From positions 245,775 through 309,774 of the forward strand of contig NZ_KB898725.1 in assembly GCF_000377785.1 (NCBI RefSeq): a stretch of 64,000 nucleotides of DNA. The letters are read 5' to 3'. The translations under genes and the position numbers were made by a program. Shown here piece by piece: positions 1-64,000 of the stretch (position 1 is its first letter; the number at the start of each line of letters is the position of its first letter). This stretch comes from Thioalkalivibrio sp. ALJ24 (lineage in GTDB: Bacteria; Pseudomonadota; Gammaproteobacteria; Ectothiorhodospirales; Ectothiorhodospiraceae). The notes under the pieces were generated by a model. It did not search any database, was not told the DNA's origin, and saw only the letters and a list, made by a program, of their open reading frames with translations.

Positions 1-1
1 C

Positions 2-697
2 TCGGGGCTGGACGCCCTCAGCGGCTTCGGCGGCCTGCTCGCCTCACTGCGCGAAAGCGGCCTCGAGGTGGAGGTGCTGTTCCTCAATGCGACCGACGAA
101 GTCCTGCTGCGGCGCTACCACCTGACCCGCCGGCGTCACCCGCTGGCCCGCGACGGCGTCCCGCTGATCGAGGCGATCGGCATGGAGCGCAACTGGCTGG
201 GCCACGTCGCCGCGGAGGCGGACCTGACCGTGGACACCAGCCGGCTGTCCATGCACGACCTCGCACGCACCCTGCGGGCCCGGATCGGGAGTCGCGAGAC
301 CGCCGGCCTGTCACTGCTGTTCCAGTCCTTCGGCTTCAAGCACGGCTCGCCGATGGACTCCGATTTCGTGTTCGACGTGCGCTGCCTGCCCAACCCTTAC
401 TACGAGCGGGAGCTGGCAGCCCTGTCCGGACTGGATCCTGCGGTCGCCCGTTTCCTCGACAGACACGCCGAGGTCGACGCGATGTTCGACTCGATTCACG
501 GGTTCCTCGACACCTGGATCCCGCGCCTGGTGGCCGACCATCGCAGCTATGCAACGGTCTCGATCGGCTGCACCGGCGGGCGTCACCGATCGGTCTACCT
601 CGTGGAACGGCTGGGGGCTGCGTGGCGCGAGCGCGAACATGTTACTGTTAGCCTCCGGCATCGAGAGCTCGATTCCTTCTCCCCCGAACCGGAGTAG
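2..697 (+). CDS. rapZ: RNase adapter protein RapZ (5' end outside window)
   Basis: This is the C-terminal part of RapZ (YvcJ family). The frame is open from base 2, so the start and the N-terminal Walker A nucleotide-binding region lie upstream of the window. Visible family hallmarks are SFGFKHG, DVRCLPNPYY and, near the end, GCTGGRHRSV, which belong to the conserved C-terminal domain. In enterics RapZ binds the small RNA GlmZ and presents it to RNase E, controlling GlmS; outside enterics its role is less clear. It is followed after 4 bases by an EIIA gene and then HPr, the usual rapZ/PTS grouping of non-enteric proteobacteria. Family assignment is firm; function in this organism is inferred. 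Confidence 0.93.
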   Translation, partial: SGLDALSGFGGLLASLRESGLEVEVLFLNATDEVLLRRYHLTRRRHPLARDGVPLIEAIGMERNWLGHVAAEADLTVDTSRLSMHDLARTLRARIGSRETAGLSLLFQSFGFKHGSPMDSDFVFDVRCLPNPYYERELAALSGLDPAVARFLDRHAEVDAMFDSIHGFLDTWIPRLVADHRSYATVSIGCTGGRHRSVYLVERLGAAWREREHVTVSLRHRELDSFSPEPE

Positions 698-701
698 TTC
701 C

Positions 702-1127
702 ATGGGCGTCGGTCTGATCCTGATCACGCATCAAAACCTGGGCGACACCCTCCTGCAGACCGCGCAAAGCATGCTGGGCACCCTGCCCGAGGACTGCGAA
801 TCCATGGCGATGTCGCAGATCGACGATCCGGACGACATTCAGGAACGCGCCCGCAGTCGCATGGAAACCCTGGACAGCGGTTCGGGGGTCCTGGTACTGA
901 CCGACATGTTCGGCTCCACCCCCGCCAATGTCGCCAGTCGCGTGGCCCGCGGGCACGATGCCCGAGTGGTGGCCGGGGTCAACCTGCCGATGCTGATCCG
1001 GGTTCTCAACTACCGCCATCTACCGCTCTCCGAACTGGTCAACAAGGCCCTGTCCGGGGGGCACGACGGAATCCTTCTCTGTGACCAGGAATGCAGTGAT
1101 GCCGCAGCGCGCAGTCCCCATCGTTAA
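702..1127 (+). CDS. PTS EIIA component, mannose-type
   Basis: A 141-residue mannose-family EIIA domain. His10 in LILITHQNLG is the expected phosphorylation site, and the VLTDMFGSTPANVA stretch is typical of the family. There is no IIB, IIC or IID gene next to it, so this is most likely a regulatory phosphorelay component with the HPr encoded just downstream, not a sugar transporter. I chose the ATG at 702, four bases after rapZ, because the homology begins there; the frame is open further upstream but overlaps rapZ. The 3' end overlaps the HPr gene. An EIIA of this kind beside rapZ is common in proteobacteria that lack PTS sugar permeases. Confidence 0.9.
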   Translation: MGVGLILITHQNLGDTLLQTAQSMLGTLPEDCESMAMSQIDDPDDIQERARSRMETLDSGSGVLVLTDMFGSTPANVASRVARGHDARVVAGVNLPMLIRVLNYRHLPLSELVNKALSGGHDGILLCDQECSDAAARSPHR

Positions 1128-1371
1128 CCGTCTGGGCATGCACGCCCGGGCCGCCGCCAAGTTCGTCAGTCTTGCCAGCCAGTACAACGCCGAGGTCACC
1201 GTCGCCCGCAACGAGCAGGAGGTGAACGGCAAGAGCATCATGGGGGTCATGATGCTGGCCGCGGCCAAGGGTTCGGAGATCGTGATCCGCACCGACGGGG
1301 CCGACGATGCCGAAGACGCGCTGGATGCCCTGACCGACCTGGTGGCCGACCGCTTCGGCGAGGAGTCCTGA
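1099..1371 (+). CDS. HPr family phosphocarrier protein
   Basis: A 90-residue HPr. The active-site His15 lies in NRLGMHARAAAKF, and Ser46 sits in VNGKSIMGVMML, the position phosphorylated by HPr kinase in organisms that have hprK. Start: an upstream GTG at 1081 is in frame, but ATG 1099 has an AGGA about nine bases before it and gives the standard HPr N-terminus. It overlaps the EIIA gene by 29 bases, implying translational coupling. HPr would carry phosphate from EI to the EIIA proteins; EI is not in the window. It converges with the AEC transporter gene, with only three bases between the two stop codons. Confidence 0.93.
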   Translation: MPQRAVPIVNRLGMHARAAAKFVSLASQYNAEVTVARNEQEVNGKSIMGVMMLAAAKGSEIVIRTDGADDAEDALDALTDLVADRFGEES

Positions 1372-1374
1372 GGC

Positions 1375-2307
1375 TCAGGCCCCGAACAGGGCCCCGGCGA
1401 TCGCGAACCAAAGCGGCAGGGTCAGCAGCGACAGCGCGGTGGTGAGGGTCACGGCCGCCGCGTACAGCGCGGTATCCAGGCCGAAGCGATCACACAGGAC
1501 CAGCCCCAGCACCATCGCCGGCATCGCCGCCTCCAGCACCGTGCCGGTCGCCGGGATCCCCTCCATGCCCAGCAGCCACACCAGCCCCAGCGCCACCGCC
1601 GGGGCCAGCAGCAGCTGGATCACCGTGACCACCACCAGCGGGCGCGCGTCACGCCCGTGGAAGCGGTGGAACACCAGCGCCAGCCCCAGGGCAAACAGCA
1701 TCAGCGGCGACACCGAATCCGCCAGCAGGCCCAGCCAGTCCTCCAGCCACACCGTCTGCGGCACCCCGGCAAGGTTCAGCCCGACCCCGGCCACCGCCGC
1801 CCAGATCGACGGCACGGCCAGCAGGCCGCGCAGCGGATGGACCGCCGGCATGCGACCGTCGCCGTAACGCCGCGCCAGCACAACGCCCAGGGTCAGGACC
1901 AGCGGCAGACAGGCGAACAAGTCATACTGGATGGCGACGGCACGTCCGGGCTCGCCGAACAGGCTGTCGAGGATGGGCAGGCCGAGGTAGGTAGCGTTGG
2001 GCCAGGCCGCGGCCAGCAACATCGCCCCGACCGCCGCGCGGTCCGCGGGGCACACACGACAGGCCGCGGCCGTCGTGGCCAGGGTGGCCAGCACGGTAAG
2101 CCCGGCGACCAGCGCGATGCGGACCGAGTCCAGCCCCAGCGGTGCGGTCCACAGGACCTGCAGCACCAGCGCGGGCAGCAGCAGATAGTAGACCAGCGTG
2201 GTGAGGACCCGGCGGGTGGTGTCGGCATCCAGCCCGCCGGGCCGCAGGACCCGCCAGCCGACCCCGGCGACGATCAGGGCCCCCATCTGGGTCATCACAC
2301 TGAACAC
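1375..2307 (-). CDS. AEC (auxin efflux carrier) family transporter
   Basis: A 310-residue integral membrane protein made almost entirely of hydrophobic segments (about 8-10), separated in the middle by a short basic loop around HRFHGRDARP. The length and two-half layout fit the AEC/membrane transport protein family, whose bacterial members export or take up small organic acids such as malate or malonate. Nothing in the sequence identifies the substrate. It lies 62 bases downstream of the thioredoxin-like gene on the same strand and could be co-transcribed with it. Family call is good; function is unknown. Confidence 0.8.
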   Translation of the reverse strand: MFSVMTQMGALIVAGVGWRVLRPGGLDADTTRRVLTTLVYYLLLPALVLQVLWTAPLGLDSVRIALVAGLTVLATLATTAAACRVCPADRAAVGAMLLAAAWPNATYLGLPILDSLFGEPGRAVAIQYDLFACLPLVLTLGVVLARRYGDGRMPAVHPLRGLLAVPSIWAAVAGVGLNLAGVPQTVWLEDWLGLLADSVSPLMLFALGLALVFHRFHGRDARPLVVVTVIQLLLAPAVALGLVWLLGMEGIPATGTVLEAAMPAMVLGLVLCDRFGLDTALYAAAVTLTTALSLLTLPLWFAIAGALFGA

Positions 2308-2338
2308 GGGGACCTCGTCTGCGGGTCAGCCGGGGCGT

Positions 2339-2357
2339 GGCGGGGGAGCGCCCCGCC
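2339..2357 (-). terminator. GC-rich hairpin between trx-like gene and AEC gene
   Basis: A 7-bp perfect stem (2339-2345 with 2351-2357) and a 5-base loop lie just after the stop of the thioredoxin-like gene in the direction of minus-strand transcription. There is no T-run, so it may be a weak terminator or only a GC-rich inverted repeat. Confidence 0.3.
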
Positions 2358-2369
2358 CTCGAGGGGGTG

Positions 2370-2756
2370 TCAGGCGTTGCCGCCGGCCTGCTGCTCCTGC
2401 TGCTGCTTCTCGATGTCGGCGCGCACGGCCTCCATGTCCAGCTCACGCACCTTGCCCAGCACCTCGTCGAGCTGCGCCGCGGACAGCACGCCCGGCTGCG
2501 AGAACACGATGATCTGCTCGCGGAAGATCATCAGGGTCGGGATGGAACGGATCTGGAAGGCGCCGGCGATGCCCTGCTCCTCGTCGGTGTTCACCTTGGC
2601 GAACACGACGTCCTCGTGCTTGCCCGAGGCCTCTTCGAAGGTCGGGGCGAACTGCTGGCACGGGCCACACCACGGCGCCCAGAAGTCCAGGATGACGATG
2701 TCGTTCCCGGTGATGGTGGATTCGAAGTTGTCCTGCGTGAGTTCCTGAACGGCCAT
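2370..2756 (-). CDS. Thioredoxin family protein
   Basis: A 128-residue thioredoxin-fold protein with the canonical active site WCGPC (Cys30 and Cys33) after the DFWAPW strand, and a cis-proline in IRSIPTLMIF. It has no signal peptide, so it should act in the cytoplasm as a disulfide reductase or a specialised thioredoxin. It is somewhat longer than classic TrxA (about 108 residues) because of a C-terminal helix ending in a Gln/Glu-rich tail (EKQQQEQQAGGNA). The partner is unknown. It is the first gene of a possible two-gene unit with the AEC transporter. Confidence 0.88.
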   Translation of the reverse strand: MAVQELTQDNFESTITGNDIVILDFWAPWCGPCQQFAPTFEEASGKHEDVVFAKVNTDEEQGIAGAFQIRSIPTLMIFREQIIVFSQPGVLSAAQLDEVLGKVRELDMEAVRADIEKQQQEQQAGGNA

Positions 2757-2811
2757 GATCGGCTCCGGCTTGAATATCAGCCCAATACCTTAACAGGGCG
2801 CCCGGATGCTG

Positions 2812-3414
2812 TCAGGAAGACGACTGCGCGAGCATGGCCGCACGCAGCCGCTCGAGGCGATCGATCGGATCGTCCGACTCCAGCAGCGACTGCTTGATCG
2901 CGAGGTCCAGCGGCAGGAGTTCGGTCAACCGCCCGGCCACCCAGGCGGAATCGTCCGGGTGGCGCTCGAGATGTGACCAGGGCGTGCCCAGCTGGTCCAG
3001 CAGGCGCTCCAGCAGCTCGGCCAGCGAGGCATAGTCCACCGGCAGACTGACCGCCGGCCACTCGTCCAGCGGCTCCACTTCCCCCACCCACAGGCCGTCG
3101 GCCCCGCGACGCGGCTGGTGGATGCGCTGGCGTTGCGCGCCCCGCGCCAGGATCCCCAGCAGACCATCGGGACGCTGGTCCCAGTCGATGATGCGGGCTT
3201 CGGTTCCCAGGGAATGAAAGCCCACGCTCGGGTCCGCCTCCGACGGGGCTTCCTCGCCCTCGGCCGGGGGTTCGATCGCCACCACCACGAAGCCGCTGTC
3301 ATCGCGCATGCAGCGTCGCACCATGTCCAGATAACGCGTCTCGAAGATGCGCAGCGGCAACATGCCGCCCGGAAACAGTACGGTATTGAGCGGGAACAGC
3401 GGGAGCGTCTTCAT
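2812..3414 (-). CDS. LON substrate-binding domain protein
   Basis: A 200-residue stand-alone LON N-terminal (substrate-binding) domain. It starts with the hallmark LPLFPLNTVLFPGGMLPLRI and has no ATPase or protease domain, so it is not Lon itself. Such small LON-domain proteins are widespread and their role is unclear. I chose the ATG at 3414 because homology begins there; it overlaps the ubiX stop by four bases (ATGA), indicating coupling in an mpl-ubiX-LON operon. The open frame continues upstream within ubiX only as a shadow. Confidence 0.88.
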   Translation of the reverse strand: MKTLPLFPLNTVLFPGGMLPLRIFETRYLDMVRRCMRDDSGFVVVAIEPPAEGEEAPSEADPSVGFHSLGTEARIIDWDQRPDGLLGILARGAQRQRIHQPRRGADGLWVGEVEPLDEWPAVSLPVDYASLAELLERLLDQLGTPWSHLERHPDDSAWVAGRLTELLPLDLAIKQSLLESDDPIDRLERLRAAMLAQSSS

Positions 3415-4049
3415 TCGCGGCCTTCCTCGTCCATCCGGCCCTCCGCGGCCCCCCAGCGGGGCCCCAGCGCATGTTCGACCTGCAGATGATCCAGGACCCG
3501 GGCGACCATGAAGTCGACCAGGTCGGCGATACCCTCGGGGCGATGGTAGAACGCCGGGTTGGCCGGCATCACCACCGCGCCCATGCGCGCCAGCCGCAGC
3601 ATGTTTTCCAGGTGGATCTCCGAGAACGGCGTCTCGCGCACCACCAGCACCAGCCGCCGACGCTCCTTCAGCACCACGTCGGCGGCGCGCTCGATCAGCC
3701 CGCGCGAGGCACCGCCGGCCACCGCCGCCACCGTGGCCGTGGTACAGGGGCACACCACCATCGCCTCGGGAACCGCCGACCCGCTGGCCACCGGCGCGGT
3801 CCACTGATCCTGGCCGTAGCAGTGGATCTGACCCGGCGCGGCACCGTAGCGTTCCGTGAAGAAACGGGCGATCTCGACCGGACGCCCGGGCACGGCCAGA
3901 TCGGTCTCCAGCCCCAGCACCACCTGGCCCGGCTTCGACACCATCAGGTGCACCTCGACCCCGGCCGCGACCAGGCATTCCAGCAGGCGCAGGCCGTAGG
4001 GCGCGCCCGAGGCGCCGGTCAGCGCCAGGGCGATGCGGCGCCGGCTCAT
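3411..4049 (-). CDS. ubiX: Flavin prenyltransferase UbiX
   Basis: A 212-residue UbiX/Pad1 protein. It prenylates reduced FMN to make the cofactor used by the UbiD decarboxylase in ubiquinone biosynthesis. Visible family features are the N-terminal LTGASGAPYGLRLLE nucleotide loop, the VCPCTTATVAAVAGG segment, and the C-terminal RETPFSEIHLENML followed by GAVVMPANPAFY. The gene overlaps mpl upstream and the LON-domain gene downstream by four bases each, so the three are probably translated from one message. Assignment is secure. Confidence 0.96.
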   Translation of the reverse strand: MSRRRIALALTGASGAPYGLRLLECLVAAGVEVHLMVSKPGQVVLGLETDLAVPGRPVEIARFFTERYGAAPGQIHCYGQDQWTAPVASGSAVPEAMVVCPCTTATVAAVAGGASRGLIERAADVVLKERRRLVLVVRETPFSEIHLENMLRLARMGAVVMPANPAFYHRPEGIADLVDFMVARVLDHLQVEHALGPRWGAAEGRMDEEGRE

Positions 4050-5440
4050 GACCGCTCCTCCCGCAGACGGTCGATCAGGCGCTGGTGCAGCCCGTCGAAC
4101 CCGCCGTTGCTCATGATCACCAGGGTATCGCCGGCCCGCAGGTCACCCGGCAGGTCCTGCAGCAGGTCGTCCACCGAGGCGGCCACCGACAGCCGCTCCT
4201 CCAGCCGGGTGCGCAGCGGGCCGATCGACCAGTCCAGGTCCGGCGGGCGGTACAGATGCACCGCGTCGGCACGATCCAGGGCCTCGCTGAGGGCACCGGC
4301 GTGCACGCCCATGCGCATGGTGTTGGAACGTGGCTCCAGCGCCACCAGCAGGCGCCCGCCTTCCGGCAGGCCACCGCGCAGACCCTCCAGGGTCATGCGG
4401 ATCGCGGTGGGGTGGTGAGCGAAATCATCAAGGATGCGCACCCCTTCGATCTCCGCCCGCAGCTCCTGGCGCCGGCGCACGCCGCGAAACTCCGGCAGCG
4501 CGGCGAGACCGGTCTCCAGCGGGACCCCGGCATGGCGGGCCGCCGCCAGCGCGGACAGCGCGTTCGCCTGGTTGTGCAGGCCGCACATCCCCCACTCCAC
4601 CTCCCCGGCGGTCCGCTCACCCTGCAGGACCCGGAAGCGGCTGCCGTCCGCGTTCAGCGAACGCGCGCATAGCGCCGCCTGCGGGGCCTCGGCCATGCCG
4701 GTGGCCAGACGCTCCACCGGGGTCCAGCAGCCAGCCTCCAGCACCCGCTCCAGCGCGGGGTCGTCATGCGGCATCAGGATCTTTCCCTGCCCCGGTACCG
4801 TGCGGACCAGATGATGGAACTGGCGCTCGATGGCGGCGAGATCCGGGTAGATATCGGCATGATCAAACTCCAGATTGTTCAGCACCAGGGTCCGCGGGCG
4901 GTAATGGACGAATTTGGCGCGCTTGTCGAAAAACGCACTGTCGTATTCATCCGCCTCGATCACGAAGAATGGCGACTCGCCAAGACGCGCACTCACGCCG
5001 AAGTTGCCGGGCACCCCGCCGATCAGGAAACCCGGTGCCATGCCCGCATACTCCAGGATCCAGGCCAGCAGCGAACTGGTGGTGGTCTTGCCGTGGGTGC
5101 CGGCAACCGCCAGCACCCAGCGGTCGTGCAGCACATGTTCGGCCAGCCACTGCGGGCCGGAGACATACGGCTGCCCCCGATCCAGCATCGCCTCGATCAC
5201 CGGCATGCCGCGAGTCATCACGTTGCCCACCACCACCGGCACGTCCGACGGCAGGGCGGCGGCGTCGTAGCCGGCGTGATACGGGATGTTCGCGGCCTCC
5301 AGCTGCTCGCTCATGGGCGGATAAAGCGCCTGCCCGTCGGCCCCGCTGACCCGGTAGCCACGGGCGCGCGCCAGCTGCGCCAGCCCGCCCATGAAGGTGC
5401 CGCCGATCCCGAGGATGTGCAGGTCGGCGGAACGGCTCAT
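4046..5440 (-). CDS. mpl: UDP-N-acetylmuramate:tripeptide ligase Mpl
   Basis: A 464-residue Mur-ligase family enzyme for peptidoglycan recycling: it joins L-Ala-gamma-D-Glu-meso-DAP to UDP-MurNAc. The N-terminal GIGGTFMGGLAQLARARG is characteristic of Mpl rather than MurC. The ATP loop is GTHGKTTTSS, followed by EADEYDSAFFDKRAKF and the C-terminal DDFAHHPTAI. It overlaps the preceding membrane-protein gene and the following ubiX gene by four bases each. The enzyme is cytoplasmic, and the length is normal for the family. Confidence 0.96.
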   Translation of the reverse strand: MSRSADLHILGIGGTFMGGLAQLARARGYRVSGADGQALYPPMSEQLEAANIPYHAGYDAAALPSDVPVVVGNVMTRGMPVIEAMLDRGQPYVSGPQWLAEHVLHDRWVLAVAGTHGKTTTSSLLAWILEYAGMAPGFLIGGVPGNFGVSARLGESPFFVIEADEYDSAFFDKRAKFVHYRPRTLVLNNLEFDHADIYPDLAAIERQFHHLVRTVPGQGKILMPHDDPALERVLEAGCWTPVERLATGMAEAPQAALCARSLNADGSRFRVLQGERTAGEVEWGMCGLHNQANALSALAAARHAGVPLETGLAALPEFRGVRRRQELRAEIEGVRILDDFAHHPTAIRMTLEGLRGGLPEGGRLLVALEPRSNTMRMGVHAGALSEALDRADAVHLYRPPDLDWSIGPLRTRLEERLSVAASVDDLLQDLPGDLRAGDTLVIMSNGGFDGLHQRLIDRLREERS

Positions 5441-5955
5441 GCGACCACGGCCCCGGTCACCCCCTGGGTGATCACCGACGAGATCAGCACGAAGCCCAGT
5501 GCGATCACCACCCCGGCCATGCGGTTCGACAGCTCCAGTGCCTGATGCAGGATGTGACCGTAAACGAACAGCAACCAGCCCAGCAGTGCCAGCATGCCCA
5601 GTACGGCCAGCGCCGGGGCCTCCCCGGCCTCGGGGTCGATGGGGGCAACCAGGGTCAGCAGCGCCATCAGCAGGCCGAGAATCGCCCCGGTGCCCACCAT
5701 CGCGGTATAGGTCTGCACCTGACGCCCGACAAAGCCCTGAAACCGTAGCGCCAGCGCCACGAAACCGAACAGCACGGCCACATCCACCAGGTTCATGATC
5801 AGGGCCGGGGTCGCGCCATACATCGGCACGCCGATCGCGAGCCCCACGGCGACCGCGACCCCGGTCCAGAACACCGCGAGCGCGGGATCCGCCGGCAGAT
5901 CCTGCGGCCCCTGCCGGGCCCGCAGGATGTCCAGCATCACCAGCAGGCCGTTCAC
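5437..5955 (-). CDS. Hypothetical membrane protein
   Basis: A 172-residue protein with about five hydrophobic segments (FWTGVAVAVGLAIGV, LVDVAVLFGFVALAL, VGTGAILGLLMALLTLV, LAVLGMLALLGWLLFVYG and the C-terminal VIALGFVLISSVITQGV). I do not recognise the family with certainty; it loosely resembles small Yip1-like membrane proteins. I chose the GTG at 5955 because it overlaps the mlaA stop (GTGA); an ATG at 5937 is the alternative. The close coupling to mlaA and mpl suggests an envelope role, but that is only context. Confidence 0.75.
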   Translation of the reverse strand: MNGLLVMLDILRARQGPQDLPADPALAVFWTGVAVAVGLAIGVPMYGATPALIMNLVDVAVLFGFVALALRFQGFVGRQVQTYTAMVGTGAILGLLMALLTLVAPIDPEAGEAPALAVLGMLALLGWLLFVYGHILHQALELSNRMAGVVIALGFVLISSVITQGVTGAVVA

Positions 5956-6734
5956 TCCTCGGCCTCCATGGCTTCCAGTGCCTCCAGTTCCTCGAGCTCG
6001 TCCAGCATCTCCTCGGCCCTTTCGTCCGCCTGACGCCCCCCGGTGAGGAAGTCCCGCCGCTGCAGCCAGGCCCGGCGCATGGCGATGTAGGGATCGTCGG
6101 AGAGCTGCTCGATCAGCGCCTCGGTTTCGATCAGACCGGCACGCATGTCGATCACGTCGACCACCACCAGACCGACCCACAGCGGGGTACGATCCCGCCG
6201 GATGGTGCTCAGGTTGCGCGGATTGGTATGGCCGTCCACCAGCCGGGCGGGCGCATCCCGCGCGGTGCTCGGCCCCAGCAGAGGCAGCTGGAGATAGGGA
6301 CCGGAGGGTACGCCCCAGGCCCCCAGGGTCAGGCCGAAATCCTGGTTGTTCTTGTCCAGCCCCATTGGCGAGGCGACGTCGATCAGCCCGCCGAGCCCGA
6401 AGGTGGTGTTGAACATCAGCCGGCCGCTGTCCGAGGCGGCATCCTCCAGGTTGCCCTGCAACAGGTTGTTGAACAGGACGGTTACGTCGTTGAGGTTGGA
6501 GAAGAAATTGCCGACGCCGGCCTGCACCGTGTCGGGCAGGCGGCGGTACTGGACCGCCGTGGGGCGCAGCACGGCCTGATCGACCTCCTGGTTGAAGGCG
6601 AACATCGCGCGGTTATAGGACTCCCACGGATCATCCGGGTGACGATCCTCGGACGGCACGCTGGCACAGCCCACCAGTCCGGCCAGCAGCCCGATCACGG
6701 CCGCACGCCACAGACCTCGCCAGGCCAGCGCCAT
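5952..6734 (-). CDS. mlaA: MlaA/VacJ family outer-membrane lipoprotein
   Basis: A 260-residue lipoprotein. The signal peptide ends in the lipobox LVGC, with Cys23 as the lipidated residue. The following DPWESYNRAMFAFNQEVD is the classic VacJ/MlaA opening, and LGAWGVPSGPYLQLPLLGPS is also typical. MlaA works in the outer membrane to remove misplaced phospholipids and pass them to MlaC and the MlaFEDB transporter; none of those partners is in the window. The C-terminus is an unusual acidic tail of Glu, Leu and Ala (about the last 20 residues). Start ATG 6734 gives a complete signal peptide; the upstream frame overlaps argG and is not used. Confidence 0.93.
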   Translation of the reverse strand: MALAWRGLWRAAVIGLLAGLVGCASVPSEDRHPDDPWESYNRAMFAFNQEVDQAVLRPTAVQYRRLPDTVQAGVGNFFSNLNDVTVLFNNLLQGNLEDAASDSGRLMFNTTFGLGGLIDVASPMGLDKNNQDFGLTLGAWGVPSGPYLQLPLLGPSTARDAPARLVDGHTNPRNLSTIRRDRTPLWVGLVVVDVIDMRAGLIETEALIEQLSDDPYIAMRRAWLQRRDFLTGGRQADERAEEMLDELEELEALEAMEAEE

Positions 6735-6738
6735 GGCG

Positions 6739-7962
<1,224 letters not shown>

Positions 7963-8041
7963 GGGCATGCAATCCTTGTTGTTCTGCGACCCCGGGGATG
8001 GCCCGGAGGGTTGAAATGTCAGGGGGCCGGCGACCTTTAGC

Positions 8042-9022
8042 TCACCAGCCGGTGCCGCCGCCCGGCTCCACCGGCTGCGGCACCGGCGCGGGCTCGTCGC
8101 CGGGATCCGGTTCGGGCGCAGGCCGGTCCTCCGCACCCTCGCGTTCGCCCAGCCACAGGATCTCGGCCCGGCGGGCGTCGGCATCCTCGCCGTCCACACC
8201 CGGCGCGACGCCGGCGCCCTCGACCTCGATCTCCGCGCGGCGCAGCCCGGCCTTTTCCAGGACCTCGCGAACGCCTTCGGCCCGCTGACGGCTGATCCGC
8301 CGGTTCAGCCTGTCCGGGCCTTCGCCGTCGGTCAAGCCGGTCACCCGCAGGCGCGGGCCTTCGACCCCTTCCAGGGTCGCCACCGCGGTCTCCAGTACGG
8401 CGCGCGCATCGGCGTCGAGGTCCACGCGTCCGGAATCAAAATAGACCACCCAGCGTTCGCGTGCCGGTTCGCTGTCCGTGGCCTCGGGCGCCGGATCATG
8501 CGTCGCGCGGCAGGCGCGGAAACCATCGATCCGGCGGCCGAAGCGGATCGCACGGAAATGGACGATGTTGTCGCTGTCAGGAAAACCAATGCGCACGTCC
8601 TGACCGGCGAGCAGGCGGGATTTCAGTTCGGCCACCCGGGCGTCCGGCACCCGGAAGCGCCCGTCCGGCCCGGCCCGCAGGGTCAGCGCCAGCGGTTCGG
8701 GTCCGCCTGCCGGCAGCCATTCCGGGGCCCCGGTCTCCAGCGGAGCCCGGTCCCCGGACTGCGGCGTCCCGGGCGGATCCCAGAACGCGCGCACCGCCAG
8801 CCCGGGACGGGTCTCGAACTGCAGGGTACCGCCGTTGCGCACCTCCTGCTGCAGCCGGCACAGATCATCGATCTCCACGCGGGTCCAGTCGGATCGCTCC
8901 AGCGACTCCTGAAACAGCGTGCCGGCCGCCGTCGGGATGGCCAGAAACATCAGCCCGGCACCTAGAAGCCAGGCGGATACGAGACTATTTCTTTGGCGGC
9001 AGGATGTCGGTGATCGAGCCAT
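8042..9022 (-). CDS. OmpA-family C-terminal domain protein
   Basis: A 326-residue exported protein. Starting at ATG 9022 gives a signal peptide with a hydrophobic core [15 protein letters not shown] and likely cleavage after TAAG; a GAGG lies about six bases before this ATG. The N-terminal half is an unrecognised periplasmic domain. Residues of about 185-290 form an OmpA-like peptidoglycan-associated domain ([20 protein letters not shown], then [20 protein letters not shown]). The C-terminus is Pro/Glu/Asp-rich and low in complexity. It overlaps the end of lpdA by 38 bases. The role is probably envelope attachment; the partner is unknown. Confidence 0.82.
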
Positions 9023-10760
9023 GCGCGGCCTCGGCGGCGAATGCCACCGTCTCGCTGAGCGTCGGATGCGGATGCACGGTCAGGCCGATGTCCTCCATCT
9101 CCGCCCCCATCTCCAGCGCCAGCATCGCCTCGCCGATCAGGTCGCCGGCGGACGGCCCGACCAGCCCGGCGCCGATCACCCGGCCCTCGGCGTCGAACAG
9201 CAGCTTGGTCATGCCGTCCTCGGCGCCCAGCGCGATTGCCCGGCCGGAGGCGGCCCAGGGGAACACGCCCTTGGTATATTCGATGCCGTCGGCCTTCGCC
9301 TGTTCCTCGGTCACGCCCATCCACGCGACCTCCGGGTGGGTGTAGGCCACCGAGGGGATCGCGCGCGCGTCGAAGTGCACCTTGTGCCCGGCGATCACCT
9401 CGGCGGCGACCTTGCCCTCGTGGGTCGCCTTGTGCGCCAGCATCGGCTGGCCGACCACGTCGCCGATGGCGAAGATGTGCTCGACATTGGTGCGCTGCTG
9501 GCTGTCGACCTCGATAAAGCCGCGCTCGCTGACCTGTACCCCGGCGGCCTCGGCGTTGATCTTCGCGCCGTTCGGGCTGCGCCCCACGGCCACCAGCACG
9601 CGGTCGAAGGTGTCCTCTTCCGGCAGGCCCTTCGCCTCGCCCTCGAAACGGCAGACGATGCCCTGATCGGTGGCCTCGGCCCCGCTGACCTTGCTCTTGA
9701 GGAAGATGTTCTCGAAACGCTTCTTCGCGCGCTTCTCGAACGGGCGCACGATGTCGCGGTCCGCCCCCGGCATCAGGGTGTCGGACAGCTCGACCACCGT
9801 GACCTTCGTGCCCAGCGACTCGTACACGCAGGCCATCTCCAGGCCGATGATGCCGCCGCCGACCACCAGCATGCGCTCGGGGATGTCGGCCAGATCCAGC
9901 GCATCGGTGGAATCCATCACCCGGTCGTCGTCCCAGGGGAAGCCGGGCAGTTTCACCGCCTGCGAGCCGACGGAGATGATCGCGTGCTCGAATCCGATCA
10001 CCTCGCGGCCATTGTCGCCCTCGACGGCGATGCTGTGGGCCCCGGTGAATTCGCCGACGCCCTGCACCACGCGCACCTTGCGCTGCTTGGCCAGCTGCTT
10101 CAGGCCGCCGGTCAGCTTCTTGACCGTCTTGTCCTTGTAGCCGCGCAGGCCGTCAAGGTCGATCTCCGGTTCACCGAACTTGATGCCCAGCTCGGCGAAG
10201 CGCTCGGCCTCGTGCAGTACCTCGCCGGCGTGCAGCAGCGCCTTGGACGGGATGCAGCCGACGTTCAGGCAGACCCCGCCGATCTGCGGATAGCGTTCGA
10301 CCATCACCACGTCCAGCCCCAGGTCCGCGGCGCGGAACGCGGCGGTGTAGCCGCCGGGGCCGGAGCCCAGCACCAGCACCTGGCACTGGCTGTCGGTATT
10401 CGGGTCGGCCGCGGCCTGCGGCGCCGGGGCGGAGGACGCCCCGGCCGCGCCTGCGGACTCGGAGCCTGCGCTCCCGGTGTCCCCGGCCGGGGCGGAGGCT
10501 TCGCCGCCCGCCGCTTCCCCGCCCGTCTCCAGCTCCAGGATCGGATCCCCCTGAGACACCCGCTGGCCGGTCTTCACGTGCACGGCCTTGACCGTACCCG
10601 CCTGCGGTGCCGGGACATCGATGGTCGCCTTGTCCGATTCGAGCGTGATCAGCGGGTCTTCCGGGGCGATGGTGCTGCCCGACTGGACCAGGACCTCGAT
10701 GATCTCGACGTCCTTGAAGTCGCCGATGTCGGGGACCTCGACGGTGGTGGTCTGACTCAT
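8985..10760 (-). CDS. lpdA: Dihydrolipoyl dehydrogenase with N-terminal lipoyl domain (PDH E3)
   Basis: A 591-residue E3 of the pyruvate dehydrogenase complex, which reoxidises dihydrolipoamide with NAD+. It is longer than the usual ~475 residues because residues 1-80 are a lipoyl domain (Lys44 in LESDKATID), followed by an Ala/Gly/Pro linker to about residue 120. The FAD loop is LVLGSGPGGYTAAFRA, the redox disulfide is in GGVCLNVGCIPSKALL, and the C-terminal catalytic His is in HPHPTLSE. The lipoyl domain closely resembles that of the neighbouring E2. E3s with fused lipoyl domains are known in several proteobacteria. It is the last gene of the aceE-aceF-lpdA operon. Confidence 0.96.
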   Translation of the reverse strand: MSQTTTVEVPDIGDFKDVEIIEVLVQSGSTIAPEDPLITLESDKATIDVPAPQAGTVKAVHVKTGQRVSQGDPILELETGGEAAGGEASAPAGDTGSAGSESAGAAGASSAPAPQAAADPNTDSQCQVLVLGSGPGGYTAAFRAADLGLDVVMVERYPQIGGVCLNVGCIPSKALLHAGEVLHEAERFAELGIKFGEPEIDLDGLRGYKDKTVKKLTGGLKQLAKQRKVRVVQGVGEFTGAHSIAVEGDNGREVIGFEHAIISVGSQAVKLPGFPWDDDRVMDSTDALDLADIPERMLVVGGGIIGLEMACVYESLGTKVTVVELSDTLMPGADRDIVRPFEKRAKKRFENIFLKSKVSGAEATDQGIVCRFEGEAKGLPEEDTFDRVLVAVGRSPNGAKINAEAAGVQVSERGFIEVDSQQRTNVEHIFAIGDVVGQPMLAHKATHEGKVAAEVIAGHKVHFDARAIPSVAYTHPEVAWMGVTEEQAKADGIEYTKGVFPWAASGRAIALGAEDGMTKLLFDAEGRVIGAGLVGPSAGDLIGEAMLALEMGAEMEDIGLTVHPHPTLSETVAFAAEAAHGSITDILPPKK

Positions 10761-10776
10761 GACAAAGCTCCGGTCG

Positions 10777-12141
10777 TTACAGCAGCATGCGCCGCATGTC
10801 GGACAGCAGCGCGCTCAGCGTGGTGGTGAAGCGGGCGCCCAGGGCCCCGTCGATCACCCGGTGGTCGTAGGACAGCGCCATCGGCAGCACCAGACGCGGC
10901 TCGAATTCCTCGCCGTTCCAGACCGGCTGCATCGAGGCCTTCGACACCCCGAGGATGGCGACCTCCGGGGCATTGACGATGGGCGTGAACTGGGTGCCGC
11001 CGATGCCGCCGAGGCTGGAGATGGTCAGGCAGCCGCCCTGCATGTCGGCGGGCTTGAGTTTCTTCTCGCGCGCCCGTTTCGACAGGTCCATCAGTTCGGA
11101 GGCGATGTCCACCAGACTCTTGCGGTCGACGTCGCGTACCACCGGAACCACCAGACCATCCGGCGTATCCACGGCCACGCCCAGGTGGTAGTACTGCTTG
11201 ATCACCAGGTTCTCGCCGGTCGCGTCCAGCGAGGCATTGAAGCGCGGGTATTCCTTGAGCGCGGAGACCACCGCTTTCATCAGGAACGGCAGGAAGGTGA
11301 TCTTGACCCCCTGCTTCTCGTATTCGGCCTTCAGCGATTTGCGGAAGTCCTCCAGCTCGGTGATGTCGGCCTCGTCGAACTGCGTCACGTGCGGGACGGT
11401 GACCCAGTTGCGATGCAGGTTCTGGCCGGTGAGCCGGTTGATCTTCGACAGCGGCCGGGTCTCGATCGGTCCGAACTCGGAGAAATCGATCTCCGGCATG
11501 GGTTCGACCCCCAGTCCGGAACCGGCGGGCTGGCTGAGCGCGCGCTTGACGAAGGCCTGCACGTCCTCGCGCAGGATGCGCCCCTTGCGACCGCTCCCCT
11601 CGACCTTGGACAGGTCGACCCCGAGCTCGCGCGCGAACTTGCGCACCACGGGCGAGGCGTGGGCGCGACGGAACGCGGACTCGTTCTCGATATGGGCGGT
11701 GGGCGATGGCCGCGGGCCGCCCTGGCCGGCCAGCGCGCCGGTACCCCCCGAGTCGCCGGCCGATGCCCTGGCCGGCGCGGACCCGGTATCCGGCGCGCTG
11801 GCCGCTGCCGCGGATGCCGATTCTTCGCCACCGGTGGAGGCAGCCGGCTCGGCGGCGGCCTCCGCCGGAGCTTCCCCGGCACCACTGGCGGCAGCCTCGT
11901 CCGCGGGTGCCAGTTCGAGGATCGCATCCCCCTGCGAGACGCGGTCCCCGGCCTTGACCTTCATGCCCTGCACGGTACCGCCCTGCGGTGCCGGGATCTC
12001 GATGGAGGCCTTGTCCGACTCCAGGGTGATCAGCGGGTCCTCGGGCGCCACGGTGTCACCCGGCTTGACCAGTACCTCGATGATCTCGACGTCCTTGAAG
12101 TCACCGATGTCGGGGACTTCAACCGTAATCGTGTCGCTCAT
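10777..12141 (-). CDS. aceF: Dihydrolipoamide acetyltransferase (PDH E2)
   Basis: A 454-residue E2 core subunit. Domain order: one lipoyl domain (residues 1-80, Lys44 in ESDKASIEIP), an Ala/Ser/Pro linker, a peripheral subunit-binding domain around ASPVVRKFARELGVDLSKV, and the catalytic acetyltransferase domain ending with the active-site SYDHRVIDGALGARF. It transfers acetyl groups from E1 to coenzyme A. It has one lipoyl domain, whereas enteric AceF has three; the extra lipoyl domain on E3 may partly compensate. It lies 27 bases after aceE and 16 bases before lpdA. Confidence 0.96.
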   Translation of the reverse strand: MSDTITVEVPDIGDFKDVEIIEVLVKPGDTVAPEDPLITLESDKASIEIPAPQGGTVQGMKVKAGDRVSQGDAILELAPADEAAASGAGEAPAEAAAEPAASTGGEESASAAAASAPDTGSAPARASAGDSGGTGALAGQGGPRPSPTAHIENESAFRRAHASPVVRKFARELGVDLSKVEGSGRKGRILREDVQAFVKRALSQPAGSGLGVEPMPEIDFSEFGPIETRPLSKINRLTGQNLHRNWVTVPHVTQFDEADITELEDFRKSLKAEYEKQGVKITFLPFLMKAVVSALKEYPRFNASLDATGENLVIKQYYHLGVAVDTPDGLVVPVVRDVDRKSLVDIASELMDLSKRAREKKLKPADMQGGCLTISSLGGIGGTQFTPIVNAPEVAILGVSKASMQPVWNGEEFEPRLVLPMALSYDHRVIDGALGARFTTTLSALLSDMRRMLL

Positions 12142-12168
12142 GTCTGCTCCTGCCTCGGGACGCCGGCC

Positions 12169-14832
12169 TCAGGCCTGCAGGGGATTGGGACGATCGGTAT
12201 CGATCTCGTATTTGTCGATCGCCTCGCGGACGGTCTTCGCCTCGACGGTCCCGGCATCGGCCAGGGCCTTCAGCGCGGTCACCGCGATGTGGTAGCGGTC
12301 GACCTCGAAGTGGCGCCGTAGCGCGGAGCGCAGGTCCGAACGGCCGAAACCGTCGGTGCCCAGCACGCGATAGTCGGCCGGCACATAGGCGCGGATCTGA
12401 TCGGCGAAGTTCGACACGTAGTCGGTGGCCGCGACCACCGGCGCCCCGGAGTCGCCCAGGCACTGCTCGACCCAGCTGCGACGGGGCTTCGCGTCCGGAT
12501 GCAGTCGGGCATGGCGCTCGCAGTCGCGACCGTCACGCGCCAGCTCGGTGAAACTGGTCGCGCTCCAGACTTCGGCCGACACGCCGAAGTCCTGCTCCAG
12601 CAGCGCCGCGGCCTCGATCGCCTCGCGCAGGATAGTGCCGGAACCCAGCAGGCGGACCTTCTTTTTCTTGCGTCCGCCGGCCTGGAAGCGATACAGGCCA
12701 CGGCGGATGCCCTCTTCGGCGCCCTCCGGCATCGCCGGCTGATGGTAGTTCTCGTTCATCGCCGTGATGTAGTAGAAGACACTCTCCTGCTCGCGGAACA
12801 TGCGCCGCATGCCGTCCTGCACGATCACCGCCAGCTCGTAGGCGAACGTCGGATCGTAGGCGATGCAGTTGGGCACGTTGGCCGCCATCATGTGGCTGTG
12901 GCCGTCGTTGTGCTGCAGCCCTTCGCCGGCCAGGGTGGTGCGCCCGGCGGTGCCGCCGATCAGGAACCCGCGCGCCCGCTGGTCGCCGGCGGCCCAGATC
13001 AGGTCGCCGATGCGCTGGAACCCGAACATCGAGTAGAAGATGTAGAACGGGATGGTCGCCACGCCGTGGGTGGAGTAGGACGTCGCGGCGGCGATCCAGG
13101 AGGAGATCGAGCCGGCCTCGTTGATCCCTTCCTCCAGGATCTGGCCGCCCTTGTCCTCCTTGTAATACATCACCTGGTCCTTGTCCTGCGGCTCGTAGAG
13201 CTGGCCGACCGAGGAATAGATGCCCAGCTGGCGGAACAGGCCTTCCATGCCGAAGGTACGCGCCTCGTCCGGCACGATCGGGACCACGTGCCGGCCGATC
13301 TTCTTGTCACGCGCGAGGATCTGCAGCATGCGCACGAAGGCCATGGTGGTGGACATCTCGCGGTCGCCGGAATCCTCCATCAGGGCGGAGAAGGCATCCA
13401 GTTCCGGGACCTCCAGCGGCGTGGTCATGTGCCGGCGCTGCGGCAGATAGCCGCCCAGGGCTTTCCGCCGCTCGTGCATGTACTGCATCTCTTCGGAGTC
13501 GGGATCCGGCTTGACGTACTCGGCGCGTTCGACCTGCTCGTCGGACAGCGGGATATTGAAGCGGTCACGGAAGTGCTTCATGTCCTCCGTGTCCATCTTC
13601 TTCTGACTGTGAGTGCGGTTCTGGGCCTCGCCCGCCGACCCCATGCCGTAGCCCTTCACGGTGTGCGCCAGGATCACGGTCGGCTGTCCGGTATGCTCCA
13701 TGGCCTCCTTGTAGGCCGCGTAGACCTTCACCGGGTCGTGCCCGCCGCGATTCAGGCGCCAGATCTCCTCGTCGGACATGTTGGCGACCATCGCCTTGAG
13801 CTCCGGATACTTGCCGAAGAAGTGCTCGCGCACGTAGGCCCCGTCATTGGCCTTGTAGTTCTGGAAGTCGCCGTCGACCGCTTCCATCATGCGTTTCTGC
13901 AGCAGGCCGTCGGTGTCCTTGGCCAGCAGCGGCTCCCAGTAGCGCCCCCAAAGGACCTTGATGACGTTCCAGCCGGCGCCACGGAAGATCGCCTCCAGCT
14001 CCTGCACGATCTTGCCGTTGCCGCGCACCGGACCATCCAGGCGCTGCAGGTTGCAGTTCACCACCCAGGTCAGGTTGTCGAGTTTCTCGCGCGAGGCCAG
14101 GGTAATCGCCCCCATGGTCTCGGGCTCGTCGACCTCGCCGTCGCCGACGAAGCTCCAGACATGACGATTCGCGGTCTGCGCCAGCCCGCGATCCTGCAGG
14201 TAGCGCATGAACCGTGCCTGGTAGATGCTCATGATCGGGCCCAGTCCCATGGACACCGTCGGGAACTGCCAGAAGTCCGGCATCAGCCAGGGATGCGGGT
14301 AGGAGGACAGGCCCTTGCCGTCCACCTCGCGGCGGAAATGATCCAGCTGCTCCTCGGTGAGACGTCCCTCGAGGAAGGCGCGGGCATAGATGCCGGGCGA
14401 GGAATGTCCCTGGGCGAACACCAGATCGCCACCATGCTCGTGTGACGGGGCCCGCCAGAAATGATTGAAACCGACGTCATAGAGCGTGGCTCCGGAAGCA
14501 AAGGACGCGATGTGCCCGCCCAGTTCCGGCGACACCCGGTTGGCCTTGACCACCATCGCCATCGCGTTCCAGCGGATGTAGGAACGGATGCGGTGCTCCA
14601 GCGCCCCGTCGCCGGGGTAGACCGGCTCGAGATGCGGCGGAATGGTGTTCACGTATGCGGTGTTGGCCGAGTACGGGAGGTAGGCGCCGCTGCGCCGGGC
14701 CTTGTCCACCAGGGCCTCCAGCAGGGCATGAGCCCGCTCGGGACCGTCGGCCTCCATCACGGAGGCGAGGGCGTCGATCCACTCCTGGGTTTCCTGCGGA
14801 TCGATGTCGTTCGGGATGGCGTTCGGGTCCAT
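12169..14832 (-). CDS. aceE: Pyruvate dehydrogenase E1, homodimeric type
   Basis: An 887-residue thiamine-diphosphate-dependent E1, the length expected for the homodimeric AceE family of gammaproteobacteria. The start is MDPNAIPNDIDPQETQEWID, typical of AceE. The ThDP-binding segment is around FVGDGEVDEPETMGAITLAS, with EKLDNLTWVVNCNLQRLDGP just after. It decarboxylates pyruvate and reductively acetylates the lipoyl groups of E2. It is the first gene of the operon. A sigma70-like promoter (14944-14973) lies about 110 bases upstream, in the 229-base divergent region shared with rnt. Confidence 0.97.
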   Translation of the reverse strand: MDPNAIPNDIDPQETQEWIDALASVMEADGPERAHALLEALVDKARRSGAYLPYSANTAYVNTIPPHLEPVYPGDGALEHRIRSYIRWNAMAMVVKANRVSPELGGHIASFASGATLYDVGFNHFWRAPSHEHGGDLVFAQGHSSPGIYARAFLEGRLTEEQLDHFRREVDGKGLSSYPHPWLMPDFWQFPTVSMGLGPIMSIYQARFMRYLQDRGLAQTANRHVWSFVGDGEVDEPETMGAITLASREKLDNLTWVVNCNLQRLDGPVRGNGKIVQELEAIFRGAGWNVIKVLWGRYWEPLLAKDTDGLLQKRMMEAVDGDFQNYKANDGAYVREHFFGKYPELKAMVANMSDEEIWRLNRGGHDPVKVYAAYKEAMEHTGQPTVILAHTVKGYGMGSAGEAQNRTHSQKKMDTEDMKHFRDRFNIPLSDEQVERAEYVKPDPDSEEMQYMHERRKALGGYLPQRRHMTTPLEVPELDAFSALMEDSGDREMSTTMAFVRMLQILARDKKIGRHVVPIVPDEARTFGMEGLFRQLGIYSSVGQLYEPQDKDQVMYYKEDKGGQILEEGINEAGSISSWIAAATSYSTHGVATIPFYIFYSMFGFQRIGDLIWAAGDQRARGFLIGGTAGRTTLAGEGLQHNDGHSHMMAANVPNCIAYDPTFAYELAVIVQDGMRRMFREQESVFYYITAMNENYHQPAMPEGAEEGIRRGLYRFQAGGRKKKKVRLLGSGTILREAIEAAALLEQDFGVSAEVWSATSFTELARDGRDCERHARLHPDAKPRRSWVEQCLGDSGAPVVAATDYVSNFADQIRAYVPADYRVLGTDGFGRSDLRSALRRHFEVDRYHIAVTALKALADAGTVEAKTVREAIDKYEIDTDRPNPLQA

Positions 14833-14943
14833 GCGTCTTCCCCTGAAAACGGGTTGGGAAACGGGTCGCGGGCGCGGGGCCTTGCCACCGGGCGCGGGGC
14901 GGTTCTGCTAACATGCCGCGGCCCGGGCGGACAGAAAGGCGCA

Positions 14944-14973
14944 AGTATCCCGACTGTGCTGCCAGCAGGTCAA
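14944..14973 (-). promoter_or_regulatory. Putative sigma70 promoter for aceE operon
   Basis: Read on the minus strand, a TTGACC (-35, 14968-14973) is followed by 18 bases and then GATACT (-10, 14944-14949). It points toward aceE and sits in the gap between the divergent aceE and rnt genes. Nothing else stands out in this 229-base gap, and no PdhR-like operator was identified with confidence. Confidence 0.45.
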
Positions 14974-15061
14974 GCGAAAGCGTTCTATGGCGCCGATCTC
15001 CCGTAAAACAGGGGCGAAGTGAACAGATCTTCCCGGAACCGATCCGAACCAAGGTAACCGC

Positions 15062-15748
15062 ATGGCCGCACCCGCCCAGCTCGAACCCTCGCACCGCCCG
15101 ATGGCCCACCGCTTCCGCGGCTTTCTGCCCGTGGTGGTGGACGTGGAGACCGGCGGCTTCGACTGCGAACGCCACGCCCTGCTGCAGGTCGCGGCGGTGT
15201 TCCTGCGCCGCAACGAACAGGACCGCCTGGAGCGCGCCCACACCGTCAGCCTGCACGTGCGTCCTTTCGAAGGGTCGGAGATGGATCCGAAATCGCTGGA
15301 GGTCAACGGGATCGACCCCTATCACCCGCTGCGCGCGGCCTGGCCGGAAGACCAGGCCATGGGGCGACTGTTCAGCGAGGTACGCCGCGAGGTCAAGCTG
15401 AACCTGTGCAAGCGCGCGATCCTGGTGGGTCACAACGCCCATTTCGACCTCGGCTTCGTGCACAAGGCCGCGGAGCGCTGCGGCATCAAGCGCAACCCCT
15501 TCCACCCGTTCAGCAGCCTGGACACGGTGACGCTGTCCGCGCTGGCCTACGGCCAGACCGTGCTCGCGCGTGCAGCGCGTGCCGCCGGACTGGAGTGGGA
15601 CAACGAGTCGGCCCACAGCGCGGCCTTCGATGCCGAGAAGACCGCCGACGTGTTCTGCGCGGTCGCCAACCACTGGCAGGACCACATCGGCGTGCCGCAG
15701 GCCGCGCTGCAGCTGCCCGACCCCGAGGAACTGCCGCCCGGCAGCTGA
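15062..15748 (+). CDS. rnt: Ribonuclease T
   Basis: A 228-residue DEDD-family 3'-5' exonuclease that trims the 3' ends of tRNAs and other stable RNAs. Exo I motif is VVVDVETGGFDCERHALLQV, Exo II is VGHNAHFDLGF, and the Exo III region is HSAAFDAEKTADVFC. Length and layout are those of RNase T. It is a single-gene unit: divergent from aceE and convergent with grxD, with an inverted repeat in between. Confidence 0.95.
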   Translation: MAAPAQLEPSHRPMAHRFRGFLPVVVDVETGGFDCERHALLQVAAVFLRRNEQDRLERAHTVSLHVRPFEGSEMDPKSLEVNGIDPYHPLRAAWPEDQAMGRLFSEVRREVKLNLCKRAILVGHNAHFDLGFVHKAAERCGIKRNPFHPFSSLDTVTLSALAYGQTVLARAARAAGLEWDNESAHSAAFDAEKTADVFCAVANHWQDHIGVPQAALQLPDPEELPPGS

Positions 15749-15752
15749 GCAC

Positions 15753-15788
15753 AAAAAAGGCCCGTCACCGCGATCGCGGTGACGGGCC
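15753..15788 (-). terminator. Rho-independent terminator for grxD
   Basis: A perfect 14-bp stem (15759-15772 with 15775-15788) centred on GATC is followed, on the minus strand, by six T's (15753-15758). It therefore terminates the leftward grxD message with a U-run. On the plus strand the hairpin could also slow transcription leaving rnt, but there is no T-run on that side. Confidence 0.9.
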
Positions 15789-15811
15789 GGGCACGGAGCG
15801 GGCCGGTCGCT

Positions 15812-16150
15812 TCAGCCGGCGTTGCGCTGGGCGTGCTTGTCGTGGGCCTCGTCGACCATCTTCTTCAGCTCACCGCTCTCGAACATCTCAAGGGTAATGT
15901 CGCAGCCCCCGATCAGCTCGCCGTCGATGTAGACCTGCGGGAAGGTCGGCCAGTCCGCGAAGCGCGGCAGATTCTGCATGACTTCCTGGTCGGCGATCAC
16001 GTTCACGTAGCCGAATTCGCGCTCGCAGCGCTTCAGCGCCTCGACCGCGCGGCTGGAGAAGCCGCACATCGGGAACTGCGGGCTCCCCTTCATGAAGATC
16101 ACGACCGGGTTTTCTTCCACCTGCTGGCGAATGCGGTCCATTACGTCCAT
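15812..16150 (-). CDS. grxD: Monothiol glutaredoxin (Grx4 type)
   Basis: A 112-residue monothiol glutaredoxin with the diagnostic CGFS active site (Cys29 in FPMCGFSSRAVEAL) and the downstream TFPQVYIDGELIGGCDI glutathione-binding segment. Proteins of this type bind a [2Fe-2S] cluster, usually with glutathione and sometimes with BolA, and serve in iron-sulfur cluster delivery. It is 96 bases downstream of ychF on the same strand and is followed by a strong terminator. Confidence 0.96.
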   Translation of the reverse strand: MDVMDRIRQQVEENPVVIFMKGSPQFPMCGFSSRAVEALKRCEREFGYVNVIADQEVMQNLPRFADWPTFPQVYIDGELIGGCDITLEMFESGELKKMVDEAHDKHAQRNAG

Positions 16151-16246
16151 CGCTGTACTCCTGATTCGGGCCTGTTGGGTGTTTGCGTCAAGGAACGGCA
16201 GCGGACGGGGCTTGCCCGACCCCGCAGCAAAGTCCGACCGTGATGG

Positions 16247-17341
16247 TCAGACATTAAAGCGAAAATGTACAACATCCCCCTCGCGCATGACGTATTCCTT
16301 GCCTTCGAGACGCCATTTGCCGACATCCTTCGCCCCCTGCTCGCCGCCGTGCGCCACGTAATCGTCGTAGCCGACCACCTCGGCTCGAATGAATCCTTTC
16401 TCGAAGTCGGTGTGGATCACCCCGGCGGCCTGCGGCGCGGTCGAGCCCCGCCGCACGGTCCAAGCGCGCACCTCCTTCTCCCCGGCGGTGAAGAAGGTCT
16501 GCAGGTCCAGCAGCTCATAAGCAGTGCGGATCACCCGATCCAGGCCCGGCTCCTCCAGCCCCAGATCGGCCAGGAACTCGGCGCGCTCCTCGGGTTCCAG
16601 CACCGCGATCTCGGCCTCGATGGCGGCGCACACGCTTACCACCTGCGCCCCTTCCTCGGCGGCCTTATCCCGCACCGCCCTCACCTGCTCGTTGTCCTCG
16701 GCCAGACCGGCCTCGTCCACGTTGGCGATGTACATCAGCGGCTTGATGGTCAGCAGATGCAGGTCGTAGAGCAGCCCGAGCTCCTCGGGCTCCAGGGCCT
16801 GGGCCCGCACCGGGATGCCTTCGCCCAGACCCTCGGCGACCTTCTCCGCGGCACGCAGGCGGGCGATCGCTTCCTTGTCCTGAGACTTGGCCGCCCGGGT
16901 CAGGCGGGTAAGGGCCTTGTTGACGGTCTCGAGATCCGCAAGCATCAGCTCGGTACTGATGGTCTCGATGTCCGCCAGCGGATCCACGCGTCCGGATACG
17001 TGCACGATGTCGTCGTCCTCGAAGCAGCGAACCACCTGAGCGATGGCGTCGGTCTCGCGGATGTGCGCGAGGAACTGGTTGCCCAGCCCCTCGCCCTGGG
17101 CGGCCCCGGAGACCAGCCCGGCGATGTCGACGAACTCCACGGTGGTGGGCAGCACCCGTTCGGGCGAGACCAGCTCGGCGAGCTTCGCCAGCCGCGGGTC
17201 CGGCACTTCCACCACGCCCACGTTGGGGTCGATGGTGCAGAACGGGTAGTTTTCCGCCGCGATTTCCGCACGGGTGAGGGCGTTGAACAGGGTCGACTTG
17301 CCGACGTTCGGCAGGCCGACGATGCCGCATTTCAGGCTCAT
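16247..17341 (-). CDS. ychF: Redox-regulated ATPase/GTPase YchF
   Basis: A 364-residue Obg-family P-loop protein. The G1 motif is [18 protein letters not shown] at the extreme N-terminus and the G3 region is [14 protein letters not shown] coiled-coil insertion follows in the middle, and a C-terminal TGS domain ends with [20 protein letters not shown]. YchF (OLA1) prefers ATP and associates with ribosomes. It lies 42 bases after pth in the conserved order prs-rplY-pth-ychF. Confidence 0.96.
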
Positions 17342-17383
17342 GGGATTTCCTCGGATGTAACTCGGTGCTGGCTCGGTGCGGGC

Positions 17384-17980
17384 TCAGCCGGAGCCACGGC
17401 CGTGCAGGTTGCGCACGGCCTCGTCCCAGCGTCCCGCGAGCAGGGCCGGGATCTCGCGGGCCGCATCCTGCAGGGCGGCGTCGATCGCCCGGGCATCGTC
17501 GCGCCCCGGCCGATCCAGCACGTAGGGCACGACCTGATCGCGCTCCCCGGGATGCCCGATGCCAACGCGCAGACGACTGTACTCGGGGCCGCCCAGGTGC
17601 CGGTGCAGGTCCCGCAGGCCATTGTGTCCGCCGTGCCCGCCGCCATGCTTCAGGCGGACCACCCCGGGCTCGAGATCCAGCTCGTCGTGGACCACCAGGA
17701 TCTCCTCCGGGGCGATGCGGTAGAAATCGGTGCATTTGCGCACCGGCAGACCGCTCTTATTCATGAAGGACATCGGCTTGAGCAGCCAGGCGTCGCCTTC
17801 GGGCAGGGTCAGCCGGGCCGCCTCGCCGTCGAAGCGACCTTCCGCGCGAAACCGGGTACCGTGGTCGCGGGCCAGGGCATCCACAAACCAGAAGCCCGCG
17901 TTATGCCGGGTTTCGGCGTAACGCGGGCCCGGGTTGCCCAGACCGACCACCAGACGGATCGGTGCGTTCGGGCGGGTCAT
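17384..17980 (-). CDS. pth: Peptidyl-tRNA hydrolase
   Basis: A 198-residue Pth that releases peptides from prematurely dropped peptidyl-tRNA. The N-terminal VVGLGNPGPRYAETRHNAGF contains the catalytic His26. Later landmarks are KPMSFMNKSG, VVHDELDLEPG and KHGGGHGGHNGLRDL. The start is 23 bases after the rplY stop, so the two are co-transcribed. Length is typical. Confidence 0.97.
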   Translation of the reverse strand: MTRPNAPIRLVVGLGNPGPRYAETRHNAGFWFVDALARDHGTRFRAEGRFDGEAARLTLPEGDAWLLKPMSFMNKSGLPVRKCTDFYRIAPEEILVVHDELDLEPGVVRLKHGGGHGGHNGLRDLHRHLGGPEYSRLRVGIGHPGERDQVVPYVLDRPGRDDARAIDAALQDAAREIPALLAGRWDEAVRNLHGRGSG

Positions 17981-18003
17981 GCCAATGAGCGGGACAACGG
18001 CGA

Positions 18004-18699
18004 TCAGCCGTTGTCTTCTTCACCACCGGCTTCTTCGTCGCCGGCCTCGTCTCCGGCGTCCTCGCCCTCGCCGCCTTCGTCGGCGTCAGCGGCACCACCG
18101 CCGCCCTTGGCGGAACGCGGCAGCTGCACGGTCACGACCGCATAGTCGTAGTCGTCGCCCTGCATCAGCGCGACCATTTCGACACCATTCGGCAGATTGC
18201 CCTTCAGGTCGGACAGGTGCAGGGTCTCGCCAACGTCCACGTCGGTCATGTCGACCTCGATGGATTCCGGCAGGTCGTCCGGAAGGCACTCGACCTCGAT
18301 CTCGTTGACCTGGCGGTTGATCATGCCACCGCCGGGCTTGACGCCCTTGCAGGTCTCCTCGTTGGTGAAATGCACCGGCACGTTCACGCGGATCGGCTGA
18401 TTGGCGCTCACGCGCAGCAGGTCCACGTGGTAGATGGTCGGCTTGAACGGATGGCGCTGCACGTCACGCAGGATCGCCTTCTGCGACTTACCGTCCAGCT
18501 TGACCGTCAGGATGTGCGAATAGAACGCGTCTTCCTTCAGGTTGTGGACCATCGCGTTGTGATCCAGCGTGATCGGCACGGCCGGATCATCACCGCCATA
18601 CAGGATGGCGGGCAGTTTGCCGGCGCGACGCAGGCGGCGGCTCGCACTCGATCCCTGTTCGTCACGCTTTTCGGCTTCAAGGGTAAAGCTCATGCTCAT
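18004..18699 (-). CDS. rplY: 50S ribosomal protein L25 (CTC type)
   Basis: A 231-residue L25/general stress protein Ctc. The N-terminal domain (residues ~5-95) binds 5S rRNA; the C-terminal CTC domain follows ([40 protein letters not shown]). The protein ends in an extremely acidic tail of about 30 residues (Asp, Glu, Gly and Ala only), consistent with a moderately halophilic lifestyle. Start ATG 18699 has GGAG nine bases upstream; a second ATG two codons later is an alternative. It is preceded by a 127-base leader with three short hairpins after prs. Confidence 0.95.
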
Positions 18700-18753
18700 G
18701 ATGACGTTCTCCAGAATGAACGCGCCCCACCCGCGACCAGGTGAGGCGTAAAG

Positions 18754-18820
18754 CGGGAGGCCCTTCCTCCCGGATTCGGGGTAGCCGGCGACCGCCGGCG
18801 GCGCTGACCGGCAATCCGGT
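18754..18820 (-). other. Three consecutive hairpins between prs and rplY
   Basis: Three inverted repeats follow each other in the 127-base gap. The first is 18754-18760 with 18766-18772 (7 bp, loop 5). The second is 18784-18789 with 18794-18799 (6 bp, loop 4). The third is 18807-18811 with 18816-18820 (5 bp, loop 4). None is followed by a T-run on the minus strand, so processing or mRNA stabilisation between prs and rplY is as likely as termination. Confidence 0.45.
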
Positions 18821-18826
18821 CCCGGC

Positions 18827-19783
18827 TCAGTCCACAAACAGCGAGCTCACGGACTCCTCGCGGTTGATGCGGCGGATGGTTTCCGCGAGCATCTCCGCGA
18901 CCGAGAGCTGCCGGATCTTCGGACATGCCAGCGCGTTGGGCTGGAGGGCCAGGGTGTCGGTCACCACCAGCTCGTCCAGCGCCGAACCGTTTATGTTATC
19001 AATCGCCGCGCCGGAAAGCACGGGGTGCGTGGCATAGGCACTCACCGAGACCGCCCCGTGCCCCTTCAGCGCCTTCGCCGCCTGACACAGGGTCCCGGCG
19101 GTATCCACCAGGTCGTCGATGATGATGCAGGACTTGCCGCGCACGTCCCCGATGATGTGCATCACTTCGGATTCGTTGGCGCGCGGGCGGCGCTTGTCGA
19201 TGATGGCCAGATCGGCGTCATCCAGCCGCTTGGCGATCGCGCGGGCGCGCACCACCCCGCCGACGTCCGGCGAGACCACCGTCAGATCCCCGGACACGTG
19301 CCGCCAGACGTCGCCCAGCAGCACCGGCGAGGCATAGATATTGTCCACCGGGACGTTGAAGAAACCCTGAACCTGATCGGCGTGCACGTCGATGGTCAGC
19401 ACCCGGTCGGCGCCCACCGCCTCGATCATGTTCGCGACCACCTTGGCCGAGATCGGCACGCGCGCCGAGCGCACGCGCCGGTCCTGACGAGCGTAGCCAA
19501 AATACGGGATCACGGTGGTGATACGGCCGGCAGACGCACGCCGCAGCGCATCCACCATGATCACCAGCTCCATCAGGTTCTCGTTGGTGGGCTGTCCGGT
19601 GGGCTGGATCAGGAAGACGTCGCGCCCGCGCACGTTCTCCAGGATCTCGACCTGGACCTCGCCATCGCTGAAGCGCCCGACGGTCACCTTGCCCATCGGC
19701 AGGCCGAGGTGTTCGGCAACGCCCTGTGCCAGTCGCGGGTTGGCATTCCCCGCGAAGATCATCATGCGACTCTTGTCGACCAC
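18827..19783 (-). CDS. prs: Ribose-phosphate pyrophosphokinase
   Basis: A 318-residue PRPP synthetase, making PRPP from ribose 5-phosphate and ATP for nucleotide, histidine and tryptophan synthesis. Hallmarks: [33 protein letters not shown], and the PRPP-binding loop [14 protein letters not shown]. It lies downstream of the tRNA-Gln gene on the same strand, the usual gammaproteobacterial arrangement. Assignment is secure. Confidence 0.97.
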
Positions 19784-19873
19784 GACTCGCCCCGGTCTGG
19801 GTGGTGCGAAACCGCGCCCGATGGCACGGCCTCCAGTAATGAACCCCGGCCGGGGCCGGGGTTCGGGAATATG

Positions 19874-19922
19874 GCCCCTCGCCTGCGGCGCGGGGCGATT
19901 GTATGGCTGGGCCGGCAGGATT
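19874..19922. repeat. 49-nt direct repeat, copy 1 (tRNA-Gln 3' end duplicate)
   Basis: These 49 bases are identical to 20034-20082. On the minus strand they read as the last 19 bases of tRNA-Gln (start of the T-arm side, acceptor strand and CCA) plus 30 bases of downstream sequence. The copies are 160 bases apart. The downstream part can form an imperfect hairpin (one mismatch) around a TGC loop. Between the copies lie a 7-bp hairpin at 19949-19965 and no gene. Confidence 0.9.
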
Positions 19923-20033
19923 ACGGCGCTGCGCGCCGCCCTCCGGGCCGCCGCCTTCGGCGGCGTTCTCTCGCGGCTGCGCCGCTCGAGTCGAACCTTT
20001 CACGGTTCTCATCCTGCCGCCCGGTTGTCATGC

Positions 20034-20082
20034 GCCCCTCGCCTGCGGCGCGGGGCGATTGTATGGCTGGGCCGGCAGGATT
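20034..20082. repeat. 49-nt direct repeat, copy 2 (overlaps tRNA-Gln 3' end)
   Basis: This is the copy belonging to the intact tRNA-Gln gene: bases 20064-20082 are the tRNA 3' end and 20034-20063 its downstream flank. It is identical to 19874-19922. The boundaries are sharp: the copies diverge immediately after GGATT. Confidence 0.9.
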
Positions 20083-20138
20083 CGAACCTGCGCATGACGG
20101 GATCAAAACCCGTTGCCTTACCGCTTGGCTACGGCCCA
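20064..20138 (-). tRNA. tRNA-Gln (UUG anticodon)
   Basis: A 75-nt tRNA read on the minus strand. The acceptor stem TGGGCCG pairs perfectly with CGGCCCA, followed by discriminator G and an encoded CCA end. The anticodon arm is ACGGG-TTTTGAT-CCCGT, giving anticodon TTG (Gln). The T-arm GCAGG-TTCGAAT-CCTGC is perfect. It lies between ispE and prs as in many gammaproteobacteria. The ispE stop codon lies inside the tRNA (overlap of 10 bases). Confidence 0.97.
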
Positions 20139-21013
20139 GTAGTCTGCATTGCTCCGTGTCGGTCGCCCGGCAACCAGGCCCGCAGGGGCGATTCGTTACG
20201 CAGCGGCGTCACCCAGCTGCGCCAGGGCTCCGGCTGCGCGCCGCGGGCGCGTTCGGCCGTGGCGCGGTCGGGGAACAGCCCGAAAACGCAGCCTCCGGTG
20301 CCGCTCAGGCGGACCCGATCGGTCCACGCCCCCAGCCAGTCCAGCACCCGGGCGATCTCCGGATGGTGCCGCCGGACCACCGGCTCGAAGACGTTCACGA
20401 ACGTCGCGCCGTCCACGGAGTGCGAAATTCTCTCGGGGGCGCGGTCGCGTGTCAATTCTCCCGCCGAGAACATGGTTCCGGTAGAAACCGGAACCCCGGG
20501 GTCAATCAGCAGGGCCGGCGGACAGTCGGGCTCCACCGGGACCAGATGTTCACCCACGCCTTGGGCCCAGGCGGCCCGCCCGTGCACGAACACCGGCACA
20601 TCGGCCCCCAGGCGCAACCCCAGCGCCGCCAGCTCGGCCTCGCCAAGCCCCAGCTCGAACAGATGGTTGAGCGCCACCAGGGTAGTGGCGGCATCCGAGC
20701 TGCCCCCACCAACCCCGCCGCCGACCGGCAGGCGCTTTTCCAGGTGGATGCGTACCCCCTCGCGCCGGCCGGCGGCATCGAATACCCGGCGCGCCGCGCG
20801 CACACACAGGTTGTCCGAACCGTCGACCGCGGCCGCATCGGCCATCTCCACGCGCCCGCCGGGCAGCGGCTCGAAGCGCAGCCGATCCTCCAGCCCGAGG
20901 AACTGGAACACGGTCTGCAGCTCGTGATAGCCGTCCGCACGCCGGCCGGTGATGTGCAGAAAACGGTTGATCTTGGCGGGCGCAGGGAAGACCTGCGCGA
21001 ATGACGTCGGCAT
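20129..21013 (-). CDS. ispE: 4-diphosphocytidyl-2-C-methyl-D-erythritol kinase
   Basis: A 294-residue GHMP-family kinase of the MEP isoprenoid pathway. The start region PAPAKINRFLHITGRRADGYH is cut short only by the overlap choice; the ATP loop is GGGVGGGSSDAATTL and the C-terminal glycine motif is VRLSGTGGCVFGLFPD. I chose ATG 21013, which overlaps the lolB stop by one base (TGATG); an in-frame ATG at 21040 would lie within lolB. The 3' end runs into the tRNA-Gln gene, the TAG stop being at 20129-20131. Confidence 0.95.
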   Translation of the reverse strand: MPTSFAQVFPAPAKINRFLHITGRRADGYHELQTVFQFLGLEDRLRFEPLPGGRVEMADAAAVDGSDNLCVRAARRVFDAAGRREGVRIHLEKRLPVGGGVGGGSSDAATTLVALNHLFELGLGEAELAALGLRLGADVPVFVHGRAAWAQGVGEHLVPVEPDCPPALLIDPGVPVSTGTMFSAGELTRDRAPERISHSVDGATFVNVFEPVVRRHHPEIARVLDWLGAWTDRVRLSGTGGCVFGLFPDRATAERARGAQPEPWRSWVTPLRNESPLRAWLPGDRHGAMQTTGP

Positions 21014-21636
21014 CAGGCGGATCCGTCTCCAATCTGCCACTGGCGGATGACGGCGCGCAGGGTCAGCGCGTCGCGCCGCAGTTCCATGCGCACCGGCATG
21101 ACCTCGCCGTCAAACTCTTCGTACTCGGTGTATTCGATCTCCCAGCCCGCCTGCCGGATGCGGATCGGGCGGCCTTCGGCATCCACCTCATGGTCGAAGG
21201 AACGGGCCGGATCGGGCAGCCCGCGCACCCAGTAGATCATGCCGGAGACCGGGATCTCGTCCCCGGTAAGCCGCATGGCCAGGGCATCCGGGTCGGGCGC
21301 ACTGTGGCGCTCACCATCGCGGGTCACCAGCTGCGCGGGCTGCCCCTCGGCCAGGGTCAGGCGACCGCCGCCACGCCCCATCGGGCCGGCCAGATCCAGG
21401 GTGTGCGCGCCCTGCTGCACCCGCCAGTTGAGCTGGGCGGACCAGTGCTCGTGTTCCGTTTCCAGCCCCAGACGCGCGACCAGCCGCCAGGTGTGCTGCG
21501 CGCCCAGCCGGCCGCCGCGCTCCTCGAAGGCGGCCTGAGCGGCTTCCGTGCGATCGACCTCCGGCAGCGCGGCGCAACCCGTGATCCCCAGCACGAACGC
21601 CAGCATCAGCGCCGCGCGCGACAGCGCCCCGCTCAT
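21013..21636 (-). CDS. lolB: Outer-membrane lipoprotein LolB
   Basis: A 207-residue lipoprotein with lipobox ITGC (Cys21). LolB accepts lipoproteins from the periplasmic carrier LolA and inserts them into the outer membrane. Recognisable segments are WSAQLNWRVQQGAHTLDLAG in the N-terminal half and YWVRGLPDP followed by IRQAGWEIEYTEYEE in the C-terminal half. The start ATG 21636 overlaps the TPR lipoprotein stop by four bases. It sits immediately before ispE, the standard gammaproteobacterial order. Confidence 0.93.
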   Translation of the reverse strand: MSGALSRAALMLAFVLGITGCAALPEVDRTEAAQAAFEERGGRLGAQHTWRLVARLGLETEHEHWSAQLNWRVQQGAHTLDLAGPMGRGGGRLTLAEGQPAQLVTRDGERHSAPDPDALAMRLTGDEIPVSGMIYWVRGLPDPARSFDHEVDAEGRPIRIRQAGWEIEYTEYEEFDGEVMPVRMELRRDALTLRAVIRQWQIGDGSA

Positions 21637-23354
21637 TCCAGAAGCTCGCGGTAGACCCGCTGCAGCCGCTCGTGATCGGGCTCGCGTTCCAGCGCCTCCT
21701 CCAGCAGGTCGCGCGCCTCGTCGCGTTCGCCCTGCTCCCACAGGACCACCGCCAGGTTGCTCGCGATCTCGCCATCCTCCATCAGGCTCCAGGCGCGGCG
21801 CAGCTGTTCCTCGGCCTCGTCCAGACGACCGAGGCGGTAGAGCACCCAGCCGTAGCTGTCGACCACCGCCGCGTCGTCGGGCCGCTGCTCCAGGGCCTGC
21901 GTGATCAGCTCGTAGGCCTCGTCGTAGCGATCGGTGCGGTCGGCCAGCGTGTAGCCCAGGGCGTTCATCGCCGAGGCACTCTCCGGCTCGAGCTCGAGGA
22001 TGGCACGAAAATCCTCCAGCGCCTCGTCGACCCGGTCCAGGCGTTCGTGGATCAGACCGCGCTGATACAGCAGATCGGTCTCCTCGGGGAAGACTTCCAG
22101 CCCCTCGCTGGCACGCTCCAGCGCCCGCTCGTAGGATTCCTCCTCGCGCAGGGTGTTGACCTCGACCACCCAGGCCTCGCGCGCGACATCCTCGTCGTCC
22201 TGCCCCTGCAGCTCGCGGAAATCCTCGCGCGCGGCGTCCGGCCCTTCCTCGCGCAGGGTCAGCGCGGCCAGGCGCAGGCGCGCATCCTGACGGTAATCGC
22301 CGTCCCCCACCTGGCGGAAGTATCCGCGCGCGCTCGCGGCATCGTCTTCGAGCTCGTACAGACGCCCGAGGTAGTACGCGACCTCGTCCTCGCGCACGCC
22401 GCGCGCCTCCAGTGCCTCCAGCTGCTCGCGCGCGGCGTCGTTCCAGCCACTCTCCAGACTCAGCAGGGCGAGGGTCAGCCGCGCCTCGTCATCCTCCGGT
22501 GCCAGATCCGCCAGGCGGGCGATCTCGCGCGGGCCTTCGCGGTCATCGGCGTGGTCGGTCAGCGCATGGGCATAGCCGATACGAGCGTCGCGGCTGTCGG
22601 GATGGTCCGCGACGGCCTCCCGCAGCAGCGCCAGCGCCTCGTCTCCACGCGTGTCACGCTCCAGGGCCTGGGCCCGCAGCAGGTGCAGACCGATCGAGTC
22701 GGGGTGTTCCTCGAGGCCGCGTTCGGTCGCGTCCAGCGCAGCGTCGGTGGCGTCGAACCGCAGGGCCAGCTCGGCATACACCCGCCAGGTCTCGCGATCG
22801 TCGGCGCGACGCTCGGCCAGATGGCCCAGGGTCTCCAGCGCATGGTCGCGGTCGTCGGCCTGCATCATCAGGGACACCAGACTGCGATGCGGATCGGCAT
22901 CCTCGCCCGCGCGACGCTCCATCCATTCGTCGACCAGTTCCGCGGCCGCCTCGGTCTGTCCGGCGTTCACCCGCAGCAGCGCCACGATCTGCACGGCCTC
23001 GCCGTGTTCCGGCGACAGCGCCAGCCAGCGTTCCGCCGAACCGAGCGCCCGTTCGCGCTCGCGCGCGAACAGCGCGATGCGGGTCGCCCGTTCGGCGATC
23101 TCGGGATCATGACTCAGCGCTGCGGCGGCCCCGTAGAACAGCGCCGCCTCCCCGGTCTGACCTGCGCGCACCGCGATCTCGCCAGCCAGCACGTTGAACA
23201 TCAGCGCCGCCTCGGGGTCCTCCTGAAGCCCCGCCTGGGGCACTGCAACGACCTCGGGCTCCTCGGTCTCCAGCGATTCGCTGGCACCGATGTTGTGATG
23301 CGCGCAGCCGCTCGCGAGGAGCAGCACGGCCGCGGCCAGCAGGGTTCTCTTCAT
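21633..23354 (-). CDS. TPR-repeat lipoprotein
   Basis: A 573-residue lipoprotein: lipobox LASGC with Cys17, then an acidic linker and about a dozen or more tetratricopeptide repeats covering most of the protein. Clear repeat units are NALGYTLADRTDRYDEAYELI and the next, VVDSYGWVLYRLGRLDEAEE. It is very rich in Glu, Asp, Arg and Ala. Such a protein precedes lolB in many gammaproteobacteria; it probably scaffolds an envelope complex, but partners are unknown. Start ATG 23354 gives a complete signal sequence. It is divergent from hemA across 167 bases. Confidence 0.88.
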   Translation of the reverse strand: MKRTLLAAAVLLLASGCAHHNIGASESLETEEPEVVAVPQAGLQEDPEAALMFNVLAGEIAVRAGQTGEAALFYGAAAALSHDPEIAERATRIALFARERERALGSAERWLALSPEHGEAVQIVALLRVNAGQTEAAAELVDEWMERRAGEDADPHRSLVSLMMQADDRDHALETLGHLAERRADDRETWRVYAELALRFDATDAALDATERGLEEHPDSIGLHLLRAQALERDTRGDEALALLREAVADHPDSRDARIGYAHALTDHADDREGPREIARLADLAPEDDEARLTLALLSLESGWNDAAREQLEALEARGVREDEVAYYLGRLYELEDDAASARGYFRQVGDGDYRQDARLRLAALTLREEGPDAAREDFRELQGQDDEDVAREAWVVEVNTLREEESYERALERASEGLEVFPEETDLLYQRGLIHERLDRVDEALEDFRAILELEPESASAMNALGYTLADRTDRYDEAYELITQALEQRPDDAAVVDSYGWVLYRLGRLDEAEEQLRRAWSLMEDGEIASNLAVVLWEQGERDEARDLLEEALEREPDHERLQRVYRELLE

Positions 23355-23521
23355 TACGGGCAATCCATGCATTTCAGCTTTCAATGTGACGGCCGACGGG
23401 CGCGCGAGGTTCCTTGCACCGCCGACCCGCCTGCGGGAACCCATGGTCGCACTGTATCCGGCACTGCGTACATTTACACTAATGACCCGTCGGCGGCATT
23501 TTGCGGCACAATACGCAGGCT

Positions 23522-24859
23522 ATGCTCTTCGCACTCGGAATCAATCACAAGACGGCGCCGGTCGAGATCCGCGAACGGCTGTCGGTCAGCCAGCACGAAC
23601 TGGACGACGCGCTGCATTCGCTGCGCTCCGGTGTGCGGCTGCCGGAGAGTGCGATCCTGTCCACCTGCAACCGCACCGAGGTCTATTTCCGCGAAAGCGG
23701 GGAGCACAGCGAACATCGCGTGGTCGACTGGCTGGGCGGCTACCACGGGATCGACCGCTCCGAGCTTCGGCCCTATCTCTATCTGCACCACGACGGCTCG
23801 GCCGTACGCCATACCCTGCGGGTCGCCAGCGGCCTGGATTCGATGGTCCTGGGAGAGCCGCAGATCCTCGGGCAGATGAAGACCGCCTACCAGTACGCCC
23901 ACAACGCCGGCACCCTCGGGCTGTCGCTGGAGCGGCTGTTCCAGCACGCCTTCGCCACCGCCAAGGACGTGCGCACCGAGACCGCGATCGGCCAGAGCGC
24001 GGTCTCGGTGGCCTTCGCCGCGGTGTCGCTGGGACGGCAGATCTTCGGCGACCTCAAGCCGCTGACCGCGATGGTGGTGGGCGCCGGCGAAACCATCGAA
24101 CTGGCGCTGCAGCACCTGCGCGGCCTGGGCATCGGCCGGGTGATCGTCGCCAACCGGACCGAGGATCGCGCGCGCAGCGTGGCCGAGCGCTTCGACGGCG
24201 AGCCCATCGGCCTGGATCACCTGAGTGAGCGTCTTCCGGAGGCCGACATCGTGATCTCGTCCACCGCCGCGCCGGTCCCGGTCCTTGGCAAAGGTGCGGT
24301 GGAACGCGCGCTGCGCAAGCGCCGGCGCAAGCCGATCTTCATGGTCGACATCGCCGTCCCGCGCGACATCGAACCCGAGGTCGGCCAGCTGGAGGACATC
24401 TACCTGTACACGGTGGACGACCTCCAGGAAGTGATCGACGACAACATGGCCTCGCGGCAGGCCGCCGCGGAACAGGCCGAGGAGATCATCAACCAGCGCG
24501 CCGGGGAGTTCATGCGCTGGCTGCGCGCGCGCGATTCGATTGACAGCATCCGCCAGCTGCGCGAACGCGCGGAGACGGTCAAGGACGAGACCGTGGAGCG
24601 CGCCCTGGCGATGATCCGCGCCGGGCGTCCGCCCGACGAGGTCCTGCCCTGGCTGGCCCATACCCTGACCAACAAGCTGATGCACCACCCCTGCAAGAGT
24701 CTCAACACCGCGGCCCACGAGGGCGACGCCCGCCTGCTGGAGGCCGCGCACCAGCTGTTTCAGCTGCCCGAACGCGAGGACGACCCCGGACGTGATCACG
24801 GACACGAACCGGGACCTGACCGCGGCGCGGAATCCGACAGCACCAGGGACGACGCGTGA
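23522..24859 (+). CDS. hemA: Glutamyl-tRNA reductase
   Basis: A 445-residue HemA, the first committed enzyme of C5-pathway tetrapyrrole synthesis: it reduces glutamyl-tRNA with NADPH. The catalytic Cys49 is in [12 protein letters not shown], and the NADPH loop is [16 protein letters not shown]. The C-terminal dimerisation helices follow ([20 protein letters not shown]). ATG 23522 matches the family N-terminus ([20 protein letters not shown]). The last ~25 residues are very acidic. It overlaps prfA by four bases (GTGA). Confidence 0.96.
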
Positions 24860-25941
24860 AGGCCTCCTTTCGCGCCAAACTGGAAAGCCTGGCCGAACGC
24901 CACGCCGAGATCGCCGGCCTGCTCGCCACGCCGGATGCCGCCGAGGACCCCGAGCAGCTGCGCCGTCTGTCGCAGGAATACAGCCAGCTGGAACCCGTTG
25001 CCGAGGCGTGGAAGGCATGGAACGAAAACCGCGCCGCGCTGGAGGAGGCGCGCGCGATGCTGGAGGAGGACGACCCCGAACTGCGGGCCATGGCCGAGGG
25101 CGAGATCGAGACCCTCAGTGCGCGCAACGAGGAACTGGAGGCCGAACTCCACCGCCACCTGATCCCGAAGGACCCGCACGACGACGCCAACGTGTTCCTC
25201 GAGATCCGTGCCGGCACCGGCGGTGACGAGGCCGCGCTGTTCGCCGGCGACCTGCTGCGCATGTACAGCCGCTACGCGGAACAGCGCCACTGGCAGCTGG
25301 AGATCCTGTCGGTCAGCGAGGGCGAACACGGTGGCTACCGCGAGGTAATCGCCCGCCTCGCCGGTCAGGGCGCCTATTCACGGCTGAAGTTCGAGTCCGG
25401 CGCCCACCGCGTGCAGCGCGTCCCCGAAACCGAATCCCAGGGCCGCATCCACACCTCGGCGGCCACGGTCGCGATCCTCCCGGAACTGGAGGAGGTCGAG
25501 ATGCCGGAGATCAACCCGGCCGACCTGCGCGTGGACACCTTCCGCGCCTCCGGCGCCGGCGGCCAGCACGTGAACAAGACCGATTCGGCGGTGCGCCTGA
25601 CCCACCTGCCCACCGGCATCGTGGTCGAATGCCAGGATGAACGCTCCCAGCACAAGAACCGCGCCCGCGCGATGAACTTCCTCGCCGCGCGGCTGTACGA
25701 GGATGAACGCGCCGCGCAGGCCGAGGCCCAGAGCGCCGAGCGCAAGGGTCTGGTGGGCAGCGGCGACCGCTCGGAACGTATCCGCACCTACAACTTCCCC
25801 CAGGGGCGGGTCACCGACCACCGCATCAACCTGACGCTGTACAAGCTGGAACAGGTGATGGCCGGCGACCTCGACCCGGTGATCGACCCGCTGATCCACG
25901 AGTACCAGGCGGAACAGCTCGCCTCCCTCGCCGACGCCTGA
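24856..25941 (+). CDS. prfA: Peptide chain release factor 1
   Basis: A 361-residue RF1 that terminates translation at UAA and UAG. The GGQ loop is in [20 protein letters not shown], and the codon-recognition domain is around [23 protein letters not shown] start overlapping the hemA stop, and the TGATG junction with prmC, show a tightly coupled hemA-prfA-prmC operon. The pairing with prmC is functional: PrmC methylates the GGQ glutamine. Confidence 0.97.
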
Positions 25942-26807
25942 TGGACCGCCCGGCCACGCTGGACGCCCTGCTGGCCAGCCTGCGTAAACGGCTGCAGGAG
26001 GCGGGCGTGGAGGCCCCCGGGCTGGAGGCACGCCTGCTGCTCGGCATGGCCACCGGCCTGAGCACCGCGCAGTTCATCGCTCGCGGCGGCGATGCCCCCG
26101 ACCCCGCGCAGGCGGCCGCGGCCGAGGCCCTTTGCCAACGCCGCCTGCAGGGCGAACCGATCGCCCACATCCTCGGCCGGCGCGGCTTCTGGACCCTGGA
26201 TCTGGGGGTCTCCCCGGCCTGCCTGATCCCGCGCCCCGAGACCGAGGTGCTGGTCGAGGCCGCGCTGGGGGTTATCGACGCGGCGCCGGGAGACCACCCC
26301 CGGGTGCTGGACGCGGGCACCGGCAGCGGGGCCATCATCCTTGCACTCAAGGCCGAACGCCCGACGATCGACGGCTTCGCCAGCGACACCAGCCTCGACG
26401 CCCTGACCCGCGCCCGCGCCAACGCCCGCGAACTGGATCTGGATGTCCGCTTCTTCGCCGGGGCCTGGCTGCAACCGCTGGCGGCCTCCGCGCGCTTCGA
26501 CCTGATCGTCTCCAACCCGCCGTACATCGCCCCCGACGACCCGCATCTGCAACGCGGCGACCTGCGCTTCGAGCCCCGCGGCGCGCTGGTCGCGGCGCAA
26601 GCGGGCCTGGCGGACCTGCATCAACTGATCGCCAGCGCGCCCGATCACCTGGCGGACGGTGGCTGGCTGCTGCTGGAACACGGATTCGATCAGGACGCCG
26701 CGGTACGGGCACGACTGGAGACCGGGCCGTGGACGGAGATCACGACCTGGCCGGACACCGCCGGCCATCCCCGCGTGACCGGGGCACGCCAGCGGGCCCG
26801 GCGCTGA
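25941..26807 (+). CDS. prmC: Release factor glutamine methyltransferase PrmC
   Basis: A 288-residue class I SAM methyltransferase that methylates the GGQ glutamine of release factors. The SAM loop is VLDAGTGSGAIILAL and the substrate-glutamine motif NPPY is in LIVSNPPYIAPDD. The N-terminal helical domain is present. It overlaps prfA by one base. A palindromic hairpin follows 16 bases after the stop. Confidence 0.96.
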   Translation: MDRPATLDALLASLRKRLQEAGVEAPGLEARLLLGMATGLSTAQFIARGGDAPDPAQAAAAEALCQRRLQGEPIAHILGRRGFWTLDLGVSPACLIPRPETEVLVEAALGVIDAAPGDHPRVLDAGTGSGAIILALKAERPTIDGFASDTSLDALTRARANARELDLDVRFFAGAWLQPLAASARFDLIVSNPPYIAPDDPHLQRGDLRFEPRGALVAAQAGLADLHQLIASAPDHLADGGWLLLEHGFDQDAAVRARLETGPWTEITTWPDTAGHPRVTGARQRARR

Positions 26808-26823
26808 CTGACAGACATACCGA

Positions 26824-26849
26824 GGCCCCCGGCGCATGCACCGGGGGCC
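26824..26849. terminator. Inverted repeat between prmC and the His/Arg-rich gene
   Basis: A 9-bp perfect GC stem (26824-26832 with 26841-26849) and an 8-base loop lie between two convergent genes. There is no T-run on either strand. It is likely a bidirectional or Rho-assisted transcript end. Confidence 0.5.
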
Positions 26850-26891
26850 CTGGGTGCCATGCTCCGGACCGGAAAACGGCCCGGCCGCAAA

Positions 26892-27326
26892 TCACAGACG
26901 CGGCAGCGGCAGATGAAGGCGGATGCTGCCGGAGGAACGCCGGTCACGACGATCCCGCGGCCCGGAACGGTGCGGACGACCGTAATAGTAGTGATGATGG
27001 TGTTCGGCCCCTCGCGAGAAACGGTGGCCCGGCCCGCGCCCGCGCGAATGCCCGCGACGCGACTGCTTGTGCCCGCGTGCCCCGGGATGGCCGCGACTCG
27101 AGTGCGGATGGCCACGGCTGTGACGATGGCCACGCTTGCCGGAGCGGTTGCGGTCGTGGCGCACCTGCTGCAGGCCCTCGATCGAGAACGCCGTGCCCCC
27201 GGCCTTGGCGGCCGTCTCCAACGGGGTGGCGGCCTGCGCCGGGGCCACGATCACGAATGCCAGCAGCGCGGCCGGCACCACGGCGGCGGCCAGGCGCCGC
27301 ATGACGGATTTGTGGTTGGGTTGCAT
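26892..27326 (-). CDS. Small secreted His/Arg-rich protein, unknown function
   Basis: A 144-residue protein that I do not recognise. ATG 27326 has a perfect AGGAGG seven bases upstream. Residues 1-32 form a clear signal peptide (AAAVVPAALLAFVIVAP, cleavage after AQA). The mature part is dominated by His, Arg, Gly and Ser, with repeated RGH-type units, a run HHHHYYYG, and an RDRRDRRSSG segment, giving a strongly basic protein with many potential metal ligands. It might bind metal ions or polyanions in the periplasm; that is only inference from composition. It is divergent from the MoeB-like gene over 209 bases. Confidence 0.72.
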   Translation of the reverse strand: MQPNHKSVMRRLAAAVVPAALLAFVIVAPAQAATPLETAAKAGGTAFSIEGLQQVRHDRNRSGKRGHRHSRGHPHSSRGHPGARGHKQSRRGHSRGRGPGHRFSRGAEHHHHYYYGRPHRSGPRDRRDRRSSGSIRLHLPLPRL

Positions 27327-27522
27327 GAGGATGCCCTCCTGATGTCTTCCGGCGGGATTGCCGGTGGCCAGATTGCGCCCGGGTGTCTGAACGCCCCTTG
27401 AACCACCGCGGGCACGGCGTGAACCGCGCCACGTTTCGCGCAACTCGCACGGTTGATGAACCATGCCCCGGAGTGCCCGCAGGAACGTATACATGGAGCC
27501 GTGCTTCCCCGGACCACGGGGT

Positions 27523-27528
27523 TACAAT
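27523..27528 (+). promoter_or_regulatory. -10-like TACAAT before the MoeB-like gene
   Basis: A TACAAT hexamer ends eight bases before the ATG at 27536. No convincing -35 is visible, and so short a distance would imply an almost leaderless transcript. Listed as weak. Nothing else is identified in the 209-base divergent gap. Confidence 0.25.
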
Positions 27529-27535
27529 CCGCCCG

Positions 27536-28288
27536 ATGAATGACGACGAACTCCTGCGCTACGCGCGACAGATCATGCTGCCGGCCATCGGGGCCGAGGG
27601 GCAGGAACGCCTGCGCCGGGCGCACGCCGTGGTGATGGGCGTGGGCGGGCTGGGTTCGCCGGTGGCGGCCTATCTGGCCGCAGCCGGGGTCGGCCGGCTG
27701 ACCCTGGTGGACCCGGATCACGTCGAGGCCAGCAACCTGCAGCGCCAGATCCTGCATGGCGAGGCCGACGTGGGCGCGGACAAGGTTGCCTCCGGTGCGC
27801 GGCGCCTCGCGGCGCTGAACAGCGCCTGCCGGGTGGAGACCCGCGCAGAACGGCTGGACGCCGACGCGATGCGCGCGCTGTTCGCCGGGGCCGACGTGGT
27901 GCTGGACGGCACCGACCATTTCGCCGCGCGTGGCGCGATCAACCGCGCGGCGGTCGCCACCGGAACGCCGCTGGTCTCCGGCGCGGTGATCCGTTTCGAG
28001 GGCCAGCTGACGACCTTCGATTTCCGCGACCCGCAGGCGGCCTGCTACCACTGCCTGTACGGCGACGAAGGGGCGGACGAGGACACCTGCGCGACCAGCG
28101 GGGTACTGGCGAGCCTGCCGGGGGTGGTCGGGAGCCTGCAGGCGACCGAGGCCCTCAAGCTGCTGGCCGGCCTGCCGACTCTGGCGGGGCGTCTGCTGCT
28201 GATCGACGGCCTGCACATGCAGTTCCGCGAGATCGGCCTGTTGCGCGACCCGGCCTGCCCGGTCTGCGGCCAGCGCGACCCCGCGTAG
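27536..28288 (+). CDS. MoeB/ThiF/HesA family sulfur-carrier adenylyltransferase
   Basis: A 250-residue E1-like enzyme that adenylates the C-terminus of a small sulfur-carrier protein (MoaD or ThiS). The ATP loop is VMGVGGLGSPVAAYLAAAGV, followed by TLVDPDHVEASNLQRQILH. A zinc site is formed by CYHC and CPVC pairs. There is no rhodanese domain, so it is the short MoeB/ThiF form; no moaD, moeA or thiS is adjacent to choose between molybdopterin and thiamine synthesis. No clear Shine-Dalgarno is seen before ATG 27536. Confidence 0.9.
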   Translation: MNDDELLRYARQIMLPAIGAEGQERLRRAHAVVMGVGGLGSPVAAYLAAAGVGRLTLVDPDHVEASNLQRQILHGEADVGADKVASGARRLAALNSACRVETRAERLDADAMRALFAGADVVLDGTDHFAARGAINRAAVATGTPLVSGAVIRFEGQLTTFDFRDPQAACYHCLYGDEGADEDTCATSGVLASLPGVVGSLQATEALKLLAGLPTLAGRLLLIDGLHMQFREIGLLRDPACPVCGQRDPA

Positions 28289-28314
28289 GCGGCACGCCCC
28301 TGGCCGGCGCGGCC

Positions 28315-29241
28315 CTATTGCGAGGTATCGGGCCCCGGCGGCTGCGCGCTGTCCGGACGGCACAGGGCCTCGGCATCCACCGCATCGAACACGTACTGCG
28401 CATTGCAGAACTCGCAGGTGACCTCGATGCGCCCCTGCTCGGCCAGGATCGAGCGGATCTCGTCCACCCCGAGGCTCTGCAGGGTAGTGGCCACGCGCTC
28501 GCGCGAACAGTGGCAGTGGAATTCCACCGTGGAGCCGTCGAACAGGCGCACGCGCTCCTCGGCGAACAGCCGGCCCAGCAGCGAACCGGCGTCCAGCTGC
28601 AGCAATTCGGCCGCCGTAGTGGTCGCGGCCAGGGTGGTCGCGCGGTTCCAGTCCTCGCTCTCGCGCGACAGCGGCTGCCCGCTGTCATCCGGCAGCCCCT
28701 GCAACAGCATGCCCGCGGCGCGCTGACCGTCGGCGGCCAGCCACACCCGCGTGGGGAGCTGCTCGGACTGCTCGAAATACCCGTCGAGGGCGTCGGACAG
28801 GGTCTGCCCGCGCAGTTCCACCACGCCCTGATAGCGCTCGCCGCCGTCCCCGGGATCCAGGGTCATCATCACCCGCGCGTCCGCGCCGAGGATCGCGTCC
28901 AGCGTGCCGTCCTCCGGCGGGGTCTCGTGATAACGGGCCACGCCGCGCAGATGGCCCTGCCCGTCCGCCTGCGCAACCAGCATGTGCAGCGGCCCGGAAC
29001 CCGTGACCTGCAGGATCAGGGAGCCCTTGAACTTGAGCGTGGCGGCGACCAGGGTGACCGCGGCGCAGGCCTGCCCCAGCAGGTCGCGCACCACCGGCGG
29101 GTAGGGGTGGCGCTCCAGCACCGCCTGCCATGCCCGGTCGAGGTGCACCCATTCGCCGCGCACCCCGGTGTTTTCCAGCATGAAGCGGTGCAGGGTATCG
29201 GCTTCGCGCGCGGATGCCGCGCCCATGCCCGCATCACTCAT
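28315..29241 (-). CDS. hslO: Redox-regulated chaperone Hsp33
   Basis: A 308-residue Hsp33, a holdase chaperone activated by oxidation. The four zinc-binding cysteines are in [10 protein letters not shown] and [13 protein letters not shown] near the C-terminus. The N-terminal folding domain includes [20 protein letters not shown]. Start ATG 29241 overlaps the gatB stop by four bases; the frame extends further upstream only as a shadow of gatB. It is the last gene of the gatC-gatA-gatB-hslO unit. Confidence 0.95.
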
Positions 29242-30674
29242 GCCTGATCCAGGCGTTCCTTCAGCCGCTCGTTGACCTGAGCGGGGTTGGCCTTGCCCTG
29301 GGTGGCCTTCATCACCTGGCCGACGAAGAACCCGAACAGCTTGTCCTTGCCGCCCTTGTACTGCTCGAGCTGCTTGGGATTGTTCGCGATCACCTCGTCG
29401 ATGATGGCGTCGATCGCGCCGGTGTCGGTGATCTGCTTGAGCCCCTTCGCCTCGATCACGCTGTCGGCATCGCCCTCGCCGTTCCACATCGCCTCGAACA
29501 CCTCCTTGGCGATCTTGCCGGAGATGGTCTCGTCCTGGATGCGCGCCAGCAGCCCGGCCAGCGCCCCGGCATCCACCGGGGCCTCGGCGAGCTCCACCTC
29601 GGAGCGGTTGAGCGCGGCGGAGAACTCGCCCATCACCCAGTTGGCAGCCAGCTTGGGCGCATTGCAGCCCCGCACCACCGCCTCGTAGAAATCCCCCATC
29701 TCGCGGGTCGCGGTGAGCACGCCGGCGTCGTATTCCGGCAGTTCGTACTCGCACACGAAACGCTCGCGCTTGGCGTCGGGCAGCTCCGGCAGGCGGCCGC
29801 GGATCTCCTCGATGAAGCCCTGATCGACCTCCACCGGCAGCAGGTCCGGATCGGGGAAATAGCGGTAGTCGTTGGCCTCTTCCTTGGTCCGCATCGAACG
29901 CGTCTCGTCGCGGTCCGGATCATACAGGCGGGTCTCCTGCACCACGCGGCCGCCACCCTCGATCACATCGATCTGGCGTTCGATCTCGAAGTTGATCGCA
30001 CGCTCGACGAAGCGGAAGGAGTTGAGGTTCTTCAGCTCCGCGCGGGTACCGAATTCCGCCTGGCCCTTCGGGCGGATGGAGACGTTGGCGTCGCAGCGGA
30101 AGCTGCCCTCCTGCATGTTGCCGTCACAGATATCCAGGTAGCGCACCAGCGAGTGCAGCTTCTTCATGTAGGCGACCGCCTCCTTCGCCGAACGCAGGTC
30201 CGGCTCCGAGACGATCTCCACCAGCGGGGTACCGGCCCGGTTGAGGTCGATGCCGGTCATCGCCTCGAAGCCTTCGTGCAGGCTCTTGCCGGCGTCTTCC
30301 TCGAGGTGCGCACGGGTCACGCCGATGCGCTTGGTGGTGCCGTCCTCCAGCTCGATGTCCAGATGCCCGTCGGCGACGATCGGCAGTTCGAACTGCGAGA
30401 TCTGGTAGCCCTTGGGCAGGTCCGGGTAGAAGTAGTTCTTGCGCGCGAACACCGAGCGGCCGGCCACTTCGGCGTCCAGCGCCAGCCCCAGCATCACCGC
30501 GCGCTCCACCACCCCGCGGTTGAGCACCGGCAGCACGCCGGGCATGCCCAGGTCCACCGGGCAGGCCTGACGGTTGGGCTCGGCGCCGTAGGCGGTGGGC
30601 GCCCCGGAAAAGATCTTGGAGACGGTATTGAGCTGGGCGTGGATCTCCAGCCCGATGACGGTTTCCCATTCCAT
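29238..30674 (-). CDS. gatB: Aspartyl/glutamyl-tRNA amidotransferase subunit B
   Basis: A 478-residue GatB. With GatA and GatC it converts Glu-tRNA(Gln) or Asp-tRNA(Asn) to the amidated form. The N-terminal [20 protein letters not shown] is diagnostic, with [19 protein letters not shown] and the C-terminal YqeY-like helical domain. It starts 11 bases after gatA. The tRNA-Gln gene in this window may be a substrate if the cell lacks GlnRS; that cannot be judged here. Confidence 0.97.
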
Positions 30675-30685
30675 GCTGCGACCCC

Positions 30686-32140
30686 TCAGGCAAAGGCCGA
30701 CGGCACGCGGGCGTGCCAGTCGGTCTCCTGCTGAAACTGGTGTGCGACGCCGATCATGCGCGCCTCGTCGAAGTAGTTTCCGATCAGCTGCAGCCCGACC
30801 GGCAGCCCCTGCACCTCGCCCGCCGGCAGCGACATCGCCGGCAGCCCCGCCAGATTGGCGGCGATGGTGTAGATATCCGAGAGGTACATCTTGACCGGGT
30901 CGGCGCTCTTGGCCCCCAGCTCGAACGGCAGTTCCGGCGTTGTCGGGCCTAGCAGCAGGTCGACGTCGGCGAACACCCGGCGGAAATCGTCGGCGATCAC
31001 CCGGCGGACCTTCTGCGCCTTGAGATAGTAGGCGTCGTAGTAACCGGCGGACAGCACATGGGTGCCCACCATGATGCGCCGCTTCACCTCGGCGCCGAAG
31101 CCCTCGCCGCGCGAACGCGTGTACAGGTCCAGCAGGTCCTGCGGGTCCTCGCAGCGATAGCCGTAGCGCACGCCGTCGAAGCGCGACAGGTTGGACGAGG
31201 CCTCGGCCGGGGCCACTACGTAGTAGGCCGGCACCGACAGGTGGCTGTTGGGCAGGCTGACCTCGCGGATCTCGGCGCCACGTTCGCGCAGCACCCGGAT
31301 CGCCTCGTCCAGCACGGCGCGGATGCCGTCATCCAGGCCTTCGCCGAAGAACTCCTGCGGCAGGCCGATACGCAACCCGGAGAGGTCGGCGTCCAGCCCC
31401 GCAGTGAAATCCTCGGCGGGGCGCTCGAGACTGGTCGAGTCGCGCTCGTCGAACCCGGCCATGGCATTGAGCATGTGTCCGCAGTCCTCGGCCGAGGCCG
31501 CCATCGGCCCGCCCTGATCCAGGCTGGAGGCGAAGGCGATCATGCCGTAGCGCGACACCCGGCCGTAGGTCGGCTTGAGGCCGGTGATGCCACAGAACGC
31601 GGCCGGCTGACGGATGGAGCCACCGGTGTCGGTACCGGTCGCACCGGGCACCAGGCGTGCGCCCACCGCGGCCGCGGAACCGCCCGAGGAGCCGCCCGGG
31701 ACCCGCGTGGTGTCCCAAGGGTTGCGCACAGGGCCATAGAAGCTGGTTTCGTTGGACGAACCCATGGCGAACTCGTCCATGTTGGTCTTGCCCAGCATCA
31801 CCGCGCCGGCGGCGTGCATGCGCTCGACCACCGTGGCGTCGTAGGGCGAGACGAACGGGTCGAGCATGCGCGAGCCACAGGCGGTGCGCACGCCGCGCGT
31901 GCAGAAGATGTCCTTCTGCGCCACCGGCACGCCCAGCAGCGGGGCCTCCTCGCCCTGCGCCAGACGCGCATCGGCGGCGTCCGCCTGCTCCAGCGCGGAC
32001 TCGGCGGTCACGGTGACGAAGCTGTTGAGATCCGCATCCAGACGCTCGATGCGGTCCAGGTACAGGCGGGTCAGCTCGCGCGAACTGATCTCACGGGCGC
32101 GCAGCTTGCGTACCCAGTCGGACAGGGTTTCCTGGGTCAT
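30686..32140 (-). CDS. gatA: Aspartyl/glutamyl-tRNA amidotransferase subunit A
   Basis: A 484-residue amidase-signature enzyme that releases ammonia from glutamine for GatB. The catalytic Lys lies in [14 protein letters not shown], and the Ser-cisSer pair in [20 protein letters not shown] followed by [15 protein letters not shown]. Size and order (gatC-gatA-gatB) are typical. There are 78 bases between gatC and gatA. Confidence 0.97.
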
Positions 32141-32218
32141 GGACTCGGGACTCTTTCCTTCAAGCGTGGCTGAAAGCGGCGCACAAGGCGCGCCGCAGGC
32201 GATTCGGCGGGTCAGGCG

Positions 32219-33713
<1,495 letters not shown>

Positions 33714-33720
33714 ACTCCGG

Positions 33721-33740
33721 TCCCGGGCACGTTCCCGGGA
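33721..33740. other. Hairpin between mreB and mreC
   Basis: A 7-bp stem (33721-33727 with 33734-33740) and a 6-base loop follow the mreB stop by seven bases, ahead of the mreC ribosome-binding site. There is no T-run, so it may set the mreB to mreC expression ratio instead of ending the transcript. Role is inferred. Confidence 0.4.
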
Positions 33741-33767
33741 GTCGCCCCGCGTTCCGGAGGTTCGGTT

Positions 33768-34658
33768 ATCAGCAAGCCACTGTTCAGACTGGGCATCTCG
33801 CCCACGCTGCGCCTGCTGTTCGTGGTCCTGCTGGGGATCGCACTGATGGTGCTCGACCACCGCCTGAACGAACTGCAGACCGTGCGCAGCGTACTGGCGA
33901 CCATCGCCCATCCGATCCAGGTGGCGGTGGATGCGCCCATCCGCGCCGGCTCGCGGGTCATGGAATCGTTCTCCAGCCGCGAGGATCTGGTCGTGGAGAA
34001 CCGGATCCTGCGCCGCGAGAACAGCGAGCTGCGCGCCCGCCAGCTGCGTTTCGAGGCCCTGCAGGCGGAAAACGACCGCCTGCGGGCCCTGCTCAACACC
34101 GCCCGCCAGGCCGACGAAGAGGTCCAGGTCGCCCAGATCCTGTCGGTGGACCTCGATCCCTTCCGCCAGCAGATCGTACTCGACAAGGGGCAGCGGGATG
34201 CGGTGTATTCCGGGCAGCCGGTGATCGACGCCGACGGCGTGGTCGGGCAGATCCTGTCCGCCGAACATGCCAGCGCCACGGCCCTGCTGATCTCCGACCC
34301 CGGGCATGCACTGCCGGTGCTCAGTGAGCGCACCGGCCTGCGCGGCATCGTGGTCGGCACCGGCAACCCCCAGCGCCTGCGAATGCGTCATGTCCCGCCG
34401 CAGGAAGACATCAGGGAAGGCGATCTGCTGCTGACCTCCGGGCTGGGCGGGCGCTTCCCGGCGGATTACCCGGTCGCCCGCGTCACCTCGGTGGAACGCC
34501 CGCCGGGCGAGGCCTTCCTGTCCATCGAAGCGGCGCCGCTGGCGGCGCTGGACCGCTCGCGCGAGGTCCTGCTGCTGTGGACCCGTGACACGGACCGCGA
34601 CGCCATCCCGACGCCGCTGCCCGCGGAACGCGACCCGGCGGCCGACGACCAACCATGA
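33768..34658 (+). CDS. mreC: Rod-shape-determining protein MreC (apparent ATC start)
   Basis: A 296-residue MreC: short cytoplasmic N-terminus, one membrane helix (LRLLFVVLLGIALMVLDH), a coiled coil (about residues 70-105, ENRILRRENSELRARQLRFE), then the beta-rich periplasmic domain with DKGQRDAVYSGQPVIDADGV and LLLTSGLGGRFPADYP. It links MreB filaments to the periplasmic wall machinery. Start: the frame is open from the mreB stop, but no ATG, GTG or TTG occurs before the GTG at 33822, which would cut into the membrane helix. The N-terminal segment SKPLFRLGISPTLRLL resembles enteric MreC and begins right after an ATC at 33768. That ATC sits seven bases after GGAGG (33756-33760). I therefore annotate ATC as the likely start. 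Confidence 0.85.
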   Translation: MSKPLFRLGISPTLRLLFVVLLGIALMVLDHRLNELQTVRSVLATIAHPIQVAVDAPIRAGSRVMESFSSREDLVVENRILRRENSELRARQLRFEALQAENDRLRALLNTARQADEEVQVAQILSVDLDPFRQQIVLDKGQRDAVYSGQPVIDADGVVGQILSAEHASATALLISDPGHALPVLSERTGLRGIVVGTGNPQRLRMRHVPPQEDIREGDLLLTSGLGGRFPADYPVARVTSVERPPGEAFLSIEAAPLAALDRSREVLLLWTRDTDRDAIPTPLPAERDPAADDQP

Positions 34659-35146
34659 GCGGCGGCACGGGCATCCCCTGGCCGATTCCGCTGAGCCTGC
34701 TGGCGGCCCTGGCCCTGGCCATCGTGCCACTGCCCGGCGGGCTGCCCCCCGTGCGCCCGGAATGGCCCGCGCTGGTGCTGATCTACTGGGCCATGGCCTT
34801 TCCGCAGCGGGTGGGCGTGCTCACCGCGTTCGTCACCGGGTTGCTGCTGGACGTCCTGCTCGGCCAGCTGCTGGGCCAGAACGCGGTCGCGATGGCCCTG
34901 GTCGCCTACCTGAGCATCCAGCTGCATTCGCGCCTGCGGGTCTATCCCGTCTGGCAACAGATGATCGTGGTCCTCGTGCTGATCGCGCTGTACAAGCTGG
35001 TGGCGCTTTGGCCGCAGGGACTGACCGGGCTGCCGCCGGGCAGCGTGTGGTACTGGGCGCCGGTGCTGACCAGCGCCCTGGTCTGGCCCCTGGTCTTCGT
35101 GCTGCTGCGCGGAGCGCGCAAGCGCTGGCTCCTGCACCTGACCTGA
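34655..35146 (+). CDS. mreD: Rod-shape-determining protein MreD
   Basis: A 163-residue polytopic membrane protein with about five helices (LSLLAALALAIVPLPGG, ALVLIYWAMAFPQRVGVLTA, FVTGLLLDVLLGQLLGQNAV and two more). The motif GLLLDVLLGQLLGQNA is typical of MreD. It overlaps mreC by four bases (ATGA). MreD acts with MreC and RodA/PBP2 in cell elongation. The 81-base gap to the next gene holds nothing distinctive. Confidence 0.93.
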   Translation: MSGGTGIPWPIPLSLLAALALAIVPLPGGLPPVRPEWPALVLIYWAMAFPQRVGVLTAFVTGLLLDVLLGQLLGQNAVAMALVAYLSIQLHSRLRVYPVWQQMIVVLVLIALYKLVALWPQGLTGLPPGSVWYWAPVLTSALVWPLVFVLLRGARKRWLLHLT

Positions 35147-35227
35147 GAGCGTACGCCAGCCATCGCGCGCCCCCGTCGGGCTGCGGCATACTCACTCTTT
35201 CCATTCATCGCCCTGGCGGAGAACCCC

Positions 35228-35530
35228 ATGGACCCGAACAAGCAGACCGAGATCGAGGCCGCGGTTTTCCGGCGGCTGCTGCAGCACCTGGACGAGCGCA
35301 AGGACGTGCAGAACATCGACCTGATGAACCTCGCGGGCTTCTGCCGCAACTGCCTTTCGAAATGGTACGTGGCGGCCGCCGAGGAACGCGGCGAGACGAT
35401 CGATTACGAGGCGGCGCGCGAGATCGTCTACGGCATGCCCTACTCCGAATGGAAGGAGCGCTATCAGAAGCCGGCCAGCAGCGAGCAGCTGGAGGCCTTC
35501 GAGCAGAACCGCCCCGACGACCATGCATGA
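35228..35530 (+). CDS. DUF1244 domain protein
   Basis: A 100-residue protein of the DUF1244 family, recognised by the near-universal stretch DLMNLAGFCRNCLSKWY followed by YGMPYSEWKERYQ. It is a small, helical, presumably cytoplasmic protein without assigned function. GGAG precedes the ATG. Its last codons overlap the rnd start by eight bases, linking its expression to RNase D. Confidence 0.88.
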   Translation: MDPNKQTEIEAAVFRRLLQHLDERKDVQNIDLMNLAGFCRNCLSKWYVAAAEERGETIDYEAAREIVYGMPYSEWKERYQKPASSEQLEAFEQNRPDDHA

Positions 35531-36683
35531 TCACGGCCTGATCGAGACACCGGAGGCGCTCGAGACATTCCTGCAGGCGATCCACGGCGCGCCGTGGATC
35601 GCTCTGGATACCGAATTCCTGCGGGAGAAGACCTACTACCCGAAGCTCTGCCTGATCCAGGCGGCGACCCCGGAGCACATCGCCAGCATCGACCCGCTGG
35701 CCCTGGACGTGAAGCGGCTGGCCCCGCTGCTGCACGACCGCTCGGTCACCAAGGTCTTTCACTCCGCCTGGCAGGACATGGAGATCCTGCTGCGCGAAAC
35801 CGGCGACGTGCCCGCTCCGGCGTTCGACACGCAGATCGCCGCCGCAATGCTGGGACATGGCGACCAGGTCGGCTACGCCAACCTGGTCCGCGCGGTACTG
35901 GATCACGAGCTGGACAAGAGCCAGACCCGCACCGACTGGTCGCGCCGTCCGCTGGATCCGGAACAGCTGGCGTATGCCGCCGACGATGTGCGCTATCTCG
36001 CGGCCCTGTACCAGCAGATGCACGCGGAACTGGAGAGCAGTGGACGCCTGGAATGGCTGCAACCGGAGATGGACGCCCTCGCCGACCCAGAGGCCTACCG
36101 CGCGGATCCCGAGGCGGCCTGGCGCCGGGTCTCCGGACACAAACGCCTGAAACCGCGCGAACTCTCCGTACTCCAGGCCGTGGCCGCATGGCGCGAACGC
36201 ACGGCGCAGAGCAGCGACCGGCCGCGCAAATGGGTGCTCTCCGATGACCTCCTGCTCGAAATCGCGCGCCGCGCGCCGTCAGGCAGCGCACAACTGCGCG
36301 GGCTGCGCGGTTTCCCGTCGGGTATGAACGAAGACCGGGTGCAGGGCCTGCTGGAGGCGATTCGGACCGGCCGTGAACGGCCACAAGCGGAATGGCCGGC
36401 ACTGCCGAAACCGAGGCCTCTGGCGGAAGCCGAAGAGGTGCTCGCCGACATGGCCATGGCCCTGCTGCGAGAACTCGCCCGCAGGCAGGCGATCACACCC
36501 GCAGCCATTGCGCAGCGCAAGGACGTGGTCGAACTGATAAGGGGACGACCGGAAGACAGTCGTCTGGGCAGCGGCTGGCGCCACCACGTGGCCGGCGCCG
36601 AGATCCAGCGCTGGCTGGAGGGCAAGACCGCCCTGACGCGCGATGCGCAGAGCGGCGTCGGCATTCACCCGGCCGCGGGGTGA
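35523..36683 (+). CDS. rnd: Ribonuclease D
   Basis: A 386-residue DEDDy-family exonuclease that matures tRNA 3' ends. Exo I is WIALDTEFLREKTYYPKLCL, Exo II is VFHSAWQDMEILL, and Exo III is LAYAADDVRYLAALY. An HRDC domain follows (LKPRELSVLQAVAAWRERTA), then a second helical HRDC-like region at the C-terminus. The start overlaps the DUF1244 gene. Together with RNase T in this window, two tRNA-trimming nucleases are present. Confidence 0.95.
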   Translation: MHDHGLIETPEALETFLQAIHGAPWIALDTEFLREKTYYPKLCLIQAATPEHIASIDPLALDVKRLAPLLHDRSVTKVFHSAWQDMEILLRETGDVPAPAFDTQIAAAMLGHGDQVGYANLVRAVLDHELDKSQTRTDWSRRPLDPEQLAYAADDVRYLAALYQQMHAELESSGRLEWLQPEMDALADPEAYRADPEAAWRRVSGHKRLKPRELSVLQAVAAWRERTAQSSDRPRKWVLSDDLLLEIARRAPSGSAQLRGLRGFPSGMNEDRVQGLLEAIRTGRERPQAEWPALPKPRPLAEAEEVLADMAMALLRELARRQAITPAAIAQRKDVVELIRGRPEDSRLGSGWRHHVAGAEIQRWLEGKTALTRDAQSGVGIHPAAG

Positions 36684-36730
36684 GCTGCAGCGGGCCGCCC
36701 GACCCCGGCCCGGGAACACACCCCCGCAGA

Positions 36731-37177
36731 TCAGGCGGCCTTGTAAACGCCCCGGCGTGGCGAGGTCAGGCGCCCCTGCCGTTTGAGATAGGCCAGGGTC
36801 TGACTGATGTTGCGGGTGTCCAGACCCGCCTTTTCGGCCTCGGACTTGATGTCCTTGACGCTCATTTCTGGCTGCGAGGCGACGATGTCGCACAGCTTCT
36901 GGCTAATGGAACCGCTGCCGCCGCGGCGCCCCCCACGCCCGGAACCGGCCTTGCGGCGCCCGCCGGCGCGTCCGCCCAGTTCCTCAATCTGGCGGTCGAT
37001 CTCGCGCAGCTCGGCCTTGTGCCGGGCCACCATTTCACGGCGCTTTTCCCTCAGCGCCTCGCGCTTTTCACGACGCTCGGCTTCCTTGCGTTCTTCTTCC
37101 TCGCGCTCGCGTTCACGCGCCAGGGCATAAAGTTCTTCGGCCGAAAGCTCGGAGGCCTTCTTGTCATCCACGGTCAT
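36731..37177 (-). CDS. Coiled-coil DNA-binding protein with C-terminal helix-turn-helix
   Basis: A 148-residue protein of unknown family. An N-terminal charged coiled coil (about residues 10-75, nearly all Glu, Arg, Lys and Ala) is joined by a basic Gly/Arg linker (residues ~78-98) to a small winged-helix-like domain: VASQPEMSVKDIKSEAEKAG, then ISQTLAYLKRQGRLTS. The layout recalls nucleoid-associated or silencer proteins that oligomerise through a coiled coil. Start ATG 37177 has GGAG six bases upstream; another ATG at 37189 is in frame. It is divergent from the SprT-like gene, in a gap that is more A+T-rich than the surroundings. Confidence 0.7.
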   Translation of the reverse strand: MTVDDKKASELSAEELYALAREREREEEERKEAERREKREALREKRREMVARHKAELREIDRQIEELGGRAGGRRKAGSGRGGRRGGSGSISQKLCDIVASQPEMSVKDIKSEAEKAGLDTRNISQTLAYLKRQGRLTSPRRGVYKAA

Positions 37178-37318
37178 GCTTGTCTCCATTGTTCGTTTCG
37201 TTATCTTCCCGTTCCGAGCGATTTAAACCCCGAAAAAGACCACAGGGCATAAGATGTTGCGATCGATGCTTCTTTTGACAAATATGCCACGAAATCCGGC
37301 CCGAAACCAAAACATCAC

Positions 37319-37816
37319 ATGAATCTTGACCCTGAATCGCGCGACCGAATTTGCCGGCGCACACGCTCGTTTTATATCGAAGCTACCGGCCGACCCGCAT
37401 CCTGTACCCCACAGGTTCTTTTTGATCTGCGCGGTCGAGCCGCCGGTCAGTTCCGGGTTCACCGCGGACATATGGCCATTCGTTTCAACCCCGAGGCCTT
37501 TGTGTGCGACTGGGACACGCATTTCCCGGATACCATCGCACACGAAGTGGCCCACGCCGCAGTGCATGCCCTTTATCCGGGACGCCGAGTACGACCGCAT
37601 GGTGCGGAATGGCAAGCCATCATGGGTCACCTGGGCGTCGCGCCGCGCGTGCGGCATGCTACTCCGCTCACACCCGCACGCCGGCAACGAACCTATGCTT
37701 ATATCTGCGACTGCACGCAGCACGCACTCAGTCCGCAACGCCATGCCCTGATTCGGAACAAGGGGTATCGCTACCAGTGCCGCCAATGCCGGGGATGGCT
37801 GCGCCCGGCCGAATGA
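37319..37816 (+). CDS. SprT-like zinc metalloprotease-fold protein
   Basis: A 165-residue SprT-family protein. The zinc/catalytic motif HEVAH is in TIAHEVAHAAVHALYPGR, with a third His in RPHGAEWQAIMG. A C-terminal zinc ribbon is formed by CDC and CRQC pairs (YICDCTQH, YQCRQCRGWL). Family members resemble the protease domain of Spartan; the bacterial role is unclear. ATG 37319 has no visible Shine-Dalgarno, but alignment to SprT N-termini supports a start near here. It stands alone ahead of msbA. Confidence 0.85.
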   Translation: MNLDPESRDRICRRTRSFYIEATGRPASCTPQVLFDLRGRAAGQFRVHRGHMAIRFNPEAFVCDWDTHFPDTIAHEVAHAAVHALYPGRRVRPHGAEWQAIMGHLGVAPRVRHATPLTPARRQRTYAYICDCTQHALSPQRHALIRNKGYRYQCRQCRGWLRPAE

Positions 37817-37921
37817 CGAGCCCACGGACGCCCCAGCCATGCGGCGGCGGTCTGTTATCATGCTGCTCCGGTTTCGCAGTCCACCCCGCGGCCGGTGTTC
37901 CGACCAGGATCCCGCAATCGC

Positions 37922-39715
37922 ATGAAGAGAAAAGCCCTCGACGCCACCCACCCCAGCGCCGGCGAATCCTGGCGCCTGTTCCGCCGCATCTTCGAGTTCA
38001 TCAAACCCTACTGGCGCATGGGGATCGTGGCGATCATCTCGATGATCCTGGCCGCCGCCGGCCAGGCCGCCTTCGCCTGGATCATTCAGCCGCTGGTGGA
38101 TGGCACGTTCATCGAACAGGACCCCGATGCCCGCATCTGGGTCCCGCTGGGTCTGGTCGGGATCTTTTTCTTCTACGCATTCACCACCTTTGCCGCGCAG
38201 TACACGGTGGCCTGGGTCGGACGCAAAGTGGTCAAGGACATCCGGCAGGCGGTATTCGATCAGTATCTGCGCCTGCCGGCGGGCTTCTTTGACCGCCATT
38301 CCTCCGGTACCCTGCTGGCCAAGCTGACCTATAACGTCAATCAGATCAGTGCCGCGGCCTCCAAGGCCATCCTGATCCTGGTGAAGGACAGTTTCACCAT
38401 TCTGTTCCTGTTGATGTACATGACCTGGCTCAGTGGCTGGCTGATGCTGATCGTGTTCGGGCTGGCGCCAGCGGTGGCCCTGGTCATCAGCGGGGCCAAC
38501 AAGCGTTTTCGCAAGTTCAGCCGGCGCATGCAGCGTTCGGTAGGGGATTATGCCCAGGTTGCGGAGGACAGCATCCGCGGGCATTCGGAGGTCAAGATCT
38601 TTGGCGCCGAGGACTATGAATCCGACCGCTTTCGCAAGATCAATGACCGCCACCACCGCCAGTTCATGCGTTACAAGACGGTGGAGGCCGCCAGCCAGCC
38701 CCTGTCACAGTTCGGTGCGGTCATCGCGCTCGCGATCATCGTTTATCTCGCCACCATGGACATGGTGATGGAAACCATCACCCCCGGGGGCATGATTTCG
38801 TTCATCGCGGCCATGCTCCTGCTGCTCCCGCCGCTCAAGCGGGTGGTCAAGGTCAACTCGGAGATCCAGAAGGCGCTGGCCGCGGGCGAGAGCGTGTTCG
38901 AGGTACTGGATACCGCCCCGGAGCCGGATCACGGCGAACGCCGCCTGGAACGGGCCGAGGGACATATCGAGGTTGACCATGTCTGGTTCCGCTATCCCGA
39001 GACCGAGGAGTGGGTGCTGCGCGACATCTCGCTGGAGATCCAGCCCGGGCAGACCGTGGCCCTGGTCGGACGTTCCGGCAGCGGCAAGAGCACCCTGGCA
39101 AGCCTGGTCCCGCGCTTCTACGAACCCGAGCACGGAGAGGTACGGCTGGACGGACACCCGGTGCGCGAATACCGTCTGCGCGACCTGCGCGGGCAGATGG
39201 CGCTGGTCAGCCAGCAGGTGGTGCTGTTCAACGATACCGTGGCCAACAACATCGGCTACGGCCTGGCACGCGAACCCTCCGCCGAAGAGTTGCACGAGGC
39301 TGCACGCGCGGCCAACGCCCTGGAGTTCATCGACGACCTGCCCGACGGCTTCGACACCGTGGTGGGCGAGAACGGCGTGATGCTCTCCGGCGGGCAGCGG
39401 CAACGGCTGGCAATCGCCCGCGCCCTGCTCAAGGACGCACCCATCCTGATCCTCGACGAGGCCACCTCGGCGCTGGACTCGGAGTCCGAGCAGAAGATCC
39501 AGGACGCTCTGGAACAGCTGATGCGCGGGCGCACGACCCTGGTGATCGCGCACCGCCTGTCCACGGTGGAAGACGCCGACCGCATCCTGGTGCTGGACGA
39601 CGGCCGGGTGGTGGAATCCGGCACGCACAACGAGCTGATGGAGGCCGGCGGGCATTACGCCGCGCTGCAGAAGGGCCAGTTCGGCGAGGAAGAACAGGCC
39701 GGCCCCGAAGAATGA
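37922..39715 (+). CDS. msbA: Lipid A export ABC transporter MsbA
   Basis: A 597-residue half-transporter: six membrane helices (residues ~35-310) and a C-terminal nucleotide-binding domain. Walker A is VGRSGSGKSTLASL, the signature is MLSGGQRQRLAIARALL, and Walker B is PILILDEATSALDSES. MsbA flips lipid A-core across the inner membrane. The position next to waaA and the heptose genes supports MsbA rather than another exporter. ATG 37922 is chosen; a GTG at 37895 is in frame. It converges with waaA over 160 bases. Confidence 0.93.
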   Translation: MKRKALDATHPSAGESWRLFRRIFEFIKPYWRMGIVAIISMILAAAGQAAFAWIIQPLVDGTFIEQDPDARIWVPLGLVGIFFFYAFTTFAAQYTVAWVGRKVVKDIRQAVFDQYLRLPAGFFDRHSSGTLLAKLTYNVNQISAAASKAILILVKDSFTILFLLMYMTWLSGWLMLIVFGLAPAVALVISGANKRFRKFSRRMQRSVGDYAQVAEDSIRGHSEVKIFGAEDYESDRFRKINDRHHRQFMRYKTVEAASQPLSQFGAVIALAIIVYLATMDMVMETITPGGMISFIAAMLLLLPPLKRVVKVNSEIQKALAAGESVFEVLDTAPEPDHGERRLERAEGHIEVDHVWFRYPETEEWVLRDISLEIQPGQTVALVGRSGSGKSTLASLVPRFYEPEHGEVRLDGHPVREYRLRDLRGQMALVSQQVVLFNDTVANNIGYGLAREPSAEELHEAARAANALEFIDDLPDGFDTVVGENGVMLSGGQRQRLAIARALLKDAPILILDEATSALDSESEQKIQDALEQLMRGRTTLVIAHRLSTVEDADRILVLDDGRVVESGTHNELMEAGGHYAALQKGQFGEEEQAGPEE

Positions 39716-39773
39716 TCTTCCGGCGCTGCCCCGGCTGGCGGCGATTCCGGAAAGTCACCCCCGGACCCTGCCG

Positions 39774-39795
39774 GTTCGCGTGCGAGCACGCGAAC
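39774..39795. terminator. Inverted repeat between msbA and waaA
   Basis: A 9-bp perfect stem (39774-39782 with 39787-39795) and a 4-base loop lie between the convergent msbA and waaA genes. There is no T-run on either side. A bidirectional terminator is plausible but unproven. Confidence 0.45.
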
Positions 39796-39875
39796 CTGGC
39801 CGGTGGACGCTCTCGATCCGGCCATAACCGATCGGCCGGTTCTGTGCCAGGGAGCCGCGCGGCGCCGACGCGGAA

Positions 39876-41156
39876 TCAGCCTGCCGCCACCGTCTCCTCC
39901 AGCACATCCAGGACCCGCGCCACGGCACCGCGCCCGGAGGCCACCACGTCCTGGCCGGCTGCGGCCATGCGCCGCCCTCGTTCCGGATCCTCGAACAGTC
40001 CAGCCAGCGCTGCGCCCAGCGCGTCGCCATCGGGAACCTCGATGCGGGCCTCCACGGCATCCAGGGCGCGGGCGACGGCGGCAAAATTCGACACGTCCGG
40101 GCCGGTGAGCACCGGTCGTCCCAGGGCCGCCGGCTCCAGCAGGTTCTGTCCGCCCAGTGGCACCAGACTGCCACCGACGAAGGCCAAGTCGGCCGCCGCG
40201 AGATAGAGCCCCATCTCGCCGAGGGTATCCCCCAGCAGCACGTCGGCCTCGCGGTCCGCTCGGCCGGGCGCGTCCGCCTGCAGCGAGCGTCGCGCCACCG
40301 ACAGGCCCGCGTCCGCGGCCGCCCGCGCCACGGTATCGAAACGCTGCGGGTGACGCGGCACCCAGATCAGCCGCGCGTCCGGATGGCGCCGGCGCAAGGC
40401 GGCATGGGCCGCCAGCACGGCCTCGTCCTCGCCCTCGCGGGTACTGACCGCCGCCCACACCGGCACCTCCGCGGACCACAGGGCGGCGCGCAGTGCCGCG
40501 CCCCCCTCGGCCCCCGCAGGCGGGTCGCGATCGAATTTCAGGTTGCCGCCCACCTCGACCCGCGACGGCGGCGCGCCGAGGATGCGAAAGCGCTCCGCCG
40601 CAGCGGCATCCTGCGCGAGGATCCGCCGCGGCACGCCCAGCACCTCGCGGATCAGCGGCTGCCGGCCCTGATAACGCCGGAACGCACGATCCGAGAGCCG
40701 GCCGCTGGCCAGCACCAGGGGCACCCCGGCGCGCTCGCAGGCCGCGAACAGATGCGGCCACAGTTCGGTCTCCACGATCACCCCGCCACGCGGTCGGGCC
40801 GCCGCCACGAAGCGCCGCACGGCCCCGGGGAGATCCAGCGGCAGAAAACGGTGGTGGACGTCGTCGATGCCCGCCGCCGTGATCCGCGCCGCGCCCTCGG
40901 GCGTGGTAGTGGTCACCAGCACGGGCACTTCGGGAAAGCGCTCGCGCAGCCCCCGCACCAGCGGCAGGGCGGCCTCCACCTCGCCCACCGAGGCAGCATG
41001 CACCCACCACGCCCCCGTCGGCGGCGCGGCACCCCGGCCGAACCATTCCAGACGCCGCGCCGCCGGGACGTGGTTGCGCACGGCACGCCGCCACAGGACC
41101 GCCCCCATGACCGGCGCCAGCAGGCGTGACAGGACCGCGTAACCGGCGCGCCGCAT
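39876..41156 (-). CDS. waaA: Kdo transferase WaaA
   Basis: A 426-residue GT30-family enzyme that adds Kdo to lipid IVA. An N-terminal membrane anchor (residues ~5-22) is followed by WWVHAASVGEVEAALPLVRG, with the invariant Glu of WaaA. Further landmarks are VETELWPHLFAACERAG, LASGRLSDRAFRRY, VGGNLKFDRDPP and the C-terminal FVGGSLVPLGGQNLLEPAAL. ATG 41156 overlaps the gmhB stop by one base (TGATG), so gmhA, gmhB and waaA form one leftward unit. The open frame upstream is a shadow. Confidence 0.95.
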   Translation of the reverse strand: MRRAGYAVLSRLLAPVMGAVLWRRAVRNHVPAARRLEWFGRGAAPPTGAWWVHAASVGEVEAALPLVRGLRERFPEVPVLVTTTTPEGAARITAAGIDDVHHRFLPLDLPGAVRRFVAAARPRGGVIVETELWPHLFAACERAGVPLVLASGRLSDRAFRRYQGRQPLIREVLGVPRRILAQDAAAAERFRILGAPPSRVEVGGNLKFDRDPPAGAEGGAALRAALWSAEVPVWAAVSTREGEDEAVLAAHAALRRRHPDARLIWVPRHPQRFDTVARAAADAGLSVARRSLQADAPGRADREADVLLGDTLGEMGLYLAAADLAFVGGSLVPLGGQNLLEPAALGRPVLTGPDVSNFAAVARALDAVEARIEVPDGDALGAALAGLFEDPERGRRMAAAGQDVVASGRGAVARVLDVLEETVAAG

Positions 41157-41728
41157 CAGGAGCGTTCCGTCTCCAGCAGCGCCGCCGCCTCCAGCAGGGA
41201 ACGGATCCGGCGTGTCTGCGGATCCGCCTGCAGCGCAGCCGCCTGTTCCGCATCCGGGATCTCCGGGGCGAACAGCAGCCGCGTGCCCACCCCCGCACGG
41301 CGCGCGGCCTCCAGGTCGGAGGGGCGATCCCCCACCAGTACCGAATGCGCCAGATCCACGTTCAGCGCGTCGCGCGCCCGCAGCAGCATGCCCGGGGCGG
41401 GTTTGCGGTCCGGACAGTCGCACCGCCAGGGCTCCAGCGCATCGCGCGGATGGTGCGGACAGTGATAGACCGCATCCAGACGCCCGCCGTGTTCGGCAAA
41501 CCGTGCCCGCATCCACTGCGTCAGCCGCTCGAAGTCGTCCTCGCCGTAGTACCCGCGGCCGATCCCGGACTGGTTGGTGACCACCACCACGGGGTAGCCG
41601 GCGGCACCGGCCCGGGCCACCAGCTCGAAGATCCCGGGCATGAAATCGAAGTCTTCGGGTCGGTACACATAGGCGTGATCCACGTTGATCACGCCGTCAC
41701 GGTCGAGGAACAGCGCCGGCCGGCTCAC
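41156..41728 (-). CDS. gmhB: D-glycero-beta-D-manno-heptose 1,7-bisphosphate 7-phosphatase
   Basis: A 190-residue HAD-superfamily phosphatase of the ADP-heptose pathway. The nucleophile motif is LFLDRDGVINVDHAYVYRPE, with VVVTNQSGIGRGYYGEDDF, a Cys/His zinc loop (CPHHPRDALEPWRCDCPDRK) and VLVGDRPSDLEAA. The start GTG 41728 overlaps the gmhA stop (GTGA). It removes the 7-phosphate before adenylylation by HldE, which is encoded at the far end of this locus. Confidence 0.95.
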   Translation of the reverse strand: MSRPALFLDRDGVINVDHAYVYRPEDFDFMPGIFELVARAGAAGYPVVVVTNQSGIGRGYYGEDDFERLTQWMRARFAEHGGRLDAVYHCPHHPRDALEPWRCDCPDRKPAPGMLLRARDALNVDLAHSVLVGDRPSDLEAARRAGVGTRLLFAPEIPDAEQAAALQADPQTRRIRSLLEAAALLETERS

Positions 41729-42324
41729 GGGGCCGCGCCACCCTGCGCGCGGGCGACCAGGGCGTCTTCCACCACGGCGCACAATAGATGCCCGATGATC
41801 CCGTGCACCTCCTGCACCCGCGCGGTCGCGGCGTCCGGCACCGCCAGCAGGTGGTCCACCGTGGGGCCGGCGGGCAGCCCCCGCGCGCCGGTCAGCGCGA
41901 CCGTGGTCAGGCCCTGGCGCCCGGCTGTTTCCAGCGCGCGCAGCACATTGGGCGACTCGCCCGAGGTGGTGAAGCCGACCAGCACGTCGCCGGGGCGCCC
42001 CAGCGCCTCGACCTGCCGCGCGAATACATGCTCGTAACCGAAGTCGTTGGCGATGGCCGTCAGCACCGAGGTGTCGGTCGTCAGCGCAACCGCTGCCGCA
42101 CCCGGCCGCACCACGCGGTAACGGCACACGATCTCGGCCGCGATGTGCTGGGCATCCGCGGCACTGCCGCCGTTGCCTGCAAGCAGGATCTGGCCGCCGG
42201 CATCCAGGCTGGCCAGCCAGCGCCGCGCGACGGCCTCCACCTCCCCGAGGAATTCCGCATCCTCGGCCAGTTGTCCGAACAGCCGGCTGGCGGCCTGCAA
42301 CTCTGCTGCGATCCCTTCCTGCAC
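41725..42324 (-). CDS. gmhA: Phosphoheptose isomerase
   Basis: A 199-residue SIS-domain protein converting sedoheptulose 7-phosphate to heptose 7-phosphate, the first step to LPS heptose. Key stretches are LLAGNGGSAADAQHIAAEIV, ALTTDTSVLTAIANDFGYEH, GFTTSGESPNVLRALE and the C-terminal VQEVHGIIGHLLCAVVED. Start: GTG 42324 with GAGGAA close upstream; no ATG is available. The related DnaA-binding DiaA family looks similar, but the neighbouring gmhB and waaA favour GmhA. It is divergent from lpxL over 116 bases. Confidence 0.9.
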   Translation of the reverse strand: MQEGIAAELQAASRLFGQLAEDAEFLGEVEAVARRWLASLDAGGQILLAGNGGSAADAQHIAAEIVCRYRVVRPGAAAVALTTDTSVLTAIANDFGYEHVFARQVEALGRPGDVLVGFTTSGESPNVLRALETAGRQGLTTVALTGARGLPAGPTVDHLLAVPDAATARVQEVHGIIGHLLCAVVEDALVARAQGGAAP

Positions 42325-42395
42325 GCATTCCTCACTTTCGGGGGGCGACCCCGGAGACGGCCACCGGCGACGCCCCGTCCCGGCGGTCCCGAATG

Positions 42396-42401
42396 TACAA
42401 T
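42396..42401 (+). promoter_or_regulatory. -10-like TACAAT before lpxL
   Basis: TACAAT lies 39 bases before the lpxL ATG, preceded directly by TG. No clear -35 element is visible. It is a candidate promoter for the rightward LPS genes in the 116-base divergent gap with gmhA. Confidence 0.35.
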
Positions 42402-42440
42402 GCGCGTCATTATCTACCCGACACCCGACTTCGACCAACG

Positions 42441-43472
42441 ATGACATCGCAACGCCGCGAACGAGCCTGGCATCCGGCCAACTGGGGACAGGCCCTGGCC
42501 ATCGCCCTGCTGTGGTTGCTCGCCCGCCTGCCCTGGCGCCTGGCGATCCGCCTGGGCACCGGGCTGGGCCACCTGCTCTACTACCTGGCGCGGGACCGGC
42601 GCTACGTGGTGCGCCGCAACCTCGAGCTGTGTTTCCCGGACCTCGACCCGGAAGAACGCGAACGCTGGGTGCGCGCGAACTTCGGCTACACCGGTCGGGG
42701 GGTGGCCGAGGTGGCACTGGGCTGGTTCGGCGGACCGGCGGTGGATCGCGTGCCGTGCCGCTTCCACGGGATGGAGCACCTGGAGGCGGCGCACGAGGCC
42801 GGTGACCCGGTGATCCTGCTGTCCGGGCATTTCTCCTGCATCGAGATGGCCGGTCGGCTGTTCGGCGCGCAGGTGCCCATGGCCGCGATCTACAAGCCCA
42901 TGGACAAGAAGCCGGTACTGGAACGCGCCCTGCGGCACGGCCGCGAGCGCAAGCTGGAACGCGTGATCTCCAAGGACGACATCCGCGGGATCCTGCGCAA
43001 GCTGAAAAAGGGCGGGACCATCTGGTACGCCGGCGACCAGAACATGCGGCGCACCGAGCAGGTGTTCGCGCCGTTCTTTGGCATGCAGGCCTCCACCACC
43101 ACCGGCCTGTCGCGGCTGGCGCGCATGGGTCGGGCGCGCGTACTGCCGATGTTCTATTACGTGAACGACGCCGGCGACGGTTACGAGTTCGTGGTAGGGC
43201 CGCCGCTGGAAGACTACCCGAGCGAGGATCGCGCCCGCGACGCCGCCCGCATGAACGCGGTGCTGGAAGACGCGGTCCGGCACGCGCCGCAGCAGTACTT
43301 CTGGGCCCATCGGCGGTTCAAGACCCAGCCCGAGGATGTACCCGACCCGTACCCGGGCCTACGGACCAAGCATATCGGGCGCATGCCCTGGCAGAAGAAC
43401 AAGAAAAAGAAGGCCCTGAAGAAAAAGCGCAAGAAGGCCGCCCGCGAACAGGGCCCGGACGATGGCCCCTGA
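42441..43472 (+). CDS. Lipid A late acyltransferase (LpxL/HtrB family)
   Basis: A 343-residue LpxL/LpxM-type acyltransferase. An N-terminal membrane segment (ALAIALLWLLARLPWRLAIR) is followed by the catalytic HX4E motif in ILLSGHFSCIEMAGRL, then KKGGTIWYAGDQNMRR, and VFAPFFGMQASTTTGLSRLA. It adds a secondary acyl chain to Kdo-lipid A on the inner face of the inner membrane. The last ~30 residues are an unusual Lys-rich tail (KKKKALKKKRKKAAR). ATG 42441 fits the family; another ATG at 42393 is in frame. Its end overlaps the heptosyltransferase gene by 11 bases. Confidence 0.92.
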   Translation: MTSQRRERAWHPANWGQALAIALLWLLARLPWRLAIRLGTGLGHLLYYLARDRRYVVRRNLELCFPDLDPEERERWVRANFGYTGRGVAEVALGWFGGPAVDRVPCRFHGMEHLEAAHEAGDPVILLSGHFSCIEMAGRLFGAQVPMAAIYKPMDKKPVLERALRHGRERKLERVISKDDIRGILRKLKKGGTIWYAGDQNMRRTEQVFAPFFGMQASTTTGLSRLARMGRARVLPMFYYVNDAGDGYEFVVGPPLEDYPSEDRARDAARMNAVLEDAVRHAPQQYFWAHRRFKTQPEDVPDPYPGLRTKHIGRMPWQKNKKKKALKKKRKKAAREQGPDDGP

Positions 43473-44556
43473 GTACTCGGCCGACCGCCCGCTGATTCAG
43501 ACCCCGCCGGATGAGCTGTGCCTGCTGCGGCTGTCGGCCCTGGGTGACTGCACCCACGTCGTCCCGGTGGTGCGCAGCCTGCAGGCCGCCTGGCCGCAGA
43601 CCCGCATCACCTGGATCATCGGGCGGCTGGAACACCGGCTGCTGGAAGGACTGCCCGGGGTCGAATTCGTGGTCGTGGACAAGAATCGCGGCCGCCGCGC
43701 CTACGGCGACCTGCGCCGCGCCCTGCGCGGCCGCCGCTTTGACGTCCTGCTGCAGATGCAGGTCTCGCTGCGCGCCAGCCTGCTGGGCCTGCAGGTCCCC
43801 GCGCGTCTGCGCCTGGGCTTCGACCGCCAGCGCGCACGCGACTTCCAGTGGCTGTTCACCCGCCACCGCATCGCCCACCGCCCGCGCGAACACGTGCTCG
43901 ACGGCTTCTTCGGCTTCGCCGAGGCGCTGGGCGTGAGCGAACGCATCCTGCGCTGGGACATCCCGGTGCCGCGGGAGGCCCGGGCCTGGGCCGAACAGCA
44001 CCTGCCCGCCGACCGACCCTGGCTCGCCATCAACCCGTGTTCCAGCGCGCGCTTTCGCAACTTCCGCAACTGGGCGCCCGAACGCTACGCGGCGGTGGCC
44101 GACCACGCCGCCGAACGCCACGGCATGGGCATCGTGCTGACCGGCGGCCCCACGCAGCTCGAGCGCGAATACGGCGAGGCCATCGCCGCGCAATGCCGCC
44201 ACCCCGTCACCAACCTGGTCGGCCGGACCGACCTCAAGCAGTTGCTGGCGGTGCTCGAACGCGCGCAGGTGCTGGTCTCGCCCGACTCCGGCCCCGCCCA
44301 CATGGCCAACGCAACCGGCACCCCGGTGATCGGCCTGTACGCCGGCTCGAACCCCGACCGCACCGGCCCCTATTGCAGCCGGCAATGGGTGGTCAACCAG
44401 TACCCCGAGGCCTGCCGGGCGGCATTCGGCAAGCCGCCCGAGAACCTGCGCTGGGGCCGGCGCGTGCGCGAACCCGACGTGATGGAGCGCATCACCGTCG
44501 CTCAGGTGACCGAGCGGCTGGATGCGCTGCAGCAGGCAGCCCCGTCCGATGCGTGA
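43462..44556 (+). CDS. Glycosyltransferase family 9 (heptosyltransferase-like)
   Basis: A 364-residue GT9 protein, the family of LPS heptosyltransferases WaaC/F/Q. The N-terminal CLLRLSALGDCTHVVPVVRS carries the acceptor-side motif with the catalytic Asp. The nucleotide-sugar side is VLVSPDSGPAHMANATGTP and VIGLYAGSNPDRTGPY. It probably transfers ADP-heptose onto the inner core; WaaC, F and Q cannot be separated by eye. It overlaps lpxL upstream and the GT4 gene downstream by a few bases. Confidence 0.88.
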   Translation: MAPEYSADRPLIQTPPDELCLLRLSALGDCTHVVPVVRSLQAAWPQTRITWIIGRLEHRLLEGLPGVEFVVVDKNRGRRAYGDLRRALRGRRFDVLLQMQVSLRASLLGLQVPARLRLGFDRQRARDFQWLFTRHRIAHRPREHVLDGFFGFAEALGVSERILRWDIPVPREARAWAEQHLPADRPWLAINPCSSARFRNFRNWAPERYAAVADHAAERHGMGIVLTGGPTQLEREYGEAIAAQCRHPVTNLVGRTDLKQLLAVLERAQVLVSPDSGPAHMANATGTPVIGLYAGSNPDRTGPYCSRQWVVNQYPEACRAAFGKPPENLRWGRRVREPDVMERITVAQVTERLDALQQAAPSDA

Positions 44557-45694
44557 ACCCGGCAGCGGCCCCATTGCCCTGTTCTTCGCGACCTCCGGAC
44601 ACAGCGGGGTCGATCGCGTGGTGGCCAACCTGGTCCGGGAATTCGCAAACGTGGACCGGCCATTCGACCTGGTAGCGATCGGCGGGCACGGACCGTATAT
44701 CGACGAGCTTCCGGACAACGTCCGCCATGTCCCGCTGCGGGCTGCCCACCGCAACACGGTCCTGCCCGCGCTGATCGCTTATCTCCTGCGCCACCGCCCC
44801 CGCGCCCTGTACACCGCCAGCCACCGGCTCAATCGCGCGGCGCTGCTCGCGCGCGCACTGGCCCGACCGCGCATGCCGGTCGCGATCCGCATGGGCATGT
44901 CAGTCGCCGCCACGCTGGAGGCCCTGCCCGGGCGCAGAGCCCGGCGCCTGCAGCGCTCCATGCAACGCTGGTATCCCCGCGCGGATGCCGTGATCGCTCC
45001 GTCGGCCGGTGTCGGTGAGGACCTCCAGCGACTCGCCGGCGTGGCTCAATCGCGTCTGCACGTCATCCCCAACCCGATCGTGACCCCGGCCCTGCTGCAA
45101 CAGGCCAGCGAGGATCCCGATCACCCGTGGCTGGCGGAACACCGCGACCCGGCGGTCCCCGTGATCCTGGGCACCGGCTCTCTGGAACCGCGAAAGGATT
45201 TCGCCACCCTGCTGCGCGCCTTCGCGCGCCTTCGGACACAACGCCCGGCCCGTCTGGTCATCCTCGGTGAAGGCCGCGAACGTCCGACCCTGGAAGGGCT
45301 GGCACGCGAACTCGACATCATGGACGACCTGTGCCTGCCCGGCTTTCAGGGCAACCCCTACGCCTGGATGGCCCGCGCCGATGCCTTCGCCCTGACCTCG
45401 CGACGCGAAGGCTCCGGAGCCGTGCTGGTGGAGGCCCTCGCCTGCGGCACCCCGGCCGTTACCACGGATTGCCCCACCGGCCCGGCCGACATCCTCGGCC
45501 ATGGCCAACACGGCCCGGTCGTGCCCGTGGGCGACGACGCGGCCCTCGCCGATGCACTGCAGCAGCTGCTGGACAGCCCCCCCTCGGCGGACACCCTGCG
45601 ACAGGCCACCGCCCCGTTCGATGCCACCCGCTCCGCCCGCGCGTATCTGGCCGCACTCGACCTCGCTCACCCGCCGGCATCCTCCGACCACTGA
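44549..45694 (+). CDS. Glycosyltransferase family 4 (first of three related genes)
   Basis: A 381-residue GT-B glycosyltransferase. The N-terminal half binds the acceptor (FFATSGHSGVDRVVANLVRE). The C-terminal half has the GT4 donor site: SLEPRKDFATLLRAFARLRT and REGSGAVLVEALACGTPAV with the conserved Glu. It closely resembles the genes at 48255 and 56279, suggesting duplication within the locus. Donor and acceptor are unknown; a core or O-chain hexose is likely. ATG 44549 overlaps the GT9 stop by eight bases. Confidence 0.88.
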   Translation: MREPGSGPIALFFATSGHSGVDRVVANLVREFANVDRPFDLVAIGGHGPYIDELPDNVRHVPLRAAHRNTVLPALIAYLLRHRPRALYTASHRLNRAALLARALARPRMPVAIRMGMSVAATLEALPGRRARRLQRSMQRWYPRADAVIAPSAGVGEDLQRLAGVAQSRLHVIPNPIVTPALLQQASEDPDHPWLAEHRDPAVPVILGTGSLEPRKDFATLLRAFARLRTQRPARLVILGEGRERPTLEGLARELDIMDDLCLPGFQGNPYAWMARADAFALTSRREGSGAVLVEALACGTPAVTTDCPTGPADILGHGQHGPVVPVGDDAALADALQQLLDSPPSADTLRQATAPFDATRSARAYLAALDLAHPPASSDH

Positions 45695-45724
45695 TTGGTC
45701 GCGTTCCCGCGCCTGTGATCTAAT
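45695..45724 (+). promoter_or_regulatory. Putative promoter for the sulfotransferase run
   Basis: TTGGTC (-35, 45695-45700) and TCTAAT (-10, 45719-45724) are 18 bases apart and lie 34 bases before the GTG of the first sulfotransferase gene. The -10 matches five of six consensus bases, the -35 only three. Confidence 0.4.
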
Positions 45725-45758
45725 CCACCCAGCCAGTCGCCCGACAAGGCCCGTCATC

Positions 45759-46493
45759 GTGATCATCTCGCACCGCAATCGCTTCATCTTCATCAAGACG
45801 CGCAAGACCGCCGGCTCCAGCCTGGAAGTCGGGCTTTCGCGCGCCTGCGGGCCCGAGGACATCATCACGCCCCTGAGTGCCAATCGCGGAGAGGAAGAGC
45901 TGCGCCGGGCCGAAGGTGGCCAAGGGCCCTCCAACCACCACAAACGGCTGCTGGAACACCGTGGCTGGAAGGAATGGCGCCGGTTGCTGCTGCGCGGGCA
46001 GCGTGCCGAATACGGCGAGCACTCAACCGCCCGGGAGATCCGTGCACTCGTCGGGCCCGAGACCTGGCGGACCTGTTTCCGCTTCACCATCGAGCGCAAC
46101 CCCTGGGACCGGGCCCTGTCGCGCTACTGGTGGCAGAAACATCGCTGGGAAGAGAAGGGGCGAGCTGACTTCCCGAGCGTTAGCGAATACCTCGCCTGGC
46201 TGGAGGAAAACAAGCCGCACTGGCTCAGCAACTGGGATCATTACACCATCGATGACGAGATCGCCGTGGACCGGGTCCTGCGCTACGAAAACCTGAATGC
46301 CGAATTGTCGGAACTGCAGCAGGAACTGGGCCTGGATGCCGACATTCGGCTGCCCGAGCAGCGGGCCAAGGGCGGCTTTCGCCAGGGGCGACAGGACTAC
46401 CGCGAGATCCTGACCGATACCGACCGGGCGATCATCGACCGCGTCTGCCGGCGCGAGATCGACGCCTTCGGCTACCGCTTCGAGGACGGCTGA
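45759..46493 (+). CDS. Sulfotransferase family 2 protein (paralogue A)
   Basis: A 244-residue protein of the Sulfotransfer_2 type. The N-terminal RFIFIKTRKTAGSSLEVGLS contains the PAPS 5'-phosphosulfate loop (Lys16), and FRFTIERNPWDRALSRYWW matches the 3'-phosphate motif (Arg113, Ser121). It would move sulfate from PAPS to a sugar hydroxyl; the acceptor is unknown. GTG 45759 has AAGG nine bases before it. The C-terminal half closely resembles the protein at 49568 (DFPSVSEYL, NKPxWxSNW, LPEQxAKGGFR), so the two are recent paralogues. It has no membrane segment or signal, so it acts in the cytoplasm. Confidence 0.85.
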   Translation: MIISHRNRFIFIKTRKTAGSSLEVGLSRACGPEDIITPLSANRGEEELRRAEGGQGPSNHHKRLLEHRGWKEWRRLLLRGQRAEYGEHSTAREIRALVGPETWRTCFRFTIERNPWDRALSRYWWQKHRWEEKGRADFPSVSEYLAWLEENKPHWLSNWDHYTIDDEIAVDRVLRYENLNAELSELQQELGLDADIRLPEQRAKGGFRQGRQDYREILTDTDRAIIDRVCRREIDAFGYRFEDG

Positions 46494-46495
46494 AC

Positions 46496-47335
46496 ATGGC
46501 TGCCATTTCCCGCAATCGCGGCCCGCTGCGCCGCGGTGTCCAGCGCATCCGGCGCCGCTGGCGGCGCCGGCGTGCGGACGTCCACCTGATCTCCTACCCC
46601 AAATGCGGGAGGACCTGGCTGGTCGTGCTCCTCAGCAAGTCCCTCGAACTGCATTACGGAATCCGTCTGCGCAAGCCGCTGCGCCTGCGGGGCTATGCCC
46701 GCCCCTGGCGCGACATCCCCTACATCCTGCAGCACCACGACGGCGGTCCGGAATTCCTGCTCCCGGAGGAGCTGGAACAGGACAAGAGCGACTATGCGGG
46801 GCGCAAGGTCGTCTTCATGGTCCGCGACCCCCGGGATGTCCTCGTTTCGTCCTATTTCCAGAAGACCCGCCGCAACGCGAACTACCAGGGCCGCATGGAA
46901 GACTATGTCAGGGAACGGCGCGGCGGGATCGAGACATTGGTCGATTTCTACAATATCTGGGCGCGCAACCGTGACGTGCCGGGCGATTTTCTGTTGCTGC
47001 GCTATGAAGACCTGCACGCCGACACCACCGGCCAGCTCCGGCGAGTGCTCGAATTCATCGGCATGCAGGACGTATCCAAGGAAACCCTCCGGGCCGCGGT
47101 GGATTTCGGCCGCTTCGACAACATGCGCCAGCTGGAATCCCGCAACGCGATGGGGAGCAGTTCGCTGGCCGCTCGCGACGCCGACGACACCGAAAGCTAC
47201 AAGACCCGCAAGGGCGAGGTCGGCGGCTACCGCGAATACCTCGACGGCGAAAGCCTCGAATACGTCGAGGCCATCATCAACGAACGTCTGGACCCCTGGT
47301 ACGCGGGCTACCGCTATTTCAGCACGGCATCATGA
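46496..47335 (+). CDS. Sulfotransferase (Sulfotransfer_1 type)
   Basis: A 279-residue protein with the most canonical PAPS-binding motifs in the cluster: 5'-PSB loop VHLISYPKCGRTWLVVLL (Lys36) and 3'-PB segment VVFMVRDPRDVLVSSYFQ. The C-terminal KTRKGEVGGYREYL fits the family's GxxG region. The N-terminus is extremely basic (RIRRRWRRRR), perhaps for membrane or polyanion contact. It begins two bases after the previous sulfotransferase stop and overlaps the next by four, so three different sulfotransferases are translated in a row. Acceptor unknown. Confidence 0.9.
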   Translation: MAAISRNRGPLRRGVQRIRRRWRRRRADVHLISYPKCGRTWLVVLLSKSLELHYGIRLRKPLRLRGYARPWRDIPYILQHHDGGPEFLLPEELEQDKSDYAGRKVVFMVRDPRDVLVSSYFQKTRRNANYQGRMEDYVRERRGGIETLVDFYNIWARNRDVPGDFLLLRYEDLHADTTGQLRRVLEFIGMQDVSKETLRAAVDFGRFDNMRQLESRNAMGSSSLAARDADDTESYKTRKGEVGGYREYLDGESLEYVEAIINERLDPWYAGYRYFSTAS

Positions 47336-48237
47336 CCACTCACGCGACGCCCCCGGTCATCATCATCGGCATGCACCGCTCGGGCACCAGCCTGCTGACC
47401 CGGGTGCTGCAGCAGGCCGGATTCTTCATGGGCGTCGGCGCCAGCCGCAACGAAGAGGCGGCCTTCACCAACGCGATCAACGCCTGGCTCTTCCGCGAGG
47501 CCTCCGCGACCTGGGACCGCCCGGAGTCGTTCGACTGGTTACTGGAGGACGAAACACTCAGGCCGTGGCTGCTGGACTACATGGAAGGGGTCGTGCGCGG
47601 GCCGGCCAGCCTGCGCTTTCTCGGGTTACGCCGCGGTCTGCGCGGCGGCGGCATGCCCGGGCAAACCGCTCCCTGGGGCTGGAAAGATCCGCGCAATACC
47701 TACACGCTGCCGCTGTGGCTGGAGCTCTTTCCGCAGGCCCGGGTGCTGCACATCACGCGGCACGGCGTGGATGTGGCGGCAAGCCTGCGCGCCCGCCGCC
47801 GCGGGGTCTTCGACAAGCGCGTGCGCCGCTATCGATCCCTGCGGGGGTGGTATCGCAATCACCCCGGCGCCCCGGCGCGGCGCGGTTTCGCTCCCCAGGT
47901 ACGGTGCCGTACGCTGGAAGGCGGCTTCTCTCTGTGGGAAAGCTACCTGCAGCGGGCCCAGGAGCATGTCCGGGCCCTGGGACCCAATGCGATGGAGATC
48001 GCTTACGAGGACCTGCTGAGAGATCCGGCGCGACTGCTGCCGCAGGCCCTGGAGTTCTGCGGCTGCCCCCCCCATGCCGAACGGGTGGCTGCTGCAGCGA
48101 CGAGTTTCCGTCCCGACCGAGCCCACGCCTGGCAGCATAATGAAGAGCTGCGCGCCTTTGCTGCCAGCGTATCCGACCGCCTTGCCCGGCTTGGTTATGC
48201 CCCGTCTGCCGAGAATGCCCCGGCCAGAACCGGATAA
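47332..48237 (+). CDS. Sulfotransferase family protein (Sulfotransfer_3-like)
   Basis: A 301-residue protein with a P-loop-like 5'-PSB motif PVIIIGMHRSGTSLLTRVLQ at the N-terminus and a 3'-PB region VLHITRHGVDVAASLRARR. WGWKDPRNTYTLPLWLELFP is typical of bacterial sulfotransferases of this subfamily. Together with the two genes before it, this is the third member of a coupled run (ATGA overlap). It converges with the GT4 gene on the other strand, leaving 17 bases between them. Substrate unknown. Confidence 0.86.
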   Translation: MTTHATPPVIIIGMHRSGTSLLTRVLQQAGFFMGVGASRNEEAAFTNAINAWLFREASATWDRPESFDWLLEDETLRPWLLDYMEGVVRGPASLRFLGLRRGLRGGGMPGQTAPWGWKDPRNTYTLPLWLELFPQARVLHITRHGVDVAASLRARRRGVFDKRVRRYRSLRGWYRNHPGAPARRGFAPQVRCRTLEGGFSLWESYLQRAQEHVRALGPNAMEIAYEDLLRDPARLLPQALEFCGCPPHAERVAAAATSFRPDRAHAWQHNEELRAFAASVSDRLARLGYAPSAENAPARTG

Positions 48238-48254
48238 CGGCAGCCGGCAAGGTG

Positions 48255-49373
48255 TCACGAACGCGCGGCAGGCGACTCGTCCTTCACGAGCCCCATGACT
48301 TGCGCATACCGAAGGGCGACGCGGTCGCTGCGGAAGCGATCCAGGCCTTCGCGGATCCGCCCCTCCCCGGGCGGGTTTTCCAGCGTCGCCTCCAGGGCTG
48401 CGGCCAGTGCATCCGCGTCTCCCACCGGCACGAGCGGCCCGATCCGCCCGTGCTGAAGAATCTCGGCCGGACCGGAAGGACAGTCGGTGGCCACCGCCGG
48501 CGCTCCGGCCGCCAGCGCTTCGATCAGGACGTTACCCAGTCCTTCATAACGCGAAGAAAGGCAGAAGACCCCGGCCCGGGCGAAATAGGGCAACGGGTCC
48601 GGGACATAGCCGGGAAGGTCAACGGCCTCCGCCACCCCCAGCCGCCGTGCCTGGTCCAGCAGGGCTTCACGCAGGGGCCCCTCGCCCAGGATCACCAGTC
48701 GCACCGCACGCCGTTCGTGCAGCCGGGCGAAGGCCTCCAGCAGCGTGGCAAAGTCCTTCTGCGGTGTCAGGCGACCAGCCCCGACAATGACCGGCGGTCC
48801 GTCACCGGCGAACCAGGGATGATCCACGGGCGCCTTCACGCGCTCGGGAATGTCCGGGGTTACGGTCGGGTTGTAGATTACCTCGATCCGTTCGGGATCC
48901 ACGTCAAAATGCTCGATCAGATCATCCCGGACGCCTTCGGAGATCGCGATGACCCGGTCGGCATGCCGGTACAGCCACCGCGCCGAACGCCGCTTGAATC
49001 GGCGACGCAACGTCTGGCTGGGAGTGTTGGTCACCTTCACGAACACCGGCGACGGCACCCATCTCAGCATGCGCCCCAGCACCGCCACCTTGGCCGAATG
49101 ATCCTTGGCGGTCAGCACCGCCGCAGGTGGTTCCTGCCGCAGCAGACGCCGCAGTTTGAACAGGCTGTCGAACTTGCCCCTGCTCTGAAGATCCACCACC
49201 TCGACGGCCGCCGGGAGTTCCTCCGGGTAGGGCACCTGTCCGCCACGGGTCAGCACAAGCCGGGGCCGGATGCCCAGTTGCAGGAACTCCCGACACAGGA
49301 TCAGCATCTTGCGCTCGATCCCGCCCCAGGCCTTGAAGGGTGCGAAAATCACCAATCTCGAACTCAATGCCAC
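48255..49373 (-). CDS. Glycosyltransferase family 4 (second paralogue, opposite strand)
   Basis: A 372-residue GT-B enzyme read leftward, against its neighbours. The donor-site half contains GRLTPQKDFATLLEAFARLH, RLVILGEGPLREALL and SSRYEGLGNVLIEALAAGAP. The N-terminal half starts RLVIFAPFKAWGGIERKMLI. It is closely similar to the GT4 proteins at 44549 and 56279. Start is uncertain: GTG 49373 and TTG 49367 both follow a GGGAG; ATG codons further up (49433, 49415) lack support. The reversed orientation suggests an inversion or separate insertion. Sugar specificity unknown. Confidence 0.83.
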   Translation of the reverse strand: MALSSRLVIFAPFKAWGGIERKMLILCREFLQLGIRPRLVLTRGGQVPYPEELPAAVEVVDLQSRGKFDSLFKLRRLLRQEPPAAVLTAKDHSAKVAVLGRMLRWVPSPVFVKVTNTPSQTLRRRFKRRSARWLYRHADRVIAISEGVRDDLIEHFDVDPERIEVIYNPTVTPDIPERVKAPVDHPWFAGDGPPVIVGAGRLTPQKDFATLLEAFARLHERRAVRLVILGEGPLREALLDQARRLGVAEAVDLPGYVPDPLPYFARAGVFCLSSRYEGLGNVLIEALAAGAPAVATDCPSGPAEILQHGRIGPLVPVGDADALAAALEATLENPPGEGRIREGLDRFRSDRVALRYAQVMGLVKDESPAARS

Positions 49374-49567
49374 CGCTCCCGTTCCTCGGCCGGAATGAAG
49401 GCACGCACTCACCATACTCGATCTCGTGTACACATATGATGCATCCTGCGAAATTCCACATCCGGCTTAATCGTGACGGGCTCAAATGAGCCGCTCATCT
49501 GGTCGGCCCTGCTCGGTTTGTGGTGTAATAAGACCGATAATCTCGCCAAACACCGGGGGCCCGCCGG

Positions 49568-50296
49568 ATGATCGTTTGCCACCGGCACCGTTTCATCTTC
49601 ATCAAGACCCGCAAAACCGCCGGCAGCAGCATCGAGATCGCGCTCTCCCGCCTTTGCGGCCCCGGAGACATCGTCACGCGCCTGAGCTCGGAGCGGGGCG
49701 AAGAAAGACTCCGACAAGAAGAGGGCGGCTATGGCCCCACCGGCGACCGGAAGCCCGTTCTTGCACACCGTGGGTTCCGGGAGTGGCGCCGGCTGCTTAC
49801 GCAGGGACAACGCGCACGCTGGAGGCAGCACACTACTGCACGAACTCTTCGCGAGCTGCTTCCTAGCCATGTATGGGACAGCTATCTCAAGATCACGGTC
49901 GAGCGTAACCCATGGGACCGTGCCCTGTCGCGGTACTGGTGGATGAAGGGCCGGCGCGAAGAACAGGGGCAGACGGATTTCCCCAGCGTGTCCGAGTACC
50001 TGATCTGGATGGAGAAAAACAAGCCTCAGTGGATCTCTAACTGGGCACACTACGCCATCGACGATGGCCTGCTCGTCGACCGGGTTCTTCTTTACGAACG
50101 GCTCGACTCGGATCTGGCCGAACTCGCGCAAACGCTCGGGGTCGACGCGACGCAATTGCAACTGCCAGAACAAAAGGCAAAAGGCGGGTTCCGGAAAGAC
50201 ACACGCTCATACCGGGATGTACTCGGCCAATCAGACAGGACCCTTATCGAGCGGGTCTGCCAACCCGAGATCCGTGCGTTCGGATATCAATTTTAA
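49568..50296 (+). CDS. Sulfotransferase family 2 protein (paralogue B)
   Basis: A 242-residue close paralogue of the protein at 45759. 5'-PSB segment FIFIKTRKTAGSSIEIALSR, 3'-PB segment LKITVERNPWDRALSRYWW, then the shared DFPSVSEYLIWMEKNKPQW and LPEQKAKGGFRKDTRSYRD. The two copies flank two other sulfotransferases and the reversed GT4 gene, as if this block had been duplicated or inserted. A 194-base divergent gap precedes it, with TAATAA as a weak -10 candidate at about 49528. Cytoplasmic; acceptor unknown. Confidence 0.86.
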   Translation: MIVCHRHRFIFIKTRKTAGSSIEIALSRLCGPGDIVTRLSSERGEERLRQEEGGYGPTGDRKPVLAHRGFREWRRLLTQGQRARWRQHTTARTLRELLPSHVWDSYLKITVERNPWDRALSRYWWMKGRREEQGQTDFPSVSEYLIWMEKNKPQWISNWAHYAIDDGLLVDRVLLYERLDSDLAELAQTLGVDATQLQLPEQKAKGGFRKDTRSYRDVLGQSDRTLIERVCQPEIRAFGYQF

Positions 50297-50304
50297 GCGA
50301 CGCG

Positions 50305-51714
50305 ATGGTCATAATGGAAACAACCGCTGAGCCCGGCTCCGAGGGCAAAAAAGGCCTCGGGCCACTCAGACACTGGGCCATAGGCTCGGCATACGGCTTC
50401 GCCTTCTTCGGGTCCATTAGCATATCCCTGGGCCAACTGTTCCAGGCAATCATGCTGGTGCTGGCCATCATTATCGTCATCCGGCACTGGTCTTCACTGC
50501 GCAGTTCCCCGATGCTCTGGGTAACGGTGGGGTTCATCCTCTACGTCATAGGGCGCGGGACAGCAGCGGCGCTTTTAGAACGCCCCGACATGGCTGCCGA
50601 ACAATGGGAGGGAACCGGTGACTGGGTCCGAACCGGGCCGCTCCCCATCCTGCTGATGGGCCTGATGCTGGCAGCGAGCGGCAACTGGATACGTCATTCG
50701 CTCGGCATCGTGGTCACCTGGGCACTGGGCTTCCTGCTGATGCTGGCCAGCGGCTTTTCCTTGTCGGAGTTGCATGCCGCCATTTTCGAAGGACATCGCT
50801 ACATGGAGGGTGTCAACCCCTGGATTGATGGCCTCAAACTCGCGACCCTAGTTTTAGCGGCTCTCGCCCTGGCGCCCGCCCTGCTGGGACAGACACGAGG
50901 CTGGGGACTGGCATGGCGAATCACCCTCTGGACCTGCGCAACGACCATGGCGTTGGTCGGGATCGTTGTCTTTCAGGCCCGGACCATCTGGCTTGCCACT
51001 CTGATCGGTCTCCTATTCCTGGTGCCGGCCATGCTCTGGTTCGGCCGGCGGGAACTCTCGGGGAAACATTCTCGCACGATCGGCGTCACCATTCTGCTCG
51101 GAGTAATCACGGCGGCAGGGGTACTCGCCTCATCATGGGACAACATTCAGGACCGGTGGGCCGCGGGCGACCAGGGTGAATTCCTCCGGGGGATGATCAC
51201 CACACCACCGAGCAACTGGATCGAGGAGCTGCCCTCAGACGGGCAGGCCATCCGGGCCGCTTATCTGGTGACAGGGTTCGAATATCTCATGGAACGCCCC
51301 ATGATGGGATACGGGCCAGCTGATCCGCGATATCTCCGATTCGAGGACCCTGATCTTCCCGACGTCCTTGAAGGCCGGCAGGGGCATTTCCATAACGGCC
51401 ACCTTGAGATCATGCTCCGGTTTGGAGGCATTGGATACGCATTCATCGTCATGACCATCCTGCTCTCCATCAATGAAATACGCATTCAGGTGAGACGAAA
51501 AAATGCAGCGCGCTTCCTGGCACTTGCGACAGCTGCGTTCCTGATAACGTTCCTAGTCGCATCACTGGCCAGTGCAAATCTTAATCGTTTCCGGGTGGAA
51601 CACCTTTATGGAATCATGTTCGGGGTGATGTGGGCCGCCGCATTCGCCCGAAAACTCGGATGGGACAGCATCCGACCAACTGCCCCCCCCATTCAATCCA
51701 ACGAACCGAGCTAA
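50305..51714 (+). CDS. O-antigen ligase/polymerase family membrane protein
   Basis: A 469-residue polytopic protein with about 11-12 hydrophobic segments. The large periplasmic loop carries MMGYGPADPRYLRF followed by GRQGHFHNGHLEIMLRFGG; the His-rich HFHNGH element is the hallmark of the Wzy_C/O-antigen ligase superfamily. It could be WaaL, joining O-chain to lipid A-core, or a Wzy polymerase; sequence alone does not decide. Two ATGs are close together (50305, 50314). Codon use here is visibly less GC-rich than in the flanking housekeeping genes. Confidence 0.85.
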   Translation: MVIMETTAEPGSEGKKGLGPLRHWAIGSAYGFAFFGSISISLGQLFQAIMLVLAIIIVIRHWSSLRSSPMLWVTVGFILYVIGRGTAAALLERPDMAAEQWEGTGDWVRTGPLPILLMGLMLAASGNWIRHSLGIVVTWALGFLLMLASGFSLSELHAAIFEGHRYMEGVNPWIDGLKLATLVLAALALAPALLGQTRGWGLAWRITLWTCATTMALVGIVVFQARTIWLATLIGLLFLVPAMLWFGRRELSGKHSRTIGVTILLGVITAAGVLASSWDNIQDRWAAGDQGEFLRGMITTPPSNWIEELPSDGQAIRAAYLVTGFEYLMERPMMGYGPADPRYLRFEDPDLPDVLEGRQGHFHNGHLEIMLRFGGIGYAFIVMTILLSINEIRIQVRRKNAARFLALATAAFLITFLVASLASANLNRFRVEHLYGIMFGVMWAAAFARKLGWDSIRPTAPPIQSNEPS

Positions 51715-51716
51715 CC

Positions 51717-52649
51717 GTGCGGATTGTCGTCTTTTCCTACAACCGGGGCCGTTACCTGCAAAATTGCCTCGCCTCGCTGTTTCGGCATGCACCCCATTAT
51801 CCCGTTACGGTGATGGATGATGGCAGCACTGACCCCGCGGTGGACACCGCGCTGGAAGCGTTTGGCGAGAAGATTCGTGTGATACGGAACGACCGCGCAA
51901 GCACTGCATATCTGGGCGGTCTCTACGCAAACATGCAGCAAGCCCTGGATGATCGCGGCGGTGACGACCTGGCCCTGTTCATCCAGGACGACCAGCAGAT
52001 CGTGAGGGATCTGAACGATCGGGACGAGCAACACTGGAAGCGCTTTTTCGCAGTCCATCCGGAAGCCGTGGAACTCGCCACGACGTTCCTCAAGGCCAAC
52101 CGGCGCCCCGGTTCGCTCAACTTCCACATCGACCCGGAAGTGCCAGTTTATTTCCGCGATGACTCAGTCAGCCGCCGTGCCCATTTTGCTGCCACCGGGC
52201 TGTTTCACACCGCTCGCCTGCGTGAAGCCAACTGGGGCTTCATGCCTACCGAAGGCGAAAACAACCAGCAGGCTCGCGAACTCGGCGTCAAAATGGGATT
52301 TACACCGTATCCATTCATGATGTGGCTCCCCAATGCCGAGAGCTCAAAATTCCGGCGCAAGAGCCTCCTTCACCGCTTCGCCGAATGGTATCGGGAAGTC
52401 GGATTCTATCCGTACGAACCCATGACCCCGTCCGAAGTGAAGTGGCTTTACGAACGTGACCTGAGCATATTACCGCTTGCCCAGGAAGTCCTTCGGCCGA
52501 CGGGCATGAAGGAAGACCAAAAATGGCTCTTCGAAGATGCGACGAAATCAATTCGCTTCATTCATCGACGTCTGAAACGCAAGAAAAAGAGGGAGGCCGC
52601 TCGCGCAAGAAACAAGGACCGCAATCATGGAGGGCACTCCGGTGACTGA
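51717..52649 (+). CDS. Glycosyltransferase family 2-like protein
   Basis: A 310-residue GT-A-fold protein. The nucleotide-sugar motif is at the N-terminus (RIVVFSYNRGRYLQNCLASL, then VTVMDDGSTDPAVDTAL) and the metal-binding DxD-type element is LALFIQDDQQI. It starts at GTG 51717, two bases after the preceding stop. The C-terminus is very basic (RRLKRKKKREAARARNKDR) and overlaps the next sulfotransferase gene by 23 bases. No hydrophobic segment is visible. Donor and acceptor unknown. Confidence 0.82.
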   Translation: MRIVVFSYNRGRYLQNCLASLFRHAPHYPVTVMDDGSTDPAVDTALEAFGEKIRVIRNDRASTAYLGGLYANMQQALDDRGGDDLALFIQDDQQIVRDLNDRDEQHWKRFFAVHPEAVELATTFLKANRRPGSLNFHIDPEVPVYFRDDSVSRRAHFAATGLFHTARLREANWGFMPTEGENNQQARELGVKMGFTPYPFMMWLPNAESSKFRRKSLLHRFAEWYREVGFYPYEPMTPSEVKWLYERDLSILPLAQEVLRPTGMKEDQKWLFEDATKSIRFIHRRLKRKKKREAARARNKDRNHGGHSGD

Positions 52650-53706
52650 CCTCGTCATCCACATGGGCATGCCAAAGACTGGCACGACAACACTGCAGGG
52701 TAACGTATTCTCGCAGCTACCCGGCTTTCTCGGAAAAGAAAAGCAGGGTCGGTGCCTGTCCGGCACCCGCGAGGCGGCGCAAGGGTTGACGCGGCTTATG
52801 GAACGCCATTTTCGCAACGGTATGGACGAGTCGCTGCGTCAGGAGCTAGTCCGGTGGCGTACTGATTGCATGCGACTCTTTCAGGCGCAGCATACGGACC
52901 GGGAGCTTTCGGGTCCTCTCATCCTGAGCGAAGAGCGGCTCGCCATGTGGCCTGTAAACAAGGGCCACGTATCCAAGTGGCCAATCCAGCCGGGTTCCCG
53001 ACGATCGACCGTCGGCAACCTCCCTGATCGGCACCACCCTGCACCTTTCGTTGCATTCCTCCAGGCTGTTCGAGAAGAGCTGTGGCCTGACGGGCGCGTC
53101 AAGGTTCTGCTCACCCTGCGTAACCAGGCGGACTGGCTAGCATCCCACTACAGCCATATGAGCAACCGCATCCCCGGTGCTTGTCAGAGAGACTTTGAAG
53201 CTCGTGTAAAGATGCTCATCAGAGCGCCCGAACCATTCCTCGAGTGGTCTGCATGGGTAGAACAAATCACCGCCACTGTGGGAACGGACAATACTTGTGT
53301 ACTACCGATGGAGTTAATCGGGACACGGCAATACTGGGAGCAGCTGAGCGAGTTCCTACATTTGGAGCAACCGATCTGGCGTTGGGAATCCTTTGCGTCC
53401 CACCCGCGCAACGTGCGTCCCAAATCAGCGCCGGACACATGGAGCTTGCGCCCACTCAACAGCAAAAAACTCTTGTCGCCCCTTTTGGGCGAAGGCAAGC
53501 GTTCGGCGTTTGAGTGGACATTAAAAGTTATTCGCCGAATCGAACCCTGTTTTCGCCCTTTATTTTCCATCACCATCGATCGGGCCAGGGACGAAAAAAT
53601 CACCCTGACCCCGGAGTTGCGAGCACAGATAAAGGAAGCGTTTCATAGCGGCAATACAATGTTGTCCCATACGCTGGAGACCGACCTTTCCCAGCTGGGG
53701 TATTGA
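52627..53706 (+). CDS. Putative sulfotransferase, divergent
   Basis: A 359-residue protein with a sulfotransferase-like 5'-PSB loop in LVIHMGMPKTGTTTLQGNVF and a 3'-PB-like segment VKVLLTLRNQADWLASHYSH. The rest is not closely similar to the other sulfotransferases here. Two starts are possible: ATG 52627 with AAGGA eight bases upstream, or GTG 52642 with GGAGG eight bases upstream. Base composition is distinctly lower in GC (53521-53580 has 25 of 60 G+C by my count), pointing to recent acquisition. Function as a PAPS-dependent enzyme is inferred from the motifs. Confidence 0.78.
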   Translation: MEGTPVTDLVIHMGMPKTGTTTLQGNVFSQLPGFLGKEKQGRCLSGTREAAQGLTRLMERHFRNGMDESLRQELVRWRTDCMRLFQAQHTDRELSGPLILSEERLAMWPVNKGHVSKWPIQPGSRRSTVGNLPDRHHPAPFVAFLQAVREELWPDGRVKVLLTLRNQADWLASHYSHMSNRIPGACQRDFEARVKMLIRAPEPFLEWSAWVEQITATVGTDNTCVLPMELIGTRQYWEQLSEFLHLEQPIWRWESFASHPRNVRPKSAPDTWSLRPLNSKKLLSPLLGEGKRSAFEWTLKVIRRIEPCFRPLFSITIDRARDEKITLTPELRAQIKEAFHSGNTMLSHTLETDLSQLGY

Positions 53707-53724
53707 CGAAGGTAGTTTTAGCCG

Positions 53725-54480
53725 ATGCTGATCTCTCACAAATACAAATTCATCTTCATCAAGACCGGAAAGGTCGGCGGGACATCACTGGAGATGGCCC
53801 TTTCAAGGTTCATGGACCCCGAAGACATCATCACTCCACTTACCTGGGGTGATGAGAAGGAACGCTACCAACGCGGCTACCCTACAGCACAGAACTTCGA
53901 ACAGGCATTGCGCGGCCTGACGCCCCGACAATGGCCACGCTGGTTCCGTTCAGCTATCGGCACTCGATTAGGCAACCGGGAAAAGGCCTTGCGAGCAACA
54001 ACCAGAGCTCCCAAGCGCTACTGGGACCACATGCCCGCCAGGGCGATACGTGAGCGCGTGGGCGAAGAAGTCTGGAACTCGTACTACAAATTTTCCATTG
54101 AACGAAACCCTTGGGATAAAATGGTTTCTCGGTACTTCTGGGACCCCAAGAAGCGGAAGGCCGGGCTTTCATTCAGGGAATTTATTCTTTCCGGGAACGG
54201 ACTGAAGAGCAATTTCAACTACTATACCCTCAACGGCATCCTTGGCGTAGATCGATTGATCCGCTATGACCGACTAAACGAAGAGCTGGGCGACGTGTCC
54301 CGTGAGCTCGGACTACCGGAGGATGTAGGCGAAACTCTCCGGGGCCTTTCTGCCAAGGGGGGGTATCGCAAAGGCCGAGATGTGGTGAGCCTTTATGATG
54401 ACGAGACGCGAAGGATTGTGGAGGTCTTCTTCGCAAGGGAGATTCAGTTGCTGGGTTTCGAGTTCGAGGAGTGCCCGTGA
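53725..54480 (+). CDS. Sulfotransferase family 2 protein (paralogue C)
   Basis: A 251-residue relative of the proteins at 45759 and 49568. The N-terminus KFIFIKTGKVGGTSLEMALS and the following DPEDIITPLTW are nearly the same as in paralogue A; the 3'-PB segment is YKFSIERNPWDKMVSRYFWD. The middle differs: it has a longer insert with QALRGLTPRQWPRWFR. The gene is A+T-richer than paralogue A, so it may have arrived separately instead of arising by local duplication. It ends in a GTGA overlap with the next gene. Confidence 0.84.
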   Translation: MLISHKYKFIFIKTGKVGGTSLEMALSRFMDPEDIITPLTWGDEKERYQRGYPTAQNFEQALRGLTPRQWPRWFRSAIGTRLGNREKALRATTRAPKRYWDHMPARAIRERVGEEVWNSYYKFSIERNPWDKMVSRYFWDPKKRKAGLSFREFILSGNGLKSNFNYYTLNGILGVDRLIRYDRLNEELGDVSRELGLPEDVGETLRGLSAKGGYRKGRDVVSLYDDETRRIVEVFFAREIQLLGFEFEECP

Positions 54481-55433
54481 CGGAAAGCAAGATTTTTGTG
54501 ATCTCCCTGCACCGCACGATGACTCGCAGCACGGACATCCTTCTGTCCAGCCTAGGGTACACCACACTCCATTTTCCCAAGTTCTTCAATGGCGAGAATC
54601 TGATGGAGGCAGTACGTGGGCTGGAGGATAATCCTGAAGAGGTACTGCAACGGCTGACCCCACTCATAGAGTCACGTGACGCCTTCAGCGACGTCCCGTT
54701 TCCGGGCCTTTACCCGCAGCTCGCCGAGCGCTGGCCAGATAGCCGCTTCATACTAGTCCATCGTGACCCTGACCACTGGGAACGTAGCGCCCGCGGCCAT
54801 ATGAAGGATCGGAAACTGTCACCCTACAACCGGATTCAGTACCGTCTCTACGTGGATGCAAACATCCAGCGATTGCCTGAGCTTCCGAAGGGAAGGCTTG
54901 CGGAAATCCACGAACAACACACGCATCAGGTACGGGAGCATTTTGAGAAACATCTGGGTGAGGCAGATCGCCTTTGTACTGTGGACATCGCAGACGGCAA
55001 CGCCGGGGAACAAATCTGCGCATTTCTGGGGCACGATCCGATACCCCTCCCCCGGCTTTCGGGACGCCCGTCCCCCGAGGATATGAAGACAAGCCGCGAG
55101 TGGGTGGAGGCTTGCCCTTACAAATCTGATGCCCGGTATTTCCTGGCTACCAACCTCCTGAACGCCGGAAGGGTTAAGGAAGCCCGGGAGCATCTGCGCT
55201 GCGCGATCCAGCACGAGCCGGACCAGCCGAAGCCGTATGCCATGTTGTCCGAGATTCTCGAACGGGAAAACGACCGCGAAGCCGAGGTGATGGCTCATCA
55301 CGCAGTCCGGTGCGGGCTGATACGCCCGAGGCTCTGCTCCCGCGCAGCCCGTGGGCGAGCGCGAGCGGGCCACTGGAAAGAGGCTTTTTCGCTCTGGATG
55401 ACCGGTCTCACCCATCGCGTGCGACGCCACTGA
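54477..55433 (+). CDS. Sulfotransferase-like protein with C-terminal TPR-like region
   Basis: A 318-residue protein. Residues 1-~200 look like a bacterial sulfotransferase domain: IFVISLHRTMTRSTDILLSS at the 5'-PSB position and RFILVHRDPDHWERSARGHM at the 3'-PB position. From about residue 220 a helical, TPR-like region follows (ARYFLATNLLNAGRVKEARE, HLRCAIQHEPDQPKPYAMLS). TPR-sulfotransferase fusions are known in bacteria, usually in the reverse order. The 5'-PSB loop HRTMTRST is unusual because it lacks the common GT pair, so activity is uncertain. GTG 54477 overlaps the previous stop. Confidence 0.75.
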   Translation: MTESKIFVISLHRTMTRSTDILLSSLGYTTLHFPKFFNGENLMEAVRGLEDNPEEVLQRLTPLIESRDAFSDVPFPGLYPQLAERWPDSRFILVHRDPDHWERSARGHMKDRKLSPYNRIQYRLYVDANIQRLPELPKGRLAEIHEQHTHQVREHFEKHLGEADRLCTVDIADGNAGEQICAFLGHDPIPLPRLSGRPSPEDMKTSREWVEACPYKSDARYFLATNLLNAGRVKEAREHLRCAIQHEPDQPKPYAMLSEILERENDREAEVMAHHAVRCGLIRPRLCSRAARGRARAGHWKEAFSLWMTGLTHRVRRH

Positions 55434-55520
55434 AACGTCGTGTGTCTCTCAAGGGAGCCTCCGTGACGAGTGCCAGCGGAACATAGACCCTCATCCTGCC
55501 ATTCACCAGCTGGAATACCA

Positions 55521-56282
55521 GTGATCTTCATGGACAATCCACGACAGGTCGACGAGCCCGCACTTGAAGACTGGCGATCCCATCCGTGGAATGGACATTG
55601 CCGCATCCTGTCCGATCCCGGAATGCTCCGGGGGTGCAATAACGATCTGTTCGATCCCGAGGCATTGCGGGCACGAGGTCAGTGGACCGGCAGCAGCAGC
55701 GGTCGGCGTGCGACCCACTTCCTGCATCACGAGGGGCGCGACTGGGTCCTGCGCCATTACTGGCGGGGCGGACTGATGGCCCGGGTTGCCACGGATACCT
55801 ACCTGTGGACCGGGCTGGAACGCAGCCGTCCGGTGCGCGAGTGGCGCCTGCTGGCGCGCCTGCACGAACTCGGGCTGCCGGTCCCGCGTCCGGGCGCCGC
55901 ACGGGTCTGCCGCCACGGGCCGGTGTATCGAGGCGATCTGCTGAGCGAACGCATCCCGGACAGCCACCCGCTGGACGAATGGATCGGGGACGGAAAGGAC
56001 GCGCCCGAACTGTGGGACGCAATCGGCCGGGTGATCGCCCGGTTCCACGTCCATGGCGCCTGGCATCCGGATCTCAACGCCCGCAACATCCTGATCCAGG
56101 ACAATGGGCGGGTCTGGGTGATCGACTGGGACCGGGGCCGGATCGGCCACCATCGGGGGCTTCAGGACAACCTGTCGCGTCTGCGGCGTTCGCTGGACAA
56201 ATGGCCGGCGACTCGCGAGCGCGGCGCCCTCGGCTGGCCGCACCTGCTTCAGGCCTACAACGAGGAACGAAAACCGGCATGA
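55521..56282 (+). CDS. kdkA: 3-deoxy-D-manno-octulosonic acid kinase
   Basis: A 253-residue KdkA, which phosphorylates the Kdo residue of the inner core with ATP. The N-lobe has WVLRHYWRGGLMARVATDTY, nearly as in Haemophilus KdkA. Then come LHELGLPVPRPGAARV and the kinase catalytic loop HPDLNARNILIQ with the metal-binding VWVIDWDRGR. Phosphorylated Kdo often replaces a second Kdo in the core. Start: GTG 55521 preferred, ATG 55530 possible. The stop overlaps the next GT4 start by four bases. Confidence 0.93.
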   Translation: MIFMDNPRQVDEPALEDWRSHPWNGHCRILSDPGMLRGCNNDLFDPEALRARGQWTGSSSGRRATHFLHHEGRDWVLRHYWRGGLMARVATDTYLWTGLERSRPVREWRLLARLHELGLPVPRPGAARVCRHGPVYRGDLLSERIPDSHPLDEWIGDGKDAPELWDAIGRVIARFHVHGAWHPDLNARNILIQDNGRVWVIDWDRGRIGHHRGLQDNLSRLRRSLDKWPATRERGALGWPHLLQAYNEERKPA

Positions 56283-57421
56283 CTACCCCGCGGTTGGCCG
56301 TGCTCGTGTCCTACACCGGGGATGGCGGCGTCGAAAAGATGATGAACCATCTGCTGCGCGGGTTCGTGGATGCCGGCGTGCAGGTGGATCTGCTGTTGCT
56401 GAAGGCCCGCGGCGGCCATGTGGAGGATATCCCGGCAGAGGTCAATGTGATCCGGCTGGATGCGCGCACCTCCCTGCTGGCGCTGCCCGCGGTCACCCGT
56501 TACCTGCGTCGCCAGCGCCCCGACGCCTTGCTGGCCGCCAAGGACCGCGCCGGCCGCGTGGCCCTGCGCGCGCGCCGGCTGGCACGGGTACCGACGCGGA
56601 TCATTCTGCGGATGGGGATGCACCTCAGCGGCTCGCTGGCCGACAAGACCGCCCTGCAGCGATGGCTGCGTTACCGCCCCGTCCGGCAACTGTACCCGCT
56701 GGCGGATGCCATCGTCGCCGTGGCGCAGCCGGTGGCCGACGACCTCGCCCGCATCGGGGGCATCCCGTCGGAGCGTTTCCGCGTGATCGCCAACCCGGTG
56801 ATCTCGCCATCCCTGATGGCCAGGGCTGAAGAAGCCGCAGAGCATCCATGGCTGGAAGCGGCCACACGGACTGGTACGCCAGTCATCCTGGCGGTGGGCC
56901 GACTGCGGCCGCAAAAGGATTTCGCTACCCTCCTGCGAGCCTTCGCGCTGCTGCATGCCCGGCGACCGTGCCGGCTCATCATCCTGGGGGAAGGACCGGA
57001 GCGGGACCGCCTGCAAGGCCTGGCGCGCGAACTGGGCATCGCCGACCATGTCGATCTTGCGGGTTTCCGCTCCAATCCATATCCGTTGATGCGCGCTGCC
57101 AGCCTGTTCGTGCTGTCCTCCCGCTTCGAGGGATCGCCCAATGTCCTGGTCGAAGCCATGGCGCTCGGGACACCGGTGGTGTCGACGGATTGCCCGAGCG
57201 GTCCGCGAGACATCCTCGCCGGGGGCCGCCTTGGCCCGCTCGTCCGGGTGGGCGATGCCTCCGCGCTGGCCGAAGGGATGGCCCGCGGGCTGGAGGCACC
57301 CATCGAGCCGGGACTGCTGCAACAGGCCGTCGCTGACTACACCGTCGAAACGAGCGCCCGCGCCTATCTGGAGGCGCTGGGCATCGCGCCACCCACAACG
57401 CAACCGGCCGACACCGCATGA
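56279..57421 (+). CDS. Glycosyltransferase family 4 (third paralogue)
   Basis: A 380-residue GT-B enzyme related to those at 44549 and 48255. Acceptor half: VLVSYTGDGGVEKMMNHLLR. Donor half: VGRLRPQKDFATLLRAFALL, RLIILGEGPERDRLQGLARE and SSRFEGSPNVLVEAMALGTP with the catalytic Glu. It overlaps kdkA upstream and the ParB-like gene downstream by four bases each (ATGA). Probably builds the outer core or O-chain; sugar specificity unknown. Confidence 0.89.
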   Translation: MTTPRLAVLVSYTGDGGVEKMMNHLLRGFVDAGVQVDLLLLKARGGHVEDIPAEVNVIRLDARTSLLALPAVTRYLRRQRPDALLAAKDRAGRVALRARRLARVPTRIILRMGMHLSGSLADKTALQRWLRYRPVRQLYPLADAIVAVAQPVADDLARIGGIPSERFRVIANPVISPSLMARAEEAAEHPWLEAATRTGTPVILAVGRLRPQKDFATLLRAFALLHARRPCRLIILGEGPERDRLQGLARELGIADHVDLAGFRSNPYPLMRAASLFVLSSRFEGSPNVLVEAMALGTPVVSTDCPSGPRDILAGGRLGPLVRVGDASALAEGMARGLEAPIEPGLLQQAVADYTVETSARAYLEALGIAPPTTQPADTA

Positions 57422-58020
57422 CCACGCCCCTGCTCATCGACCTGCCGACCGAGGCCCTGCAGCGCTATCTCGCCAAGCGCGATCGGTCCTCCAAGGCCCG
57501 GTTCTTCATCGACGGTCTGTTCCTTCCCCGACGCGTACGCCGGGGTCAATGGCACCGGCGGACCGAACCCTTCGATCAGCACCCGATCTACGGTCTGCTG
57601 GAACACCTGCTGGACGAGCAGCGCAGTCGGTCGGAACACATCGAAGCGTTGCGCCACTACTACCGCGCGCGCGGCAAGACCGAGGATCAGGCCGAGGAGA
57701 AGATCACGCGTTCGCTGGACAAGTACCTCGAGCGTTACCGCGGCCTCGCCCGCAACATGGCGGAGAACGGATACGTCGCCGGCCTGGGCAAGGACGAGAT
57801 CGGCGTGGCCATCGGCCCGGACGGCGAATTCATCAAGGTGGCGAACGGCAATCATCGGCTGGCGGTGGCCCGCCTGGTCGGCGTCCCGCAGGTGGTGGGT
57901 GAAATCCAGTTCGTGCACCGCGACTGGCTGCGCCGCCAGCCCTCGCAACGCGACGTCGACGAGACCCTGCTGCATGCCCTGGGCTCGCTGAATGCCCGAC
58001 GCAATCCCGCGGATTCCTGA
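57418..58020 (+). CDS. ParB-like domain protein in the LPS locus
   Basis: A 200-residue protein. The only recognisable part is near residues 137-160: GPDGEFIKVANGNHRLAVAR followed by LVGVPQVVGEIQFVH, which matches the ParB/sulfiredoxin-like fold (GxxR/NHR motif). The N-terminal 130 residues are helical and charged. No DNA-binding helix-turn-helix is evident. Such proteins occur scattered in polysaccharide clusters with no known job; nucleotide binding or an enzymatic role is possible. It overlaps GT4 by four bases and precedes a sulfotransferase gene, so it is expressed with LPS genes. Confidence 0.72.
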   Translation: MTTPLLIDLPTEALQRYLAKRDRSSKARFFIDGLFLPRRVRRGQWHRRTEPFDQHPIYGLLEHLLDEQRSRSEHIEALRHYYRARGKTEDQAEEKITRSLDKYLERYRGLARNMAENGYVAGLGKDEIGVAIGPDGEFIKVANGNHRLAVARLVGVPQVVGEIQFVHRDWLRRQPSQRDVDETLLHALGSLNARRNPADS

Positions 58021-58032
58021 CGCAGCCGCGGT

Positions 58033-58038
58033 TACAAT
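58033..58038 (+). promoter_or_regulatory. -10-like TACAAT before the 58069 sulfotransferase
   Basis: A TACAAT hexamer 30 bases before the ATG in the 48-base gap, without a recognisable -35. Weak candidate only. Confidence 0.3.
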
Positions 58039-58068
58039 ACCGCGACCGATCCCCGCCAGCCTTGATCC

Positions 58069-58749
58069 ATGCTGATTTCCTATCGCAAGAATTTCCTGTT
58101 CGTGCACATCGCCAAGACGGGCGGGACCAGCATCCGGGCGGCGTTGCGGCCGTATCGCTGGGGCGGCTGGTACAGCATCCCGCTGTGGGCGGCCAGCCAG
58201 GTCAGTCAGCTGACGCGGCCCCGGCACAAGCTGGGGCTGAAGTTTCCGCGCCACGCGAAGGCCATCGCGGCCAAGGAGATGCTGCCGGAGCCGGTCTACC
58301 GCGAGCTGTTCAAGTGCGCGATCGTGCGCAACCCCTGGGATCTGCAGGTCAGTTCCTGGCACCACATCCGGCGGGAGAAGCCGGAGGTCCTGGAAGGGGT
58401 CAAAACCTTCGGAGATTTCCTGCGGCTGAAGTTCGACCCCGAACGGCCGTACGACTACATGCTGGACACCTCGGCGGAGCTGCAGCACGAATACATCGTC
58501 GATCTGCAGGGGCGGGTGATCGTCGATTTCATCGGCCGCTACGAGAACCTGCACGAGGATTTCGGCACGATCTGTCAGCGCATCGGGATCCCGACGCCCG
58601 AGCTCCCGCATCTGCGCCGCGCCAGTGAACGCGACGACTACCGCAGCTACTACGACGACACCCTGGCGGAGATGGTGGCGCAGCATTATCGCCGCGACCT
58701 AGACCTGCTGGGGTACGAATTCGATGCCCCGACTGCCACAAACCGGTGA
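58069..58749 (+). CDS. Sulfotransferase family 2 protein (paralogue D)
   Basis: A 226-residue member of the Sulfotransfer_2 group, more distant from the other three. The 5'-PSB segment is NFLFVHIAKTGGTSIRAALR and the 3'-PB segment is CAIVRNPWDLQVSSWHHIRR. Its GC content matches the flanking core genes, unlike the 50-55 kb sulfotransferases. The 3' end overlaps the tandem-kinase gene by 26 bases. Cytoplasmic, acceptor unknown. Confidence 0.84.
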   Translation: MLISYRKNFLFVHIAKTGGTSIRAALRPYRWGGWYSIPLWAASQVSQLTRPRHKLGLKFPRHAKAIAAKEMLPEPVYRELFKCAIVRNPWDLQVSSWHHIRREKPEVLEGVKTFGDFLRLKFDPERPYDYMLDTSAELQHEYIVDLQGRVIVDFIGRYENLHEDFGTICQRIGIPTPELPHLRRASERDDYRSYYDDTLAEMVAQHYRRDLDLLGYEFDAPTATNR

Positions 58750-60007
58750 CCGCCCGGAGATCCCTGGCCTCGGGACCCTCGCGCTGGAGGACTGCCTCCA
58801 CGAGTACCCGGGCAAGCGGCGGATCTTTCGCGCCCGATTACCCGACGATCGGGCGGTGGTCGCCAAGTTCTATCTCGGGCGCATCGCGCAGTGGGCCGAA
58901 TGGCGCCGTGGCACGCGCGGGGCGCGCCGACTGGAGGCGGCCGGCGTGCCCGCGCCGGCGGTGCACCATGCCGGCTACTGCCCGCAATACCGCGCGTGGC
59001 TGCTGGTGCTGGACCTGGTCGAGGCGGATACCCCCTGGCCACCGCCCGGCGGCGATCCCGGGCACGAGGCCCATGCCCGGCTGCTGGCCACCCTGGCCGA
59101 ACACCACCGCGCCGGCATCATGCAGAACGATCTCAACTGGCTGAACTTCATCCCCCGCGACGGAAAGCTGTACGCGATCGACGGGGACCGGGTCCGGCGC
59201 CGCGCCGGAGCGCTGGGCCGCGGGCCCGCCCTGCGCCACCTGCAGCGGCTGTACGCGTCCAAGACCCGCGTGCCCGAGGCGCGCATCCGCGAGGGCTTCC
59301 GGCTCTACCACGAACTGCGTGGCTGGGACCCGACCGAGGCCGAACTGGAACGTTTCCTGCGGACACTGCGCCACGCCCGCGTCCGTCACGCCCGCCGGGT
59401 TGCGCACCGCGCGGCACGCGGCTGGAAACATTATCCGCGTTTTCGCAGCGCCGACCTCGGGGTCATCCACGATCGACGCAGGCTTACGCGCGAGCAGGCC
59501 GGCGAGATCGCCCGCCAGCTGTACGCGACCGGCAAACTGCCCGAGACCGTGGCGAACAACGAGCTGGGGGCCCGGCGGATTGATGCACCCTGGCAGACCC
59601 TGCCTGCGCTGCTGCGCCCGGCCCTCACCCGCCGGACCGCGCGTCGGGTCTGGAGCCATGCCCTCACCCTCCGGCGGCTGGGGCTGGCGGTGCCGCGGCC
59701 GGTGGCGGTGGTCGCCGCGGATTGCGGCATGATCTGGCTGGTCCAGGAGGCGATCCCGGACATGCACCCGCTGACGGTCGGCGGCCAACCGCCCGGACCG
59801 GAAGCGGCCGAGACGCTGTGGGCGAGTCTGCGGGACTACGGGATCCGGTTCCGCGGGCGGGACCCGCGCATGCTGGGCAGCGACGGCCATGCGTTGTGGA
59901 TCCTCGATCCGCTACCGCTGGCCTTTGCCCGGCCGGGAGGGCGCGGTCTTCTGCGCGCCGCGCAGCGCGACCGGGAATGGCTGCGGCAGGTCAGCGAGGC
60001 GCGCTGA
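58724..60007 (+). CDS. LPS-kinase-like protein with two kinase-type halves
   Basis: A 427-residue protein. Residues 20-~190 look like a small sugar/LPS kinase: Lys48 in VVAKFYLGRIAQW, RRLEAAGVPAPAVHHAGYC, and the catalytic loop MQNDLNWLNF (Asp136, Asn141) with metal Asp153 in LYAIDGDRV. Residues ~235-425 repeat the plan in degenerate form: RRLGLAVPRPVAVVAADCG, then DYGIRFRGRDPRMLGSDGHA and WILDPLPLAF, with no HxD catalytic loop and no Asn. I read this as a kinase fused to a pseudokinase. It probably phosphorylates a core sugar, next to kdkA. Start ATG 58724 overlaps the sulfotransferase. Confidence 0.72.
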   Translation: MPRLPQTGDRPEIPGLGTLALEDCLHEYPGKRRIFRARLPDDRAVVAKFYLGRIAQWAEWRRGTRGARRLEAAGVPAPAVHHAGYCPQYRAWLLVLDLVEADTPWPPPGGDPGHEAHARLLATLAEHHRAGIMQNDLNWLNFIPRDGKLYAIDGDRVRRRAGALGRGPALRHLQRLYASKTRVPEARIREGFRLYHELRGWDPTEAELERFLRTLRHARVRHARRVAHRAARGWKHYPRFRSADLGVIHDRRRLTREQAGEIARQLYATGKLPETVANNELGARRIDAPWQTLPALLRPALTRRTARRVWSHALTLRRLGLAVPRPVAVVAADCGMIWLVQEAIPDMHPLTVGGQPPGPEAAETLWASLRDYGIRFRGRDPRMLGSDGHALWILDPLPLAFARPGGRGLLRAAQRDREWLRQVSEAR

Positions 60008-60031
60008 CCCGGCGCTGACGACGCGGGGGCG

Positions 60032-60841
60032 TCAGTCCAGACCCCAGCGACGCTCCTTGGCGTCGTTGGCCACGCGTCCGGGCCAGGCGATCACGTTCTG
60101 GATGCGCTGCATGTACGGCGGGATCACCTGCTTCCAGGCATCGTCCGGCCAGATCACGCTGCCCTCGGTCTTGCGAAAGACATCCGCCGAACCGATGTTG
60201 TGATGCGCCATCTCCGCCCAGGAATCCAGCTGCGGGCGCTCGAACTCCAGCCCCAGGCGCTCCATCAGCTTCGGCAGCTGGTCCTCGGGGTCGTAGGCCA
60301 GCTTCTCGTAATTCACCACGATATGCGGCTCGTTGCGCAGCAGGTAGTACAGCCGCAGCGAGCGATGGGAATAGGAGAAGGTGGGGATATAGTTCTGCTG
60401 CTTGCGCTTGCGCAGCGACTGCGCCCGCCCGCGCGGGTCGCGCAGCACGTGGATGGGCACCACGTCGATGTCGGGCGCAGCCATCAGCCGGCGCAGGCGC
60501 TGCACCGACTTGGAATTGTCGGTCACGAACGGCACCCCGCTGACCTCGGAGACCACCTCGAACAGCGTGCGGTTGTGCTCGTTGAAGCGCGCCGGGTCGC
60601 GCGCATGCACGTCCAGGGTCTCCAGATTGCAGCCTAGGCGCTCCTCCAGCCGGGCGTTGACCGCCGACCAGAACTCGCATGCCCAGAAGCTGGGCGCGCC
60701 GCAGGGGCAGGGATGCTTGCGCGCGTAATGCGCCAGGCGCCGGACCCCGCCCAGCGCGCGCACCTGGCTGTGCGCGTCCAGCAGGATGTCCAGCAGGGTC
60801 GAGCCGCTGCGGCCCATGCCCACGAGGTAGAGTACTTTCAT
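60032..60841 (-). CDS. Sulfotransferase family protein with Cys cluster
   Basis: A 269-residue protein read leftward. The 5'-PSB loop is VLYLVGMGRSGSTLLDILLD and the 3'-PB segment VPIHVLRDPRGRAQSLRKRK. After the first motif comes HPCPCGAPSFWACEFWSAV, a cysteine group seen in many bacterial sulfotransferases. The Sulfotransfer_3-type layout resembles the 47332 protein only loosely. It lies 26 bases downstream of hldE on the same strand, so expression may be linked to heptose synthesis. Acceptor unknown. Confidence 0.86.
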   Translation of the reverse strand: MKVLYLVGMGRSGSTLLDILLDAHSQVRALGGVRRLAHYARKHPCPCGAPSFWACEFWSAVNARLEERLGCNLETLDVHARDPARFNEHNRTLFEVVSEVSGVPFVTDNSKSVQRLRRLMAAPDIDVVPIHVLRDPRGRAQSLRKRKQQNYIPTFSYSHRSLRLYYLLRNEPHIVVNYEKLAYDPEDQLPKLMERLGLEFERPQLDSWAEMAHHNIGSADVFRKTEGSVIWPDDAWKQVIPPYMQRIQNVIAWPGRVANDAKERRWGLD

Positions 60842-60867
60842 GTGTCGGTATCGCCCCGGAATTCGCC

Positions 60868-62292
60868 TCAGTAATGGCCCTGTCGGATCCGCTCCATCAC
60901 CGCGCTGGTCGAGCAGCCGTCCACGAAGTCCAGCACCTCGACCCGGCCGCCGGCCGCGGTGACCGCATCATACCCCGCGATGTCTTCCGGCCTGTAGTCG
61001 CCGCCCTTCACCAGCACGTCGGGCAGCACCTCGCCGATCAGCGCCGCCGGGGTGTCCTCGGCAAACGGCACCACCCAGTCCACGGCCGCCAGGCCGGCCA
61101 GCACGGCCATGCGGCCCTCCAGCGGGGTTACCGGTCGTCCGGGGCCCTTCAAGCGCTGCACCGAGGCGTCATCGTTGACCGCCACCACCAGCCGGTCGCC
61201 GCGAGCCCGGGCCTGCTCCAGATAGGCCACGTGCCCGGCATGCAGCAGGTCGAAACAGCCGTTGGTCATCACGATGCGCTCGCCGGCGGCCCGCGCGCGC
61301 TGCAGCACGGCCATCAGCCCGGCGCGGGACACCACGCCGCGATCGGCGCCCTCCGGCTCGTGCCGCGCCGCGCGCAGTTCGTCCGGCGAGACCGTCGCGG
61401 TGCCCAGCTTGCCGACCACGATCCCGGCGGCGAGGTTGGCCAGATGCATCGCATCCTCCAGCGTCTCGCCAGACGCCACCGCGGCCGCCAGGGTTGCGAT
61501 CACCGTGTCGCCCGCACCGGTCACGTCGAACACCTCGCGGGCGCGGGCCGGCTGATGCACCGGCGGCCGGTCGGGACGGAACAGGGTCATGCCCTCCGCG
61601 CCGCGCGTCACCAGCAACGCCTCGATGCCATGCTCGCGGAGCAGACCGGTGGCCGCGCGCTCCAGCGCCGCCGTGTCCGGACAGGGACCGGCCACGGCCT
61701 CCAGTTCCGCGAGATTGGGTGTCACCAGACTGGCGCCGCGATAGGCGGAGAAATCGGTGCCCTTGGGGTCCACCAGCACCGGGCGGCCGGCGGCCCGTGC
61801 CGCGCGGATCAGCGGCTGCGGGTCGCGCAGCGCGCCCTTGGCGTAGTCGGACAGCACCACCACCTGACAGTCGCGCAGCAACGGTTCGAAATCCGCCAGC
61901 AGGTCGCCGGCCGTCGCCCCGGGGAAACCGTCCTCGAAATCCAGCCGGATCAGCTGCTGATGGCGACTGATGACCCTCAGCTTGGTAATGGTCGCGGCCC
62001 CCGACCGGCGCCGGAAGTGGCAGCGAACGCCTGCCTCCTCCAGCAAGGCGGACAGATCGGCCGCGGCGGTGTCGTCCCCGGTCACCCCGACCAGATCGGG
62101 ACACCCGCCCAGCGCGGCCAGATTCAGGGCGACGTTACCGGCCCCGCCCGGGCGCTGCTCGATGTCGCGCACGTGCACCACGGGCACCGGGGCCTCCGGC
62201 GAGATACGGTCGGTCGCGCCGTGCCAGTAGCGATCCAGCATCAGATCGCCGGCGACCAGCACGCGGGCCCGGTCGAGGGGGGGCAGACTCAT
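60868..62292 (-). CDS. hldE: Bifunctional heptose 7-phosphate kinase / heptose 1-phosphate adenylyltransferase
   Basis: A 474-residue two-domain enzyme. The N-terminal ribokinase-type kinase (residues 1-~320) includes VVHVRDIEQRPGGAGNVALN and the phosphate-binding VFDVTGAGDTVIATLAAAV. The C-terminal nucleotidyltransferase domain has IVMTNGCFDLLHAGHVAYLE and VAVNDDASVQRLKGPGRPV. With GmhA and GmhB it makes ADP-D-glycero-manno-heptose for the core; only the epimerase HldD is missing from the window. It closes the LPS locus on the left-transcribed side. Confidence 0.96.
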   Translation of the reverse strand: MSLPPLDRARVLVAGDLMLDRYWHGATDRISPEAPVPVVHVRDIEQRPGGAGNVALNLAALGGCPDLVGVTGDDTAAADLSALLEEAGVRCHFRRRSGAATITKLRVISRHQQLIRLDFEDGFPGATAGDLLADFEPLLRDCQVVVLSDYAKGALRDPQPLIRAARAAGRPVLVDPKGTDFSAYRGASLVTPNLAELEAVAGPCPDTAALERAATGLLREHGIEALLVTRGAEGMTLFRPDRPPVHQPARAREVFDVTGAGDTVIATLAAAVASGETLEDAMHLANLAAGIVVGKLGTATVSPDELRAARHEPEGADRGVVSRAGLMAVLQRARAAGERIVMTNGCFDLLHAGHVAYLEQARARGDRLVVAVNDDASVQRLKGPGRPVTPLEGRMAVLAGLAAVDWVVPFAEDTPAALIGEVLPDVLVKGGDYRPEDIAGYDAVTAAGGRVEVLDFVDGCSTSAVMERIRQGHY

Positions 62293-62340
62293 GGTCGTGT
62301 GCTCGCGCCCGAAAGGCGGCGGTGGCCCCCGGGCACGGGA

Positions 62341-62568
62341 TCAGTCGTCGGCGTCTTCGAGGATGTAGATCGTGCCGCAGTAGGGGCACTGGTAGCGCCC
62401 GTCCTCGGTCTCGTCGATCGGGATGAACACCCGCGGATGCGAGGCCCACAGAGCGGCCCGCGGCATCGGGCAGTGCAGCGGCAGGTCCGCTCGGGTTACC
62501 CGCACTGTCGTCTCCGCGTTGGCGGTTTCGTACTGATCCTGATGATTGGCGGTATCGGGGTTCACCAT
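62341..62568 (-). CDS. Zinc-finger protein (zf-CHCC type)
   Basis: A 75-residue protein with a CHCC zinc finger: LPLHCPMP, then a His in WASHPRVFIPI and the pair CPYC in YQCPYCGTIYIL. The fold is related to the NDUFS6 zinc-binding domain, but the function of the small bacterial proteins is unknown. ATG 62568 is chosen; an in-frame TTG at 62607 abuts the ilvE stop. It lies between ilvE and hldE, in the same direction. Confidence 0.85.
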   Translation of the reverse strand: MVNPDTANHQDQYETANAETTVRVTRADLPLHCPMPRAALWASHPRVFIPIDETEDGRYQCPYCGTIYILEDADD

Positions 62569-62607
62569 GGTTCGGGTCTCGCTCCGGTTCGGGGTCGCGT
62601 GGATCAA

Positions 62608-63528
62608 TCAGACGTAGGTCAGCCAGTCCTGATGACGGGAATCGCGCCCGTGGACCACGTCGAAATAGCGCGACTGCAGCAGTTCGGTGATGGGGCCGCG
62701 GCTGCCGGTGCCGATCGGCCGGTCGTCCACCTCGCGGATCGGGGTAACCTCGGCGGCGGTCCCGGTAAAGAAGGCCTCGTCGGCGATGTAGACCTCGTCG
62801 CGGGTGATGCGCTTCTCCACCACGCGGAAGCCCTCCTCGGCTGCCAGCTCGAGCACCGTGCGCCGCGTGATGCCGTCCAGGGCTGAGGTCAGGTCCGGGG
62901 TATAGATCACCCCGTCGCGGATGATGAAGATGTTCTCGCCGCTTCCCTCGGCGACGTAGCCCTCGGTGTCCAGCAGCATGGCCTCGTCGTAGCCGCAGCG
63001 GGTTGCTTCCTGCAGGGCCATCATCGAGTTCATGTAGTTGCCGTTGGCCTTCGCCTTGCACATGGTCACGTTTACGTGGTGCCGGCTGAACGACGAGGTG
63101 CGGATGCGGATACCGTTCTCGATCCCTTCGTCACCGAGATAGCTGCCCCAGCTCCAGGCGGCCACCATCACGTGCACCTCGAGGTTGTCGGCCCGCAGAC
63201 CCATGCCCTCCGAACCGAAGAAGGCCATCGGACGCAGATAGGCGCTGTCGAGGTTGTTCTCGGTGATCGCCGCCTGCTGCGCACGGTTCAGGCGCTCGGC
63301 GGTGAACGGCAGGGTCATGCCCAGGATCCGCGCGGAGTTGAACAGCCGGCGGGTATGGTCCTCGAGGCGGAAGATGGCCGGCCCGTGATCGGTGGGATAG
63401 GCCCGCACGCCCTCGAACACCCCCATGCCGTAATGCAGGGTATGGGTCAGCACATGGGTCTTCGCATCCCGCCAGGGCACCATCTCGCCATCCAGCCAGA
63501 TCACCCCGTCCCGGTCGGCCATCGACAT
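62608..63528 (-). CDS. ilvE: Branched-chain amino acid aminotransferase
   Basis: A 306-residue fold-type IV PLP enzyme that makes valine, leucine and isoleucine from their keto acids. MADRDGVIWLDGEMVPWRDA and THTLHYGMGVFEGVRAY are the family N-terminus. The PLP Lys is in MCKAKANGNYMNSMMALQEA, and YVAEGSGENIFIIRDGVIYT follows. Length is normal. It sits 35 bases after glnE on the same strand; glnE-ilvE beside LPS core genes is a familiar pseudomonad-type order. Confidence 0.96.
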   Translation of the reverse strand: MSMADRDGVIWLDGEMVPWRDAKTHVLTHTLHYGMGVFEGVRAYPTDHGPAIFRLEDHTRRLFNSARILGMTLPFTAERLNRAQQAAITENNLDSAYLRPMAFFGSEGMGLRADNLEVHVMVAAWSWGSYLGDEGIENGIRIRTSSFSRHHVNVTMCKAKANGNYMNSMMALQEATRCGYDEAMLLDTEGYVAEGSGENIFIIRDGVIYTPDLTSALDGITRRTVLELAAEEGFRVVEKRITRDEVYIADEAFFTGTAAEVTPIREVDDRPIGTGSRGPITELLQSRYFDVVHGRDSRHQDWLTYV

Positions 63529-63563
63529 CGCTTGTGTCCTCTGTTTCGTGTTGTTTCGTCGGG

Positions 63564-64000
63564 TCAGGCCCCGGAATCGACCTCGGATTCGACCCCGGAT
63601 TCATCAGGACCGGCGTCACCGAATACGCTCTCCCAGGCACGCATCACCCGCGCGCGCACCGCCTCCAGCTCCGCATCCGGCTGTTCCACGCGGGCGTCGC
63701 GCCCGGCCAGGGTCAAACGATGGATGCGGTTGCGCAGATCGCGATAGGCATCGGCCAGTTCGCTGCTGAAGCCGGCATCGATCACCCCGCTGGTGCCCAG
63801 GGCCTCCAGGGTGCGGATCTTGTCCGGGTACTCGCAGACCGACGGATGCTCGTGCGCGGCAACCAGAACCCAGTATTGAACCATGAATTCGATGTCGGTG
63901 ATACCGCCACGATCGCGCTTGAGATGGAACCCTTCGCCCGGTTTCGACGCGTGCTCGCCCAGCATGCGCCGGCGCATCTCCACCACCTCCTGGCGCAGCG
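63564..64000 (-). CDS. glnE: Glutamine synthetase adenylyltransferase/deadenylylase, C-terminal part
   Basis: The last ~145 residues of GlnE; the gene continues beyond the window end. The recognisable stretch is HLKRDRGGITDIEFMVQYWV, part of the C-terminal adenylyltransferase domain, which regulates glutamine synthetase by reversible AMP addition. The frame is open to base 64000, and the visible ATG/GTG codons near 63986 are internal, not starts. The tail is acidic (GDAGPDESGVESEVDSGA). Confidence 0.94.
   Translation of the reverse strand, partial: LRQEVVEMRRRMLGEHASKPGEGFHLKRDRGGITDIEFMVQYWVLVAAHEHPSVCEYPDKIRTLEALGTSGVIDAGFSSELADAYRDLRNRIHRLTLAGRDARVEQPDAELEAVRARVMRAWESVFGDAGPDESGVESEVDSGA

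Follow-up and report, generated by a model that had tools for sequence, protein, structure and literature searches.

A sulfotransferase-rich LPS locus of Thioalkalivibrio, a probable PAPS-dependent sulfation module with a conserved part found in two phyla

The window (the whole 64,000-nucleotide stretch analyzed here) comes from Thioalkalivibrio sp. ALJ24, a haloalkaliphilic sulfur bacterium near T. halophilus with a genome of 2.81 Mb. Genes for heptose, Kdo, and core synthesis lie together within 25 kb (waaA, gmhA/B-like, GT9, KdkA, HldE, and LpxL-like genes), and a block of nine genes for predicted sulfotransferases (STs) sits between the waaA, gmhA, gmhB, LpxL, and heptosyltransferase genes on one side and hldE on the other. 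The features of the locus are as follows.

37895..39715, + strand, ABC exporter (PF00664 and PF00005), whose family and position make it an MsbA candidate (lipid A-core flippase)
39876..41516, − strand, waaA-like Kdo transferase (PF04413, 198.7 bits), reading frame over-long at its start
41156..41725, − strand, gmhB-like HAD phosphatase (PF13242)
41728..42327, − strand, gmhA-like sedoheptulose-7-phosphate isomerase (SIS_2, PF13580)
42393..43472, + strand, LpxL-like lipid A acyltransferase (PF03279, 235.8 bits)
43462..44556, + strand, heptosyltransferase, GT9 (PF01075, 173 bits)
44522..45694, + strand, glycosyltransferase GT4a (PF00534), with related genes in other loci
45759..46493, + strand, predicted sulfotransferase ST1 (Sulfotransfer_2, PF03567, 21.9 bits against a cutoff of 22), with an AF2 model
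46496..47335, + strand, predicted sulfotransferase ST2 (Sulfotransfer_1, PF00685, 92.6 bits)
47332..48237, + strand, predicted sulfotransferase ST3 (Sulfotransfer_3, PF13469, 78.7 bits)
48255..49433, − strand, glycosyltransferase GT4b (PF13692)
49568..50296, + strand, predicted sulfotransferase ST4 (Sulfotransfer_2, PF03567, 28.6 bits), 61% identical to ST1
50305..51714, + strand, O-antigen ligase/polymerase family membrane protein (WaaL-like, Wzy_C family; PF04932, 50 bits)
51711..52649, + strand, GT2-like glycosyltransferase (PF00535, 38.2 bits)
52627..53706, + strand, predicted sulfotransferase ST5 (Sulfotransfer_1, PF00685, 23.2 bits)
53725..54480, + strand, predicted sulfotransferase ST6 (PF03567, 19.6 bits against a cutoff of 22), with both PAPS motifs
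54471..55433, + strand, predicted sulfotransferase ST7 (Sulfotransfer_4, PF17784, 79.9 bits), with a C-terminal TPR-like part whose TPR matches are below cutoff
55470..56282, + strand, Kdo kinase KdkA (PF06293, 142 bits; NCBIfam equivalog, 250.9 vs 142)
56279..57421, + strand, glycosyltransferase GT4c (PF13692)
57418..58020, + strand, conserved 200-amino acid protein, 53–88% identical in four related loci
58069..58749, + strand, predicted sulfotransferase ST8 (Sulfotransfer_2, PF03567, 40.6 bits)
58724..60007, + strand, Kdo-kinase-like protein (weak PF06293 match), a possible second phosphorylating enzyme
60032..60841, − strand, predicted sulfotransferase ST9 (Sulfotransfer_3, PF13469, 49.8 bits)
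60868..62292, − strand, hldE, ADP-heptose synthesis (PF00294, PfkB, and PF01467, cytidylyltransferase)

This gene content bears out the original prediction, in which nine ST genes were interleaved with three GT4 genes, a GT2-like gene, a ligase/polymerase-family gene, and kdkA, within an LPS frame of waaA, gmhA/B, a heptosyltransferase, and hldE. All nine ST reading frames were found where they had been placed, and the interleaved and framing genes each gave the expected domain match. The product of the gene at 58724, predicted to be kinase-like, does resemble PF06293, but at 20.0 bits against a cutoff of 21.3. The conserved gene at 57418–58020 had gone unmentioned. Its product matched neither Pfam nor NCBIfam, a PDB profile search returned a hit at chance level only, and structure prediction gave no usable fold (mean pLDDT, 39.9); a short motif in it ('GNHRLAVA') gives the protein what we take to be a ParB-like look.

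By Pfam families, motifs, and the fold of one member, all nine ST proteins look like PAPS-type sulfotransferases. Seven of the nine pass a Pfam cutoff, and ST1 and ST6 fall narrowly below that of Sulfotransfer_2 (ST6 is 34% identical to ST4 and 41% identical to ST1). At E values up to 1 the only sulfotransferase families matched were Sulfotransfer_1 to Sulfotransfer_4, with no match to Stf0 among the Pfam families; NCBIfam, run for five of the nine, gave no match for four and a sub-threshold match of ST9 to NoeE. A pattern pairing a 5′-PSB-like motif near the N terminus with R[NDH]x6S was present in all nine, as had been claimed, and in 0 of the 11 other genes of the locus, and when the residues of each ST were shuffled 2000 times, 0–8 of the shuffled versions contained it; this pattern was tuned after the ST sequences had been viewed. 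When the nine proteins were aligned, only two columns were invariant, the R and S of R[NDH]x6S, which lie eight residues apart and which we take to be 3′-PB motif residues. The AF2 model of ST1, the one ST of nine that was modeled, had a pLDDT of 92.8, and its top Foldseek matches were solved sulfotransferases. The best 50 matches were all sulfotransferases or retinol dehydratase, an enzyme with the sulfotransferase fold, at modest significance (best E value, 3.5e-4, at a TM score of about 0.45; a single match under 0.001). None of the nine contains a strong hydrophobic stretch or clear transmembrane segment. The nine ST proteins are like the carbohydrate sulfotransferases of Pfam Sulfotransfer_1/2/3/4 in profile matches, both PAPS motifs, and one member's fold, and they differ from them in the two scores just below cutoff and in the joining of ST7 to a TPR-like part.

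The possibility that ST genes are scattered over this genome was rejected, because four ST Pfam models had no match outside the locus at E values up to 0.001. At that threshold, the locus held 4 of 4 genome-wide matches to Sulfotransfer_1, 3 of 3 to Sulfotransfer_2, 3 of 3 to Sulfotransfer_3, and the single match to Sulfotransfer_4, some of these matches being pieces of one gene.

We compared the locus with those of six congeners. The ST block, whose conservation had been proposed as a check, is more conserved in its outer genes: all five outer STs (ST1–ST3, ST8, and ST9) are in place in three of the six and are partly present in the other three, and ST8 is 88–96% identical in the six congeners. 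In the interior, genes turn over between species, as in an O-antigen locus, and GC3 is low (0.65–0.71 vs 0.75–0.91 for the remaining genes). The window strain has ST5, for example, and no ST5 was detected in the locus of T. halophilus HL17. For the five STs tested (ST1–ST3, ST8, and ST9), dN/dS was well below 1, which supports purifying selection on them. ST9 had the lowest dN/dS of the 10 genes tested (0.048–0.058), and both ST9 and ST8 (0.087–0.120) lay below HldE (0.090–0.245; GT9, 0.164–0.303), except for ST8 in the HL17 pair.

Two other explanations bear on this pattern of fixed ends and changing interior. The STs could act on O-antigen or exopolysaccharide repeats, in which case the variable interior, together with the WaaL-like protein, would build or ligate a separate chain and the position among core genes would be incidental. 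The Wzy_C-family protein in mid-locus, the low-GC3 interior, and its O-antigen-like turnover speak for this explanation, and a marine Vibrio carries an ST gene in an O-antigen operon together with a sulfated capsule, according to the available part of that report (PMC11641403). However, none of the genes in the locus was recognized as part of a Wzx, Wzm, or Wzt export set; ST8 and ST9, the most conserved STs, adjoin hldE and the kinase-like gene; and beyond the HL17 pair the similarity of the WaaL-like protein is at most 35%. We rate an O-antigen or exopolysaccharide role as doubtful, well short of even chances. Alternatively, the block could vary antigens or receptors so that cells escape phages, predators, or grazers, and sulfation would then have no particular connection with alkalinity or salt. 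The same turnover, the difference in ST5 between the window strain and HL17, and the low GC3 of the interior fit such variation, as does the lack of a Sulfotransfer_2 match in 19 of 30 genus genomes, from which it also follows that the module is not needed for haloalkaline life in the genus. The low dN/dS of ST9 and ST8 is unlike that of diversifying genes, and we regard variation as a tentative possibility, at somewhat under an even chance.

As for the supply of PAPS, the window genome encodes a Sat-APS kinase fusion (Sat-APSK) of 571 amino acids on a contig other than that of the ST locus. Among the 23 genus genomes that are at least 95% complete, the fusion was found in 7 of the 8 that carry Sulfotransfer_2 and in none of the 15 others (Fisher p = 3.3e-5), a comparison in which the congeners are not independent, the carrier definition was chosen post hoc after the tables had been seen, and 12 tests were run. 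Defining carriers by two or more ST matches gave 6 of 7 vs 1 of 16 (p = 4.6e-4), any ST match gave 7 of 17 vs 0 of 6 (p = 0.12), and any APS kinase scored against Sulfotransfer_2 carriage gave 7 of 8 vs 6 of 15 (p = 0.074). One carrier (G021) counts as such through a single ST match close to the end of a contig, and it has no full-length HldE match.

The synthetase gene is also lost. Remnants of Sat-APSK in two species without an ST match (G029 and G004) mark its deletion. Eight open ST genes remain in T. thiocyanoxidans ARh2 (G020), whose genome contains no APS kinase above chance level; the Sat-APSK site is empty, with its flanks joined about 130 bases apart and no gene between them. We rejected an assembly gap as the cause of this absence, since both flanks lie in one contig. 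We also dropped the notion of a common Sat-APSK site beside serS, because in the other species with both genes the two are widely separated or sit on separate contigs. A tree built on the flank of the Sat-APSK site resolved little, and in it G021, which has the gene, adjoins G022, which lacks it. The ARh2 block and the deletion remnants speak for the STs being largely relics kept by hitch-hiking, with no PAPS reaching them in many strains. The selection on the five STs tested, the synthetase in seven of eight near-complete carriers, and an APS kinase gene inside a related locus (below) all speak against relics, and we consider that account improbable.

Outside the genus, ST1, ST2, ST3, and ST8 are again accompanied by GT4 and LPS genes, both in MAGs of the Ectothiorhodospiraceae and in Desulfurivibrio, a member of another phylum. 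In Desulfurivibrio AMeS2, the four STs are 77% (ST8), 75% (ST1), 71% (ST2), and 68% (ST3) identical to those of the window, compared with 53% for SerS. The AMeS2 locus also has HldE, gmhB, GT9, KdkA, and GT4 genes and three more ST genes, two of them over the Sulfotransfer_2 cutoff and one sharing 54% identity with an ST of ALJ3 that passes it. The locus further contains a gene for an APS kinase, which overlaps the homologue of the 58724 gene (46% identity) by four bases. Contamination is thought unlikely, because the contig is 284 kb long, AIR-synthase-family and lpxC genes come after the locus, a second Desulfobulbaceae assembly (L035) has the order KdkA-GT4c-ST8-ST1-WaaL, and the tetranucleotide composition of the locus correlates at 0.87–0.92 with another contig of the same genome, compared with 0.12–0.53 for three Gammaproteobacterial loci. 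In AU tests, an ST1 clade restricted to Gammaproteobacteria was disfavored at p = 0.011, and the corresponding value for ST8 was p = 0.072. The best reading of these data is that the conserved part of the set moves between lineages and phyla.

Of the seven carriers outside Thioalkalivibrio, one is Desulfurivibrio and four are labeled CSSed (L033, L035, L037, and L039), a code that we take to stand for Cock Soda Lake; this distribution runs counter to antigenic variation without a tie to habitat. The predicted fit to a saline or alkaline habitat stands insofar as carriers include Thioalkalivibrio, Desulfurivibrio, and soda-lake-coded MAGs, and falls short in the many genus genomes without a Sulfotransfer_2 match. 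Among the related MAGs, L037 had no APS kinase match and L041 a weak one only. More distant STs were found together with GT9 and KdkA-like genes in three further loci (L045, L050, and L066) and with GT9 in another (L053). Much of this gene set is common to distantly related bacteria, some of which come from soda lakes, and this suggests a transferable means of making a highly charged surface.

Taken together, the families and motifs, the gathering of all detected STs in one LPS locus, the purifying selection on five of them, the PAPS synthetase that tracks Sulfotransfer_2 genes, and the APS kinase inside the Desulfurivibrio locus favor a pathway in which several PAPS-dependent enzymes sulfate the LPS of this locus, and so support part of the original interpretation. 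On this genomic evidence, we judge it likely that the locus contains a mobile, PAPS-fed sulfation module built into the LPS (or LOS) genes of a haloalkaliphile. Evidence to the contrary comes from ARh2, with its ST genes and no detected APS kinase, and from the MAGs L037 and L041, with no APS kinase match and a weak one. We infer from sequence that the STs are active enzymes and that LPS is their acceptor; the core, and not the O-chain, would be the sulfated part, at several positions, and the benefit may be surface charge at high pH and salt.

In such a pathway, the Sat-APS kinase fusion would convert sulfate and ATP to PAPS in the cytoplasm, GT9 would add heptose, and the GT4 and GT2 enzymes would extend the core at the inner face of the inner membrane, where soluble STs might each sulfate one hydroxyl of a particular sugar. 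KdkA and the second kinase-like protein would add phosphate, the MsbA-like exporter would flip the product, and the WaaL-like protein would act outside. ST1–ST3, ST8, and ST9 would form the more conserved part, and ST4–ST7 would be exchangeable decorators, comparable with O-serotype variation. A bolder version, to which we give not quite an even chance, is a horizontally transferred soda-lake hypersulfation cassette, in which a conserved set (ST1, ST2, ST3, ST8, GT4a–c, and a kinase) would travel with PAPS synthesis between Gammaproteobacteria and Desulfobacterota and produce a densely sulfated, phosphorylated, heparin-like core with pH-independent charge, on which extra STs would write strain-specific patterns.

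Polymorphic O-serotype and core-type LPS loci have more fixed ends and an exchangeable interior with glycosyltransferases and a WaaL-family protein. The window locus is like them in its ends and interior and differs in that many of the exchanged decorators are STs. LPS sulfation is best known from one enzyme, LpsS. In the available part of one source, LpsS of Sinorhizobium meliloti is an LPS sulfotransferase of the Stf0 family by annotation, and the biological relevance of its activity is called not well understood (PMC12445080). The window STs resemble LpsS in their predicted role at an LPS locus and, compared by family only, differ from it in being nine Sulfotransfer_1–4 proteins in one locus. 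As far as the accessible text of another report goes, Vibrio sp. KMM 8419 has cysNDC PAPS genes and STs in a surface polysaccharide cluster, a pairing called a hallmark; there, three ST genes lie in an 80-gene capsule and O-antigen region, compared with nine in the window, and no heptose/Kdo-kinase LPS-core frame is described, unlike in the window locus (PMC11641403). Literature searches on sulfated LPS and related terms returned no multi-ST LPS-core locus among the matches listed, in some cases a small share of the total, and for Thioalkalivibrio with sulfotransferase the listing gave one paper, with a single occurrence of each word. A multi-enzyme, PAPS-linked, cross-phylum set in bacteria of an extreme habitat would make the purpose of LPS sulfation testable by comparing congeners with and without it, and the locus is a source of several carbohydrate sulfotransferases of haloalkaliphilic origin that are probably cytoplasmic.

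The original prediction was that the LPS locus carries nine sulfotransferase genes with paired PAPS motifs, and a gene-by-gene analysis confirmed the presence of all nine (ST1 to ST9, starting at positions 45759, 46496, 47332, 49568, 52627, 53725, 54471, 58069, and 60032). In Pfam profile searches, seven of these proteins scored over the cut-offs and were spread over four families, with ST1 and ST6 falling 0.1 bits short of the Sulfotransfer_2 cut-off and 2.4 bits short, respectively. The paired motifs were found in each of the nine proteins and in none of the 11 other locus genes; using a pattern tuned on these same sequences, 0-8 of 2000 residue shuffles of each sulfotransferase matched both motifs. 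Only two columns, both in the 3'-PB motif (its arginine and its serine), are invariant in an alignment of the nine proteins. A structure model of ST1, built with 42 related rows, had a mean pLDDT of 92.8, and the 50 PDB matches listed (best E 3.5e-4, TM about 0.45) were sulfotransferases or retinol dehydratase, which has the same fold. Since a strong hydrophobic stretch was found in none of the nine proteins, they are probably cytoplasmic, and the cytoplasm is where PAPS and the nascent core are located. We also observed that ST7 (54471-55433) consists of a Sulfotransfer_4 domain fused to a weak TPR-like C-terminal part.

The sulfotransferase genes are surrounded by genes for waaA-like, gmhA-like, and gmhB-like proteins, an LpxL-like acyltransferase, a GT9 heptosyltransferase, three GT4 glycosyltransferases (GT4a-c), one GT2 glycosyltransferase, a Wzy_C-family protein, KdkA, a weak second kinase, and HldE. 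A nearby ABC exporter could be MsbA. Searched with the four sulfotransferase families (E up to 0.001), the 2.81 Mb genome gave matches inside this locus only. The Wzy_C-family protein is WaaL-like, which leaves room for the O-chain, instead of the core, as the target of sulfation, an alternative that we regard as possible and somewhat doubtful. The gene between GT4c and ST8 (57418-58020) encodes a conserved protein of 200 aa that fits no known family, is also found in four related loci and, by eye, may be ParB-like.

Comparison with six congeners revealed a conserved frame around a variable interior. The frame consists of two blocks that flank the interior, GT9-GT4a-ST1-ST2-ST3 and KdkA-GT4c-(57418 gene)-ST8-kinase-ST9-HldE, and it is whole in T. 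halophilus HL17 (whose HldE shares 97% identity with the window's), ALJ3, and T. thiocyanoxidans ARh2. It is partial in ALJ7, which is without the 57418 gene and ST9; in G025, which is without ST1 and has a different gene order; and in a MAG (G018), which retains ST1, ST3, and ST8 and has KdkA located elsewhere. ST8 is present in all six congeners and ST9 in four. HL17 contains eight of the nine sulfotransferases (ST5 is missing), and the interior in ALJ3 contains three different Sulfotransfer_2 genes, a different WaaL-like protein, a GT4, an APH-like kinase, and an AAA-like protein. The GC3 of the window's interior genes, running from ST4 through ST7, is 0.65-0.71, compared with 0.75-0.91 in the remaining genes. 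When dN/dS of congeners against the window was computed for ten genes (among the sulfotransferases, ST1-3, ST8, and ST9), the strongest constraint was on ST9 (0.048-0.058). The values for ST8 (0.087-0.120) were below those for HldE (0.163-0.245), except in the HL17 pair (HldE, 0.090); those for ST1, ST2, ST3, and GT9 were 0.186-0.381, 0.060-0.225, 0.170-0.233, and 0.164-0.303, respectively. The dS of ST8 against ALJ3, ARh2, and G025 was 0.33-0.38, compared with about 0.7 for HldE and the adjoining kinase gene, a pattern as after local recombination. In addition, 15 of the 30 genus genomes, some of them incomplete assemblies, have no full-length HldE match (e.g. G002, G004, G009, and G011), which raises the possibility of two kinds of LPS core within the genus.

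A scan of genome contigs gave at least 78 loci, 75 of which (L033-L107) were compared with the window. Among the matches listed, at least seven loci outside Thioalkalivibrio (L033, L034, L035, L037, L038, L039, and L040) contain two or more of ST1, ST2, ST3, and ST8 at 57% identity or higher, and four of them (L033, L035, L037, and L039) bear the sample code CSSed. This code is used beside Cock Soda Lake in one paper (PMC6146748), and we infer that later CSSed samples are from that lake too. In Desulfurivibrio sp. AMeS2, ST8, ST1, ST2, and ST3 are 77, 75, 71, and 68% identical to those of the window, and SerS is 53% identical; the ST1 value exceeds the 68% seen for both ALJ3 and ARh2. A Gammaproteobacteria-only clade was rejected for ST1 (p 0.011) and not for ST8 (p 0.072). 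The AMeS2 locus reads HldE, gmhA-like (by eye), gmhB, GT9, KdkA, ST8, GT4c, ST1, ST2, WaaL-like, GT4, ST3, GT4b, APH-like, AAA-like, three further sulfotransferases, GT4, FkbM methyltransferase, GT4a-like (54%), APS kinase, and a kinase homologue (46%) that overlaps the APS kinase gene by four bases. Contamination was considered as the source of this locus, and its composition speaks against it. Among ten genomes with related loci, eight contain a strong APS kinase match, the L037 genome none, and the L041 genome a weak match only. Beyond these loci, among the matches listed, L042 and L043 contain an ST1 relative at about 50% identity, and the remaining loci are at 45% or less; a distant ST1 relative occurs with GT9 and KdkA-like genes in L045, L050, and L066 and with GT9 in L053.

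The simplest account of these results is a PAPS-fed LPS sulfation module in which a more conserved enzyme set is combined with exchangeable extras and which has moved between lineages. We consider this account likely, a judgement tempered by the frame being whole in no more than three of the six congeners; the activity, acceptor, and benefit of the sulfotransferases are what we infer. A pH-independent charge would be a plausible gain in soda brine, against which weighs the absence of any Sulfotransfer_2 match from 19 of the 30 genus genomes. The nearest known systems found are LPS sulfation by LpsS of the Stf0 family (PMC12445080) and sulfated capsules with cysNDC and three sulfotransferases (PMC11641403). 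A term search of the accessible portion of a review on polysaccharide sulfotransferases (PMC11625862) found neither "lipopolysaccharide" nor "LPS," and no published account of such a locus was found among the matches listed, which cover the literature incompletely.

The window genome encodes a 571-aa Sat-APS kinase fusion (Sat-APSK) on a different contig from the locus. Sat-APSK is present in 7 of the 30 genus genomes, all seven of which have a Sulfotransfer_2 match. Among the 23 genomes that are ≥95% complete, Sat-APSK was found in 7/8 carriers of a Sulfotransfer_2 match versus 0/15 non-carriers (Fisher p 3.3e-5), or in 6/7 versus 1/16 (p 4.6e-4) when carriers were redefined by two or more sulfotransferase matches, values to be read with the carrier definitions picked after the tables were seen, 12 tests run, and congeners that are not independent. 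The corresponding comparisons for any APS kinase (7/8 versus 6/15) and for Sat-APSK with any sulfotransferase match versus none (7/17 versus 0/6) gave p values of 0.074 and 0.12. One carrier, G021, has a single sulfotransferase match, which lies close to the end of a contig, and lacks a full-length HldE match. In two genomes without a sulfotransferase match, Sat-APSK has been deleted at its home site, leaving behind its final 28 codons in G029 and its initial 36 codons in G004, each remnant adjoined by copies of a 75-90 bp repeat; recombination between repeat copies may explain these deletions. These repeats belong to a family of intergenic repeats of about 75-90 bp in Thioalkalivibrio (L108, 5066-5157; L109, 5239-5330; and L111, with 13 copies of a 72-nt family). 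ARh2 is an exception, as it has eight sulfotransferases, yet its Sat-APSK site is empty between joined flanks. In the window genome, Sat-APSK adjoins serS (L023, 2728-5823), a place that differs from that in HL17 and that reflects either a move or an assembly join. In another Thioalkalivibrio MAG (G019; L026, 280-4273), a Sulfotransfer_2 gene is flanked by an APS kinase gene on one side and by cysN/cysD-like genes on the other.
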